NCBI GenBank assembly: GCA_034638255.1
Contig: JAWPGT010000012.1
Coordinates: 124,001 to 188,000 of the forward strand
Reading direction: 5' to 3'
Origin: Coprinus comatus
Lineage: Eukaryota; Basidiomycota; Agaricomycetes; Agaricales; Agaricaceae
Length of the DNA: 64,000 nt
Part shown: piece by piece, positions 1 to 64,000 of the stretch
How the letters are laid out: each line of letters begins with the position of its first letter
Numbering within the stretch: the stretch's first letter is position 1
Notes under the pieces: model-generated
The model's database searches: none
What the model was told of the DNA's origin: nothing
The model's input: the letters and a program-made list of their open reading frames with translations, nothing else
Made by a program: the position numbers and the translations under genes

Positions 1-189
1 CTGGTGTACCCGGTTCGACCACTTGTCTGGCAATCACGTCTGCATCAACTACGGGTATATTGTGTCCTTTGAATATAGTCGATACTGTCGATTTACCAGT
101 AGCAATACCGCCAGTGAGTCCAACGACTAGTATGAGTCAGACTTATGATAAACAGTTGCGCAGTAGAAGTGGAAGCGCGTACCCAGCAT
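1..189 (-). CDS. CAB5: Dephospho-CoA kinase, 5' part (runs off the window)
   Basis: Last step of coenzyme A synthesis: phosphorylates dephospho-CoA with ATP. The minus strand reads [16 protein letters not shown] followed by [16 protein letters not shown], which are the P-loop and the DADxIARxVVxPG segment typical of the CoaE/Cab5 family. The model has a 7-nt first exon (189-183, ATGCTGG), a 56-nt intron (182-127, GTACGC...ACTAG) and a second exon from 126 to the window edge. Splicing gives MLVVGLTGG at the N terminus, the usual family start. Without the intron no in-frame ATG is available, since TGA lies just upstream of the LVVG codons. Only about 44 residues are inside the window. Confidence 0.88.
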
Positions 190-860
190 AGCAGTGATGA
201 GAAATATGTTATGAGTCAATGACTTCTTTTGATCGTAGTTCCCTCTTCGGGACAAACACGTTCATACGTCACAAGTGTAAATGCACATATTGACACTAGA
301 CTTTAATATTTATACTATCGTTGACTCGAACGTTCTCGTAGGTTCCACAATGCTCTATCAGTAGTACTAAATATATAACAACTCGTGGTGCGTCTAAACA
401 AAACTATTTATAGTTCAAAAAAGTGATCATTAAAAGAATATTTACAAGCCTAGTATAAGTAAACGATCTGAATACAACTGAAATTTAAATACAACTACAT
501 ACAGACTGATACAGTACAAGTGAACAACCTCATAACATTCTTTAATCATCTGTTTATTGTTTCGCGATAGGTACGATGTGATCGATAAGATCTAAAATAG
601 AGAACAATTATACTCAGTTCTCGAACAACGAAACTATATCATTTTAAGTACCTAAAATAGAGAACAATTATACTGAAAACCAATAAGTTTGAAGCTCCTT
701 GAAAATAGGAAATAAAAGGATAAATACCTCAGTTCTCGAACAACGAAACTGAGGAAAAAACAAAAGACAATCTTCGTTACAATATATCTACGATTATGTA
801 ATATAAAATATGACGCGATGTCGTTAACAAATGGAAACAAAGAAATAAGAATAAAATTAA
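190..860. other. Non-coding stretch with two interleaved direct repeats
   Basis: AT-rich sequence upstream of the dephospho-CoA kinase start. No convincing gene. One 23-bp sequence occurs at 592-614 and again at 652-674. A second 23-bp sequence occurs at 613-635 and 728-750 and overlaps the end of the first repeat by two bases. Confidence 0.6.
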
Positions 861-946
861 GTCCATTTTACAACACTGTTCCTCAGACACCGACTAGTCT
901 ACCAGGCCACGACAAGGCAGAGGGAGGGGGGATGCCCTTCTGGTGG
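861..946. repeat. Structured repeat element, copy A
   Basis: Degraded member of a five-copy family (see 3181, 8062, 19117, 21572). The main 7-bp stem pairs 899-905 (CTACCAG) with 940-946 (CTGGTGG) and has one U-G wobble. Inside it the GCC/GGC mini-hairpin is at 906-908 and 916-918 with a 7-nt loop. A second partial copy of the element's first half follows at about 996-1060, where TTGGTCATCAGTG matches copy B. Orientation as a transcript is unknown. Confidence 0.6.
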
Positions 947-1060
947 GACTTACCCACCAACCCTCCAAGTTCCAACTAAACATGAACATGTTCTCTTTTT
1001 GAACCCCCCTTGGTCATCAGTGTTCGTCGAAGAACCGTAAAAATGCAAGGGGGGTGGCGT

Positions 1061-2375
1061 TCACTCGAGAATGATCTTAATCATTCAATGTCTATTTTTG
1101 AAAAAAAAAATCATGTTAAAGTCAGCATTTATATTCTTTGACTTTGAAAAGAAGATACATACGGTAAACATGAACAGTCTTATATTGAAGCTTTGATTTT
1201 TGGAACAAGTGAACTTGGTATAGCATCATGATGATGAATGAAGAAGGCATTTTTGCCTTCGAGTTCACAAGAAATTGAGAGTGTAAGGTATTGAGATGAG
1301 GTGCTTGACTTTTGTGTTGTAACTTGTGGCAGGCGGTTAAATCACTGCTGGTTTTTTATACTCATAGCTCTGTCCTTATCGATCCTAAGTGACTAGTTTT
1401 CATCTATTCTGATCCTTTGCATCATGACGCGAACACAGAATCGCTCAAAAAAGCATTGCGGAGAATCGATTAAAATTCATATAAAGCAAATGAAGGAACG
1501 TGTGGAAATCGTTGCTTGGGGATAAAAGGAATGGGCCTTGCATTCTCCAAGTAGGAGGGTTGGATAGTGCATCCGAACAAAGCAACTTGGTCAAATAACA
1601 TGTAAATACTGATATCACGAATTACGATTGGCAGTGCCAGTGGCAAAGATAAGATGTAATCATGTAAGTAAACCATAACACATTCGAACGTATACAAACA
1701 TGGTGATTGGCGTGTACTACGTGAATTGCGATGGGATCAGGCTTGTTATTAGTATGGTACAAGGTATTCGAGTTGTGGACTGTTCGAAGTTGCTCTTATC
1801 GACCATTGACGCAATGATAATAATTTAATACTCCGAGAGTCATCGTGATAGCTTCTTGACCTCATTGATTCTGATCTTTTGTATTATAATACAAACATAG
1901 TAAAATTGCTCTCTTCTTATTGGAGCAGTAGTGATACCAACACAGGTAGCCTTGAGGAGGCTCGCCGCTTCCTTTGCGTAGAATGAATCATACAAAGCAA
2001 TGAAGACGTGGGGTCATTGCTTTGGTATAATGAAAATGTGGCTTCAACATCCTTTGAAGAAGCATCGGATGTTTCACACAGCAATTCGAGTCAGATATCA
2101 TATACTTGGCTTCATCAACATGATTGAATCAAGTTGAATATCTGAATATCTGAACGTTTGAAAAGATGTAAGCAATTCATAAGAGTGTTCAAGCATTTTT
2201 CCTTCACTCTCAAGTTTAATTACACTGTGAAGCTATCTTGTAGCAGTTGAATTCGATATTAAATCATTGACGATTGTGCCATTTACCATTGTGCCATGTG
2301 CTGATGATCAAGTTATAATTTTCAATTAACTGTCGAGCAAGTGAAACCAACTACTCATTGATTCTTTCAACACTC
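1061..2375. other. Intergenic, no gene recognised
   Basis: AT-rich sequence with only short, unconvincing open frames (for example 1470-1697 on the minus strand). No conserved protein motif, tRNA or rRNA signature was seen. Confidence 0.5.
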
Positions 2376-2575
2376 TCTAGCCTGCGGAGTATCCATATCG
2401 AGCATGCCGGTGGTATAGAAGAAGTATACCGCATATGCTCTCAGATGGTGGTTTAAACTTAGTCAAATCAGACGCCACTCACTTAGCAACTCGGACTTCA
2501 ACACAATGGACTCGAAGATGTCGATGATAACACTGATACTTCCATTGTTGTTGATTAATGATTCTGGAGACTCAA
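2376..2575 (+). pseudogene. Fragment of an RPA1-like gene (DBD-B end)
   Basis: This stretch matches, with many substitutions and small indels, the last exon of the RPA1-like gene at 14175-14356. Shared landmarks in the same order are GGAGTATCC, GGTATAGAAGAAGTATA, ATGCTCTCAG, GTGGTTTAA, AATGGACTCGAAGATG and a terminal GATTAA. No other exon is recognisable nearby, and the frame is broken, so it is a decayed 3' fragment. Confidence 0.65.
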
Positions 2576-3180
2576 AGCTCAAACGCTCAAGTAATCCCTT
2601 CTTTTCCAAGATTTGAAACACTGCAATGTGTCATGAGAACTCATTAAGTCGTTGTATTCGATTCTAATGTTGCACTATATCCACCACCATTTCTAATTTA
2701 TGCCATACCAATCAGTACTGTGAATCGTGACTTCTCCCCTCGGCCTTCAACAAAAGTTCATATGCCGAGTGGAACTATTTATAATGTCATCGAGTCTCAA
2801 ATAGGACCTGTATACTCTTCTATCAGTAGTATTAAATATATGTCAGTGTAATGGCTCCCAATACATGTCGTTATGACCAAGTTGCTACGAATACAAATAT
2901 CATGATAACCCATAATTACTTCGTGCTACAAGTGTGTCACCAGTCCCGATCATTTCTTCAAATCTTACTGATCGTGATTCGTTTGGTGATGGAACATCAC
3001 CGTCCTTGACAATTTGTATCGACTAATAAATCAAGCAATTCTATAAATGTTTGAAAAAGCAAATGATGTATTTGATTATTGGAATGCAAAACAATAATGA
3101 GCTTTAATATTTATAATAAGTACATACAGAAATAAGAAAAACAGGAACTACAAAACTACCAATTTTCTAACTAAGTTTTA
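2576..3180. other. Intergenic, no gene recognised
   Basis: AT-rich sequence between the RPA1-like fragment and structured copy B. A short match to the first kilobase (CAGTAGTAYTAAATATAT near 358 and 2824) suggests old shared repeat sequence. No coding signal. Confidence 0.45.
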
Positions 3181-3279
3181 TCCCCGTTTTGACCCCCTTT
3201 GGTCATCGGTGTCCTAGGACACCGACTAGGCCACCAGGCCACGACGAGGCAGGGGGAGGGGGAGATGCCCTTCTGGTGG
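3181..3279. repeat. Structured repeat element, copy B
   Basis: Best-preserved hairpins of the family. Stems seen: GACC 3191-3194 with GGTC 3201-3204; a perfect 8-bp palindrome CGGTGTCC/GGACACCG at 3207-3224; the main stem CCACCAG 3231-3237 with CTGGTGG 3273-3279; and GCC 3238-3240 with GGC 3248-3250. The leading ATCCCC (3180-3185) can pair with GGGGAGAT at about 3259-3266 with one bulge, forming a pseudoknot. A purine-rich tract and a TATA-like TTAAATA near 3664 follow. Confidence 0.75.
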
Positions 3280-3304
3280 GACTTACCTGGCGTCACGCCT
3301 CTTA

Positions 3305-3480
3305 CAGACCTACCTTACCAACTACTTACCTTTACTAAACTCACGACCTACCTTACTAACTGACTTACCTTTCCTAAACTCACGACCTACCTTCCTACTT
3401 TGAGACCTACCTTTAAACTAATTCTTACGACCTACCTCTGTGACCTACCTTACGTATCTACATTACTGACCTACCTTTTA
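3305..3480. repeat. Short tandem repeat rich in GACCTACCTT
   Basis: The ten-base motif GACCTACCTT or a one-base variant recurs at least six times, several copies sitting in a longer unit of the form AAACTCACGACCTACCTT plus ACTTACCTTT. It follows directly on structured copy B. The open frames over it are repeat artefacts. Confidence 0.7.
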
Positions 3481-6400
3481 ACTACGGCGGGGAGTCGAAG
3501 AGAGAGGGAGGAGATAGAGATAGCCAGAAAAGGAGAAGAAGGAGAAGAAAGAGAGGAAGGAGAAGAGGTAAAGGATGAGGAGGATCCTAGGTCGATCGAG
3601 CCCGAGATGGTGTGGAAGGAAAGAAAGAAGCGATACCAAAAAATTGCCAAATCCTCTCTATCTTAAATACGCCAAAACGCACCCACTGTTTGCTGTTCTT
3701 TACCATTCTTTGTATATTTCTTTTCACGTTCCGTTGGAAAGGGTTCCTTTCGAGCTTCAGGGAAAGACTAGTTCAAAAACGTTTACCGTGAATATTGGTA
3801 AATAACATGTACAAATCCAAATAGTATTCATCGGCTACGCGATTTGCTTTCCGTCAATACAAGCAGACCTATCCTCTTCCCTTGCATACTTTGGATATAG
3901 CCTACCAGGTAGCAGTCTAATGGAGAGTTGAGTATGGAAGAGAGGACTTTGATTTTCGGACGAGGGGAGATGCATACTGGCCAAATTGGATATGCCAAAA
4001 AAACAAACTGACCGGTTCGTATTTTTGGTGTCGGGTTTACGTTTGCGTCAGATCAAGATCGCGTGCAGGCCGGAATCTCATTCCACTCCCATTCTAGAAT
4101 TCGACATAACACTCCTCCCTCCCTTCCGCTGCCGTTTATCGTCGGCCTGTAGCATATACTACTTTGCTTTGCATGGAAATGTTATTTTGCAGCTTGTCCG
4201 TGGAGGGAAGGATGAAGGAATGAGGATGCCAGGAATAAGCGACCGTCAGGCCCAAATTTCACTACTCGGAGAGACACAGCCTGACAGCAGTTCGAATTCA
4301 TCTTGGCACAGAACGGTTCTAGCTCCAACTTCCGTATCCAGGGCCTTGATAAGAGGGTACGTGACCGTCGTGTGGGATGTTTTGGGTTAATAAATGTTGG
4401 TTTGATGATGCGTTATAGTGACGACCCTTCAAAGATGCCGTGTGCTACATATGGAGCTTTCGGTGAGTACTAGATCACCGACCCAACATACAGATCTATG
4501 TTGAGGGACAATAGGCAGCTGGGTGATTCGATCTGCCCAAGAAATTAACCAATAAGCTTCAAGAAAAAGTGATAGTCCAGTTCCAACTTACGGCAGTAGA
4601 AATGAACAACCGTGGCATTGGCATTGGCAGAGCACCTTTGAGTCGAGGAGACCATCCTCCCAAGTATCCTGAATTCCACAACCGTAAAATAAATAAAGCG
4701 GTGGACCAGTGGACACATGCAGAGCAGAAATACACAGGACACTGAGTTTCCATTCTGTTAGACCATTGATGAATGACCGATCCCCCGAGGAACGAGACAC
4801 AGGTATACAGATCATGTAAGCATGCTTCCACCTCAAATCTACACGAGAAATTGTTACGAAACAACCCCCAAGTCTCTCTTTGGAGCTGCTCCGAGTATAC
4901 CCAGACATTAAATTTTTTACGGACAGGTAAAGCGCCTCGGACCACCACCAACAGCGAATATTAACCTTTGTTGAATCACCTAGACCGTGGCCCATGCTTT
5001 GTTTATTTGCTCTAGCACGCAGGCCAAAAGGTCCAGGACATCCTCGTTGACTTCAAAGACTCCAAACATTCCCCAACGGCAACACATTTGGTATGTGCCA
5101 GAAACAACGACCGCTTCATAGACTCACGAAGCCTTGGTTGCTCTTAGCTGATCTTTCCCATTTTCTTCCGCCCCAACATTGACCATAGTGGTCCTTCCAC
5201 ATCATTGTGTACCTCAGTTGCCGCTCCAGCAAACTTCACGACCAGACAACAGCGTAGTATGGACCACCAAATCTACAAACATATATCCTCCGCTTCCAGC
5301 CAGTTGGGACATAGCCTCCAGGTCTTCCCCACGAAGAGTAAACTATTGGTTCTTGTGGAACATTGCGGACCTGGTTTTGAAATGAAGCCTTACTCGATTC
5401 TCGAAGAGGTCCGCGAGCACCCAAAGGAATTAATCCTCTACAAGCGTCGTCGTCTTTCAATCGACGTCTGGTTTCAAAGCCCGGCGATCCAAGAATCGAC
5501 ACCGCCTTCGTAGTGATTCCCAGCAACAGGATTTGGACTCTACAGCCTCCCATCACAGAGCCCAATGTCGCTGTTCCTAGCTGCTACAGTCTTGTTGAGC
5601 CTATTCGCATACGTCCAACATGTCGTTCCCAATCCATCACCAATTCACCACGTTTGTCGATGAAGTTCAAATAAATCAAACTAAAAGCTCCCAAATCGGA
5701 CCGAAAAGGCTTGAAGGCCAGTAGACAGCAACAAGCACCACTAGAGCCAGCCATCCTCCAGGTTCTTCCACTCGGGCAGTAGACACACCACTTCTCGTAG
5801 AACACCGTCGACTCCGGAACACTGCAAAGCACCACTTCATCAATACATATTTTGAATGCTGCTCTCTTTATTAGAACCAGCTGGAGCCATTGCCATTCCA
5901 TTTTACCAGTGCATCTAGTTGTCAAGTTCGACAGCGGAAGGACTTTACATGGGCGAGACGAAAGTCATCTCTCCTACCAGGAAGTCTAGTTGTTGAGCCC
6001 GTTCGGTCGTTCCAGCCCATCGGTTCGCAATTTTGACGACAAAGTAACAATATCAAGGCAGCATCGAGGAATAAAGCTCGAACCATGGACAGGTTACCCC
6101 TGGACGTGTAACTACGCGAAACCGCCTTTCTACCCTATGCATAGAATCGTGGAGCCAATAAGGAGCAAGCAGTTTAGCATGAAAAGAGAAAGCGTATATG
6201 CAGCAGTTCGAGAAAATAGCACAAATAATGAACCTGTGTGTCAATGCTCTCGTCTAGTCATCAAAGACCATATTCGATAGGGTTGGTATATTGTTAGCCC
6301 ATCCTTTTGGTTTCTTTCAGCTAATGTAGTTGCAGGTAAATACACAACTGCGTGTAAAGGTCCTCAAGCAAGGGTATTGTCGTTGATGATTGCAAAGATC

Positions 6401-8061
6401 CTCCTTGATGTACATATGTGCTCGTATGGACGCATATACAGAGTAGCACCGCGAGTATGTTGATGGAGGTGGTCGTAAACCGATTTTTTGACGAATATAT
6501 GCACTCGAACAGGTGTTTTCGAGTAAGGATATAGTTTATTTGGTGTTGCGGGACCGTGACGGAGAGCTGGGTATACATCCTAGATTCTTTTGATGCATAT
6601 AGTCTGTACATAAGGCGGAGTGTGGAGCGACAGTGAGTCGGTGTCTTTTTTCTTGGGAAATGTATTGTTTATGTGTGTCGGATGTAGCCTGAGAAGCACC
6701 TCTGGTAATCGCTGTTTTCTTGCTGCCAACGTTGCCGTCGTTCGTCTGGAATCTTGTCGAACGCAAATATTGGCGGTTTAATACCTAGGTCAGTGAGTTT
6801 TGTATGTATTAGTGCCGCTTGCTGTTAAGTTACTGACCTTTTATAAAACAACCTTCAGGTCCAGTCCATGAGCGCCGATCGGTTGTGTTGTCTGAATCTA
6901 AGCCAGGAAGGCCATGAATGTAGAACGATAGAGTGAGGGCTCTGAGGAAGAACAAATGTGACCAAACACGGCGCCCTCCTGTCCTTCCTCTCCCATCACC
7001 ACCTCAACTGCTCTATGCGCTTTGGCCTTGAATTCCTTATTTTTTTTTTGACTTATAGCCATCACTTCTACCACCACTATTGCCACCACCATGTCCCAAA
7101 GTTCTCCTCAACTAGGGCTATTTAAACTCTTTTCTACCGACAAGTCCGATGTCTAAGCATTCGGTCTTTCTTTTCCAATGCAACCAAGGGAGAGAAGGTC
7201 ACAAACGCGTTTATAAAGAGTTATCGTATACACGTGCAAGTCTAGATGGTCGAGGAGAGGGGGCCTGAGCATTCGGGATCGGCACATAAGTCGTGCTAGA
7301 GCGAGACTCCGGTCCTACGCTCCAACCTTACAGAAGAAAACGTCGCTCGAAAACTATCTACGCACTACATATAAGAAGGCAATAGATTGGAGTACGAGGT
7401 TGTTTTACACCGTGGATTACAAGTTCGCCCTTCCCGGTTTCTTTTCAATCTCGTAATTGACTGACGAACAACTTAGGTTGACGTTGTACACGAATGTAAC
7501 GTAACTTCCAACTGCATATATTTCTATATGTGTGGTATGAGAGTTAGAGCGACAAAATGCAATGGCAGTAGCTTCAAGGATGGTTTTCAACACTACCCGC
7601 TTCTCCGGGCTTCAGTTTCCGTCTATAACCGAAGGACATTCTTATTCAAGGACAAAATCAATCTTTCAAACAGATGAAATGCATACACCCGATTCTCGAC
7701 GGACAAGAACAAAGTTGCATGCTCGGAGCGGGCACAAAGCTGGCGATGAAACCTCGCTTCTGTACTACATTAGGGAAAAATACCTATACGCACAACACAA
7801 TGTGTTTCCACCGCAAGAATACAATACATGATATCACAATAAAAAGTTCGTCCTCATCCTTTTCTTCATTTTCGTAATTGACTGACGAACAATAACTCTT
7901 ATACAGATGCGCCCCCACACCCCAACATATATATCCCTGTTTAACAATTATTTGATACCTCATGTACACGGACTTGAAACACTGTCATTTCAACGCACTT
8001 CAAGACCCCTATTCATTATTATCATTTTCAATAAAACGTCAAATATCTATGATATAGTATT
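3481..8061. other. Long gene-poor stretch, only unassigned short ORFs
   Basis: No recognisable protein. A purine-rich tract (3490-3640) precedes TATA-like sequence near 3664. Open frames of about 100-135 codons exist at 3986-4390 (+), 4588-4995 (-), 5205-5513 (+), 5584-5925 (-) and 5990-6280 (+), but none shows a known domain. A plausible GT-AG intron at about 4357-4418 inside the first might mark a real spliced transcript. A 21-bp direct repeat lies at 7451-7471 and 7872-7892. No tRNA was seen. Confidence 0.4.
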
Positions 8062-9191
8062 GTCCCCTATTTTGAACGTCCTTTAGTTTCACCGCTTTCA
8101 CGCTTCTCCAAGATGTGAAAGTAGCTATTCAGCCACCATGCCGCAACAAGGCAGGACGAGGGAGGGACAAGACCCCTATGGTGGAACTACCTACTACATG
8201 GAAACCACCACAAGAAGTCGTAACTATTCAGAATCAAGTCTACGTCTACAAATAAAAAAGGAGAAGGAAAAGAAGAAGAAAGAAAGAAAGTACACCGAAA
8301 CACCTAAAGATACCAGTTGAAATTTGAGAAAAAGAAGAAATGCTACCCGCATTACAAAAGTTTTCTTTGCTAAATGGTTAGTAAGTCACACAACTCAATC
8401 TTGATCTTGAATTTGATGTTGATGATCTTCAATCGATGTCGGTCGAGTGGCGGTTGAGTGTCGGTTGGATGTCGAAGCTTGAAGTCATTGATGCTGGCTA
8501 AAGTTCCAAAGTTTTTATTCAGTATCATGTCAAAAGTATAATTATGATAATAAGAAGACGCACACCCATGGTCCTGTGATGAGGATGAGAGGGGAAGGAA
8601 AGAAAGAATCTTTCTTGGGGCGTTACTCTCAAACTCTCCCCTGCTTTTATACTCGAAAGGTGTTATGTTATACTTTGATCTGTGACAAGTCTGAATTACG
8701 TAGATAGCAGAATTATGTTCTGACACTCGAGAGCAAATTCCACAATTATCATTTTAGATTGTAGGGGCTTCGATCAGCTTGAAGCTTGAAGGGCATCCAT
8801 TATCATAGATCAATGCATCAACATGTGTTTGAGCCACACAGAAGCCAGTATTAACCCTGCCAAAAATGTACTTAAGATACTCAGGAGCTTCCAGAAGACG
8901 TCATGTGTTAATTGTATGTAGTACTCTGTTGCAATGTGTTATTGAGCTCGAAGCACTGAAATGGCAATCAACTTCTCTGAATTTCTGAATTGAAATGTAA
9001 CAAGAATTTATAAGCACGGCGGCTTGTTGAACACCAGCCAAACCATTCATTCAGTTATAGTAGTTGTGTTGAAGGCTTGGCTCACGACCCTTCCCATTTA
9101 ATTGCTGTCTAGTGGACCCGGGTCGAACAATAATTAAGAAGAACACTCACAGCCGTTTTTGTCAGCTGGTGATCATGACGAGCGTCTATCA
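8062..9191. repeat. LTR-like block headed by structured element copy C
   Basis: The first 123 bases hold the structured element: GTCCC 8062-8066 can pair with GGGAC 8164-8168; AAC 8075-8077 with GTT 8086-8088; CTTTCAC 8095-8101 with GTGAAAG 8115-8121; CCACCAT 8133-8139 with ATGGTGG 8178-8184; GCC 8140-8142 with GGC 8150-8152. Downstream come TCACACAACTCAATCTTGA (8386), a purine-rich tract, the TATA-like TTTTATACTC (8645) and GTCAGCTGGTGATC (9161). The same landmarks in the same order occur in the block at 19117-20210, so the two are diverged copies of one repeat of about 1.1 kb, possibly solo LTRs. Confidence 0.65.
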
Positions 9192-9789
9192 GTCGCGCAG
9201 AGGAATACTTATGTGTGCGCAAGGCTGTTATCTCCAACGGCTATTAGTAAGGCAGAGAAGATGAAGTAGCAAGTACTACCCACGACCACCGAACCTTGAG
9301 TTTTGAGCGAGTAGTACTAATATTAGTCCTTGGATTTATCAGCATATTTAATGTCATAAAACGCCGGAAGGCAATGTACATTATGTCTTTCTTATGGTGA
9401 TTTCTGGGTAACACAAATGGTATGTAGTAGTATCGACTTATTGTAACTTCATAGCCTTAGAACCAATCAAACTTGGTATTTTTAACGACTCAACACACCA
9501 TGATTTACGGCATCATCGAGGCAACCTGGAGGCACCCATGTGTTCAATTTCAACAGCCTCCATCGTCCAACAGCCCTACTTAACCATTTCTACTTACTGC
9601 TCACTGCAGATCAACTACGTATCTGAGAGTAATAGTAAGATACATTTGCAAATCAGAAATCACCGTAAGTTATTTCAAGATGAGAGTCATTAGACGACCG
9701 ACGAACAACGGTTTATTCTAGTTATAGGTTGCGACCTGCCACTGCAACTCTGTGTCATTTCCGCGAAATTTGTTAGAGACAGCATATCA
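9192..9789. other. Upstream region of the DUF6535 gene
   Basis: No gene seen. It holds the tail of the LTR-like block and the presumed promoter and 5' UTR of the gene starting at 9790. No clear TATA box stood out. Confidence 0.4.
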
Positions 9790-12472
9790 ATGGCAGATTC
9801 AGTAATCATCATTCAATAATCTTACAAGGTCCTCATCTGAACACTGAGTAGGGTACTACTACAGACACATCCAAGTCTTGGGAAGGCGTCAACATTAGAG
9901 TGGAGAAATGGACAAATAGTTTATGTGACTCTTGGAGAAGCGAGATGAGCAATCTGCTAATTTTTGTGAGTCTACTAATGTTGATAAATGAAATAGAAAA
10001 TTCAACGAGTGGTCTCCTATTTCAGGCTTCTCTATTCTCCGCCATCGTCACTGCGTTCACTTTAGAGGCCGCAAGAGATATTCATGTCGACCCCGCAGAA
10101 CAGACTGTTCTGTTACTCCGAACATTGGTTCTCCAGGTCCACAACATATCGAATCCCCAAGCCAACCTTCCTCTCAATCTCGCCGGCATCCTTGAGTTTG
10201 ATGACTCTGTGACCATCCCCCTTCGCACTCAACAAATATATCTACTCTACTGCATCAGCCTCTCACTTAGCCTCATCTCTGTCCTTGGTGGGATCACTGC
10301 ATTACAATGGCTTCGAGAATTCAACCAAAATGTCGCTGGTGTGTCACCCAGTAACGACATATACGTTCAATATCAGCGACACAAAAGTCTGAAAAAATGG
10401 AAAGTTCTGGGATTTCTTAATACATTACCCATACTTCTCCTCGCTGCATTATTCATCTTCTTTGTTGGTTTTCTTATGTCACAATGGGAATCGGGTGCTG
10501 TTGCTGCAAAGCCGGTGTCGGTTCTTGTAGGAATAATTTTGGTTCTATTCATCTTCATGACAACCCTTCTACCAGCAAGAGTTGGAGCCAAACGGCTTGT
10601 GACAACTCATGATACCACTGTCGACAATTCGTCTGATGCACCCTTACTCTGCCCGTACCGATCCCCACAAGCTTGGCTTACTCTTGTTTTCTTTTATTAT
10701 ATCCTTCGTGGTATCCAAAAATTATCAGCTAAGAGGCCCAATCCTCCCGGCCCATTTAGCGAGATAAATAGTTGGACTGAATGTGACAAATGGTGGATAC
10801 AGAAACACACAACCGAAAAATCAATTTATCCGGCATTATCTTGGGTGGCCACCGAGTTTAACCAAACCAAAGATGCAGTTCTAATGGCATACCAATGCAT
10901 CATATCCTCATTCGCAGATTCGTATTGCGAATATTTGAAAAAACTTCCACAAAATGAAACGGTTCCAGACTCAACGACATGGAGTGCATTTGGATTGTCG
11001 ACTATTTCGCAAATTGAGAACCAGTTTACTCGCGACAAGCCTATGCTCCTGGGGAACACGTATTTCGGAGCATTTTCAAGAATATGGGCTGTCGTAAGGG
11101 AAAAGGATTTGAAGGTCGAGAGCTCTAATGATATCTACCAAATCCTCCGTGTGGAAACATCATCGGAGACGGAATGTTCAGGTAACAGTTCAATGTGACA
11201 TTTCTGTCAACTCTTTCACTCACAATTCGCTTCTACAGCTCTTTTGAAGTCTATCAGCAGCTCGCTTTCCCATCCAGAGAATGTATGGATGGCGGACGCT
11301 GTGGTTGCTGCTACCTGTCATGTCATTGATCTCGATCAACCTCTCCAACGTTTCTCATATTGCAATGACATCATTTCTATTCTAAGAGAAATGTGCAAAC
11401 GGTATACAAAAGACGACACTCTGTATATTTCTATGCTTAACCTTTGCAAAAAACTTGTGGAAAAACTTTCGTCGAAGCATTGGTGTGAAGACTTACTTAT
11501 TATATTCAATGGGGTATTTCGTACTTTGGACTTGGAAACACTGGGAAATCTTGGATTTATTCTTCGAAAACTGCTTGTACAATGCCCTACATGCTACATT
11601 CCTTATTGTTCGTCTTCCATATTTACAATCACTGATTATCACTCACCACGACCGCTCATTACTAGGGCGGGCAGAGCAGTTCCTCAAAATTATCAATAAT
11701 CTTACATCGAAGCGCCTCATAACCAAAGATCACACTCTTGATGCTATTTTCAATTATACATCATATGTTATACAATGCTCGACAGGACTAGACCGCATTC
11801 TCCCAACTATCGACACAACACTGAATACTATACTCTCTGCTGCGGAAGAACATGTTCGTCTCTCGACCTCCACAGATTCGGTTTTGCACCCGAGTAAATT
11901 CTCCATTACACGTCGTGTTACATATCGAGCTCACCAGGCTAACGAGCTCAAACCGGTATGGGACCTGACTGACAAATTTAATGAAAGGTTAAAGAAGATC
12001 TGGGGTATTAAACAAGAGGGTGTAAATACTAGTGGTCAGATAGCAGTTCAGCGGATCGAGGAACACAGTAGTATCAGAGATACTAGTACCGGTAAGCAAA
12101 AATGATGTGACAGTGATTTAATATTCTTAACTAACAATCTTAAAACCATTATAATTGGCAGAGGTTACTAAAAGGGAGGGAGAGACTACCGCTCAAATTG
12201 TCCCAAACTCATCGGACGCTGAAGCAAGTACTATCAACGTGCACGACCCCGACATACATTCCGGAGTTGGTGGGTCGGACATGGAAGTGCAATATCTGGC
12301 ATCTAATCCTCCGTTATTGATCGATAGATCGCCGGATGAACCGGAATCTTTGTCCAGTCAAGCAATAACCAATCTTCGGCCCGCCTCCTCCCAGAGCCAT
12401 GACAGTTTAGAACTGGAACAACGTAACACGCCAGCGACTATGGGTAGTTGTAAAGGGAAAGAGAGAGAATAA
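9790..12472 (+). CDS. DUF6535-domain multi-pass membrane protein (one frame break)
   Basis: Unknown function; DUF6535 proteins are abundant in mushroom-forming fungi. After splicing, the N-terminal part reads SWRSEMSNLLIF then ASLFSAIVTAFTLEAARD, the family hallmark. Hydrophobic segments include YLLYCISLSLSLISVLGGITAL, LLLAALFIFFVGFL and VLVGIILVLFIFMTTLL. Proposed exons: 9790-9801, 9852-9965, 10026-11181, 11239-12091 and 12162-12472, with introns of 50, 60, 57 and 70 nt (branch-like CTAAC at 12131). The first exon (MADS) is a guess; the others are firm. Between about 11540 and 11660 the coding frame shifts by one, either an unrecognised intron or an indel. The C-terminal tail after 12162 is low complexity and ends at TAA 12470-12472. 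Confidence 0.75.
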
Positions 12473-12770
12473 CAAAGGAAACAGTTGGGGCCAGTGGTAC
12501 GGATTTACGACTCGGTGTCGGGGTTAAATACTTTCAAATTTTCAATATCAGCCGTTTCCTGTAGGATGACAGTGCATATCTATAATTTGTTTGAGCTAAT
12601 ATGTACTTGAACTAGAATGATTATCTCATAGTGTTATTTACCGGAGATCGTGATAGTAACTATAAGTGCATCAAGCTCACGCTGAGAATTGGACTGACAC
12701 TTTTAATAAATTAAAAATTTTAATGATTATATATGTAAGAGCGTGGGTATTTCAATTAATTAATCAACAG

Positions 12771-12788
12771 ACGCGTCAAAGTCGCGTG
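12771..12788 (+). promoter_or_regulatory. MluI cell-cycle box-like sites upstream of the RPA1-like gene
   Basis: ACGCGT at 12771-12776 followed by a second CGCGT at about 12784-12788, some 40-55 bp before the ATG at 12827. In ascomycete yeasts ACGCGT is the MBF site that drives S-phase genes, including RPA genes. Its role here is inferred from position only; the paralogue at 25050 lacks it. Confidence 0.4.
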
Positions 12789-12826
12789 TCCTAACACTCC
12801 CCCCTACACTCAACCCTACAACCCAG

Positions 12827-14356
12827 ATGCGTCTTCGAAGCTTCGTGATTTCCCCGTTCCTCACAGAAAATGGTATCCAAAGACTTGCGGCACTCAGAGG
12901 GAATTTTCGTGAAACCGATATTGTTGTAAATTTCTATTTTCCCCCATCACTAGAAGAGTCCCCAACCACAGAAGATCTTGCCATTATCTCAGACGGATTT
13001 CAATGTCTGCATGTACTCAATGAAACAAACACTTGGAGTGACGATGCCCATTGGATAGACCATTACGCTGTCGTACGGATCCGAAGGGCGATGTTTTGCC
13101 CTTACGGTGATGGGTAGGTTTCCAGGATTTTCGCTAGTTGTACAAGCTCTAATTCCTTGGTAGAACTTTACTTATCTCTCCGGAGTTTATGGAAGTTCTA
13201 TCTTCTCATCCCATAGAATCACACAAATTTCCACAAAAGGTTTTCAAACATGAAAATACCCAAAACGCTGAAACCCACGTTCCGCTTATTGCCTTGCCTT
13301 ACTTTGGTACCACATTTGACACTCGTTTGCCTGCCATACGTGGACTCGTAACGTTCAAATCTCGTCTTCATGATCCCTACTTTGATAACAGAAATACACC
13401 ATTTTTTGTGATCCATATTGAAGACGAGTCCCTGGAAGTGCAGCTGTATGCGGAGGGTGAAGTTGCTACAGAACTTTATGACAGATTTGAAGAAGGTCAC
13501 ATATACCGTATCGAGCACTTTTCTCGTAAATCCATCCACACTTTCTTTTATAATTTGCCTATACGATCGAGAGACAACTACGGATTTACAAACGCAACCT
13601 ACATTGAAGAGGTAGATTTTTCATTGGCTTCTCAGAGTCTATTGTTTTACTAAAATCCCTCTCAGTGCCCTCAGCATGACAAACTCCCTCTGAAGTTGAG
13701 CTTCAACTTCATTCCGATACCTGCAATAACCAAACTGGATTCTTCATCTCTCCTTCATCATGAGTGGCATCATATCGGTATGTCAGGTGTTCCTAGTTGC
13801 TTCAAGCATGAGATTCATGAATTCCAACACCAGATGTTTTGGGGATAGTACATTCAGTTGGACCATTAAAGTTAAAGGGCAACCAATATTTTGATATTAA
13901 GGTGAGACCATACATCTTGTATACTTGATAAAAGAATCAAATAATAAATTTATTTTCCTTCAGATCCCGCGACGTGAAATAACTATTGCAGATCAATCAG
14001 GGCGTATTCTACCAGTTACACTATGGAGCTATCGCGCAGTAGAATTTGATATCATGCCGTTGACAATTGTAGCATTGCGACATGTACGAGTTCAACGAGA
14101 CATAAGTAAGTGAAACATATTTACTCGAATTATGCAAACAATTACTGATGGGCATTTTTCCAACATTCACTTAGCTCTTGGAGTATCCGTTTTATCAACA
14201 AGTACGATTCATGTTGAACCTGATGGGGTAGAAGAAGTATATGCTCTCAGGCAGTGGTTTAATCAAGTCGGAAGTTATTTGTTTGACAAATCGGACCCAA
14301 TGGATTCGAAGATGTTGATAATGTGTGATAGTGATACTGCCATGGTTGTCGATTAA
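12827..14356 (+). CDS. RPA1-like single-stranded-DNA-binding protein, apparent 1-nt frameshift
   Basis: Divergent relative of the large subunit of replication protein A. Exons: 12827-13113 (RPA70N-like, ISDGFQCLHVLNE), 13164-13611 (OB-fold DBD-A: LVTFKSRLHDPYF, FVIHIEDESLEVQLYAEG, ATELYDRFEEGHIYRI), 13666-13778 (FNFIPI), 13834-13901 (DVLGIVHSVGPLKLKG), 13964-14105 (REITIADQSGRILPVTLW) and 14175-14356 (LSTSTIHVEPDG). The last three build DBD-B. Introns are 50-69 nt and in the same places as in the paralogue at 23459-25050. Summed exon length is not a multiple of three: one extra base near 13741 puts a stop in exon 3. The protein ends after DBD-B, so the DBD-C zinc domain of canonical RPA1 is absent. 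It could be a pseudogene or a sequence error. Confidence 0.75.
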
Positions 14357-14705
14357 CGACACTGAGGTTTAATTCTAAAAGAACTCGAGGTGTCATCGTC
14401 AATGTGTCTTTCCCCACTTTATACATTAAATAATTGTATTCTGTAAATTTTCACTAATGTATAAAACGACTTCACTATTTCAATATTCAATTTTTACAAC
14501 GTTGTATCTACCACAATTTCTAGTTAATATTGTACAAACTGGTAGATTTGACACAGATTAGTATATTATCATGATCCTTTATATATATTACAATGCAAAT
14601 TCACTGTATCATTATAACACGTATGTAGCGACAGCATGACTATTGTCATACTGTGTAAAAGATAATTAGATCCATCTACATAAATGTACACCTACAAACA
14701 AAACC
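14357..14705. other. AT-rich intergenic stretch
   Basis: Convergent 3' flanks of the RPA1-like gene (+) and the next gene (-). Very AT-rich; no feature seen. Confidence 0.5.
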
Positions 14706-16225
14706 CTAGTAATATCGATTCCAAACATACACCATGCCTCCTAAAGCAATGAAAGTCATAAATACCTGTTCTTCAGACCATCCTTTATATTTATCAATCG
14801 GTTTAAGCGACATGATACCTGAGGAAGTTGAACAACATTTTGGTGTTAACCCTTCACATTAGATCAGTTGCGAATCATGATACGTACCATTTTTCAATAC
14901 CACTCGGTGTCTTCTGAGGGTATTATCAACAAAAACGTCCCAATAATAACAGACAGATTCGGTAACCTATTAATTCTAATGAGCGAATGAAGTATAAAAT
15001 GTAATAATAAAAAATAGAACGTACTCGAGCACTTTCCTTCACTCTCTTACACCAAATATCATCGTGAATAATGGCAACATGATGAGCTGGCATCTGTAAA
15101 TATATACTGCATAAGTTGAATTTGGCTCATATTAATCAAGTGAAGTGAACAATATGTACCTGTGGTATCATATGATAGAGCAGCACAAAAGAAACATTAA
15201 ATGGGAGCTAACACAATATATAGGTAAAACACAGTAGATGTATGAAGAGGAATACGTACATTATTTTCATAAGGGGGACGAGAGATCTGGAAATCGGGAA
15301 GAGCGACGCTCTCAGAACTATTTTGCCACCTGAAGATCCGAGCAGACAAGCGGTCCCTTAAGGAAGGTGGATTGGGAAGTATTGGAGATGAATAGCCTTG
15401 CGAGACAAGGACATCATTGTAGTCAGCTCCATTGAGTCCAATAGAGAACCCACGAAAAAAGAGGGGTTGGGTACACTTTTCATGAGCTATCGACGTCCTG
15501 ATATCGCACTCAGAGCCGAAGGTGGAGACATGGAACAAGGACCCTTTCTGGTCAGGTCTTAATTGGACTCGGACAGTCGTATCTCGTGAATCAGGTCTTA
15601 TGGATCCACAGCAAAAGCGTTCCGCCGTGTCAAGTCCAGTGATTAAGAACAAAGAGCCATTGAGTGAAACAGGTGCAAGAGCATACCACTCTTTGGCATG
15701 ATCTCGAATGTATGTTTCGAGGTAGTCACGATTGAGTAGATCTTTGCGCGTAGCACCATCAGGAAGATATAGAAAGGCTCCCCGACCACAATCGAATTCA
15801 TGCAGCCTTTGAGATCAATAGTTAGTATAACACTTATCTGAACACGGAAAAACAGGACTCTACCCACACATCTGGAGAACTAGGAGGTAACTTTTTAATG
15901 TTGGGTGACAGGTGCCAGTAATCTGGCTTGAAAATGTCGTTTCGTTCAGATATCTTGGACCGGGGAGCACGTTGAAAGTTAGTGTAATGAGTTGTATTAA
16001 ACTGGCGAGGATGAGATTTATCGTCAAAGATGTTGAAAAGGAATACAGGGTGTCCGGGAGAACGTGGTCGTATCGAGAATAAATCACCAATCTTGAATCC
16101 TTCCTCTGGAAAAAGGGGATACTGTGAAGGACTTGGGGGAGCTACATTGCAGGGATATCCATGGGCCAGAGGTATCAATGATGTGAATAGATGAGAGGAA
16201 TAGCATCGGATTTAGGTTCCGACAT
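14706..16225 (-). CDS. Conserved basidiomycete protein of unknown function
   Basis: Recognisable segments on the minus strand, in order: YPLFPEEGFKIGDLFSIRP (about 16115-16060), GRGAFLYLPDGATRKDLL, EWYALAPVSLNGSLFLITGL, then PLFFRGFSIGL, and after an intron HHVAIIHDDIWCKRV (15093-15025). The order of a GDLF-type start, an NGSLxLITG core and a C-terminal VAIxHDDxW is one I associate with a large family of uncharacterised agaricomycete proteins; no catalytic motif is known to me. Central exons about 16178-15853 and 15809-15263 are firm. The start is uncertain: ATG at 16225 (MSEPK) lies in another frame from the next exon. The 3' end is tentative: possible exons 14913-14888 and a tail ending at TAG 14706. 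Confidence 0.55.
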
Positions 16226-16701
16226 ACAATATTTGAAGGAGGTGAAGGTAAGTAACACGTTCAGAGCACGTTCCCAGTAATGTACTTGAAGCTACTTAAG
16301 TACGTTAGTACACGTGCAGGAGTTGATGCAAACATTTGATTTTCTTGATCTACTTATATGTAACGCCAACTAACAACAGAAGCACTACTATTGATTTGCA
16401 CTGACTTTTTTGTACGCAGAAAGGGTCATGGAGATAATATTAAATGAGAAGACGTCCAAGCCGTCGTCGTCATCCAGCCTGCTGAAGGAAGGGATCCATT
16501 TAGGGTGCAGTCAAGAAACCCAAATTTTATTCTTGCCCTCTGGATCGAGACCTAGAATTATTGGCATTCACAGCCTCTGTCTGTTGGAAAAAATGATGGA
16601 GCTCTCTGTTGAAGCTGGGAACTCTCTGGGAATCACTGAGATGAAAATGATGGATTAGATGATTGCCGTAATTCTTGTCGGCATTCTACTTGTTTTCAAT
16701 C
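16226..16701. other. Divergent intergenic region
   Basis: Lies between the starts of the unknown protein (-) and the hydrolase (+). An 82-codon ORF at 16410-16658 has no known domain. No clear promoter motif. Confidence 0.4.
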
Positions 16702-18800
16702 ATGCTCTTGGCACTACTTGCCCTCATTGTCCCGCTCAATGCTCTCCAAATACCGTTCAACGTCGAAAACAGTTCCAAGCATCTCATAACACCCAGAACG
16801 GAGACGTATATAACGTCATTAATCAACAAATGGAATTCTTCAGGTTTAGCAATTGCTGTTGTCCGTCAAGACCCAACATCTCCGAGTGGATGGCATCATG
16901 AATTTGGTTCTTATGGGATCGCGAATGCTCGTGGAGATGCAATGACACCAGATACGGTGTTTGCTATCGCATCTAATAGCAAACTTTTTCTCGCGTCCTC
17001 GGTCGGACTCTTAGTTTCGAATAAGACGCTACGCGAAGAACGAGGAGAAGAGCTGAAGTGGACAACAAAGGCTAAGTATATCTTTGGTGACCTTTGGGGG
17101 CTTATGGACGAGGATATGGATAGAGGGGCTAGCCTGCAGGACATGTTGTCACATAGGACTGGTATGCCTCGACACGACTTCTCTGGTGTCGCACGGGAAG
17201 GAGGAGTCGCTGAAATGGTATGTATCTGCTACTTTCTGTGTTGTGTTGAAGGTTAACATGAACCTCGTTTATTATAGATTTCTACTATGCGTTACCTCCG
17301 ACCCTCCGCAGAATTCAGACAGACATTCCAGTATAACAATCTGATGTACGAAACGCTTTCCTATCTACCTGAGACTCTCCTCAATCAGACATTCGAGTCC
17401 TATATTACACAACACATATTTCAACCACTCAATATGTCATCTTCGACATATAGTGTCCAAGAAGCGGAGGAAAGGGGCACATTTGCTGACGGCTTCCAAG
17501 CAACAATGAGGGATATTACAAGAGGGATTAGTGGCACTCTCAGGGCTACTGTGCCATATTTCCTGCGTCCGGGTGAAGAGCGAATTTGGGCTGGCGCTGG
17601 CGGTGTTCTTTCTTCACCTAGGGATTTAGTAAGTCTTCGTTGCTGTTGGCGATCCAATCATCTAACTCATCATAGGCCGTTTGGGTTTCTACACTACTCA
17701 ACAATGGGACACACCCTTATACAAACAAAACAATTTTCCCCAAAGAGGTCCTTGATCATATCGCAACTGGCGTGACAGTTAGCGAAGGGAAAGCTGCCTA
17801 TCCTGAACTTGTACGTTGAAGTCAAACTTAGCGGTCTAGGTTCCCTTTTGCTCACAATTGCAGAGCCCCAAGGTATACGGTGCTGGACAATGGCGATACA
17901 CATATCGAGGCCACGAAATCATTGAGCACGGGGGAAACAATCCTGGATACAAAACCCAAGTTGCACGCTTCCCCAACGATAACCTCGCGATTGTCGCGTT
18001 GAGTAATGATGCTAATGGTGGATTCCTTATGGAAGCTGCCAAATGGCGTATTGCTGATGATATCCTATTCGGTGAAGGAAATGGAATTGATTGGAACTCC
18101 AGGTATGCTGTCTATTTTGTCCTTCTTACTGACATTTTGCTGACGTGTATTGTCATTGAGATACGAAGACCTTTGGTTTGACTATGTCAACAAATCTCAA
18201 ATATTCACACCTCGTCCCGACTCACCGAAGCCACCAACATCACCTATAGCACTCCTATCCAAACGAACATTTACACATCCAACATATGGCACTCTACAAC
18301 CCTGTCTCGTACCCGAATCATTGTCCTCTACTCCATCATCCTCCTTCACTACTAGTCATCCTGATTGTCCTCAAGTTTTAAAAAGCCTACCTGTTCGACG
18401 AATTCTCAGGGCCTCAAACATGACAATCCCAACATTCATCATCCCTTGGAAACGAACATTCGTTACGCATCTCAAACTTGAACATTTCAACGAAAATCTA
18501 TTCAATGTTACTGTTCTTTATACAAACGCAGAAGTTAGAGCGAAAGAGGGGTATGCTCGAATTCCTCCCACTACAATGACATCCTCTATCATTTCCAGTG
18601 GTGAAGAAAGAGAATCATGGGAAGATGAGGGAGATATTGTTATTGGACTAGATGAGAAGTTTGAGGTTGAATGGGTTCAAGGTGATGAAGAAGGTTTAGC
18701 GTTTAAAGGTGGATTTTGGGGTAAGGAAGGACCGGATTCAGAAGCTCCTAAAGGTGTTGGGAAGGATTCTGCCGAGGTTTGGTTTGCAAAAGTTCCATGA
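16702..18800 (+). CDS. Secreted serine beta-lactamase-family hydrolase (PF00144 type)
   Basis: Penicillin-binding/class C beta-lactamase-like enzyme, likely an esterase or peptidase acting outside the cell; substrate unknown. Five exons (16702-17217, 17278-17628, 17676-17810, 17864-18102, 18161-18800) splice with no frame break to 626 aa. A hydrophobic N terminus (MLLALLALIVPLNALQ) looks like a signal peptide; longer upstream frames lack an ATG in this frame. Catalytic elements are all present: S91-x-x-K94 (SNSK), Y191-x-N193 (YNN) and H356-G-G. MLSHRTGMPRHD is the usual HxxG segment near the active site. The C-terminal 210 residues after YEDLWFDYVNKSQ form an extra domain, probably beta-rich, that is common in fungal homologues. 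Introns are 45-60 nt. Confidence 0.88.
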
Positions 18801-19116
18801 AGTCATTCGTTTCTCAGATATTATTTGATGTGGTACTTGTATTTTGTTGTCCCAAAGTGAGATTGGTATGTGTAAATATGTAAAATCTAACGTATCATGG
18901 TCCCATAAATTATCTTTAATCAGAAAGCTGTGTGACGGATTTCACACGGAAAAAATCGCCAAAAAAAGCTTTCCAGCGCTGGCACTTCTGATTTCACTTG
19001 ATCTCAGTCCCTGCTCATAATTCAGTGTGCATTCTTCAAAAGTTTAAAGTCAATTACAATCATCTCAACAATTATGATCAGGCAGGAATCAATTATGACA
19101 ATAATCATATATTTAT
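18801..19116. other. Intergenic 3' flank
   Basis: 3' UTR side of the hydrolase gene, then AT-rich sequence up to structured copy D. No feature seen. Confidence 0.5.
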
Positions 19117-20210
19117 GTCCCTTTTTTTAACGCCCTTTGGTTAACCGTAAAAACAGCTACTAAGCCGCCATGCCACGACAAGGCAGGACGAGGGAGGGAG
19201 AAACCCTTATGGCGGAACTACCTATTACATGGAAACGACCACATGAGTAAGTATGTATCTACGGATCAAGCTTTAAGTCTATAAAAAACTAACTACAAAT
19301 GAAAAGATTAATATCCGCAAACGCCTTACCCATCCTATTTCGAAAGTCTTACTCCCAAGCTAGAAGGGTTAGCAGGTTTAAACGGAATCACACAACTCAA
19401 TCTTGAATATGAACTTGAGGATCTTCAATGGGTTTGGTAGATTGGCTTGTTGAGTGCTGTAAGTGCTTTTGGGTGCTGCCAGTCGAGACTCGCATCACAT
19501 CCTTGAGGCTGGGCCAGTCCTACTTCATGTTAATAGGTGCCCTACTACTGGTAAAGTGCATTTCCATGAGTTACCAGTGAGGATGTGAAGACGTATAGTC
19601 TTAAGGAGAGAGGAGAGGAGGAAGAACGAATGAGTCTGAGGTCTGGAGTGTTACCGTGAGCACCCAGGCCTTTTATACTCAAGGCGTGTTGAACACTGAT
19701 ATCAATCTTTGACAGTCCCGAGTACAAAAAGCACAAGCAGTCCCACACGTTGACTCGTAAATTAACTGTTTGGGAAAGTGCAAGTACTTGCCGTTTTGGT
19801 AATGTCCAGTCGGAATGACAGGTCCATCACTCCATCAATTTTTATAAATAGCCAACTTGTGGCGGGCCACAAAAACCAACTATGATGCCGGTTTAACACA
19901 AAAAGAGTACGAATCCGTTTTTAGTAAGTTATTATGGGCACCCAATGTGTTTCTGGGAAACATGCATCATACGTGAACATGCGGCGCTCAATAACAATCC
20001 GGTAAGTCGGAAGGCGGTACAACTACATATGCCTCTCGTAAATGCGATTGTGTGTTGAACATGAGTACAACTCATCCATCTTGGGTAACATCGCTGCCGA
20101 GCTCGTTACGACTATAACGTGATAGGGGTCGGGTCGCACAATAGAATAAGTACCTAATCAGTAATCAAAATCAATCCCTGTCAGCTGGTGATCGAAATGC
20201 GCGTCTATCA
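19117..20210. repeat. LTR-like block headed by structured element copy D
   Basis: Homologue of the block at 8062-9191. The structured part has GTCCC 19117-19121 (UCCC able to pair with GGGA 19196-19199), TAAC 19128-19131 with GTTA 19140-19143, the main stem CCGCCAT 19165-19171 with ATGGCGG 19209-19215, and GCC 19172-19174 with GGC 19182-19184. The long hairpin seen in B, C and E is not evident here. Shared landmarks downstream: TCACACAACTCAATCTTGA (19388), purine-rich tract (about 19608-19630), TTTTATACTC (19671) and GTCAGCTGGTGATC (20180). No open frame is credible inside. Confidence 0.65.
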
Positions 20211-21571
20211 ATCGGAAGACTGACCGTCAACCGCTTCAACAGCATTTTTTTAAGGCGGCGTATACACCTACCGAGTCAACCGCCAGTGTCGTGAGACCAT
20301 ACTTTCCGTGTCAGCCTTTCATTTATTTGTCAAGAACTTATCATCTCTCAGCTTGATGGACGACGACAACGTGTTTATACATACCTTTAAGCAGTACAGC
20401 CTTTCACGTAAGATTCATGAGGATGACTAGTGAGTCTTTGTTCTTCACCATCTACTCTAAAAGATCTGAGATGCCATTAGGTTTCTTCTTCTGGACATCT
20501 TCCGAGCAATGGCATTGTATTCGGACATAATCAGCGGATGAGCGCCAAACCAGTTTAGCTAGAGTCGCTGTTTCTCCGTATTCCCCACTCTCACTCCAAA
20601 CCCTTGTTGTTACCCCCACCCGCACGTGTCTCGGCAGGTTTATTGGTTGAGGTGGTCAACAGCCTCAAGTCCATGGCTATGCCCATACACGAAGCCAATG
20701 AAATTACAGCTAGCCACACATCGCCTCGATTCTCTCACTGACGCCAGATATCCAGTCTCTTCACATTCTTGTGCGCTCATCTGTGCTATTCTATCTGGAA
20801 CTTTGCTCATACCGTGGTATACTAGATAATCCCCGCTTCGCCCTGGCCAGTGGTTATGCCCCCCACCAGCGAACCAGTACGGGCTGTGACATGTGTTGGA
20901 AAAGCTGTGGAGGGACCTAGCAAGAATATGGAAGGCATAAGAAGCACATTGATACTCGGATGGCTGTTGAGGGTACGAGATTCCCTTTCCTATGAGTCAG
21001 TCATATACCAATCGATTCTCTATCTACACTCAGGCTGTTGTTCCTCTCGAGATTGTTTTCATTACTAGACCAATTAATCATCAAAATTCGAGGAGTGAGG
21101 GTATATTACAATCGCATCTAAATCTATTTGAATAAATAATAATTTAGTCTCGATTCTTCAATTACGGAATGTATTACGGATTTTATATGATGAGATATTC
21201 AGTGGGTTTAGTGGTGATACACTATATTGCGAGTAGTGACGTAGCAGTAGTGGTTGGGCTAGGCCCCTTTTGAGTCAGGCGGTGGCGGCGGGTTAGAAGA
21301 CTCCGAATCCGAGTGCAAACAGAGATATGTCGGGGGAATTTAGGTCGTGCAGTAGTAGGGGGCAGGATCGTTATGGGTGATCCGAATCTATGAGGTCGAG
21401 GTCGCGGAAAAGTTAGTGGGAACTATTAGTCTATCAACGAAGTTTCAAGTCTTGTTGAAGTTTCGTCTCAAATGCTTCACCTTCAATCTGGCCTGGATTA
21501 TTCGAAGAGTTAGCCTCCGTCAAAATGATTGATTATGAACAACTCACCAATGATCGAGGATCCACCTTTAT
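20211..21571. other. Gene-poor stretch
   Basis: Short ORFs at 20626-20829 and 20850-21068 (+) show no known domain. GC content rises between about 20590 and 20960, which might mark an old gene remnant, but nothing could be identified. Confidence 0.35.
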
Positions 21572-22370
21572 GTCCCCATTTACACTCTTTGGACACTGCT
21601 CTCTCAGAGAGAGTAGTTAAGCCGTCACGCCAACGGCAAGGCAGAGCGAGGGAAGGACAACCCTTGTGACGGAAAAACACCTACCTTGCTTACCTTGATC
21701 ATCAGCGAACTCGATCAATTCTTGTTTCAGCGGTTAGTGTGATAAAGACGATAAGAGAGAAAATGGAAGTGGAGAAAGTGATCGAGCTCGAAGATGATTG
21801 GAATGTTGGTGTGGCCTCGAGGGTGGAAGTTCGAGGCTAGACCGAGGTTTTTGGTTTAATTTTTTTGTTTGCGCTTTTGTTATTATGCATGAGTCGATCT
21901 TTTTTTTTTTTAATCTTTTTATGCGTCTTTTTTTTAAATCTTTTTATGCGTCTTTTTATCTTTTCTTTTTATGCGCCTTTTTATGCTTTTTATTTTTATG
22001 CGTCTTTTATGATTATATTTTTATGTGCTTTTAATTTTTTTTTTTTTTTTTTTTTTTTTTTTCAAATTTATGAGAGAGGAGAGTGTGAAAGAGACCATTG
22101 AACAGCCGAGAACCCAAGACAAGACAGAGGGCCACGAGACGAAATAACCCAGACACCAGACACAGGACACTCGAAAATAGCAAACCCAAGAATACGAAAC
22201 CAGCAAGACACAGCTCAAAACCAAAACCCAGGGGGATGATAGATTGAGAGAGGAGAGGAGAGGGACGAGTTGAAAAGAGGAGAGATGGGGGTAAGAAGAG
22301 AAGGGAGGCTTGGGATGTGTTACGAGCCACTCGTGCTCCTTTATATCCTTACACAATAGCTGTTATATTG
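21572..22370. repeat. Structured element copy E with downstream LTR-like sequence
   Basis: Structured part: GTCC 21572-21575 with GGAC 21655-21658; CTCTCT 21599-21604 with AGAGAG 21608-21613; main stem CCGTCAC 21622-21628 with GTGACGG 21666-21672; GCC 21629-21631 with GGC 21640-21642. As in C and D, a purine-rich tract (about 22240-22310) precedes a TATA-like CTTTATATCC near 22339. Sequence beyond the structured part has diverged strongly. Confidence 0.65.
21898..22062. repeat. T-rich minisatellite and poly-T tract
   Basis: The motif TTTTTATGCG(T/C)C recurs about five times between 21913 and 22006 with variable T runs, ending in an almost pure T tract (about 22037-22062). It lies inside the copy-E block. 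Open frames reading long Phe or Lys runs here are artefacts. Confidence 0.75.
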
Positions 22371-23458
22371 TGACGACCCTGTCTCGTTAGTCCGGATTGG
22401 GAAAAATGACTCTTGACTTGCTCTTGACACAATCCACCGTTTTGATAACTTCCATCACCGAAAAACATCACCGAAAAACATACACTCACACGGTTCACGA
22501 TGTATCAAAGAAACACTGTTCTATTGTAGTGTTCCGGCTGATAATAGACTGTTAGTGGATGATTAAGGCCAAGTGGTGGTCCCGCCACCCATGAACCTCA
22601 TGGCACCATAGAATGATTCCACCGCCAGTGACACTGAATACGTTTCGGCAACGCTACTACGTCATTAACGGCGAAAACCGATGCGCTACAACACATAGGG
22701 TGGGGGTTCTAGGGCTCGGTTGCTGATAGGTTGACCACACATCTACGAAAACACAGTTTGGCATCAAAGAGCTATTGACGCATGTCCTTCTGAAAGCTGT
22801 GTGATTTACAAAAGTGCGGACATAATCCGATGCTGGGAAGCTTCATCCGAATCGATAGCACCGCATTTATTAATGTGCTTTTCATATATATATTCGAAAG
22901 ACAAAGCAAGAAGGTGTTGGCGTGATGAGTACGCTCCGTACTCGTGTTTTCATCGTGTAGGTTGAGCGTTAAGGATCGCATTGATAAGGATATGGATGTA
23001 TTACAATTAGTACTTGTGTAATGAGTGTTTTCTTGACAACAGTTGACCAGGTAAGACACAACAATTTAGTAACCAGTGTTGTGTTTTTGTTTTCAAACTC
23101 AAGTCAAAATTTACCGATATAGTATTTCTCTCAAGTATGAAACAGTGGTATTGCCTTTGGTACTGGGAAATCGAAGACAGGAAGCCGCCGTGAGCTTTCT
23201 GCGATCATGCACGAGTAAGTGTTGGGCGTCTGATTAATTAACGTGTGTATGACTTCACGTAATGCTGCGGCCCGTCCACCCGACCGAGCAACCAACGTTC
23301 ACAGCGTCTGTACAATAAGCTGTTATTACCGCGCTGTTACAACCTGATCAGAATGCTCTCGACCAAGCAAGCCGTTACTACTTGTACAAACACACCATCC
23401 ACACTGGCTTCTTGAGTATTAAATAAAATAGATACACTGCCTGCTTTCAGTGGAACTC
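22371..23458. other. Intergenic, no gene recognised
   Basis: Downstream of the RPA1-like gene on the minus strand. GTGACGACCC near 22371 resembles GTGACGACCC near 4419, probably an old repeat end. The sequence ACATCACCGAAAAACAT is duplicated in tandem near 22455-22483. No convincing ORF. Confidence 0.4.
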
Positions 23459-25050
23459 CTACGGATCGCAAATTGACCTTTGCTCATAAATCTTATGCAC
23501 ATCACCTCCAATACCATCAAACCATTTCCGTAAAACATGACACTCTTCAACATCAGGTTCGACATGTATCGTACTTGTAGTAAGTACATAAAGCGGAACA
23601 CCTGATAACAAGTTGATTAGAGTCTAATTCTTCTCTCCGCACCAGTTGGCCCGAGAAAATATGAAAGAATTGTGGCCTACCTGTCAGTACGTCACCCTTT
23701 GCAATTGTATGTCTAAACGCCACAATCGTTCCACTTTCATATTCGAAATTCATTGCATTATACGTCCACAGTATAACTGGAAGTATGTATCCAGATTGGT
23801 CTGTTATGGTAATCTTTCGGTTTGGGATCTGTAAAAGATAAAGGGGGATAGATTGTTTTGAGTCATCGTCGTTTATCGAAGTAGCTTAATGTTTATGATT
23901 AATCAATATGACTAAAAGAGCTGGACTGACTGTGATTCCTGTTTCTAATGAAAACCAATTTTGTCTTTCCTTTAGGGGGAATACATCTCGTACAATTCCT
24001 AGAATATCTATGAGAGTTATAAAAAATCAACTGTACTCCTAGTATAAAGTACACTTACCAAGAGGTTCTTGAGCCTCTTCACGACCAACAAGATGTATTG
24101 GTACAAAATTGAATCTTAAATCAAGCGTTGGTAACAAATCATCTCCAGTACACTGTTGTTTTAAAAATCATTCCGACTTCTACAATAAAATGAAATATAA
24201 ATTACATACCTTTTCAATATAGGTAGAATTAAAAAGCTCGAGTGTATGATCCAGAAAAAAATAATCGTCACTCGGAAGATTATAATAATAATCCAAAGCT
24301 GGACATCGATACGGAAACCTAAACCCCTGCAAATAATAAACGTTGCCTTCTTCCAATCTATCATAAAGTTCAACAGCAATATCTCCTCTCGCATAACCTC
24401 GAATTTCAGTAAATTCATCTTGAAGATGAAAAACAAACATTGATTCTTCATTTCGCCAATATTTGAAGTATATGTCATGTAGTTTAGACTTGTAGGTGAC
24501 TAATACTCGAATTGTAGGAGAAATGATTGTTTCTCTTTTGAAGAATTGGAGTGGGATGATTGGAATATGACGAGGTGTAATGGATGTCGATGATATTTTA
24601 AGATTGGGTTCGAAGAAATTGGTTGGTCGAGGTGCGAACATTACGTTTTTACTCAATAGTTGTTGAGATCTTCTGATAATCAATATGCTTCGAAATGGAA
24701 TACCAGCGGAGTCAGTCATTCAATAAAACATAAGTTATTAGTATACAATCGAAGTGAAATACAACTCACCCATGACCCCGTCTACAAAACATTGCCTCTG
24801 TGATGCAAATGATAGCACATTCATTATAATTATAAGATCTCCAAGCCCAAGGGGATTCCAAAGTTGAGATTATAGCAGGAAGACATTCATAACCATCCCA
24901 AATATCAACATGTAATTCTCCTTCTTCAAGAGCTATCGCTTTAGGTATATCAGGAAAGTAACATTCGACGACAACATCTGTTTCATAGAAATTATCTGTG
25001 AGTGATGCAAGTCGACGGATACCATTGAACGTGAGGCGGCGTGGGGGCAT
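23459..25050 (-). CDS. RPA1-like single-stranded-DNA-binding protein, intact, no DBD-C
   Basis: Six exons (25050-24770, 24687-24210, 24152-24059, 24007-23931, 23828-23696, 23601-23459) join with no frame break to 401 aa. Domain order: RPA70N-like residues 1-94 (LTFNGIRRLASL, WDGYECLPAI); OB-fold DBD-A from about 153 to 253 (IRVLVTYKSKLHDIYF, FVFHLQDEFTEIRGYA, ELYDRLEEGNVYYLQGF); DBD-B from about 262 on (FNFVPIHLVG, DILGIVRDVFPLK, ITITDQSGYILPVILWTYN, VLTTSTIHVEPD). This is the arrangement of replication protein A large subunit, which binds single-stranded DNA in replication and repair. The protein stops after DBD-B, without the zinc-ribbon DBD-C that joins canonical RPA1 to RPA2/RPA3, so it probably acts alone or with other partners. 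Intron positions match the plus-strand copy at 12827. Intron 4 has a weak GTCAGT donor. Confidence 0.82.
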
Positions 25051-26768
25051 TCAATTTATGAGTGGTTGGACAATAGATGGTTGAACGTTGAAGGGTGTTA
25101 ACAGGTACTCTTCCAATCTTCGGTTGATTAGAAGAGATTGATCACAACCGTGGTCCGTGGGTATGTAGTATCATCTTGAATGTGTCAAAAGTGTCATGGT
25201 GACTATTTTTGTCGCTGGACTTCTTAATTGATGTACATATGTATTCCTAACACCTTCCTCATAATTCCAACTTTCCAACGGTCCAACAACTTTCCATAAT
25301 CTCTAACGGCATCTCTATTGTCTAAAGCTACTATTACGCCAACGATACAACCTCTTTGCTTCCAACACGACAAGTTACTGGAACACGGTGACAAACTTGT
25401 AACCACCCTACGAAAGCTCAACTCGAATCCGGAATTATTACTATGACTTCGGGTCATAGAAAGCGCAATATTTAAGCACGTCAAACACAAGCTGAATAAG
25501 GAGATAACTCATTAAATGTACTAACTAGTAGTAATAACAATCAGACAAGTGAACAGAAGATAATTGACAACTGAAAGTCTGTGTTGAATTTTATACACGA
25601 TAACAGTACTTCTCAGTCTCTGTGATGATGTGAAGACTGAGGTTGCGTAACACCATTTGTGTCTCTATATAGTTTGGTTTCGTCACGTGTCGCAGTCCAA
25701 CAGTCTGAAAGCTCGTTTATACCGACAACGAAAAACTCTGAGCACGAACACGCCCCGAACATACACTGGACCCTAGTATATTCCTGGGGAGGTACGAATA
25801 TAGGAACGAGAGGGTCTAAACTACATAATGCTTATTTGAGAGCTCATGTCTTTTATAGTACTACATAATAATCTAATCATATCTACTTCGTCATGCTCGT
25901 CATCTCACGTCATAGCTTGTTATATGTAACGGTGTAAGCCGTAGGCTTACAATAACTTGTATGTAATTAGATACCAATGATGGTGAAATTTAATGATGCC
26001 AGACTCATAGAACTTTGAACTAATTGCCATCCCTCAACACATATACCAAATTATACACCTTGTACCTCGTGCCTCTGTGGTATTGGATACATGACCACAT
26101 CCGAAGATATCGAAGCCTAACTCGGTTATCCTAATGATTATATAGCACATCTCATACCTTCTACTAGTGCTAGTGTAAATTTGATAATGCAACGGGCGTG
26201 TCACCACCCTTGACAATCTTATCAGCTTTGTTAGGTGTAGACAAACACTTCAGATTATATACTTTGTATTTACATAGCAATTGTCTTTAGTTTTACATTT
26301 TTCTACCTCGAATCGAGAGTCTGTGCAGATTGAATATCTGACTGAACTGTGTAAGACTACTTGTAACACTAGCATGTTACAAATAACCAACTGTAACATC
26401 AAGTTCAAACTCTCTCTCTCTCTCTCTCTGGGATATTTATCACTGAACCTTTTCCAAATTGAAACATTGAAATAAAGGTTGGCCCAAAGTCGATAAGCTA
26501 ATTTAGTAATACATATACATACCTCGTTTTTTCCCCGGAAAGCGTACCTATAAGCTATAACTATCAACATACACAAAGGCTCTAAATCATAATAATCCAT
26601 AGTAAAAATATAATCATGACGTAGTCGTTATTATTCATTAATGTCTTAACATTCAAATATTCAATGTTAATTGGTCAATCTAGAAATCCAAAATCCGGAA
26701 TCCTCCCAAACGTCCGTTCTTATCCGTCCAATATCCAATAAGTATCTCCTAGTGTATCTATCTCCTAG
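25051..26768. other. Gene-poor left flank of the KDZ element
   Basis: Short ORFs only (for example 25224-25490 on the minus strand), none with a known domain. GTAAGCC/GGCTTAC forms a 7-bp hairpin at about 25936-25952. A (CT)n microsatellite lies at about 26410-26428. Confidence 0.45.
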
Positions 26769-26776
26769 TACTTATC

Positions 26777-27416
26777 CACCTGAGGAACCCACGTGAAAGG
26801 TCGGCTTAGATACGGGTGTTGCCCTGATACCCCGGTTCACCACGATATGTTTCCGTTCATTTTCCCTATGTATTGAGAATTATGGACAAAATATAGAAAA
26901 ACTTCAAGAATATGCTGGTCGTTCCCGGTAATGTTTCCGGGACCGGTTATGTATCCCTCCCGCCATTGATAAGATGTTACCGGCAGCATTTCCCGGCGTT
27001 GCTCATCACCTCAGGCCGCGACCGGGTAATGCTACCCTCTCATCATTCCCATCACCTCCCATCACCCCCCGCTCATCGCTGCCTCCCGACTGCCTCCCGC
27101 CCTTTGTGACATTCCCATCTATCACGTGCATGGATCCTGCCCAGATCCTGCCACGTCATATTCTGTTTTCCTTACCACCAACACTGTTCCCCAGCTCTGC
27201 TGTCAACGCGTCACCCGCCCCGCCGTCTCTGTCCTGCCATCCCTGTCCTGCTGTCAACGCGTCACCCCCCGCCATCTCTGTCCCGCCGTCTCCACGACTA
27301 TCCCGAGCCTGGCACGCTGTCCCCAGGCTGGTGTATCCCGCAACTGCACTGTCACTGGACGTTGCTTCACGCCCTCATGCCAGCATCAAATACCTACCAC
27401 GTCATCACTCCTTCTG
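26777..27416 (+). repeat. Left terminal inverted repeat of the KDZ element
   Basis: About 640 bp. It contains an internal duplication: CTGCTGTCAACGCGTCACCC occurs at about 27198 and again at about 27249, giving a 51-bp unit absent from the right repeat. Rich in C/T and open by chance in several frames; those ORFs are not genes. Confidence 0.88.
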
Positions 27417-27971
27417 TATCTCCTATGCGTTCTTGTCATGTCTGGCCACCTCTTCTCAGCCGCAAAACTTCTCATCCCGACGCGTCACCACCACATTCAA
27501 TTCCACCTCCCTCCCAACTTACCTTAGCTGTCTGGTATGACATCGATCTGTATCTCTCATTTGTGCTCTCATTTGTCTACACTACATTATTTTAATTTTG
27601 TTTCTGCTCATCTCCCTACATCTCTTATGTTAACCTCAACAATTTCTTGTACTTTAATATTATGGTAATGATATTTTCAAAGGTTTAGATGCAAGTCCCA
27701 GTTTGCTTCTGTTGCTCTGCATATCTATCGCCGTCTGCTCACTGTTCACTATACATGATACGAAGCAGCCTGACTATCCAGGAATGCCAAGTTCCCTGTT
27801 AGACCCTGTGGCTATACATTGCCGATATTGATGTATCAATAGATCATTTTTGATCTTGATGATCTCGAACAGATCTCACAAGGGAGCAAAGCAAGAGAAC
27901 GAATAAAACATGACATTCGACTGTGTAGCTAATCTTGAGTAATAATAAAACAAGAGAAATCTATCTACAAC

Positions 27972-30645
27972 CTATTCTGAGTCACTCGAATTGATAGTTT
28001 CAGCACTTGGGAACGATGGAGGCAATTGACTGGCCACTGTTTTCCCCTTTCCCTTTCCCTTTCCCTTTCCCTTTCCCTTTCTTCGTGACTTCTTTGCAGC
28101 AGGTTCAACAGGTTCCTCACCATTCTGTAACTCACTGGGTTCAGGCTGCTTTCTCTTACCTCGCTTCACCCCTTTGTCTTTCCTTGTAGCTCTCTGGGGG
28201 ATACCATCTATTCCCTCCTCCTGAAGTGATGCCTCCAGTTCCTGAATCTCAATTCTCGTCATATCCACCCATGCACATTCGCCACATCGCAATGCATCCC
28301 TAAGCTTCCGAAGTTCCTCGATATTTGAAATTGTTGAAGGGGGGCCGAACTTGACATTTTTCGGCCACGTGCGAAGGTGGATGTGATGACGAAGGCAGAT
28401 GTGAGTCTTGTACTTCACATACTGCATCTCCATATTGCTACGGTTCATCTTCATGTCTAGTGGTAGTGGATTTAGTCAGTGATTGTAAAATAAATATAAA
28501 CGCCACTTACTCAGACCATCATTTATGAGACCCTTACATTCTGTTTGTAGATCCTTAATGGTTTCGATGCGTGTTTTTCCTGGGAGTAGCAGATATCAGT
28601 CTTAGTGGTTAACTATTCAATATTGCACTCACCCTTCTTATGTGCAATTGACCATATTTCAAATTTTCGTGCCAGATCATGGGGTGTTGTTTTTAACACC
28701 TCTTCAAGAAATCTGAAACCTTCACCACCTTCAAGCCACATTGGGTATGTTGTATCGTTCACGTGAGTCCTAGCAAATATTGTGAAACTAGCAACGCCAG
28801 TTCTTTCATGTGCAGCAGTAAGCTGATATAACGATATTGAGTAAACAAATAAGACTCTGATGAAAAGAGATGGTACAGCACATACCTCCCATTGTATCTT
28901 TTTCGCCGTACTTCCAATGTCAAGGCTAGCGGCCTTATTTGAAACACGAACACCTTTGGCTTTGGTGTTGCGGTACTCAATTAAGTTGTCGATCAGCTCC
29001 TTTTTTCGCTCTTCAGAGAGATTTTGGAGTTCGGAATCTTCAGCGATTGCCTTGCGTAGCTCCTTTGCATTTGCCCGATTTCCAGTAGTTGCATCTAGAC
29101 AGGTAAGCAATGTCATATTAATTATATTCGCAACCGTGATAAAAGATTAAACACTCACTTGCATTCATTTGTTTGGCCTTGTGGTGAACCAACGCATTCA
29201 GAAGAGTGGGCTCACGTTTCAACTTGAAGTTAGTGGTTCTGAGAACTAAACGCCTTATGTAATCAGGACGTTTACAATGACGTTGAGCGATGGCCAAGAT
29301 TTCCTTCTCTCTCCATGCTCGGAAACTTCTCAAGTCGCGTCCAAGAGCGAGCCTCTTCCTCCTTGCATTCGCCTGTGAAATACATCTTGATAATCTGTCT
29401 TGTCGCTTGGACTTGTGTGATACTGGTATTACTGGACGGTGTGGGTTTCGTAATGCATGTGTGGCACTTGGTCCTTCATCGGGACCATGAGCATCGGCAG
29501 GAACTGGCAATCCCAACGCAATCTTATACAAAGACAAGGTAAGCTCATGCAAATCAAATAGGGGCTTTTCACATACTTGAACATCTCTTTCGACAGGCCA
29601 ATCCATGTCAGTTGGACAAGATGGTGGTGATTGAGGCTGCCATCCACCAGTGTCAAGTTTGTCCAAACATGGAGGTGAACCTGATATTGCTAGCGTGCTA
29701 GTGCTGGTAACCACCGCGGTTGCTGTTGTTGTCGTTGATGGTTCAGCGTCCAGGCGTGCTACTGTTGTGGTAGTAGGCGATGTTCTTGGTATCTGCAAAT
29801 AATGGGCGTAAGTAAGTTCATTCATCCGGTAAATCAAAATACTGGAAAAGGCTTACTTGAACTGTGGCCTCCGTCCCAGAAGTACTGCTGGATCCAATTG
29901 AAGAATCACATCCACCGTGACCTGGAATGGTGCTAAGCACCGAGTCTGTTGCGGGGCTGCTGGTCGCTGACATATCAGCAGTCACCGTCTACTAAATATG
30001 TAAGAAACACTTCATTGAACCGAAATAAAATAAATATACCTGAATGTTTGTGCTAGGAGTAGTTGATGTAACCACACTTGGTATTGCATTTGCGTTCAGA
30101 GCACTGTCAAGAACTGGTGCCACCGTTGGTAGTGTAGCCTGATGTCTTGGCAGTAAGTAACATCTTCATACAGGTTCAGAAAAACTGGACTTACTGTCTC
30201 GATCTCTGTAGACACTATGCGGGAAACGGTCTCTGGTGTGGCAGGTAATATGTTATTTGCAGTCTCCAGTGCTCCACGCAAGACATCCAGAGTATTCTTC
30301 AAGTTTTGTGATGCGTTCAAGGTTTGTGAGGAATTCAACGCGTCACCCGCATTCATAACTTGCAACACGTTCAACGCGTCAATGACTGGTGACACATTGA
30401 GTGCTCCTATTGCTAGTACCCCAGTAGCTCTGCTAGGTGCCATCTAGAAATGACAGTAAGCATTTTGAAGACTGAACATTCAGTTTCTCACCTCAATTGT
30501 AGTGTAACCCGTGTTCAAGACTGTGTGTGATACATCCAGGATGACTGGTGGCACACCTCTGGGTGTTATCTAGAAGACATCATGAGCTCGAGTATCCATG
30601 AAAAATGAAGACAGAATGTTGCTTGCTCACATCGCTGTGTTCCAT
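27972..30645 (-). CDS. KDZ-element passenger gene, unknown function, basic C-terminal tail
   Basis: Multi-exon gene inside the transposon. Start ATG at 30645 (MEHSD), then exons reading ITPRGVPPVILDVSHTVL, MAPSRATGVLAIGALNVS and Ser/Thr-rich linkers. The core reads HKSKRQDRLSRCISQANARR, YIRRLVLRTTNFKLKREPTL and ALVHHKAKQMNA; then LRKAIAEDSELQNLSEER, KGVRVSNKAASLDIGSTA, ERTG and YPMWLEGGEGFRFLEEVL; then LRDALRCGECAWVDMTRIEI. It ends in a lysine-rich tail with seven KG dipeptides encoded by a (CCCTTT)n tract at 28045-28081; stop TAG at 27974-27972. I recall similar uncharacterised proteins in other agaricomycetes but know no function. Nuclear location is suggested by the basic tail. About nine short introns; exact borders are tentative. 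Confidence 0.65.
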
Positions 30646-30904
30646 TGCAGACTCAACAACGTCAACTACCGTTTCCACCTGACTCAAGAACACAAATTTT
30701 CATTATTTATTTTTTCGGTATTATCCCAGGGGTAGCCACAAAAATCCAAATTAATAGGTATCATTTCAAATACTACTAAAAACATCAAATCTAAAGATCC
30801 CCTAGGTACACATGTCCAGTATTTGATGGCAACGGCACTTGCGCATGTTTGTCTGCTCCTGGTTGATTCGTTCCTCCTCTTCGCTCTTCCACTGGCCAGA
30901 AAAC
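30646..30904. promoter_or_regulatory. Divergent intergenic region inside the KDZ element
   Basis: 259 bp between the minus-strand passenger gene (ATG at 30645) and the plus-strand gene (ATG at 30905), so it probably serves as a two-way promoter. No clear TATA box or operator was identified. Confidence 0.4.
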
Positions 30905-31755
30905 ATGTCAGAGATCTCCGGTGAGTACCCCCCCCCCATTTTTTTTCCATCTATACTGATAATTAGCTTCTTCATCCTAAGTTCAAGACCAGTACCCACC
31001 TCCGCACCTAACCGACAAGGAATGGGACGACTTTGATACTATGTGTTCCCGTTTTCTACCTGCTCCAGGCTCATCTTCTGATGTTGACAACTCTGACGGA
31101 CCAACGGTAACACTCCTTGAACCTAAAAACTCTCATATCCAAACAAAAGTCGCAGTCATTCCCTTGGATGTTGTGTCACCACCTATTCCCGATTCTTCCC
31201 AACAAGCTGTACCAGCTGAACCAGACACAAATCCTACTCCTGCTCAACAGCCGCGTCGCAAACTACGTGCGTCAAGACTCCTAAGGCACCTAAGGCTGCC
31301 GTGTCAAAGTCCAAGACTCGTGAACCAGACGCGCTATTGGTTGGTGCTGAACCTGCTGATAGTACATATGGCCTTGCGTAAGTTCTTTCTTTATAGTAAT
31401 GACACCACACTGAAAAAGTGAGAAGGAAATTAATGATATCTAATTCTACATCCCCGTCGGATACAAGTGTCTCCACCAAAACCAATGCCCTACATTTTGT
31501 TGTGATCATGGGTCGTCGACCAAGTGTCTATCACACCTTGTTCGTATGCTAGTTTTAAATCAAAATCATCAAAAATTAACCTAGGCTTACAGAGATCTTG
31601 CTATGCGTGCGGTTGGGTCACGAGGAACCATGCATGTCTTTGATAACTTGGCTGATGCAAATGCAGCCTTTGTCACCGCATTTGAGAACCAGCAGTTAAT
31701 TGTTGTTAGCGGTAATGGTACTCAACGTCCTATTGTGGATTCTTTGGAGTGGTAG
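30905..31755 (+). CDS. Second KDZ-element passenger gene, unknown function
   Basis: Exon 1 30905-30920 (MSEIS), intron 30921-30981, then VQDQYPPPHLTDKEWDDFD and a Pro/Ser-rich stretch. Near 31255-31300 the frame changes to one reading KTPKAPKAAVSKSKTREPD and ADSTYGLA (ends about 31378), followed after an intron by DLAMRAVGSRGTMHVFDNLA and TAFENQQLIVVSGN, stop TAG 31753-31755. A further open stretch at about 31880-32029 (LEIAIHDLQTRSHDLS, coiled-coil-like) could be an extra exon. No domain recognised. Head-to-head with the other passenger gene. Confidence 0.5.
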
Positions 31756-32029
31756 TTTTTTGTAGTATATTCCAGAAACAATTTCTATATCTTTTATTCT
31801 CCTCTGAATGTGCCGACACTCACGTTCTGGGTTGGACACTCAATTCCTGTTGTTATCCATGTGTCGCTTAACACACGCAGGCACTCGGAGTCAATTGGTA
31901 CCTAAGGCACCTGCAGATCTCGAGATTGCAATTCATGATCTACAGACTCGATCTCACGATCTGAGCATCTACCAACTCAACAAACTTATTGGTCTCCAAG
32001 TTCAAATTATCTCTAGATTTTTTTCATGA

Positions 32030-33498
32030 GTGCTGTATGAGTCTAAAATTTTTGGATCAGCAATGTATAGTAACTCGAATGCTAAATGGCCCTGGTCATT
32101 TGTTGAACAGTTAATGGGTGGATGTTGGGTTTGGTAGATCGGGAATTGTAAACGAGACAGCAATTCAACTGACTTCTCCAATATAAATGTCAAAACAAAG
32201 TATGGTGTACTTAATAGATTGCGAGAAACTATTGTTGTTATCCCAATACATTCACTGTCCTAAGTGCATTTGATAGTTGAAGTTGAATCAGCTGGGTATC
32301 AGCTCGAAGAGATAGACCTCTGCAATTATCCATTCATGAATCATGATTCGAGAATACCTGTTAATAGTATAAAGTTCAAATGTATGTTTCTGATTGTGAA
32401 ATATGTATCATAGTGGTTGTATAATTAGTATACTGTATAATATAACCTGTATCATAAGTGGGTATTGGTACAAAACTTCCAACCACACGTTTCACTTGTA
32501 AAGTTGTAAGTTATTAAGTACAGTGTCATGTTCCAACAATGATGTGAAAACCAGTATCACACTATCCTATGACTTGGTTGTACTTTCAGCCTTGTTTCAT
32601 CATTTGAAACTACATAGTGTCCCAGCTCGTTATTGTCTACCCAAATGTTATTTGCATTTCAGTCAGCATTAGCAGTAACAAGTATAAAAACAGTGTGCCC
32701 ATGTTTCAACGATGATGTGAAATTCAATATCATACCTTCCTATCGTTGTTGTTGTAAACTTGTACTCTCAGCTCATCCCTTCAAAATACACAGTATCTGG
32801 GGTCATTGTTTACCCAAATTCTAAGTAGTAGATGATATTAGGTTTGGTTTGAATTGACTAAACCAGTGATTCCCATTGTTTTATCCAAGTTAGCACGATT
32901 ATGCGACCCATACTATTCCATCAGTGTTATTTGGTTGGTCGCATGAAGTACATTTATCAAAAGTTTCATGGAGCATTTATTCACAACATTTTACTAGTTA
33001 CTACTGGTTATACTAGCCTACTCCTGCTCTTGATAAATAAGGTACTTTGTATTTATTTTTCTTTTCGTCATCACTGTCAAGATCATATCTTGTTATAGAT
33101 GGTAGAACCATCTACCTCCTCCCTGAAGCTAGGCCATCCCACAGTAGATAAACTAATGTTATTCAAATACAAATCCTCTCTATCAATGTGTGGCTAACAT
33201 ATGAACTTATTTAACACCCGGAGAGAAACTTGAGAAATTTCATCAAGTGGCAAAGCCATGGTCCGTGGATAAGGATTGAAAAATATCTCCATAGGACATA
33301 TAAAACTGTAATGAAATTGAATTGCAATAATTCACTCATGGTTCTGTGTTTGAAACATTGTATGGCTACAAAAAAATCAGATTCAGCCTTGAACTTGAGT
33401 GCTGAGCTTGAACGCAAACGTTTGTTGAATGACAAGGCCTGGGAAATTAAACAAGGTCAAGTGATGCCATCTTCGCATACCATTCTCAGATTCACCTC
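32030..33498. other. Internal non-coding part of the KDZ element
   Basis: AT-rich, 1.5 kb. A loosely repeated block occurs (similar phrases near 32525-32580 and 32695-32765, for example CAACGATGATGTGAAA). No credible gene; likely promoter region of the transposase. Confidence 0.45.
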
Positions 33499-36400
33499 AT
33501 GGCTTTCAGAGGTCAATTTGGCCGTTCCTCCACCTCTCGTCGAGGCAAGCAATTTACCTTTGATATAGAGAAAGATATCGAACCACACTCTTATGTGTTT
33601 ACTGAGCGGCAACTACGCAATGATTCTGGGCCGATCTTACAGGAGGCATTGAAGCGAAAGAATGGTATGTTCTATTTACTATTGACAACAATTAATTTTT
33701 ACTTACCTTTAATTTATGTAGCTGCTATTGAATCTGAAAACCAAGAAAAATTTCGTCGTCTGGACTTTTCACGAAGCAACTCACCAGATTTTGACTTGGA
33801 ATATGCGAGTGAAGTATTGGCTGGGAACGTGGAGTTAGAGGCAAGTCATGCAGGTGGTGAGCTGCTCGCAATTCTTCTTGATGATAGTGAGGCACTAGGC
33901 CAGAAATCAAAACCGCAGTGAGTACACCAAGTGGTTATTCTGTTTTTATTTTATTTACAGAGACATGATTACAGTAAAGACACACGCACTCGACATGATC
34001 GAGTACAGAACATAGTTTATGGATTCACTCAGCAGTTAGAACATACGGTTGTAGCGTTTATGAAGTGGGAGTATGATAATCGAGAGGAGAATGGTAGAGG
34101 TCCTGTGAAGGTTTATGATAGTGATGATGGACGTGAGTTCCAATTGATAGATATATTTTGTAAGTTATCCATTATCCTTCAAAGTGTAATACTGATGATT
34201 ATACCATTTGGATTTCATCTAAACAGCATCAGAAACCATTAGAACCAGCATCAATGACAGTGAGATTGGAATTGTTGCTGAGCTGATTCTTAAGGGCATG
34301 ATCCCATCTTCCCCTTATCAACCTCATCACGTCTTCTCTATTCGCGCAATTCAGTTATTTCATCGTATCCACTTGCGCTGCCCCCACCTTTCAATAGAAG
34401 CATTTGTCAAAAGTCTTGCTGACTTGCATGACGGTGTTTATCGACAATCACTGACAAAGCAGTTCAGCATTGCTTATGATGCATATCTACAGATTAGAGA
34501 TCAGCTTTCATCTTGCGTGGCCGTTGCTCTTAGGAGAGACTCAAATAGATGGAGGCTCCGGAATGCATGTGCGGCGTGTACATACAAGCTTGAAAACGAG
34601 AAACCGCTCAAATTTTCAATGCTAGCCACCATGGATGGAAATGATTCATTGAAACGAGTTCTCCGCAAGACCACTGATAGTGCTGACTCCCTCGATGGCC
34701 TAGGCATTGCTGTTAATCCTGTTCCTACCTCTCGAGAACTACCCGATGGCCGAAAACCTACTGGTGATTATTACTTAACTCGTGAGGAGGTTAACAAATT
34801 CTCTCCAGAGACGAGACGAGGACTACTGGTAACAATGGATCCAACATCAGTGAGAGTCCTTGTGCACCAAGATGGAGTAACATGAACAGAGAGAAGATCT
34901 CACGAATGTGGAGTGTTTTTGATGAGTCTGGGTTGTTTCTATCTCTCTGCCGTCATGGGTATACATTAGTAGCGTGTGATATGGTTCAGAGTGGAGAACA
35001 GTAAGTGTGCCGAAATTTAATTTTTTCTCTTTTTCCTCTGAATCTGATGTATATGATTTATTATCCTGGCAGGCGCAAATATCCCCTTGCTGTCGTTGAC
35101 ACTTTAATGGATGCATTTGGTAGCAACATTGGAATTGGATATGATATAGGTTGCGGATTTTCAAAGACAATTACTACAAGCACAATCGGACAAAAGGCTC
35201 AAGAAAAACAACTTACACCTCTTGTGGGATCGTTCCATGGTCATGCACACAACCGTCTTTGTCAACTCTCATATCTGGCAACATATGTTACTGGTATAGG
35301 ACTTGAAGACCTTGAAGGTTGTGAACGATTTTTTTCAAAGTCAAACGCACTTGCATCATCCTTACGATATGCAAGCATTTTTCATCGTCAACAGAAGATT
35401 GTGGAGTTCATGAAACATATGGATACCCGTGAAACCTCACAACAGTTGAGTACGTCCCTTTAATTTTTGTAAATTTGTGTAAAGGGAGTAAAAGATGTGA
35501 TATTAAATTTAGGTACATTTCTCGTCAAGAACTATAAACAGGCTTTAGGAATTATCAAGGGAGAGGAGGAGCTTCATCAGCTGATGGAAACCCATGGAGT
35601 CGCAAACAAATCTATTTTTGAGAAATGGTTAGCTGAAGAACGAGAGTATCTTCAGAACTTAATGACGGAGCCTTTGGAAGAAACTTACGAGATGGAATAC
35701 TTGAAGAAATTACAAGATCTTCGACGAGCTGAGTATGATTAATCATGAATATAATGATGCATTATGTAATGTTCCTGACTTTTGATACAGGGAAAATCTT
35801 GCTACAATTAATGCAACATTTGTTCCTTTTGATCCTCATGCAAAGAAGAAGGACAACCTGGCATTGAAGCTGTACCATGCTAATGAACGTGTTCGCAATT
35901 TGACGAAAGTCATTCAAGGTCTGGAAGACATTGTGAAACCTACCCACCGTTGGGAACCTGGGTCACCAGAGTGGACAAGGGTGGAAATGATGCTTACACG
36001 TAGGGTTTACCAACGTGCTCTGGATAACCTTGAGCGCCTTGTAGTTGAACGGATGTTTGAACTGACAAAAATAAATATGTCACAAAGTGGTATTTTCTTT
36101 TTTAATTTTTCACACACACGATCATGTCTCAAATTTAATGAAATCTACAGGTTATCGTTTGCGTAAACATATTGCAGAGGGTTTACGCAGTCGTAGTGAG
36201 GCAATAAGAACAGCACTTGATAAATACAACGCAGCCGCCCAGAATTTACGGCCTCCTCGACCTAAACTCACCTGGGATCAGGTGGTCGAATATTCGTTCT
36301 TGGCTGATTTTGATCTCCTACGTGATACACGCCAAGACATTCGGACACGTCCCTGGGCAACACCATCAGGCCGATCTATGATGGATCAACATTTTAAGAT

Positions 36401-36902
36401 CTTGCGTGCTCGAGAAGAGATCATCCGGTTAAACATTGAAATATCCCGTGTGATAACACACCTGCATGACGAGAGTCATTTTCTACAGAAATGCGAGGAC
36501 GACATTCATATCACAGATCCTCTCCTTGCATATCAAATCTCACAATATCGTCATGAACGCACACGTTTTCAGGATTTACATATGGAACATTTTGCCAAGC
36601 TTAGAAAGATCTCCGGATTTAGTGGATCATTGGACAGGGGCATCAGTATCGATCAAACAATGCACCTAGGTATGCCAAGCATTTTCATTTTTAAATTTCG
36701 TTAACTTTAACTAATTTCTCATTCTATAGATGAAACTCCTCATATGCCAACTAACACTATCGTTCCCGACACAATACCAGATACAATTCATCAAGATGAG
36801 GATGCAGACAATGGAAGTTCAGAAGAAGAGAATGATGAAGAGGATGTTGAGGATAATAGCTTGAAAATACGGTTTGATGCAATCATGGCTGTGATCGATT
36901 GA
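33499..36902 (+). CDS. KDZ transposase (CxC1-like)
   Basis: DDE-type transposase of the Kyakuja-Dileera-Zisupton superfamily, which moves the surrounding element. Starts MAFRGQFGRSSTSRRG. Diagnostic segments in order: PHHVFSIRAIQLFHRIHLRC, SIEAFVKSLADLHDGVY, FSIAYDAYLQI, NACAACTYKLE, FSMLATMDGNDSLKRV, RWSNMNREKISRMWSVFDES, FLSLCRHGYTLV, KYPLAVVDTLMDAFG, GIGYDIGCGFSKT, FHGHAHNRLCQL, GLEDLEGCERFFSKSNALAS. The acidic residues in MDGND, VFDES and YDIGC are the likely catalytic set. A long helical C-terminal part follows and an acidic tail ends at TGA 36900-36902. First exons: 33499-33664, 33722-33908. Between about 34800 and 34880 the frame switches before SESPCAPRW, either a very short intron or an indel. 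Confidence 0.85.
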
Positions 36903-37360
36903 TGTAGTTTACGAGCCACAACACCTGCATTTCAAATATATCACAGGGATGTCACTCTCAAGTCAGGAACTACTCATAGTCAACAGCAGGGGGGGGGGGG
37001 CGACGAGAGGTCATAACAGTATAAAACATTATATTTTTTATATAATGAAGCAATAAAGTGTTACAAAGGAATAGAATATAATGGAGTAATAAAATAAAAT
37101 AAAATAGACCAAGGTGGACAGCAGTGGGAGTGGGAGTGGAAGATATACAAGAGGCCGGGTGGGAGTGGGACGTGGTAGGAAAGAAGAGTAGCATGAAGGG
37201 GTGGGGCAGGGCATAACAAGAACAAGGAGGCCCGAGGTGCCATGATAACACGTCCAGATTTTCGAGGTGTAAGTCAGTAGGTACATACCATGGTAAAGAG
37301 TTGCAAGTGCCTTTAACATAAGCGACAGAGGGAGGACCACATAAGTTTAACAAAGACACG

Positions 37361-37949
37361 GAAGGAGTGATGACGTGGTAGGTATTTGATGCTGGCATGA
37401 GGGCGTGAAGCAACGTCCAGTGACAGTGCAGTTGCGGGATACACCAGCCTGGGGACAGCGTGCCAGGCTCGGGATAGTCGTGGAGACGGCGGGACAGAGA
37501 TGGCGGGGCGGGTGACGCGTTGACAGCAGAGCTGGGGAACAGTGTTGGTGGTAAGGAAAACAGAATATGACGTGGCAGGATCTGGGCAGGATCCATGCAC
37601 GTGATAGATGGGAATGTCACAAAGGGCGGGAGGCAGTCGGGAGGCAGCGATGAGCGGGGGGTGATGGGAGGTGATGGGAATGATGAGAGGGTAGCATTAC
37701 CCGGTCGCGGCCTGAGGTGATGAGCAACGCCGGGAAATGCTGCCGGTAACATCTTATCAATGGCGGGAGGGATACATAACCGGTCCCGGAAACATTACCG
37801 GGAACGACCAGCATATTCTTGAAGTTTTTCTATATTTTGTCCATAATTCTCAATACATAGGGAAAATGAACGGAAACATATCGTGGTGAACCGGGGTATC
37901 AGGGCAACACCCGTATCTAAGCCGACCTTTCACGTGGGTTCCTCAGGTG
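37361..37949 (-). repeat. Right terminal inverted repeat of the KDZ element
   Basis: About 589 bp, reverse complement of the left repeat minus one 51-bp internal unit. Similarity ends at the GAAGGAGTGATGACG side (37361). The 260-codon and 95-codon open frames here are chance frames in GC-rich repeat. Confidence 0.88.
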
Positions 37950-37957
37950 TACTTATC

Positions 37958-38634
37958 TCCATCCAATGTCTGTCCCTGTCCTATATATATATCCAGGCCT
38001 ATCCAGGGACCCAGAACCAACAGAACCAGAAACCAGAAAAACTGAAACAATCAAATCCAAATCTCCTGATTGGCTAGAACCAAATTAGAGGGCTAAGACA
38101 CACAATCTCGACCTTCAAGACTTCAAGAGACCTTTTCGACGTCAAGGCTTCGAGACTTCGAGACCAGAACCAGACCAGAACCAAAAGAAAATATCCGTGA
38201 TACGTACTAGATACGGGGAACGTCGGACTACAGTCTATTGTAAGTACGATGCAATACAATATACATAGGTAGAATCTCAGAAATCCCATTGAACGTTGAA
38301 ACGTCGAATAATGATTTTAGAAAATTTGGAGAATGGGCTATTCGCAATCTCTCTCTCTTTATTAACTTAACCACTTCACGCATAACACATTCCTTTTCAA
38401 TTTTTATCAACCAGCACAACACAACCAAAACCGCAAAAGAACGAGAGTGAATTTGTTTGTGTAAAAAGGGGAAAAAAATTGTATATGTGATGTGTAGGGT
38501 TAAGAACGAGTCCCATGGCCCAAACTCGTTCAAGCGCGATAATGATAAAATTGGTGGGTGTGCCAAAGTGAGGGTTGAAACTGGTTCGACGGAATGGGCA
38601 GGAAAAAGGGAGGGAGAAAAAAAAGTCTAATCTA
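37958..38634. other. Right flank of the KDZ element and 3' flank of COX5
   Basis: Contains short AACCAGA-rich repeats (about 38005-38040 and 38160-38185). No gene recognised. Confidence 0.45.
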
Positions 38635-39620
38635 TTACTTTGTCTGTACGAATCCTTTTCCTTTATATCCTTCCGACGCAACACCTATAGATCAAGGAAG
38701 AAGGTCAACATCCCTTCCCAACAACGCATAAACACAACAAACGTACCACTAATAGGATTAATCTTCTTCTCAATAGCACGTTCATTAGTAGCTTCCTCCC
38801 ATTCCTTAGTAATCGTCTTAGGAGGGGGTTGAGCTACAATTTAAAAAAAATGGAACGCGCAAGGTGGAAGGTGGAAAAGGAGGAGGAAAGGAGAATGTGA
38901 CATCAGTATACCCATTTTCACAAAAATCAACCAAACAATAAACACATACCAAAGTTCTTAAGACCAAAGAACAAACCAGCACCAACACCAACCAAGGCGG
39001 TAGTATAAAGAAGAATCTTAAAGTTATCACCAGGTGCACTTGTAGGAGCACGAGGACCATGAGGACCAAAAGCTACGTAGTAAGCTGTTTTTTTTTTTTC
39101 GTTCATGTTTCATAAGGTAAGTGAGTGATAGGTAGGGCGATATATAAGAGAGTTTTTGGCATGGACGATTCGGAAGGTAAGCAAAGAGACGCGTATACGA
39201 AAAGGGTAATCGCATTTTTTCGGTAATGTCGGGAATGGGTCGTGGTGGGCAAGGCGGGAATAAGAAATGCGATCCAAAAAGTTTCAAAAAAAGAAAGGAA
39301 AGAAGAAGCAGATTCATGAGTTACGCATACCACAAAAGTAGAAGCAACAAAAAAAACTGACCAGCTTTCTTCTCCTCAATGCTCAACTCCTTCCAATCCT
39401 TCTTCTGAACTTGTTCAAGTTGTTCATGAACACCAGCCTTCTCTTCAGGAGTCAATTGAGTCCATTTAGCTTCAACGTTCGACAAGGAAATAGGACCAGC
39501 TCCAACACTTGATGAACCATTCAAATTAGTTCCAGGGGTAATAGTGGCAGTAGCCAAGGTACGACGAAGAGCAGGAATTCTACGTGCTAGACGAGTAGTA
39601 GTAACTGCGGCTGTATACAT
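38635..39620 (-). CDS. COX5: Cytochrome c oxidase subunit IV (yeast Cox5 type)
   Basis: Nuclear-encoded subunit of mitochondrial complex IV. Four exons (39620-39362, 39084-38950, 38833-38747, 38684-38635) join in frame to 176 aa. N terminus MYTAAVTTTRLARRIPALRR is rich in Arg and lacks acidic residues, as expected for a mitochondrial targeting peptide. Family motifs: VEAKWTQLTPEEKAGVHEQL, DWKELSIEEKKAAYYVAFGP, HGPR, one membrane helix (ILLYTTALVGVGAGLFFGL), PPPKTITKEWEEATNE and KINPISGVASEGYKGKGF. Length and order fit the COX IV family. It lies about 0.7 kb from the KDZ insertion, which does not touch the gene. Confidence 0.93.
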
Positions 39621-39859
39621 ATTTTGAGGTATTATGGAAGAAGAGGAGGATTGGTGGAAAGGAAAACAACGGGGATGAACCTCGCGTAATCCCTTTTTTC
39701 GCTCTTTTCCGGAACGACCCGGGTCACGCACCACTACCCACTCACACATCACATATTACTCAACAGCAATTTGGAATTGTTTTGGGTTCGAACGTATCGT
39801 ACATACAACTACCACCAAAGAACTAAATTCATACTGTATCTACCATCCTGTGAGTTGGT

Positions 39860-40309
39860 CTACTCGGCTGTAGCGGCTCCTGGACAATCACGGGAAATAT
39901 GTCTAACAATAATATTCATTAATGCTTATATTTAATAATGAAAGAAACAACTTACCCCTCAGAACCACATGTATAGCAAGCCCTCCTCTGGGGTTGTGTG
40001 CAGTCACGACTAATATGCCCAGTTTGCGAGCAGTTGTAACATTTGGCTGATTGTCCACAATCCCTTGACAAATGACCTACACCACCGCAAGTGTAGCTAG
40101 AGACAAATATCAGCACAAACATCCTCTCAAAAACAAACGAATTATGAAAACACACCAAGTCTTTGAGCTGTTACTTCCAAAAGCACCACCATAGCTTTTC
40201 TCAAATCCACCACTATTTCCTCCACTTCCGCTGTTAGGGCAAGAACGAGCGATATGACCAGCTCGGCCGCAACGGTAACATTCAGAGCTACCGCTACGTT
40301 CACCACCGG

Positions 40310-40343
<34 letters not shown>

Positions 40344-41452
40344 GGACCTCTCGGCAGAAGGGTTTGGGCAATCGCGGGACTGTGTTTGAAATAGTTGTTT
40401 TTTTATCGGTCGATATTCATGCATATATTGATGTTTTATAATAAAAAAAAACAACTCACGATGTGACCTTCTTCACCGCACTTGTAGCAAGACTTGGCCT
40501 TGGCCTCTTGAGTACACTCACGAGAAACATGGCCTTCACCACCACCTACATAAGAGAGAAGAAATCAATATCTTCAACATGAAATTCTATAAAACATCGA
40601 AAAAAAAAAACACTCACAGTTGTAGCTGAACGCCGACAAGAGAAGAAAGAGGATAGTAGATCAGAAAACCAAGACTCTCATCGTCTTTTACAAAAAATGC
40701 AATTTACCAGGTAGGAGTTCCAGCCTTAGGGCAGTTGGCAGCTTGATGACCGACTATGAAAAGAGATAGATTAGATTACGATTTTCAAAATCAGATACAT
40801 CATCATCGCGTATACCGATGAGAAATCAGAGAAAAAGAGACCAAGAGAGAAGAGAAAAGGGAGCAAATTGCACATGAACGCATCGCATCACGAGGCAAAT
40901 ATCGTAATCGCAAAAAAATCGCAGTACGAGAAAAGAGAAAAAGAAAAGTTGGGCGGGCGCGCATATATTGCATTGTGTCGCGTAGAGACAAACTGGGGGT
41001 GTATAGTAGACCAATCCAGTGCCATAATCACAAAAAAAAAGGATCATCGCACGTCACAGTCAATAAGAGCCATTGATCTTTTTTTTTTGATCATATCAAA
41101 TACTATCTTGTGTGTGATGTATTGCGTAGTTGCGTTTATTGTGTTGATGAGAAGTGTTCCGATGGTGCAGGAGATTGATGTTCTTTGTTTTGATTTTTGT
41201 GAGATAAAAGAGACGTAATACACATTCTCGCTTCCCCCCCCCCCCCCCCACCAAAAAAAAAAAAAAAACTCCACATAATCGCAACCATCGACACATCGAA
41301 AGGAGAATGGACAACAACAAATGCCAATCGACCACCACACAAAAAAGAAAAAAAGGATATGCAAGAAATACACAAAAAAGACCGCCACGAAGAAGAGCAA
41401 AAAAAAAAAATCACGCACAGCCTCCACAGTTATAACAACCACGTCCAGACAT
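39860..41452 (-). CDS. GIS2: GIS2/CNBP-type protein with seven CCHC zinc knuckles
   Basis: Cytoplasmic nucleic-acid-binding protein family linked to translation control. Seven exons (41452-41419, 40753-40708, 40625-40618, 40545-40460, 40379-40156, 40096-39956, 39902-39860) join in frame to 193 aa. Knuckles of the form CX2CX4HX4C: CYNCGGFGHQAANC, CYNCGGEGHVSREC, CYKCGEEGHISRDC, CYRCGRAGHIARSC, CYTCGGVGHLSRDC, CYNCSQTGHISRDC, CYTCGSEGHISRDC. An Asn run encoded by (GTT)n sits before knuckle 4. Exon 3 is only 8 nt. Intron 1 is long (665 nt) and holds a C16/A16 tract at 41234-41268. Two introns split a Cys codon as TG|C, a feature shared with the paralogues upstream. Confidence 0.92.
41234..41268 (+). 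repeat. Homopolymer C16 and A16 tract in GIS2 intron 1
   Basis: About 16 C, three bases, then about 16 A. Length is likely to vary between strains and to be error-prone in sequencing. Confidence 0.9.
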
Positions 41453-42428
41453 TTTGACTTTTTCTTTAACAAAAGGAAAAAAAAAGATTCAAATAAAAAG
41501 AGCTTTTTGTTTTCGTGAAACGAGTTCCGAAAAGTGTGATGTGTGAGGGCTGTTGGAAAAGAGAAGGGATGGGGAGAAGGGAAGGGAAGCGTGATCATGG
41601 GAGATTAATAAAATAATTTGGAAGACGTGGTTCGTTACGTAATATGTTGTGTGTTTTTTTTTTTCTTGAAGAATAAAATATAAAATAAAAATAAAATTAT
41701 GAATCATGTTGACTCAACTTGAAGTGGTTCCTTCTCTTATAGATACGCAGTGCGCAGTGCGCAGTAAGTGAAGACTTCTCTCTCTGATGGGTACGGACTG
41801 AGTCCTTCGAGACTTAGGAAGGAAATTGAATGACTAAGTATGTTTGTTACTAACAAATATTTGCCGTTTCGGTCGGTCATCGTGTCGGTGAGAAGTAACT
41901 TTTTGACTTTTGAAAATGTTCGATTCGACACCTTCGAGTTTCAGGAGCTAGTAAGACCTTTACCGGAAGGACTCAAGAACCTTAGACTGTGGTACCAAAT
42001 CAATGGAGCTCCATGCCATATTCTTAAAGTTGGCTCCACAAAACTTCTTCTTTGCTTCCGATCTGTTTCTGTTTCTGTTATTGTTATTCCTTACCGCTCA
42101 ATAAACTTTACACGTTCCGGAATAATAATAATCCTAGAAATCATGGTTCTCTTCATTACTCCGTCTCCTCGAGTCTTTGGACCTTCTGAGTCAAACCTTC
42201 TTTGAGTACTCAGGCTAACACATTACCAAGTATAACCACTACTAAGACAAGTAAACAATTGAATGTCGCCTCGGAGACTAACGTCCGACAGTCGATTCTC
42301 TTGAAAAACTAAGTGCTACGTAGTATGCGATATATCAAATACTATCTATATTTTTCTTTTTTGTCCCAGAGACTACTTAGTAGTTAGTAGTAACGGCGTA
42401 TTTGTAATAGTTTGAGTACCTCCTCCTG
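41453..42428. other. GIS2 upstream region
   Basis: Promoter side of GIS2. An open frame at 41840-42205 (+) shows no domain and looks accidental. GCGCAGT is repeated at 41746-41765. No gene assigned. Confidence 0.4.
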
Positions 42429-42960
42429 GAGACATTCACTAGAAATATGTTGATATAAAAAAGGGGACCAAATTATTAGTATTATTAAGTCGACCAACGG
42501 TTATATATATTATAAAATATAGAATATAGTACGCACTTTACTGAATGACAATGTTTACGACTTTTCCATACACTACTACCACCTGCACTGTTAAAGAAGA
42601 AAAAGTTTATAAACGCAAAATGCAAATGATTCCCCGAGGGGTCAATATATGAATCAAAGGTAAAATGATTCAAACAAGTGACTTGTAAGCACCGCTACCC
42701 AGGTAATTTACTGGTACTCCTAGAGTTCAGACTACTACTATGTTACCCCCAAGTTCAACATGTTTCATGGAATGAGAAAAGGGTCGTTAAAATCCACTTT
42801 TTGTGAGAGTCCGCATGGTGTGCCATTAGAATTGATAAACCGTGTGCGAGTAGTACTACGGCAAATAGTACCAGAATCCAGATATACCTTAATCTTAATC
42901 TACTAGTTCTTACTTTATAGAAGAACAAGGACTCTCCTTTTCTCACAAAACAGCGTCAGA
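42429..42960 (-). pseudogene. Remnant of a zinc-knuckle paralogue
   Basis: Minus strand reads KHCHSVK (near 42560-42540), an intron-like AT-rich gap, then HISSECL (about 42450-42435), matching the split last knuckle of the genes at 45472, 47892 and 58174. Upstream, CTTTTCTCACAAAACAG (42937-42953) matches the shared upstream box of those genes. The intervening exons are not recognisable, so this is a decayed copy. Confidence 0.5.
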
Positions 42961-44164
42961 CGACTAAGGACATCTACGTACGCATAGTATAGTCTATAAT
43001 CTATATATATATTTCATCTGCCATGAGGACTACGCCTCTCTGGGACATTAAAATGATTTACATTTAGTTAGCTATACTCATTTTTATTTTTATTTTTATT
43101 CTCGTATTCAAACCCCAGGGCCTGGTCGACCAACAAGAGTCGGTGGTAGCTCTAGAGTCGCCATTCTTTGAGTGCTTTCAACAGACTACTGGAGTCGGAA
43201 CAATAGGTTATTTAAACATTATTTCTGGGTCAAAAGTTTAAACTCAGTGGTATCAAAGACTAAAGTCAAGATTTTCCAAGTTTTTATACCCTTGCTCAGG
43301 CCTCACATCAGGAAATCGCGCATTTGCTTGGGTCTACCTTAGGGTTGCTTAGACTACTTGTTGTACTTGTACATCCTTGGTGAAAAATGTCCCAAGGTAC
43401 TCTGAGGAGCTTTTTAGTTCCAAGTTAGGTCAAGGATAGAACCAAGTAAATCCTCAAGCTTTACTTGCTCACGAAAAATGTTAAACTTTAGTTTACATTA
43501 TTAACACTATTTGTTTTTGTTCTGATCAATGATTATTGATCATCACATATGTTTTGAAACTTTTGATGTTATCAAATTTGGACTTTGCAAAAAAAGCGGA
43601 TGAGTGTGACATCCTACTCTCCTTGTCACACATCACTCACTCCACGTCACATCCCAATGGCAACAATCTCACGAGATCATAATACCTCTGCCACATCATT
43701 ACATCCCTATTCACTCAATTCCTAACAAAATCTCACGTTTTTAGGCTCTCTAGAATTGTCTCACCGTTTTGCTTCGAATGACGGCGGTTACGCGTCGCGT
43801 GGTTTAGTACTTGTACTATAACAGCCACTTTATTGAACAAGGTAAGCATACAATGTTTTTAGTCTGTTGTACTCATTTCATCACGCTTTGGCACGCGTCT
43901 TGGCTCTTTGGAACCGGCTCTTTTTTCCGCTTCGAACAAGCCTAGCCACACGTGCTATGGTCTAATTCTCATGGTATGGCATGAATAATATTGGTATGTC
44001 ATCACTCTGTAGTATCCTGAGGCTGTCTCACTCATTTCTTCACATAGAGACATTTACCTAGGCTCGTTTAGACCATTCGTAACTCCTCCATGACTGACCG
44101 AAGTTGATTGCGCTGTGGGGAAGGATTGGAGGTGTAGTGAGCAATACTCTGGTACTAGGTCCCA
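42961..44164. other. Gene-poor stretch
   Basis: No credible ORF or RNA gene. Pieces such as CTCAGGCCTCACATCA (43297) and CTCAGGCCTTACGCAG (47694) recur beside the zinc-knuckle genes, so parts belong to the duplicated unit. Confidence 0.4.
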
Positions 44165-44790
44165 GGTGAGTCACTCTAACTAAATATGTAATATTTCGCT
44201 TGATACATGTTTAATCCTTATGATTTTAGGCTCATTACAACCGTCTTGACGACGCTGTCCGAACAGTGCCATCCGCACTCTGCACCACCCAAAACTCCGG
44301 TGCCGACACACTCCTCTCTGGTGAGTTACCATATATGTTCCTCCCCAACTAAATATTTAATATGTCACTCAATATCTATGCACTCCTTTTGTATCTAGGC
44401 TCATTAAAATCACCTAAATGACGCCGTTCGAACGATACCATTTACACTGCACACTGTCCAAAACCCCTGTGCCGACATGCACATCTCTGGTAAGTTACCA
44501 CATATGTTCCTCCCCAACGAAATAACTGATATATCATTCAATATCTGTGCACTCCTCCTGTACTTAGGTTCGTTAAAACCGTCTAAACGGCGTTGTTACA
44601 GCGATACTATCCGCACCACGTACCCCTCAAAACTCATGTACCGACATGCAGATCTTTGGTAAGTTACTATATATATATTACTCTCCAACTAAATAACTAA
44701 TAACTCGCCCATTTCTTATCCAATCCTTTTGTGTTTAGGCTCGTTATAACCACATTAACCGCCCCTTTCCAACGCTGGTACTCGCACGCC
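44165..44790 (+). repeat. Tandem repeat of about 170 bp built like exon plus intron
   Basis: Four diverged units begin at 44229, 44399, 44568 and 44739 (spacing 170, 169, 171). Each of the first three has about 90 bp starting GCTCATTA or similar and ending CTCTG or CTTTG, then GTGAGTTAC or GTAAGTTAC and about 78 bp of pyrimidine-rich sequence ending TAG. The first unit reads AHYNRLDDAVRTVPSALCTT; the second and third have an in-frame TAA at the third codon. An intron-like segment (44165-44228) precedes unit 1. No family recognised. Confidence 0.65.
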
Positions 44791-45471
44791 TTACGGTCGA
44801 GTATCATGCTTCGTGTGATGTGATCTTTGTAACACATCATCCAAGGTTCGCTTTTTCTCTCCATTTTATGTTAATAATTACTTATTTCACTATTACAGTC
44901 TCTATGCTGATACAAAGGTATAAGAATGTATTAATACTGTAGACTAAGTTAGTATATCACATGTATTATTACAACTTCAATGATATTTTTGTTTATTGTC
45001 CTTATTCCCTTACTTGGTGTGACCTTGAGAGTACTTGAATTATCCCGAAAATGCAAATAAAATCCTGTAAAATATAATTACAAGGTAGAAAAGTAACTTT
45101 TATGTGCTGTCCAAGTACGTTCAAAGCTATTCAAGTACACCCAAGTTAGAGGGACCTACTTGGAGCTCCTTGGGACAAATTTTCCAAGGAACTCCAAGGA
45201 TAATTTTACTCTTCTTTGAATTCTATTGGGGTGTACTTGGAGCTCCTTGGATGCCTTTCTAAGTAACTTCAAGTACCTCCAAGGACATGTGCGAAATCCT
45301 GATGCACGTAGTATGTGACCATAATCAAAAACTGTCAATATTTCAAACAATTGAGTACATATACATAATACATATCAACAATTACATCCTTAATTTCCAA
45401 AAAGAAATCCTCAGCTTATTTTCTCTTCATCCTTCTGAGTCGCAAGCTACTATACCTGGTGTCCATGACTA
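44791..45471. other. Intergenic with short repeated AAGTAC/CTTGGAG motifs
   Basis: ACTTGGAGCTCCTTGG occurs twice (about 45166 and 45236), with inverted TCCAAGGA pieces between them; possible hairpins. No gene recognised. Confidence 0.45.
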
Positions 45472-47269
45472 CTAGTCGAGTGCTAAACTAGCAAATCGTA
45501 AGAATGGGCACCCACCAGATCCATGTCTATCATAAAAATATCATAAATGATCATGTTTCAAAACAACAAAATCATAACTAGAAAATGTATCACGTACTCT
45601 GGTGAATAACAGAATTTACAACCGTTGAATACACCTTTGTATGGTTTTGGACAATCACGACTGAGATGACCAAGTTCTGAACAAGTGTAACATCTGCGTT
45701 GTGCCAGTGGTTTGCTCCTGTCACAATCTTTTGAGAAATGATTCAGACGTCCGCATGTGTGGCTTTAAAAACAAAAGAAGAAGAAGAAGAAAAACATTAG
45801 TCAAGGGTAGAATGAATAAATTATACTCTGATTGAAAACGGCCCACTGGAGAGAGGGAGAGAGAGAGAGATGCACCAAGCAAACGGTCCATTTCCACGGT
45901 CTTTATGAACACTTTTTATGGTCCTAACAAAGACAATGACTCTGAAGTTAGAAGAATAAGTAAAACAATAAACGGTACCACGATATTTACTTCAATAACT
46001 TTGGCTTTGGGCAATCACGACTGAAATGTCCAATTTCTGAACAATTGTAACACCTATATTGTTTATCGCATTCTTTTATTGAATGTCCCCTACGTCCACA
46101 AGAGTGGCTTTAAAAAAAAATAAGAAGAAGGCAACAGTAGGATGAAGTTCAATGAACAAACTTGAATTATACTTGAATTGGAAAAAAAACAAAACATACC
46201 AAGGTCGCTTTGGGGTACTATTTGTTGACAAGTTCCTGTTGTCACCAGTCCCGGAACCACTCTTCGCAAGTCCACTGTTACTAGCACTACTATAATTGTA
46301 AAATGTCAATGATTGAGCTATACTCGGAATAATGATAACATTGTACAATAAATACCTCGCAGACAAACTCAATCCACCAAAGTTCAATTCATTGATGTCA
46401 TTATCGCTGTCGTTGTCCTTGCTGTTATTGGGCCTAGTAAATACTCCAAAGTCAGAACTGAGCACTGAGAAGAGAAGTAAAAATGGGTAATGTATTTACT
46501 TTGGCTTCTTTAACTTTGGACAATCACTACTGTAATGACCAAGTTCTGAACAAGTATAACATCTGTATAGTTTGGCTGTGCAATCTTTTATTGAGTGACC
46601 TATACATCTGCATAAGTAGCTTTAGAAGCAAAGAAAAGAAAATTCAGTAAATGGTAGAATCAGATTGAGCTCAGATCAGAGAGAGAGAGAGAGAAAGAAT
46701 AAATAGAAACGTACCAAGGTCGTTTTGGACTGGTCGTAGGGGTATCATTCTCGGAGTTCTCCTTCAGGCTGTTATTGTCACTAGTTGCAACCGTGCTTCC
46801 ACTTCCTGCTAATACACTATGATTGTCACTTCCATTGTTACCAGTCTCACTGCAGTATTAATAACTCTGAAGTCAGTTGATAGAATGGTAATGAGAGTAA
46901 GTGACTTTGTAGTACCTCTGTGGTTTAGAATCAGTACTACTCTGAGAGCTCACATTACTAGTACCACTGCCACTGCCACTGCCAAGGTTCAACTTGTTCA
47001 TATTTGTTGTTGTTGTTGTTGGAGGAGGAGGAGGAGGAGGAGGAGGAGGAGGAGGACTTGTCGGCAGTATCAGATTTTGTTTCCGAGCATTTAGTATGAG
47101 TTTCCAAGTCCGTTTTAGTTTCAATTTTAATTTCAGTTTTGGCTTCAGTCTTTATTTCAACTTGTTCTTCAAGAGTACAATCATGGGAAATTTCTTCATG
47201 GTCTTCACGTTTCGGATGACCATCTGACAGTGTATGCACATCGGTACTTGTATGTCCAGACTTGGACAT
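45472..47269 (-). CDS. Zinc-knuckle protein, GIS2-family paralogue C (about seven knuckles)
   Basis: Start ATG 47269 (MSKSGHTSTDVHTLSDGH), then an acidic/Lys-rich region (EEQVEIKTEAKTEIKIETK) and a Ser/Asn run. Exons then alternate between linkers ending SPKRP or TPKRP plus a split Cys codon, and knuckle pairs: CYLCRCIGHSIKDC with CYTCSELGHYSSDC; CHSCGRRGHSIKEC with CYNCSEIGHFSRDC; CHTCGRLNHFSKDC with CYTCSELGHLSRDC. A final knuckle CKFCYSPEHGSGGC is itself split by an intron; stop TAG at 45474-45472. Likely binds single-stranded nucleic acid. A frame change is needed near the (CCT)n/(AAC)n tract at 47001-47056 to reach NKLNLGSGSG, so this copy may be damaged or the repeat misassembled. Confidence 0.7.
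47001..47056. repeat. Trinucleotide microsatellite (GTT)n(GGA)n in coding sequence
   Basis: Four to five GTT units then about twelve GGA units on the plus strand, encoding Ser and Asn runs (or Pro/Thr in another frame) on the minus strand. It marks the frame conflict in zinc-knuckle paralogue C. Confidence 0.85.
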
Positions 47270-47891
47270 TATTCTCCAACTCTCCAAATAACACTTAAAA
47301 CTATGAGTTTACTAGGAGCCTATTCGATCAAAAGAACTTGGGTTGACTTTTGAGTGTTGTGGACAGGGGTGGTGGGGAAGAAGGGGAAGTAACGAGTTAC
47401 TAAGTTGGGTATAGAGAATGAGAACTGATACAGTTACTTAGTCTTAGTTGGCTCGTGCGATGTAAGTTATTCATAGGTGAGTGATAGATCATCAATCATT
47501 AATCAGGGCCAAGAATGTTTTCCTTTTCTCACAAAGTGATGGCTAGATGATCATCAGGAAAATAAATTTAGAACCAGAACACCTACGAACCACTGACAGA
47601 AGCAAATACACTTTTTTCAAAAAAATAAACTCAGTGCTTGGTGGTATTAAAGATGGTCGATTAAAGTCAAGTTTCATACTTTTATATACTTTTGCTCAGG
47701 CCTTACGCAGTAATGATTAAATACTGTCAATATTTTAAACAATTCAAGATAACTTACAAGTACATACATATATACACATCAAAAATTCAATATTCAACGA
47801 CATCCCTGATTCCAAAACTAGCCCCATCCTTAGCCATATTTTCTCTTTATCCAAATCCTACTACCAAAAGTCACTAACTCAGAGTTCCTCA
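47270..47891. other. Intergenic between zinc-knuckle genes C and B
   Basis: Upstream region of gene C (-). Contains CCTTTTCTCACAAAG near 47521, about 250 bp before the ATG, the same box found upstream of the other family members. Confidence 0.5.
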
Positions 47892-49375
47892 TCATCGAAA
47901 CCCACTCCACATTTGTAATAAATGGCATTCAGTAGAAATATGTCTATAAAATAAATAAATAAATTCCATTCAAGAGTCTGTCAGCGAATTATTATTGGGG
48001 TAAACTCGCAGATCTGATTCCCGTTATCACTTCTCTATGATATCCATGTGCTACTGTTTGTCACCTGTCCTCCTCATGTTGTTCCCATCTGTCAATCTTT
48101 TATTATCACATGTGTTCTATTTCTCATGTTGTCTATTTCTGTTATCACATGTGAATTACTTGTTGTATATATATGTCGCATACAAGTCCTGTAGTCCTTG
48201 TCCGCTTACACCCGAATACAACACTTGTGGCATCCTACACTCAGCTAAGGTGTTCACCTCAGTACTTTACGTCTTTGTCATATTCCAACAGAGTCAACAG
48301 CAGACTTTCAAGGACTCGGAAGGTTGGAACTATAAAAAAGAAAAAGAAGTATCACATACTCTCGTGAATAACAAAATTGACAATCGTTCCGTGTATTGAG
48401 ACTGCCAGCTCTGGGTTGGGTACGGGCTCTGACACTGGTACTGGTACTCGGTTTGAATGGTTTTGGTTTTGGACAATCACGACTGAAGTGACCGATTTCC
48501 GAACAATTATAACATTTGTTAGCGTTACAATTTTTTGATGTATGTCCCATACGTCCACACGAGTGACTTCAAAACCAAAGAAGAATAAAACAAAAACAAA
48601 ATTAGTAAATTAAAATAATAGACTCGGATCACAAATGGACTATGTAACAGTCCACAGAGAAGAAGAAAGATAAATAATAATAAAAGTAAAAAGTAAAAAC
48701 GTACCAAGGTTGCTTTGGTGTACCATTGTCCAAGTCAGTGCTACAATTAATAACAAAGACAAAAGTAAACTCCAAGGTCAGTTGATCGAGGTCCAAGTCC
48801 TGAGACTCCTCATGGAATAGTACTTAAAAAATAATAACATTGTAACCTTTACCTATGATTATCAGACAAATTCAAACGATCAAAGTCCAACTTGTCAACA
48901 TCACTGTTGTTGTTGTTGCTGTTATTGTTGGGCCTCCTACAAAAAGGACTTTCAAATCAGAACCGAAAGTCAGCATAAGTAAGGTTAATATGACTATTTA
49001 CTTTGGTAACAGTTTTGGTTTCTTTGGTGGGTTTGGACAATCACGACTAATATGTCCAACTTCCGAACAATTGTAACATTTATATGGTTTGGTACAATTT
49101 TTCATTGAATGACCTATACGCCCACACGAGTGACTGTTTTTTTTTAATAACCAAAAATTAGTAAAATTGTAGCTAGATTCTTGGACTCGAAATATCGGAA
49201 AACAATTCATCTCCCACTGTCCACATGAAGAGAGAAAGAAAAAAGAAGTGGAAAATAGTATGTACCAAGGTCGTTTTGGGGGGACCCTGTCACTGATACC
49301 ATTACTGCTGTTCGAGTCCTTCTCATTACTAGTACTGGCGCTACTACTACTTCCTGTATTTCTGCGTCCAGACAT
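47892..49375 (-). CDS. Zinc-knuckle protein, GIS2-family paralogue B (five knuckles)
   Basis: Six exons (49375-49266, 49133-49002, 48936-48853, 48740-48705, 48566-48360, 47943-47892) join in frame to 206 aa. Starts MSGRRNTGSSSSAST. Knuckles: CHSCGRIGHSMKNC, CYNCSEVGHISRDC, CHSCGRMGHTSKNC, CYNCSEIGHFSRDC and the split CQFCYSREHISTEC. Linkers PPKRP and TPKQP precede the TG|T phase-2 introns. Stop TGA at 47894-47892. Exon phases all agree, so the gene looks intact. Its upstream region is interrupted 115 bp before the ATG by the Gypsy element at 49491, which may have changed or silenced its expression. Confidence 0.8.
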
Positions 49376-49490
49376 TTTTTGACTTTTGAGTCACAGTGGT
49401 CTAGTCAACTGGGGAGGGGGAGGAGAAGAAGAACTAACAAGTTAGTAGAGTGGTGAGTAGGGGGGTGAGATCCAGAAAGGCTGTGCCTTG
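49376..49490. promoter_or_regulatory. Short remaining upstream region of gene B plus left target duplication
   Basis: 115 bp between the gene B ATG and the left LTR. The last five bases (49486-49490, CCTTG) are the left target-site duplication of the Gypsy element. Confidence 0.6.
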
Positions 49491-50125
49491 TGTTACGAGT
49501 CCACCCAAACCACCGGCCCGTACCACCACCACCGAGGAAGACTTGTTCGCCATCTTCCCCGAACTCATTCCCAATGACGACACCATGGACGACTCCGCTT
49601 GACATACCATTCCCCGGTGACATCACGGTGACATCACTATGACATCGCTATGACCTAACGTCGAACTAAGTATGAGACTCCACTTATGCTTAGAAGTATA
49701 CATTTCCCCAGCTCCAGTATTAGTTATCTGTTTCGTCATTTTACTCCTGTTGACTAATCTTTCATTGTATATGGAGTAAATAGTCCCCGACCCCGATGTC
49801 TCACCTACTCCTGTTGACAGTTCTAGCATTGTGTATGGAGTAGATTATAAAGCGATGACGAGTATTAGGTTATAATTAGTTAGTAGCTATTATTAGGTAC
49901 ATCCCTAGAATAGTATAAATACTCGATGTATTAGACGATTAAAGCCTTAAGCTTTAATCTCTTCTGTTGTAGCCCTTATACATCTCTGTCTCCATACCTC
50001 TCGGTCACTAGGTTGAAAGGCCTTGAGATTGCAGCAGAGTGTTTATTGATCGCACGTTCCTACACGACTGCACTCTAGCGTTTAAGTTCCAGGAGTGTTC
50101 AGCTTAACGGTTCGTGGTCATAACA
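49491..50125 (+). repeat. Left LTR of the Gypsy element
   Basis: Starts TGTTACGAG and ends GTCATAACA, so the ends form the inverted TGTTA/TAACA. TATA-like TATAAATACTC near 49914 is a likely promoter, with a GATTAAAGCCTTAAGCTTTAA segment near 49938. Its first part was taken from the 3' end of the extra ORF and still reads as that protein's C terminus. Confidence 0.93.
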
Positions 50126-51194
50126 TTAGATTAAAGCTTCCCTTTCACTGGACCGGTAGGGTTATCCGGTCTCTCCCCCTTGGAACCGAACGGAGGATTG
50201 TCGAAACCCGGCAGTCAATCGATTCCCGTCATCTTGGAACTTGAAACGGCGTTACTTGTTCTGGTCTAACCGGTACCTCTTAGTGGTATACTGGTAGTCG
50301 TTATACCCGCTAATCCCTGGTATAACGCGTCGCAGCTCACAAAGTGATACTCCTTCGCCGGAGCAAAGTGGGAAGTCTAGGTGTTTGAAATCCTAGCCAA
50401 CCGGACCGCGGTGGGTTTGTACATCGCTGAAATCTACGCATTTAGTAAGTCGTAGTCAGGCCCCTTTAATTAGGACCCCCTGGCCGTCAAGCTCTAAGCG
50501 AGCGCAAGCTGTTAAGTCAGTAAAAGCTCTAAGCGAGCACTCAAGCTGTTAGTCAGTAAAAGCTCTAAGCGAGCATTACCAAGCTGTCAGGCAGCAGTTC
50601 TCCCTTTTCCATTCCCAATCCATTCCTTACACCACCACACTCCTTTATAAAAACCTCTACAAATTCTTGGGCAACCACCAACTCTGAATCATCATTTCAC
50701 GACAACGAAGAACCAGCCAAACATCAGTTCCTAAACCGGAATTTGATAGGTCACAACTTCAACGAAGCAGATCTCGTTACCGAGAAACCCCTTCCACCGA
50801 ACCCTTCCCAGTTCACATCCCCGGACCGATCCAAGCCTCTACCTCACAAGACTCTGGACGCTCCACCTCGTCATTTTATACACAACCACCAGTACCTCCC
50901 CAATCTCAGCTTTTCAGAGAACCTAGTCCTATACAACGACAAGGTTCGCAATCTAGCGAAACTTCAAGACAATACAGGGAAAAACCACAACAATCTTCAT
51001 CTGAAGAAGACGACTCAGACGACGACCCCCCGCCAATCCCTCCTCGAAGACCTAGAGTTACTATCCCGTCTCGAGTCCATACACCAATCACAACTCCCGC
51101 CAACCCAACAACTCCACACACTCCGTCATTACCCCCGGCTCCACCAAATCCCTCCACACCTACTACAAACAGCTCGTCAGGCTCAAATCCAACG
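50126..51194 (+). other. Gypsy 5' leader with short repeats and an ATG-less open frame
   Basis: AGCTCTAAGCGAGC recurs at about 50488, 50526 and 50562 with AAGCTGTYAG between, a short tandem repeat. From 50688 to 51194 the gag frame is open without any ATG and encodes Pro/Ser-rich, acidic sequence such as QQSSSEEDDSDDDPPPIPPR. A primer-binding site was not identified. Confidence 0.6.
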
Positions 51195-52280
51195 ATGCCC
51201 TCCACAACTACAGTCCCAGCACTCAAACTCCCAGTTCCCCCACCATTCGCTGGAGACACAGCATCCTACAGTCATTGGAAACAACGACTTGGAATCTACT
51301 ATGCAGCAGATCAAGCCCGATTCCATGACAGCGAAACAAAGATCCTATACACTCTTTCCCTTATGGTTGGACCGGCAGCCACATGGGCACATGCCTTCAC
51401 AGAAAGCGCATATGACGACAAGACTTCAACCTACAATTTGGGAACCTTCACAGCATTCACCAAAGCCTTGGACACAAGCTTCCGCTCATCCACCCATGTC
51501 TCAGATGCCATGGCCCGGATTACCAAGTTTAAACAAGGAATGCGCAACGTACACGAGTACATCGCAGAATTCGAATCCCTCGCACTTGAAGCACAAATCA
51601 CACAAGACACACTCAAAATCCATCTCTTCAAAATGGGTCTTGAACCCACAATTGGAATGTATGCCATCAGAGCCATGCCAGCCGATACCTATGAAGCATG
51701 GAAAGGCGCTGCCCGCGCAGCCAGCCACATACTTCAGTCTGAACGAGACTATCGTCAGACACACTATCCCCAAAGGAACCCTCAAATACGTCAAAACCCT
51801 CGCTATCGCCAGACTCAAAACTTTCGTCAACTGCAGTCTATCCCGCGTTACGTTCAACCACCCGTGGTCGCAAAAGACCCGTACGCCATGGATGTCGACT
51901 ACATCGAAGAGGCAATCAATAACCTTCGCCTCAACGGTGAAGAGGAACTCTGTAACATACACGATGAACAGGAGGACTTTGAAGAAGAAACCCCTCAGCC
52001 ATCTCAAATTGATCCCGGAGAAATCCTTAATCAATTCATCGACAGAGTCTTCACAAGCGAACAAAAGGAATTATTCAGAGATCGACTCTGTTTCCTCTGC
52101 AAGAAACCAGGCCATTTCGCCAACCGATGCCCAGCTCGACGAACTGGCCCATCACCTAATCGCCCGAGGACAATCCCTCGCCAGGCGTACAACCAGAGGA
52201 AGGCCCCGACCAAAAATCGAAACCCCCATCTACGACGCCAGATCAACAACCTCATTGAAACCGCCCCTGAAGAAAAGTAG
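51195..52280 (+). CDS. gag: Gypsy Gag with one CCHC zinc knuckle
   Basis: 361 aa from the first in-frame ATG. Retrotransposon gag core: PPPFAGDTASYSHWKQRLGI, AATWAHAFTESAYDD, VHEYIAEFESLALEAQI; near the C terminus the zinc knuckle CFLCKKPGHFANRC binds the element RNA. Stop TAG 52278-52280. A longer overlapping frame (50743-52311) carries no such motifs and was set aside. Translation may start upstream at a non-ATG codon because the frame stays open and protein-like to 50688. Confidence 0.85.
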   Translation: MPSTTTVPALKLPVPPPFAGDTASYSHWKQRLGIYYAADQARFHDSETKILYTLSLMVGPAATWAHAFTESAYDDKTSTYNLGTFTAFTKALDTSFRSSTHVSDAMARITKFKQGMRNVHEYIAEFESLALEAQITQDTLKIHLFKMGLEPTIGMYAIRAMPADTYEAWKGAARAASHILQSERDYRQTHYPQRNPQIRQNPRYRQTQNFRQLQSIPRYVQPPVVAKDPYAMDVDYIEEAINNLRLNGEEELCNIHDEQEDFEEETPQPSQIDPGEILNQFIDRVFTSEQKELFRDRLCFLCKKPGHFANRCPARRTGPSPNRPRTIPRQAYNQRKAPTKNRNPHLRRQINNLIETAPEEK

Positions 52281-52311
52281 CAGACGTCTACGATTACTTC
52301 TCCCAAGATAA

Positions 52312-55300
52312 CATGAACGACGATTTCAACAGCGAAATCAAGGATTTTGCTTAAAGAGATTAGCCACCACGTCTAACTCTCTTCCATCTGTGTCTACTGC
52401 CCCATCTACTACATCATCATATTCTATTCCTCTTCCACTCAACGCTGTACAACTCGGAGGAAATGGATCCAACTTTATCTACGCCCCCACACAAACTTCC
52501 AGTGCAGTAGCCAACTCAGAAACCGTGGATATCCTCGCCCTCATCGACTCAGGAGCAGGAGGAAATTTCATTGACCCAGCCTTGGTAAAACAACACCAAT
52601 GGCCTGTCAAGAAACTCTTAAAACCCATTACTGCTTACAATGCAGATGGTACCAAAAATGGTGTTTGTTCATTCTATTCCCCATTGAACTGTACAGTTAA
52701 TGGTCGACAAACAACCATCGAAGCCAAAATAATCAGTCTCGGAAAACCTAGAATCATTTTAGGATTCCCCTGGTTACAGGAAAATAATCCAGACATCAAT
52801 TGGTCTGACAGATTACTTAAATGGAGAGAAGAAGAATCAAGCGACGAGATATACCTTGATCTAATTCAAACCATTACAGATGATGACACACAACTGAACA
52901 AAATCTGCCTCGACGAGGAAGACTCAGTTGAAATCAACGTCAAAACATCATCCTCTAACACCATTGCTCAACAATTTGGTGACAAGAAACAAGACGACCC
53001 TAAGAAAGTCGTTCCTAAAGAGTTCGCCGAATTCTACAAACTCTTTGACAAGAAAGCATCAGAACGCTTTCCTCAAACCCGACCTTGGGATCATAAAATT
53101 GAACTCGAAGATTCATTCGAAGCTCGTTCAATTAAACCATATCGGTTATCACCTCTAGAAGAGAAGGAACTCGACACCTTCTTAAAAGAGAATCTTGAAA
53201 AAGGTTACATTCGACCTTCAAAATCACCTATGGCCTCCCCTTTCTTCTTTGTAGGAAAGAAAGATGGAAAACTACCCCTGTCAAGATTACAGATATCTAA
53301 ATCAACACACTATCAAAAACGCATATCCCATTCCCCTCATCTCATCAATACTCGACAAATTGAGAGATTCGAAATGGTTCACAAAACTTGATGTTCGTCT
53401 AGGATATAACAATATCCGCATAAAAGATGGAGATCAATGGAAAGGAGCCTTTAAAACAACTAAAGGACTTTTCGAACCCACAGTCATGTTCTTTGGAATG
53501 TGCAATTCGCCAGCTACCTTCCAAGCAATGATGGACTCATTGTTTAGAAAGCTGATAGATGATGGAGAAGTCATTGTCTATATGGATGATATCCTCATTC
53601 ATGCCAAAACTAAAGAGGAACTTCGCCGTATTACTAAAGAAGTACTACGAACCCTCCTAAAGAATGATCTATTTCTCAAAACAGAGAAATGCGAATTCGA
53701 AAAACAACACCTCGAGTATCTCGGTGTAATCATCACTCCCAACAACGTCGCCATGGACCCCGCAAAATTACAAGGGGCATCCAACAATGGCCCGTACCCA
53801 AATCAGTACGAGACGTTCGCAAGTTCATTGGATTTTGCAACTTCTACCGCAAATTCATTCGAAACTACTCCGACCTCGCACATCCGCTTAACGCTCTTAT
53901 GTCTAATACTAAAGTATTCGATTGGACATCCGAATGCCAGTCTTCATTCGAAGATCTGAAAGCGCGATTTCTCACACAGCCCATCCTCACAGTTGCCGAT
54001 CAAACTAAACCGTTTGAAATAGAATGCGATGCATCTCTATACGCAACAGGAGCTGTCCTACTACAACGAGACACCAATGGAGTCAAGCACCCAGTTGCTT
54101 ATCACAGCCGAAGTTTCAATCCCGCCGAACGAAATTATCATTGCTCAGAGCAAGAATTTCTCGCAATAATTCGAGCACTCACAGAGTGGAGACACTACTT
54201 CGAAGGATCACCACACAAAACCATTGTATGGTCCGATCACGAAAACCTCAAACGTTGGAAGAACCCTCAAGATCTCAACCGACGACAAGCACGATGGACA
54301 GCGTATATGCAACGATTCAACATCGAAATCCGACATATTCCCGGCAAGAAAAATGGTCCCGCTGATCATCTATCCCGAAGACCTGACCACGTACCTATCG
54401 GAGACGATAATCATGACGTAACTGCACTACCCCCGTCATTATTCTCCACAGATTTACAAGAAACGTCACTCTGCATTATTGATGACCTCATCGGTCAGAA
54501 AATAAAAGATGTCACTCAACAACGGTCTTCATCTATTCCTGAAACATACGTCATCGATGACGATGGTTTCCTCCGCTACCAGAATAAGATTGTCATCCCA
54601 GATGATCTTCTTCTTAGACGATCCCTCTTACAAAGAGTACACGACCATATCACCGCTGGACATCCAGGAATTACAGAAACTTTACGAAAACTAAAGCAAT
54701 ACTGTTACTGGCCCGGTATGAACTCGTTCGTACACAACTACGTTCAAGGTTGTGGAACTTGTCAACAATACAAGATCAACCGCCACCCACTCAAAGCACC
54801 TTTACAACCCATAAAAGGACCTGCTTCCATCCGTCCATTCACCCAAATCTCCATGGATATGATAACGGATCTACCTCCAGACGGCCCCTATGACTCTATA
54901 TTGTCCATAGTGGACCATGGACTTACAAAGGGGATATTAATTATTCCTACTGCGAAAACAGCCACAGCCGATGACATAGCCGAGCTATTGATAGAACGGT
55001 TATTTGCCAAATTCGGAACTCCCGAAAAGGTTATCTCAGATCGAGGACCCCAATTCATCGCTAAGTCAATGCAAGAATTCTATTCAAAACTAAATATAGA
55101 ACCCGCATACTCGACCGCCTATCACCCTCAATCCGACGGATCAACCGAAAGATTCAATCAAGAGATCGAACTATTCTTATCCATCTATTGCTCTGCAAAT
55201 CCCAACTCCTGGGCACGAGCACTGCCTATCCTCGAATTTACACACAATTCCCGTACCCATGCTGGTCGCACTCAACCCCATTCGAACTAATGTATGGCTA

Positions 55301-55883
55301 TGCACCAAAAACATTCCATACTACGGAAGAACCCTCAAACATCCCATCTATCTCATCCCGATTTGAGTACCTCAAACAAACAAGAGAACAGGCTCAAGAA
55401 GCTCACGAACATATGCGTCAACTTATGGCCGCTCGATCGAACAGACCATTACCAACCCTAGAACCAGGACAACGGGTCTGGCTCGATAACAGAAACCTCC
55501 AAATCAAATACAAATCGAAGAAAATGGCACAACGCCGAGAAGGCCCCTTCAAAATTCTACGCAAAATAGGAACAACCACCTATGAGCTAGAGTTACCAAT
55601 GACGTGGAGGATCCACAACAAATTCCATATCCAACTCCTCACTCCTGTCAAAGAGAATGACGTATATGGCAAAATGTTTACAGCACCACCTCCAGACATC
55701 GTAAATGGAGAAGAAGAATACGAAGTCGAAAATATCCTGAACCACCGAGGAACCCCGAGGACAAGACGGTATCTTGTTCATTGGAAAGGATACTCTTCCA
55801 CGGAAGATTCTTGGGAGCCTGAATCGAATCTTACCAATTCAGGAGCAATCCTAAAAAGTTATAAAGAGAGACATGGACTCTGA
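52312..55883 (+). CDS. pol: Gypsy Pol: protease, RT, RNase H, integrase, chromodomain (three frame breaks)
   Basis: The open frame starts at 52312 in a different frame from gag with no ATG, so expression must use recoding or reinitiation. Domains in order: aspartic protease ([12 protein letters not shown]), reverse transcriptase ([45 protein letters not shown]), RNase H ([38 protein letters not shown]), integrase zinc-binding region ([21 protein letters not shown]), integrase core ([28 protein letters not shown]) and a C-terminal chromodomain ([29 protein letters not shown]). Frame changes lie near 53270, 53776 and 55277, each at a run of four C or G. Stop TGA 55881-55883. Confidence 0.9.
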
Positions 55884-57229
55884 CCAAATCCCCAGTTCAA
55901 TGCTCTACTCTCCTCCCAATACACCCATCACTACTATCACCAATGCCCCCTCCACCGTACTCCCAACCCAAACCTTGGCTCCTACCAATGGTTCCACCAC
56001 ACGCATCCCTCTCCCGTATTCCCCTGACACTCAGCTTGTTCGATTCCGACTATCATGCGAAACATACATCGCTGACCTCGAATCCGTTCATCGAAACAAC
56101 TCTGAACGCCGCACACTCCTTCACACCCTTCGGGAAGACCTATCTGCTTACTTTCCTCAAAGAGCTAAGGAACTGTACCTTTGGGACACCTTGGCCCACA
56201 CTTGTCAAAAACTCCAATCGAATGGTTTTTCACAACCAGAGCATGCTAGCCTCCACCAGCTTTTCCAGGATCTTGACAGATCCCGAAATTCAAGACCTTC
56301 GCTCTTCAGCGTTAGTTTTGGACCATGATATGTTAGCACTAGCAACCTTGAGACTCGAAGGGACGGAATCCTTTCTAGAGACTCGGAAGCGACTCACACC
56401 ACTCCTCAGGAACCACTACATGCTCGAACAATGGGCCCGGAACCTGACCACTCAGGAAAGCTACTACCTGACCAACCTACTATCCCACCAAACGTTCCCA
56501 GCCAATGTCCCCAGACCCCATACATGCCACCAATTAAATCCACACAGCGTCGGTGCCCTGCATGTAACGGACATAACCACTTCCTACCACATTGTGAAAG
56601 TTACTTCTGCAACCACTGTAAGCAAACTGCTCCAGGCCACTATGCCAAGCATTGCTCCCGCAACAAGTACAAAGGCCTCCCTTCCAACACCATCCCGACC
56701 TCCGTTATTGAGGAGCACTACATCCAAAACCCTAAACTCCGCCCTGCCGATAAAACGGACAGTAACATTCTACAAGGAGATAGGACACTTTTACAACAGC
56801 AACCGACACAACGACCAATCAATCGAGGGACAACGCGTCCTAGCATTCATGAACCACCAGAGATACACCGCTCACGATCGACAGGACCCCGTACCCCGAT
56901 TCCAACTGGATCTCGCAGTGAAAGACATCATCGATGCCATTCCCACTCTCGCCAAGCACGCCGCCGCTCACGCCAGAGTACTGGATCAAATCAAGAAGAC
57001 TTTGGACGAAACTTTGGAGAAGACTATGACCCCGTCGCCGAGGCCAACATCACTGGCTCCCCTTGCCGAGACCTCTGAAGTTGAGAATGAGGACATTCCC
57101 CTTAAGGAAGGAAGTAATGTTACGAGTCCACCCAAACCACCGGCCCGTACCACCACCACCGAGGAAGACTTGTTTGCCATCTTCCCCGAACTCATTCCCA
57201 ATGACGACACCATGGACGACTCCGCTTGA
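55873..57229 (+). CDS. Extra Gypsy ORF downstream of pol, with two zinc-knuckle-like motifs (broken frames)
   Basis: The ATG at 55873 overlaps the pol stop. The protein-like reading switches frame several times: first frame to about 56270 (RFRLSCETYIADLESVHRNN, LREDLSAYFPQRAKELYLWD), then ILTDPEIQDLRSSALVLDHD, then CPACNGHNHFLPHC and CNHCKQTAPGHYAKHC near 56555-56655, then RTVTFYKEIGHFYNSN and AVKDIIDAIPTLAKHAAAHA to the stop at 57229. It ends inside the right LTR (EDLFAIFPELIPNDDTMDD). It occupies the place of env in envelope-bearing elements but shows no signal peptide or membrane segment; the zinc motifs suggest nucleic-acid binding. Probably one gene in the ancestor. Confidence 0.6.
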
Positions 57230-57752
57230 CATACCATTCCCCGGTGACATCACGGTGACATCACTATGACATCGCTATGACCTAACGTCGAACTAAGTAT
57301 GAGACTCCACTTATGCTTAGAAGTATACATTTCCCCAGCTCCAGTATTAGTTATCTGTTTCGTCATTTTACTCCTGTTGACTAATCTTTCATTGTATATG
57401 GAGTAAATAGTCCCCGACCCCGATGTCTCACCTACTCCTGTTGACAGTTCTAGCATTGTGTATGGAGTAGATTATAAAGCGATGACGAGTATTAGGTTAT
57501 AATTAGTTAGTAGCTATTATTAGGTACATCCCTAGAATAGTATAAATACTCGATGTATTAGACGATTAAAGCCTTAAGCTTTAATCTCTTCTGTTGTAGC
57601 CCTTATACATCTCTGTCTCCATACCTCTCGGTCACTAGGTTGAAAGGCCTTGAGATTGCAGCAGAGTGTTTATTGATCGCACGTTCCTACACGACTGCAC
57701 TCTAGCGTTTAAGTTCCAGGAGTGTTCAGCTTAACGGTTCGTGGTCATAACA
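57118..57752 (+). repeat. Right LTR of the Gypsy element
   Basis: Same length and ends as the left LTR. The extra ORF runs about 110 bp into it and stops at TGA 57227-57229. Confidence 0.93.
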
Positions 57753-57757
57753 CCTTG

Positions 57758-58173
57758 ACCCTGTCAAAAACTAACTTAAAAGAGTTTCTATCATAAACCC
57801 GTACTATGTGCTGTTTGTGGATCATGTTTTAAGTTATATATAGCATAGAAACATAAAAGAACAAATGGACTTTCCCCCCCTTTTCTCACTAAACAGTGCC
57901 TGGTAGACTGTAGTTCTTTTCGATAGTTGCATAGTGCACAGTGAGTTCCGCTTCTCTTCCTATGAAGACCTCTTTAAGTTGTTCCTGATCATACCGAACT
58001 AACAACGACGTCTTAAAAGTATCTTTCAATTGAGTACATATACATAACACATAGCATTAACAAATTTCATCCCCGATTCCCTAATAATTCCCAAAAAAAA
58101 AAATCCGATCCTCAGTTTATTTCTCTTCATCCATGGACCATATATAGTACTCCAAAAAAAAAATCCGTGGGGG
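57758..58173. other. Displaced upstream region of gene B and 3' flank of gene A
   Basis: Holds CCTTTTCTCACTAAACAG at about 57883, the family's upstream box. If the Gypsy element and one target copy are removed, this box falls about 246 bp before the gene B ATG, as in paralogues C and A. Confidence 0.6.
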
Positions 58174-58478
58174 CTAATCGATTGTTAAACTGGCAAGCAG
58201 CAATACTGGGCATTCACTAGAATCATGTCTGTCATAAATATTAGTATTCCATAATGATTCATGAGATTCAGTTCCCCAAGTTTCACAAAAACAAGGAAAT
58301 GTACTAATCACGTACTCCAGTGAATAGCAACCTGTACAACCTTTGACTCGGAATACATTTTTGACTCGTTTTGGATTTGGACAATCACGACTGAAATGAC
58401 CGATTTCCGAACAATTGTAACATTTAAATGGTTTATCGCATTCTTTCATTGAATGTCCCATACATCCGCACGAGTGGC

Positions 58479-58512
<34 letters not shown>

Positions 58513-59165
58513 GTAATTAGTAAATAGCGTTTGGTAGCCGTTTGGACATTGAATACTCGACTCTCGGATCTAAAGTTCGAACAAGCGAAGAAGGAAAAAC
58601 AAAAACAAAAATAAACGTACCAAGGTCGTTTTGGGATACCCAAACCATTCAAATTCAAGCCACCCGAACCACCCTCCTCGTTATTATTACCAGTACGGTT
58701 ACCAGTACCATTAATACTTCCTCTGCCTACAAATCCGCTGTCACTAACATGACACACACACACATATATATATACCAATTAATTATAATGTGTATAGTAC
58801 CATTAGTAAAAGGCAAGGGGAGTTAGTGATTGAATAATAATTTGAATGTGTTATACTATACCGAGTGACGGATAATTTCCAGTTCTCAAAGTCAATGTTT
58901 AACTTGTTCACTTCATCCTCGTTGTTGCTGTTGTTGGATTTATTATCAGTATAAGTGGTCTTGGTATTGGTTCTGGTATTGGTCTCGGTTTTGGATTTGG
59001 ATTTGGAGGTTTGATTTTTCAAGGTTTGTACCCTAGATTTCGGTTTCGGTTTCGGTTTAGTTTTAATTTTAATTTGTGAAACTGCATGATCTTTCAAATA
59101 ATCATTAAAATTTAACACCCAATGTACAAGTAAGTACCCATACTTGAAATTGTACGTCCAGACAT
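58174..59165 (-). CDS. Zinc-knuckle protein, GIS2-family paralogue A (three knuckles)
   Basis: ATG at 59165 (MSGRTISSM), probably an intron with a GTACTT donor, then a Lys/Pro-rich region (IKIKTKPKPKPKSR) and NNEDEVNKLNIDFENWKLSV. The next exon starts SDSGFVGRGSINGTG and ends GLGIPKRP; the following exon has CHSCGCMGHSMKEC and CYNCSEIGHFSRDC, then GCTGCYSLE; after an 87-nt intron the last knuckle closes with HDSSECPVLLLASLTID and TAG 58176-58174. Exon phases agree with genes B and C. A pure T/A tract of about 35 bp sits in the intron near 58480-58512. Likely a nucleic-acid-binding protein. Confidence 0.75.
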
Positions 59166-59653
59166 TATCAACTCTCGAGTTTTTGTTGACTGTTGTGATG
59201 TTGTGATATTTGGGTAGGAGTGTAGGGAGTAACAAAAAGCAAAACGATGTGAGAAGTGAGAAACAGGGCTCTGAGTACTAAGGCGCTGAGGTGTTGAGCG
59301 CTGAGATGGGGTTAAGAATCCAAGAGTCCTTACTAGGCCCGTGCGACATAGACCTCGCAAGTTAAGTATACATAGAAGAGACCAAAATCCTTCTCACGAA
59401 ATGACACTTTGCCACTGACAGATGGTGAAAGATATTTTTAGATATAATCTAATCTGAAGTTCATGGTATAGCTTTAGCTTTTAATTTAGGGAAGCGCTCC
59501 CAACCTCTCCGGAGCTTAATATTTTAAATTTTATACGTGTGTTGTGTTAACTTTCCCTACCGTTTTAATAAAATCATCAAACAATAGAATAAAATGAAAA
59601 ACGAATCGCCAAACCAAAAAAAAAATCATGAATAATATTCCTCTTGGTACCAA
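59166..59653. other. Gene A upstream region and RPN8 3' flank
   Basis: CCTTCTCACGAAATGAC near 59389, about 224 bp before the gene A ATG, matches the shared upstream box. The remainder is the 3' flank of RPN8. Confidence 0.5.
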
Positions 59654-61262
59654 CTACTCAGCATCCTTCGTACCAACCTCCTTCGTGTTCGTACTAACTT
59701 CCTTCCCATTTCCATTATCCCCTGAACCAGAACCATCCAAACCACCTTCCTCTTCAACCTCCGCTCTCCCAATAATCGCTTTATTATCCACAAGAGCATG
59801 TAAAGCAATAACCGCTCTCAACAAACTACTCAAATAAACAACCAACATTCTATCGTTAGTACTACTAACAAAACTTTTCTTCAATCCACCATCTCCTCCT
59901 TCTCCTTCTCCTCCAATTCCTTCAGAGCCAGAGGTTGAACCCGAACCCAAACTAGAAGTTGATCCAGAACCAGAGGCAGAGGCAGAACTTTCTTGTAAAT
60001 TCGGCAACAAATTAAGCGCATCTTGTAAATGATACACAATCTGATGATTCACAGGCATACTACCAATCGAAACCTCTTTCAAATATTTTTGAATATCCGA
60101 AAGCCTAGATTGTAAACCACGTAAAGATGAAAGTTGTTCAGAAACTCTTGTAGTAAGTGTTGTTGTTGTTGAATCTTTGATATCACGTAATAAATGTTCT
60201 ACACCGATTTCTTCTGCTTCTTCTGCTTCTATTGTAGATGGGACGTGTAGGAATGTTTTACGAGTTTCTGTACCGTCCTATTTATTATTATTATCATGGG
60301 TGTGTGAGGTTAAAGGTGAAAAGGATTAGGAGGTAGGGGGAATAAGAACTAGGACTTACGTCTTTGATTTCTTCAACTGCGAAATAAGCATCAGTTGGAA
60401 TACCAACTGTGTTAGGTCGAACGTCAACAATAACCATAACAGGTTTCGCAATGAATCGTTTAAAAAGATCGTTTATCTCTTGATCTGATGCTCGTAATTT
60501 AGGTCCAGTATGATACCATCCTATCATTCTTTCCCTAGCTATATACCAAGAAAGAAAAAAAAGTATCAGCATCGGTATCGGTAAACACTCAAATAAATAT
60601 GAAAAAAGGAGGGGGTATGTGTGAAGAAGGAAAGGCGTGATGAATTATAAATTATAAAAAAACCAGGAGAAAACACAAAAAGACAAAACATACCATTAAC
60701 CTTTTTAAACATCTCATACATCCCATCAATATAATTATGATCCAAAAACCAAGTTTTACTATCTTTTTCATCCTCTTCAAATGGAATACCAAACGAATTG
60801 GCTACATTTACAGTTTTACCATTATCCTGACCTAAGAGAACACCTATAACTCTTTTGGTAGAGTTACGTGAGATTGAACGGGCGTGATGATCTGTTACTG
60901 AGAGTAGGACTAGAGGATGGACGACTGTTTTTGGGTTTTTGGTGGAGTGTGAGGAAGAGAGAAAAGGGAGGAGGGAGAGGGAGGTTGAGATTGGTAGTTG
61001 ATGGTTTGAGGAGAGTGTAAAGAAGTTGAGGTGATCGTAAGAGAATCCAGAGATAAAGACCCAAGACAAAAAACCAAGGGTGATGGAGAATCGTAAGCAA
61101 TTTCATCAGCATACAATCATCAATAACTCATCAATAAAGATTAAGAACGTACTAACTGTAGTATTAGCAAGAGCAGTCAACTATCAATTCCAAATGAGTA
61201 TATAGAATGTTAACATAAGGTAGGAATAAAGTCAGTACCTGTTCGGTTGTTGTTGCTACCAT
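59654..61262 (-). CDS. RPN8: 26S proteasome regulatory subunit RPN8 (PSMD7)
   Basis: Non-catalytic MPN-domain subunit of the proteasome lid that pairs with the deubiquitinase RPN11. Five exons (61262-61239, 61180-61153, 60924-60694, 60538-60360, 60277-59654) join in frame to 361 aa. Key segments: [160 protein letters not shown]. The JAMM zinc ligands of active MPN+ proteins are absent, as usual for RPN8. The Ser/Gly/Glu-rich insert after [10 protein letters not shown] and the acidic tail are lineage-specific. First two exons are 24 and 28 nt. Confidence 0.95.
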
Positions 61263-61688
61263 CTTCTACTTAATGGATTGAGAGGATGATGATCTCTCTT
61301 GTACAGTATATGTGCGTAAATGAGATCATAAGTATTACGCGTTCAATTGACGCGTGTTGTATTTGGTTTTGTTGTTCTATACCTTCAAGAACAAGGACCC
61401 CAAAGAAATTATTCCCACGATTATTTGGGAGGGAGGAGGGAGTGGGGTCACGCAATTGTGTGTTTCTGTTAGACACTCACGCGGTCTCTTTCACACTTCA
61501 CGCTTACACAACATTCTCCTCTTGTGACTTTCTCTCTCTACTAAGGTCTTCATAACTCTTACAAGAAAGAGAACCCTTCCTCATCGCAGCGTACTTGAAT
61601 TCTCGTGGTGCTTTTATAATTCTTTCGGGGAATCCTTTCACGAAAAACTAGACAAACGAAATATTCGAGGAAACGAGGGAAGAAGAAT
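61263..61688. promoter_or_regulatory. Divergent RPN8/SF3B2 promoter with paired ACGCGT sites
   Basis: 426 bp between the two ATGs. ACGCGT occurs at 61336-61341 and 61349-61354, around the palindrome CAATTG, making a near-symmetrical site. ACGCGT is the MBF-type site known from yeasts; its use here is only inferred. Confidence 0.4.
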
Positions 61689-64000
61689 ATGACTAGTGTT
61701 GCTTCTATAACACCAAGTTTAAATGGAACTGGGAATGGAGATGTTAAACAACCGAAAATTAAATCAAAGAATCAATTGAGAAGGTTGAAACAGAAACAGA
61801 AGAAATTGACTGGTTCTACTACCACAGACGTACGTCGACTCACTTTGACTCACACACATATATCACAAAACTAACACCATATCCTTAATATTTCATTGTG
61901 TTGTATAGAATGGTGATATTACGAACGGTGAAAGTGTTAAACATGAACAAGATGAAGAAATGCCTTTAACTTCCTCTAATAATAATAATACGAATACGAA
62001 TAAGGATACGGATTATTCTATGGATATAGTGGTTGATTTCAAAGTTGCTGGATTTGAACAATTCGCGGATGTATTTGCGAAATATCAAATGCCTTCTGAA
62101 GATACTTCTGTACGTGTTCCTCCCTCCCTCCTCATTTCATCCATATAACTAAACTTATGCATATCTCTATGTGTGTGTGTGTTAGACAACAAAAAACGAA
62201 GCATCAACTAAAGGCGAAATAATCTATTCCGACGATGACATGGAATCCGCTTCCGAAAACTCTGATGATTCCTCTTCCTCACCCAACAAATCCAAACCAC
62301 TTTCCAAAAAAAAACAACGTAAACTAAACCGTCTAACTGTAGCCGAACTAAAACAACTAGTGAAAAAACCAGAAGTGGTAGAATGGACAGACGTAACAGC
62401 ATCAGATCCAAGATTACTACTTCATTTAAAATCATATAGAAACACAGTACCGATTCCGGGACATTGGTCTGCGAAGAGAGATTATTTACAAGGCAAAAGA
62501 GGAATTGAAAAACCACCGTTTCAACTTCCGGCGTATATTGCTGATACTGGGATTGCGGTTATGAGAGATGCTGTTAAGGAGAAAGAGGCTGGGATGAGTT
62601 TGAAACAGAAGACTAGAGAGAGAGTTCAACCGAAAATGGGGAAAGTGGATATTGATTATCAGAAATTGCATGATGCATTTTTTAAGTTTCAAACTAAACC
62701 GGTTGTTACTGGGTTTGGAGAGATGTGAGTACTCGTTATTATTATTATTATTATGAATGCGAATTTAAATGGTTATGAATTTATTATAGGTATTATGAAG
62801 GAAAGGAGTTTGAAACTTCTTTGAAAGAAAAGAGACCAGGTGATTTATCACCCGAATTGGTTGAAGCACTTTCAATTCCTCCACTTGCTCCTCCTCCTTG
62901 GCTTATTAGTATGCAAAGATTTGGTCCTCCTCCTAGTTATCCTACTTTAAGGATACCAGGACTTAATGCTCCTATTCCTGAAGGGTACGTGTCAATTAAT
63001 ATGTTTTTTTTTAGTTTATTATTTTTTTTGTGGTTACCGTTCTTTTCGGATATCGGATTTTCTCTCTTTTCATTATACACCTGTTTTTACTAATATTTTA
63101 ATAAACAGCGCGCAGTGGGGCTTTCATCCTGGTGGATGGGGAAAACCTCCGTTGGATGAATATAATAGACCCTTATATGGCGATGTCTTCGGTGTTTTGC
63201 CTAAGGTTAATGATGCAGGGGTGAGTTGTTCTTTTTCTTCTAGTTCTAGTTCTAGTTCTAGGTGTTTTGGTGTTTGGAGTGTCATATTTTGATCGGAAGT
63301 TTGTCGGAATACTGATTGGTTTTTGTAGATGGGTGAACCTGTGGATAAGACGACTTGGGGTGAACTTGAACCTGAAGAAGGTACGTTTTATTATCTTTTA
63401 ATTATTATTAATAACTTGTTTACTCATACTTATTTTCTTGTAGAAGAGGAAGAAGAATCGGAAGAAGATGAAGATGAAGATGAAGACGAACAAGGTGATA
63501 TAACAATGGAAGGTCCAGGTTCAATTGGAGGTATAGGTACAGGTATTCAAACACCATCAGGTTTAGAAACACCATCTGGTATGAATAGTGTTGTTTCTAC
63601 TATTGGTGGTGGTTTGGAAACTCCGGACTTTTTGGAATTGAGAAAGAATTCTAATAGATCTGGTGAGGATTTGAGGATTTGGGACAGAAAAGTTTGTATC
63701 AGGTTGTACCGGAAAGACAAACTAGTGTTAGAGGAATTATGGGTAGTGAACGTGGGTATGATGTTTCGGGTGTTTCGGGTACTGGAATTACAGGGGCGAT
63801 TCCTGTGCTTGGTGATGAACGTTCGAATAAGGTATGTTGTTTATTTTTATACTTATTTATTTTATTGTGATTAAAACATTCTTTTTTTACAGAAGAGAAA
63901 CGGAGTTGACGTCTCTCTTGATGCTTCTGAGTTGGAAGGATTGAGTGAAGAAGAATTGAAAAGGAAATATGAAGCACATGCACGTGGAAATGCTGGTGTT
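61689..64000 (+). CDS. CUS1: Splicing factor 3b subunit 2 (SF3B2/CUS1), 3' end outside window, one frame break
   Basis: U2 snRNP SF3b component that helps U2 bind the branch point. Exons: 61689-61829, 61909-62109, 62186-62724, 62790-62984, 63109-63220, 63329-63380, 63444-63831, 63893 to the window end. Hallmarks: LSKKKQRKLNRLTVAELKQL, VVEWTDVTASDPRLLLHLKS, NTVPIPGHWSAKRDYLQGKR, GIEKPPFQLPAYIADTGI (DUF382 core), then GDLSPELVEALSIPPLAPPP, PPSYPTLRIPGLNAPIP, GAQWGFHPGGWGKPPLDE (PSP region), an acidic run, LYQVVPERQTSVRGIMGSE and LEGLSEEELKRKYEAHARG. The exon at 63444 carries an 8-bp tandem duplication (63666-63681) that shifts the frame; with one copy the family sequence reads on normally. Confidence 0.9.

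Follow-up and report, generated by a model that had tools for sequence, protein, structure and literature searches.

The window analyzed here, a 64,000 bp stretch of a Coprinus comatus contig (JAWPGT010000012.1, positions 124,001–188,000), raises the question of what a non-coding element is, and what it does, when five copies keep one multi-stem fold with changing bases. The copies had been reported at positions 861, 3181, 8062, 19117 and 21572 as members of an unrecognised family. All five places were confirmed, all on the minus strand, and the family could be named as HDV-like once the pairing P2 was placed in its correct register. We propose that each element is probably an HDV-like self-cleaving ribozyme encoded by the minus strand of the window, and that the clustered copies belong to a few related genes, driven by TATA boxes and apparently non-coding. 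Its catalysis, the exact cut and its role are what we infer from the sequence.

Fold of the Element

Read on the minus strand, the sequence 5' of the GCC/GGC hairpin pairs with the sequence 3' of a CYAA motif and forms P2. The original prediction had used these strands differently, in a third hairpin (GACC/GGTC and equivalents) and in a GTCCC/GGGAC pseudoknot. Each of these can be written for six of the eight clustered copies, the third hairpin with a G-G mismatch in copy c1 and not at all in c4 and c8, the pseudoknot in neither c1 nor c4. The same strands form instead a P2 in the HDV register in 7/7 intact clustered copies. With this correction the nested double pseudoknot of HDV-like ribozymes was recognised, in the order P1-P2-P3-P3'-P1'-P4-P2' (the HDV-type descriptor is matched by 8/9 copies), and the HDV-like order of stems already suspected on this strand proved right. 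P1 has 7 bp and P2 has 6 bp, abutting the 3-bp P3. P3 is the supposedly invariant GCC/GGC hairpin with its 7–8 nt loop, present in the clustered copies and replaced by CCC/GGG in a ninth copy found on another contig, C4. The variable second hairpin was also found and corresponds to P4. No nucleotide separates P3' from P1', and none is inserted between P2 and P3 in the seven intact clustered copies or in the ninth; alternatively, an inserted U at this junction could be read in the U-A pair that ends P2. The J1/2 segment measures 15–19 nt and contains AGGG...CCCT in all seven intact clustered copies. These motifs could form a small P1.2-like helix of about 4 bp at most, on which covariation says nothing since they are invariant.

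The coordinates of the copies in the window and of the associated motifs are given in Table 1. The broken copy c4 was considered as a possible circular permutation: its two halves contain short stretches able to pair, which we note as an observation only.

Table 1. Ribozyme-like copies, splice-donor-like motifs and TATA boxes in the window.
Feature	Position	Strand	Remark
c8, intact core	21583..21672	-	C1 at 21672, P2' end at 21583
c8, P1 with P1'	21666–21672 with 21622–21628	-	
c8, P2 with P2'	21643–21648 with 21583–21588	-	
c8, P3	21640–21642 with 21629–21631	-	L3 21632–21639
c8, P1.1 C	21621	-	
c8, J4/2 CCAA	21589–21592	-	
c7, intact core	19131..19215	-	C1 at 19215
c6, intact core	8077..8184	-	C1 at 8184; longest P4 among clustered copies
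c5, intact core	3193..3279	-	C1 at 3279
c4, broken	857..946	-	one P1 mismatch; neither J4/2 CYAA nor P2' at the usual place
Donor-like AGGTAGGT	21679..21686	-	starts 14 nt before c8 C1
Donor-like AGGTAGTT	19216..19223	-	starts 8 nt before c7 C1
Donor-like AGGTAGTT	8185..8192	-	starts 8 nt before c6 C1
Donor-like AGGTAAGT	3281..3288	-	starts 9 nt before c5 C1
Donor-like GGGTAAGT	948..955	-	starts 9 nt before c4 C1
TATA box TATAAAGG, c8 gene	22338..22345	-	673 nt upstream of C1
TATA box TATAAAAG, c7 gene	19670..19677	-	462 nt upstream of C1
TATA box TATAAAAG, c6 gene	8644..8651	-	467 nt upstream of C1
TATA box TATTTAAG, c5 gene	3662..3669	-	390 nt upstream of C1
TATA box TATAAAAA, upstream of c4	1353..1360	-	414 nt before C1

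Covariation and the Strand under Selection

P1, P2, P3 and P1.1 together make 119 pair cells in the seven intact clustered copies, and every one of them was formed. Seven of the 17 pairs were changed on both sides, a value reached in 3/500 shuffles, whereas neither the number of doubly changed cells (17) nor the covariation score (0.443) was equalled in any of the 500. We regard the covariation as real. When the partners were slid by 1–3 columns as a control, 32–50% of the cells still paired. The measure of further pair types showed no gain over the shuffles (339/500). The 7-bp variants described for P1 were correct apart from a single A-C mismatch in c4, the copy at 861, and the paired substitutions were confirmed, with 4/7 pairs doubly changed both in the seven intact copies and in a seven-copy set including c4 and omitting c3. 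In the HDV register, P2 was formed in 42/42 cells of the seven intact clustered copies and 3/6 pairs were doubly changed, including a change from C-G to G-C.

The non-Watson–Crick cells of P1 and P2 comprised four G-U and no A-C (seven copies, the broken c4 with its single A-C being left out). This bias and the TATA boxes on the same strand support the view that the structure is selected in the RNA of the minus strand; of the earlier alternatives, RNA or single-stranded DNA, the first is thus retained, rather than DNA of either strand. Another set of helices, combining those first proposed with hand-chosen P4 pairs, gave 10 G-U against 3 A-C; the P1/P2 count is preferred.

A Ninth Copy on Another Contig

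Further copies, sought as a check of the family, were found: the genome contains eight detected copies on contig C12, between 90.9 and 145.7 kb (within 55 kb), and a single diverged one on contig C4. The nine thus occupy two genomic places only, and one of them (c4, at 861) is broken. The HDV-type descriptor, drawn up after inspection of the clustered copies, gave 10 matches in 138 kb on both strands, seven of them the intact copies, compared to 0–4 (mean 1.2) in 20 shuffles. The copy on contig C4 (L031) was found first as a pattern match with three mismatches and then as an exact descriptor match at the anchor. Its P1, P2 and P3 are made of bases different from those of the clustered copies, all of them paired; no independent change was observed and 13/13 pairs of P1 and P2 are Watson–Crick, as are those of P3. 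From 40,000 random anchors, 27 matched the descriptor and none had all 13 pairs Watson–Crick. Four of the 18 off-cluster loci (two places being listed twice) had a descriptor match, at the anchor for L031 and away from it for L015/L034 (one place) and L016. None of 12 further off-cluster pattern matches had one at the anchor.

A model of the 5' domain gave at most 19.2 bits outside the cluster and at least 64.6 bits for the real clustered copies. L031 scored 16.7 bits; such a model therefore overlooks copies that have diverged, and nine is a minimum number. The discovery of this copy made the assignment to HDV-like ribozymes, and the splice-or-cleave switch discussed below, appear somewhat likelier.

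Core Residues and Predicted Active Site

The nucleotides of the HDV core had been described as not evident. They were overlooked because of the wrong P2 register; with the right one, U1 and G6 of L3 and the CYAA of J4/2 are seen to be kept. The first nucleotide of L3 is U and the sixth is G in 9/9 copies, so that the residues of the trans U-G pair are present in all nine. This pair is a signature of the HDV-like class, according to PMC3386971. CYAA (CCAA or CUAA) precedes P2' in 8/9 copies, with one extra nucleotide in the ninth copy, and is absent from the broken c4. The C of J4/2 is presumed to be the catalytic residue, the general acid.

The cleavage-site pair is C1-G37 in the seven intact clustered copies and in the ninth. 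P1.1, between L3 and the strand following P1', offers one possible pair, an invariant G-C in the same eight copies. In HDV the P1.1 pair is C-G, the opposite orientation, and the Rfam drz-agam-1 consensus also has, unlike these copies, a C at the L3 position of P1.1. A C-G cleavage-site pair is also reported for fungal HDV variants, of which two were shown to be active in cleavage (PMC5640933).

Could the reversed P1.1 and C1 mark an HDV-type fold that does not cleave, a structural or protein-binding derivative kept for another purpose? The presence of both features in every intact copy and the lack of recognition by the Rfam HDV-like models are in line with such a derivative, which we nevertheless consider unlikely: the J4/2 C and AA and the L3 U and G are kept despite diverged flanks, and active fungal variants are reported with the C-G cleavage-site pair.

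Database Searches

The proposed Rfam comparison did not yield a name: no family exceeded its threshold in the whole window, and nothing was found at E up to 5 in positions 1–24000. Scans of single copies gave no HDV-like match for c7, c8 or c9 and a single one for c5, drz-agam-1 (11.2 bits for a gathering threshold of 37, E 7.7). The alignment of this sub-threshold match allowed the HDV register of P2 to be spotted. Searching the genome with the HDV-like models RF01787 and RF00094, with only some of the candidates scored, found nothing. Since curated models miss them, mushrooms may contain more HDV-like ribozymes of this sub-type than have been counted. In the literature covered, which included few subscription papers, the fungal HDV variant paper (PMC5640933) was found and no description of this ribozyme family.

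Sub-threshold Rfam matches to mir-67, SAM-SAH, RAGATH-34, mir-8813, PVT1_6 and mir-1204 (E 0.36 to 9.7) were taken as chance, and twister and other known RNA families had no Rfam match. An ACA near the element end suggested H/ACA or C/D snoRNAs; these were rejected, as inspection by eye revealed neither an H box nor a C box consistently.

Host Transcripts and Possible Role

A splice-donor-like motif starts 8–14 nt before the predicted cut in 9/9 copies, and a co-oriented TATA box lies 304–673 nt upstream of all eight clustered copies. TATA-like boxes at 250–700 nt were observed upstream of 8/8 clustered copies, downstream of 3/8 and on the opposite strand for 1/8. For the copy on contig C4, the interval from −250 to −700 contains neither TATAAAR nor TATTTAAG; there is just TATATAAG, at −521. 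A protein-coding host gene was rejected for the eight clustered copies, in which no ORF exceeds 52 aa between the presumed start and a point 400 nt beyond C1. Among the six top ORFs of each of these copies, those of at least 20 aa showed no between-copy similarity at E 0.01, nor did the translated regions downstream of the copies at E 1e-3. The host genes in the cluster thus appear to be non-coding. Copies c3 and c8 share 36 nt after an intron-like GTGAGT...CTRAC...CAG, and the three differences between them are, judged by eye, synonymous in one frame; a short coding exon may exist there.

In the model that we favor, the minus-strand RNA would adopt the nested double pseudoknot of HDV, with the C in the CYAA of J4/2 as general acid, and would be cut immediately 5' of C1. 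The 5' product would measure roughly 280–650 nt and end in a 2',3'-cyclic phosphate; the 3' product would begin with the ribozyme and carry a 5'-OH. The role that we consider most likely is that the upstream RNA forms its 3' end autocatalytically, in competition with use of the donor-like site just before the cut. More tentatively, the position of the ribozyme right after a 5' splice site, with unrelated flanks and a reversed P1.1 in the active site, could represent an autocatalytic splice-or-cleave switch. Binding of the U1 snRNP and folding of P1 would then be mutually exclusive, each transcript committing to splicing or to self-cleavage.

Two other readings of the pattern have little chance of being correct. 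It is very improbable that the copies are what is left of a mobile element that carried its flanks along, whether introner-like, MITE-like or a non-LTR retrotransposon with the ribozyme at its 5' end. The copies are dispersed through a transposon-rich region, and 5' ends of retroelements carry self-cleaving HDV-like ribozymes (PMC3774820 and PMC4035085), but homology within subfamilies runs on both sides of C1 and ends without a common boundary, the copies found occupy two places only, and no reverse transcriptase was seen beside them, the nearest identified lying about 30 kb away at 53255. Even less credible is the multi-stem fold first proposed, with the HDV register arising by chance because one strand is rich in pyrimidines and the other in purines: its third hairpin and GGGAC pairing can each be written for 6/8 clustered copies, against an HDV-register P2 in all seven intact ones with three double changes, C-G to G-C included, re-formed with new bases in the ninth.

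If the elements are HDV-like ribozymes, a G-C P1.1 together with C1, fixed across diverged natural copies, makes a testable claim on the tolerance of the HDV active site. Intact covarying copies next to matching promoters and donor-like motifs would offer a compact system for the role of a cellular ribozyme in its transcript, an open question for most HDV-like ribozymes. This natural job becomes testable because the ribozyme is always placed just after a splice-site-like motif.

Comparison with Known Systems

The elements share with the HDV-like (delta-like, drz) ribozymes the stem order, the 7-bp P1, the 3-bp P3, the gapless P3'/P1' junction, a P2 abutting P3, the U and G of L3, the C of J4/2 and a variable P4. 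They differ by C1-G37, the reversed P1.1 (G-C) and the sub-threshold Rfam score. The fungal HDV variants, with 230 representatives in 26 fungal species (PMC5640933), have in common with them the fungal genome and the C-G at the cleavage site. Those variants possess an extra P2/P3 nucleotide, which the present copies do not need, and a loop E in P4; by eye on the copy alignment, no consistent AGUA/GAA and no clear loop E were seen here. The possible P1.2-like helix could be a counterpart of the helix in J1/2 of large HDV-like ribozymes (PMC4908430). In the intronic HDV-like ribozyme of CPEB3, self-cleavage competes with splicing of the host transcript, the half-life of the ribozyme matching the time taken by the polymerase to arrive at the following exon (PMC10919898). 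Such a competition would apply here too, in hosts that, unlike CPEB3, are apparently non-coding, and with a donor-like motif that begins 8–14 nt from the predicted cut.

Inventory of the copies

The window (C12:124001–188000) belongs to a genome of 35.7 Mb in 134 contigs and codes for a KDZ transposase and for proteins with DUF6535 and DUF382, DUF382 belonging to SF3b subunit 2. Of the 60 homologues listed for the DUF6535 protein many are unnamed; those with organism names come from mushrooms (Crassisporium, Amanita and Moniliophthora among them), which points to an Agaricomycete-like fungus. The five copies of the original prediction were all confirmed, and three pattern searches of the whole genome (15, 17 and 10 matches) each contained the same eight copies, all within 90.9–145.7 kb of contig C12. 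In C12:50001–188000, a 5′-domain model recovered these eight and no other match at E up to 1.

Positions of the probable ribozyme copies and of neighbouring features (window coordinates unless a contig or locus is named; C1, nucleotide 3′ of the predicted cut)
Feature	Position	P2 or orientation
c1	C1 at C12:90970	CCCCCU/AGGGGG
c2	C1 at C12:114385	CCCCCU/AGGGGG; inverted
c3	C1 at C12:118182	CGCUCU/AGAGUG
c4 (broken)	C1 at 946; 857–1075	
c5	C1 at 3279	CCCCCU/AGGGGG
c6	C1 at 8184	CGUCCU/AGGACG
c7	C1 at 19215	CGUCCU/AGGGCG
c8	C1 at 21672	CGCUCU/AGAGUG
C4 copy (L031)	C1 at about C4:779049	CGUGCU/AGCACG; minus strand
AAGGTAGGT/AAGGTAAGT repeats	3281–3485; upstream flank of c1 in L004	
T-rich repeats	21876–22058	
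OB-fold-like pieces	13153–13650; 23556–24719; L043 about 5625–6899	
Inverted repeats	26777–27421; 37354–37949	
KDZ transposase domain	35005–35460	
66-nt unit	39979–58425	
Direct repeats	49491–49790; 57118–57417	
Reverse transcriptase ORF	53255–53956	

Fold and covariation

Rfam gave no match at threshold in the window and none at E up to 5 in positions 1–24000. Permissive scans of single copies gave no match for c7, two weak and unrelated ones for c8, and five for c5, including the HDV-like family drz-agam-1 at 11.2 bits against a gathering score of 37. In the drz-agam-1 alignment the C-rich strand that immediately precedes the GCC stem is paired with the run of G following CCAA, a register that forms in every intact clustered copy. 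These two strands are the P2 of an HDV-like ribozyme. The original prediction was right in its observation and stem topology; its third hairpin and GTCCC/GGGAC pairing are replaced by this P2, the overlooked feature that identifies the RNA class. P1 has 7 bp and P3 has 3 bp, P3′ and P1′ are contiguous with no gap, and L3 (7 or 8 nt) carries U at position 1 and G at position 6 in all eight clustered copies. CCAA or CUAA lies immediately 5′ of P2′ in seven of them.

Covariation was counted in the alignment of the seven intact clustered copies, the broken c4 being left out; a diverged copy on contig C4 is absent because MAFFT misplaces its P1 and P2. All 119 cells of P1, P2, P3 and the one P1.1 pair are paired, and pairing falls to 32–50% when the partners are slid by 1–3 columns. 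Seven of the 17 pairs changed on both sides (four in P1, three in P2), a number as high in 3 of 500 shuffles, and neither the 17 cells changed on both sides nor the covariation score of 0.443 was reached in any of 500. Further pair types were not exceptional (339/500 shuffles). The RNA folds on the reading strand, where P1 and P2 of these seven copies hold four G-U cells versus no A-C cells. A descriptor of the HDV features, composed after the clustered copies had been seen, gave ten matches when both strands of 138 kb were scanned (the seven intact copies and three others) and 0–4, with a mean of 1.2, on 20 dinucleotide shuffles. That the element is a real structured RNA is well supported, and its HDV-like fold is very likely.

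In c4, J4/2 and P2′ are missing at their normal place. A short distance upstream in RNA order there is a fragment resembling the 3′ half of a copy, with P4′, CCAA and a G-run, an arrangement like that of a circularly permuted ribozyme; the two halves contain short stretches able to pair.

A ninth copy

When the descriptor was applied to 18 off-cluster loci from the genome searches, the C4 locus matched exactly at its anchor. P1 is CCCGGGG/CCCCGGG, and P3, invariant in the cluster, is changed on both sides to CCC/GGG. L3 is UUGUCGU, the next C serving P1.1, and J4/2 is CCAA with one extra nucleotide. P1 and P2 consist entirely of Watson-Crick pairs, 13 in total. Of 40,000 random anchors, 27 matched the descriptor, none of them with a full set of Watson-Crick pairs. 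This locus is an independent ninth copy. The other descriptor matches (L015/L034, L016) were off the anchor, and twelve further off-cluster pattern matches had none at the anchor.

Promoter-like and donor-like sequences

A TATAAAR or TATTTAAG box lies 304–673 nt upstream on the reading strand in 8/8 clustered copies, which are related and do not represent eight independent events; the same search found 3/8 in an equal downstream stretch and 1/8 on the opposite strand (0.15 expected per stretch). In the C4 copy the only candidate is TATATAAG at −521. GTAAC follows the box by 23–25 nt in c3, c6 and c7, and similarly in c8, and is absent in the other four. Flanks are common within subfamilies over hundreds of bases. 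In three cross-subfamily pairs core identity was 64–72% versus 44–53% for 200-nt flanks, the level of random stretch pairs of the contig (mean 49.5%, range 44–55). The ORFs of the host regions are short, and none is common between clustered copies.

AGGTRNKT or a one-base variant starts 8–14 nt before C1 in all eight clustered copies (GGGTAAGT in c4); the C4 copy, otherwise unrelated in its flanks, has AGGTACGT starting 10 nt before C1. In 138 kb such motifs number 33 on one strand and 78 on the other, the cluster contributing to the higher count. The motif may be partly a local repeat, since similar motifs recur upstream in c1, c2 and c5, where degenerate AAGGTAGGT/AAGGTAAGT repeats, each resembling a 5′ splice site, are stacked immediately upstream of the ribozyme. 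Within the next 330 nt downstream, c2, c3, c7 and c8 have a branch and acceptor pattern, which was not found in c1, c4, c5 and c6; it looks convincing only in c3 and c8. There, a second donor-like GTGAGT would give an ordinary short intron lying beyond the ribozyme. Splicing across the ribozyme is therefore no more than possible. In the 800 nt upstream of C1 of the C4 copy, in RNA order, AGGTRAGT occurs several times as a donor-like motif, together with an acceptor-like CTAACTAACTAG stretch, which suggests a multi-intron host gene.

Neighbouring elements

T-rich repeats with TTTTTATGCG units lie inside the presumed c8 transcript and are shorter in c3. Pieces resembling the OB-fold of replication protein A recur near ribozyme copies; the three in the window match OB-fold families, all under the curated cut-off, and that of L043 was judged by eye only. 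The KDZ domain lies between the long inverted repeats, which are 99% identical and separated by about 10 kb; together they are probably a single DNA transposon whose termini are long inverted repeats. The identical 300-nt direct repeats flanking the reverse transcriptase ORF are probably those of a recent LTR retrotransposon. The minus strand of the 66-nt unit (seven diverged copies) appears by eye to encode CCHC zinc knuckles.

Proposed working and comparison with known ribozymes

We propose that transcription would start about 30 nt past the TATA box and that the ribozyme would emerge after roughly 280–650 nt (computed 276–645) and cut 5′ of C1, giving the upstream RNA a defined, non-polyadenylated 3′ end. 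If the donor-like site were bound first, no such end would form. The element is probably a catalytic RNA; a competition between splicing and cleavage seems rather unlikely. Most likely it belongs to a known ribozyme class as a variant, and its setting, clustered and donor-adjacent, is unusual.

Two positions are unusual, C1-G37 and P1.1. The single P1.1 pair is an invariant G-C, which places it outside the reach of covariation, whereas that of HDV is C-G. The L3 U and G are called a signature of the HDV-like class in PMC3386971, and PMC3774820 reports that, apart from the catalytic C and four more positions, the R2 active site shows little conservation. AGGG...CCCT, kept in J1/2 of the seven intact clustered copies, is compatible with the small J1/2 helix that activates large HDV-like ribozymes, as described in PMC4908430. 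PMC5640933 names C1-G37, the pair present in these copies, as the first feature distinguishing fungal HDV variants and reports that two such variants cleaved in bimolecular form.
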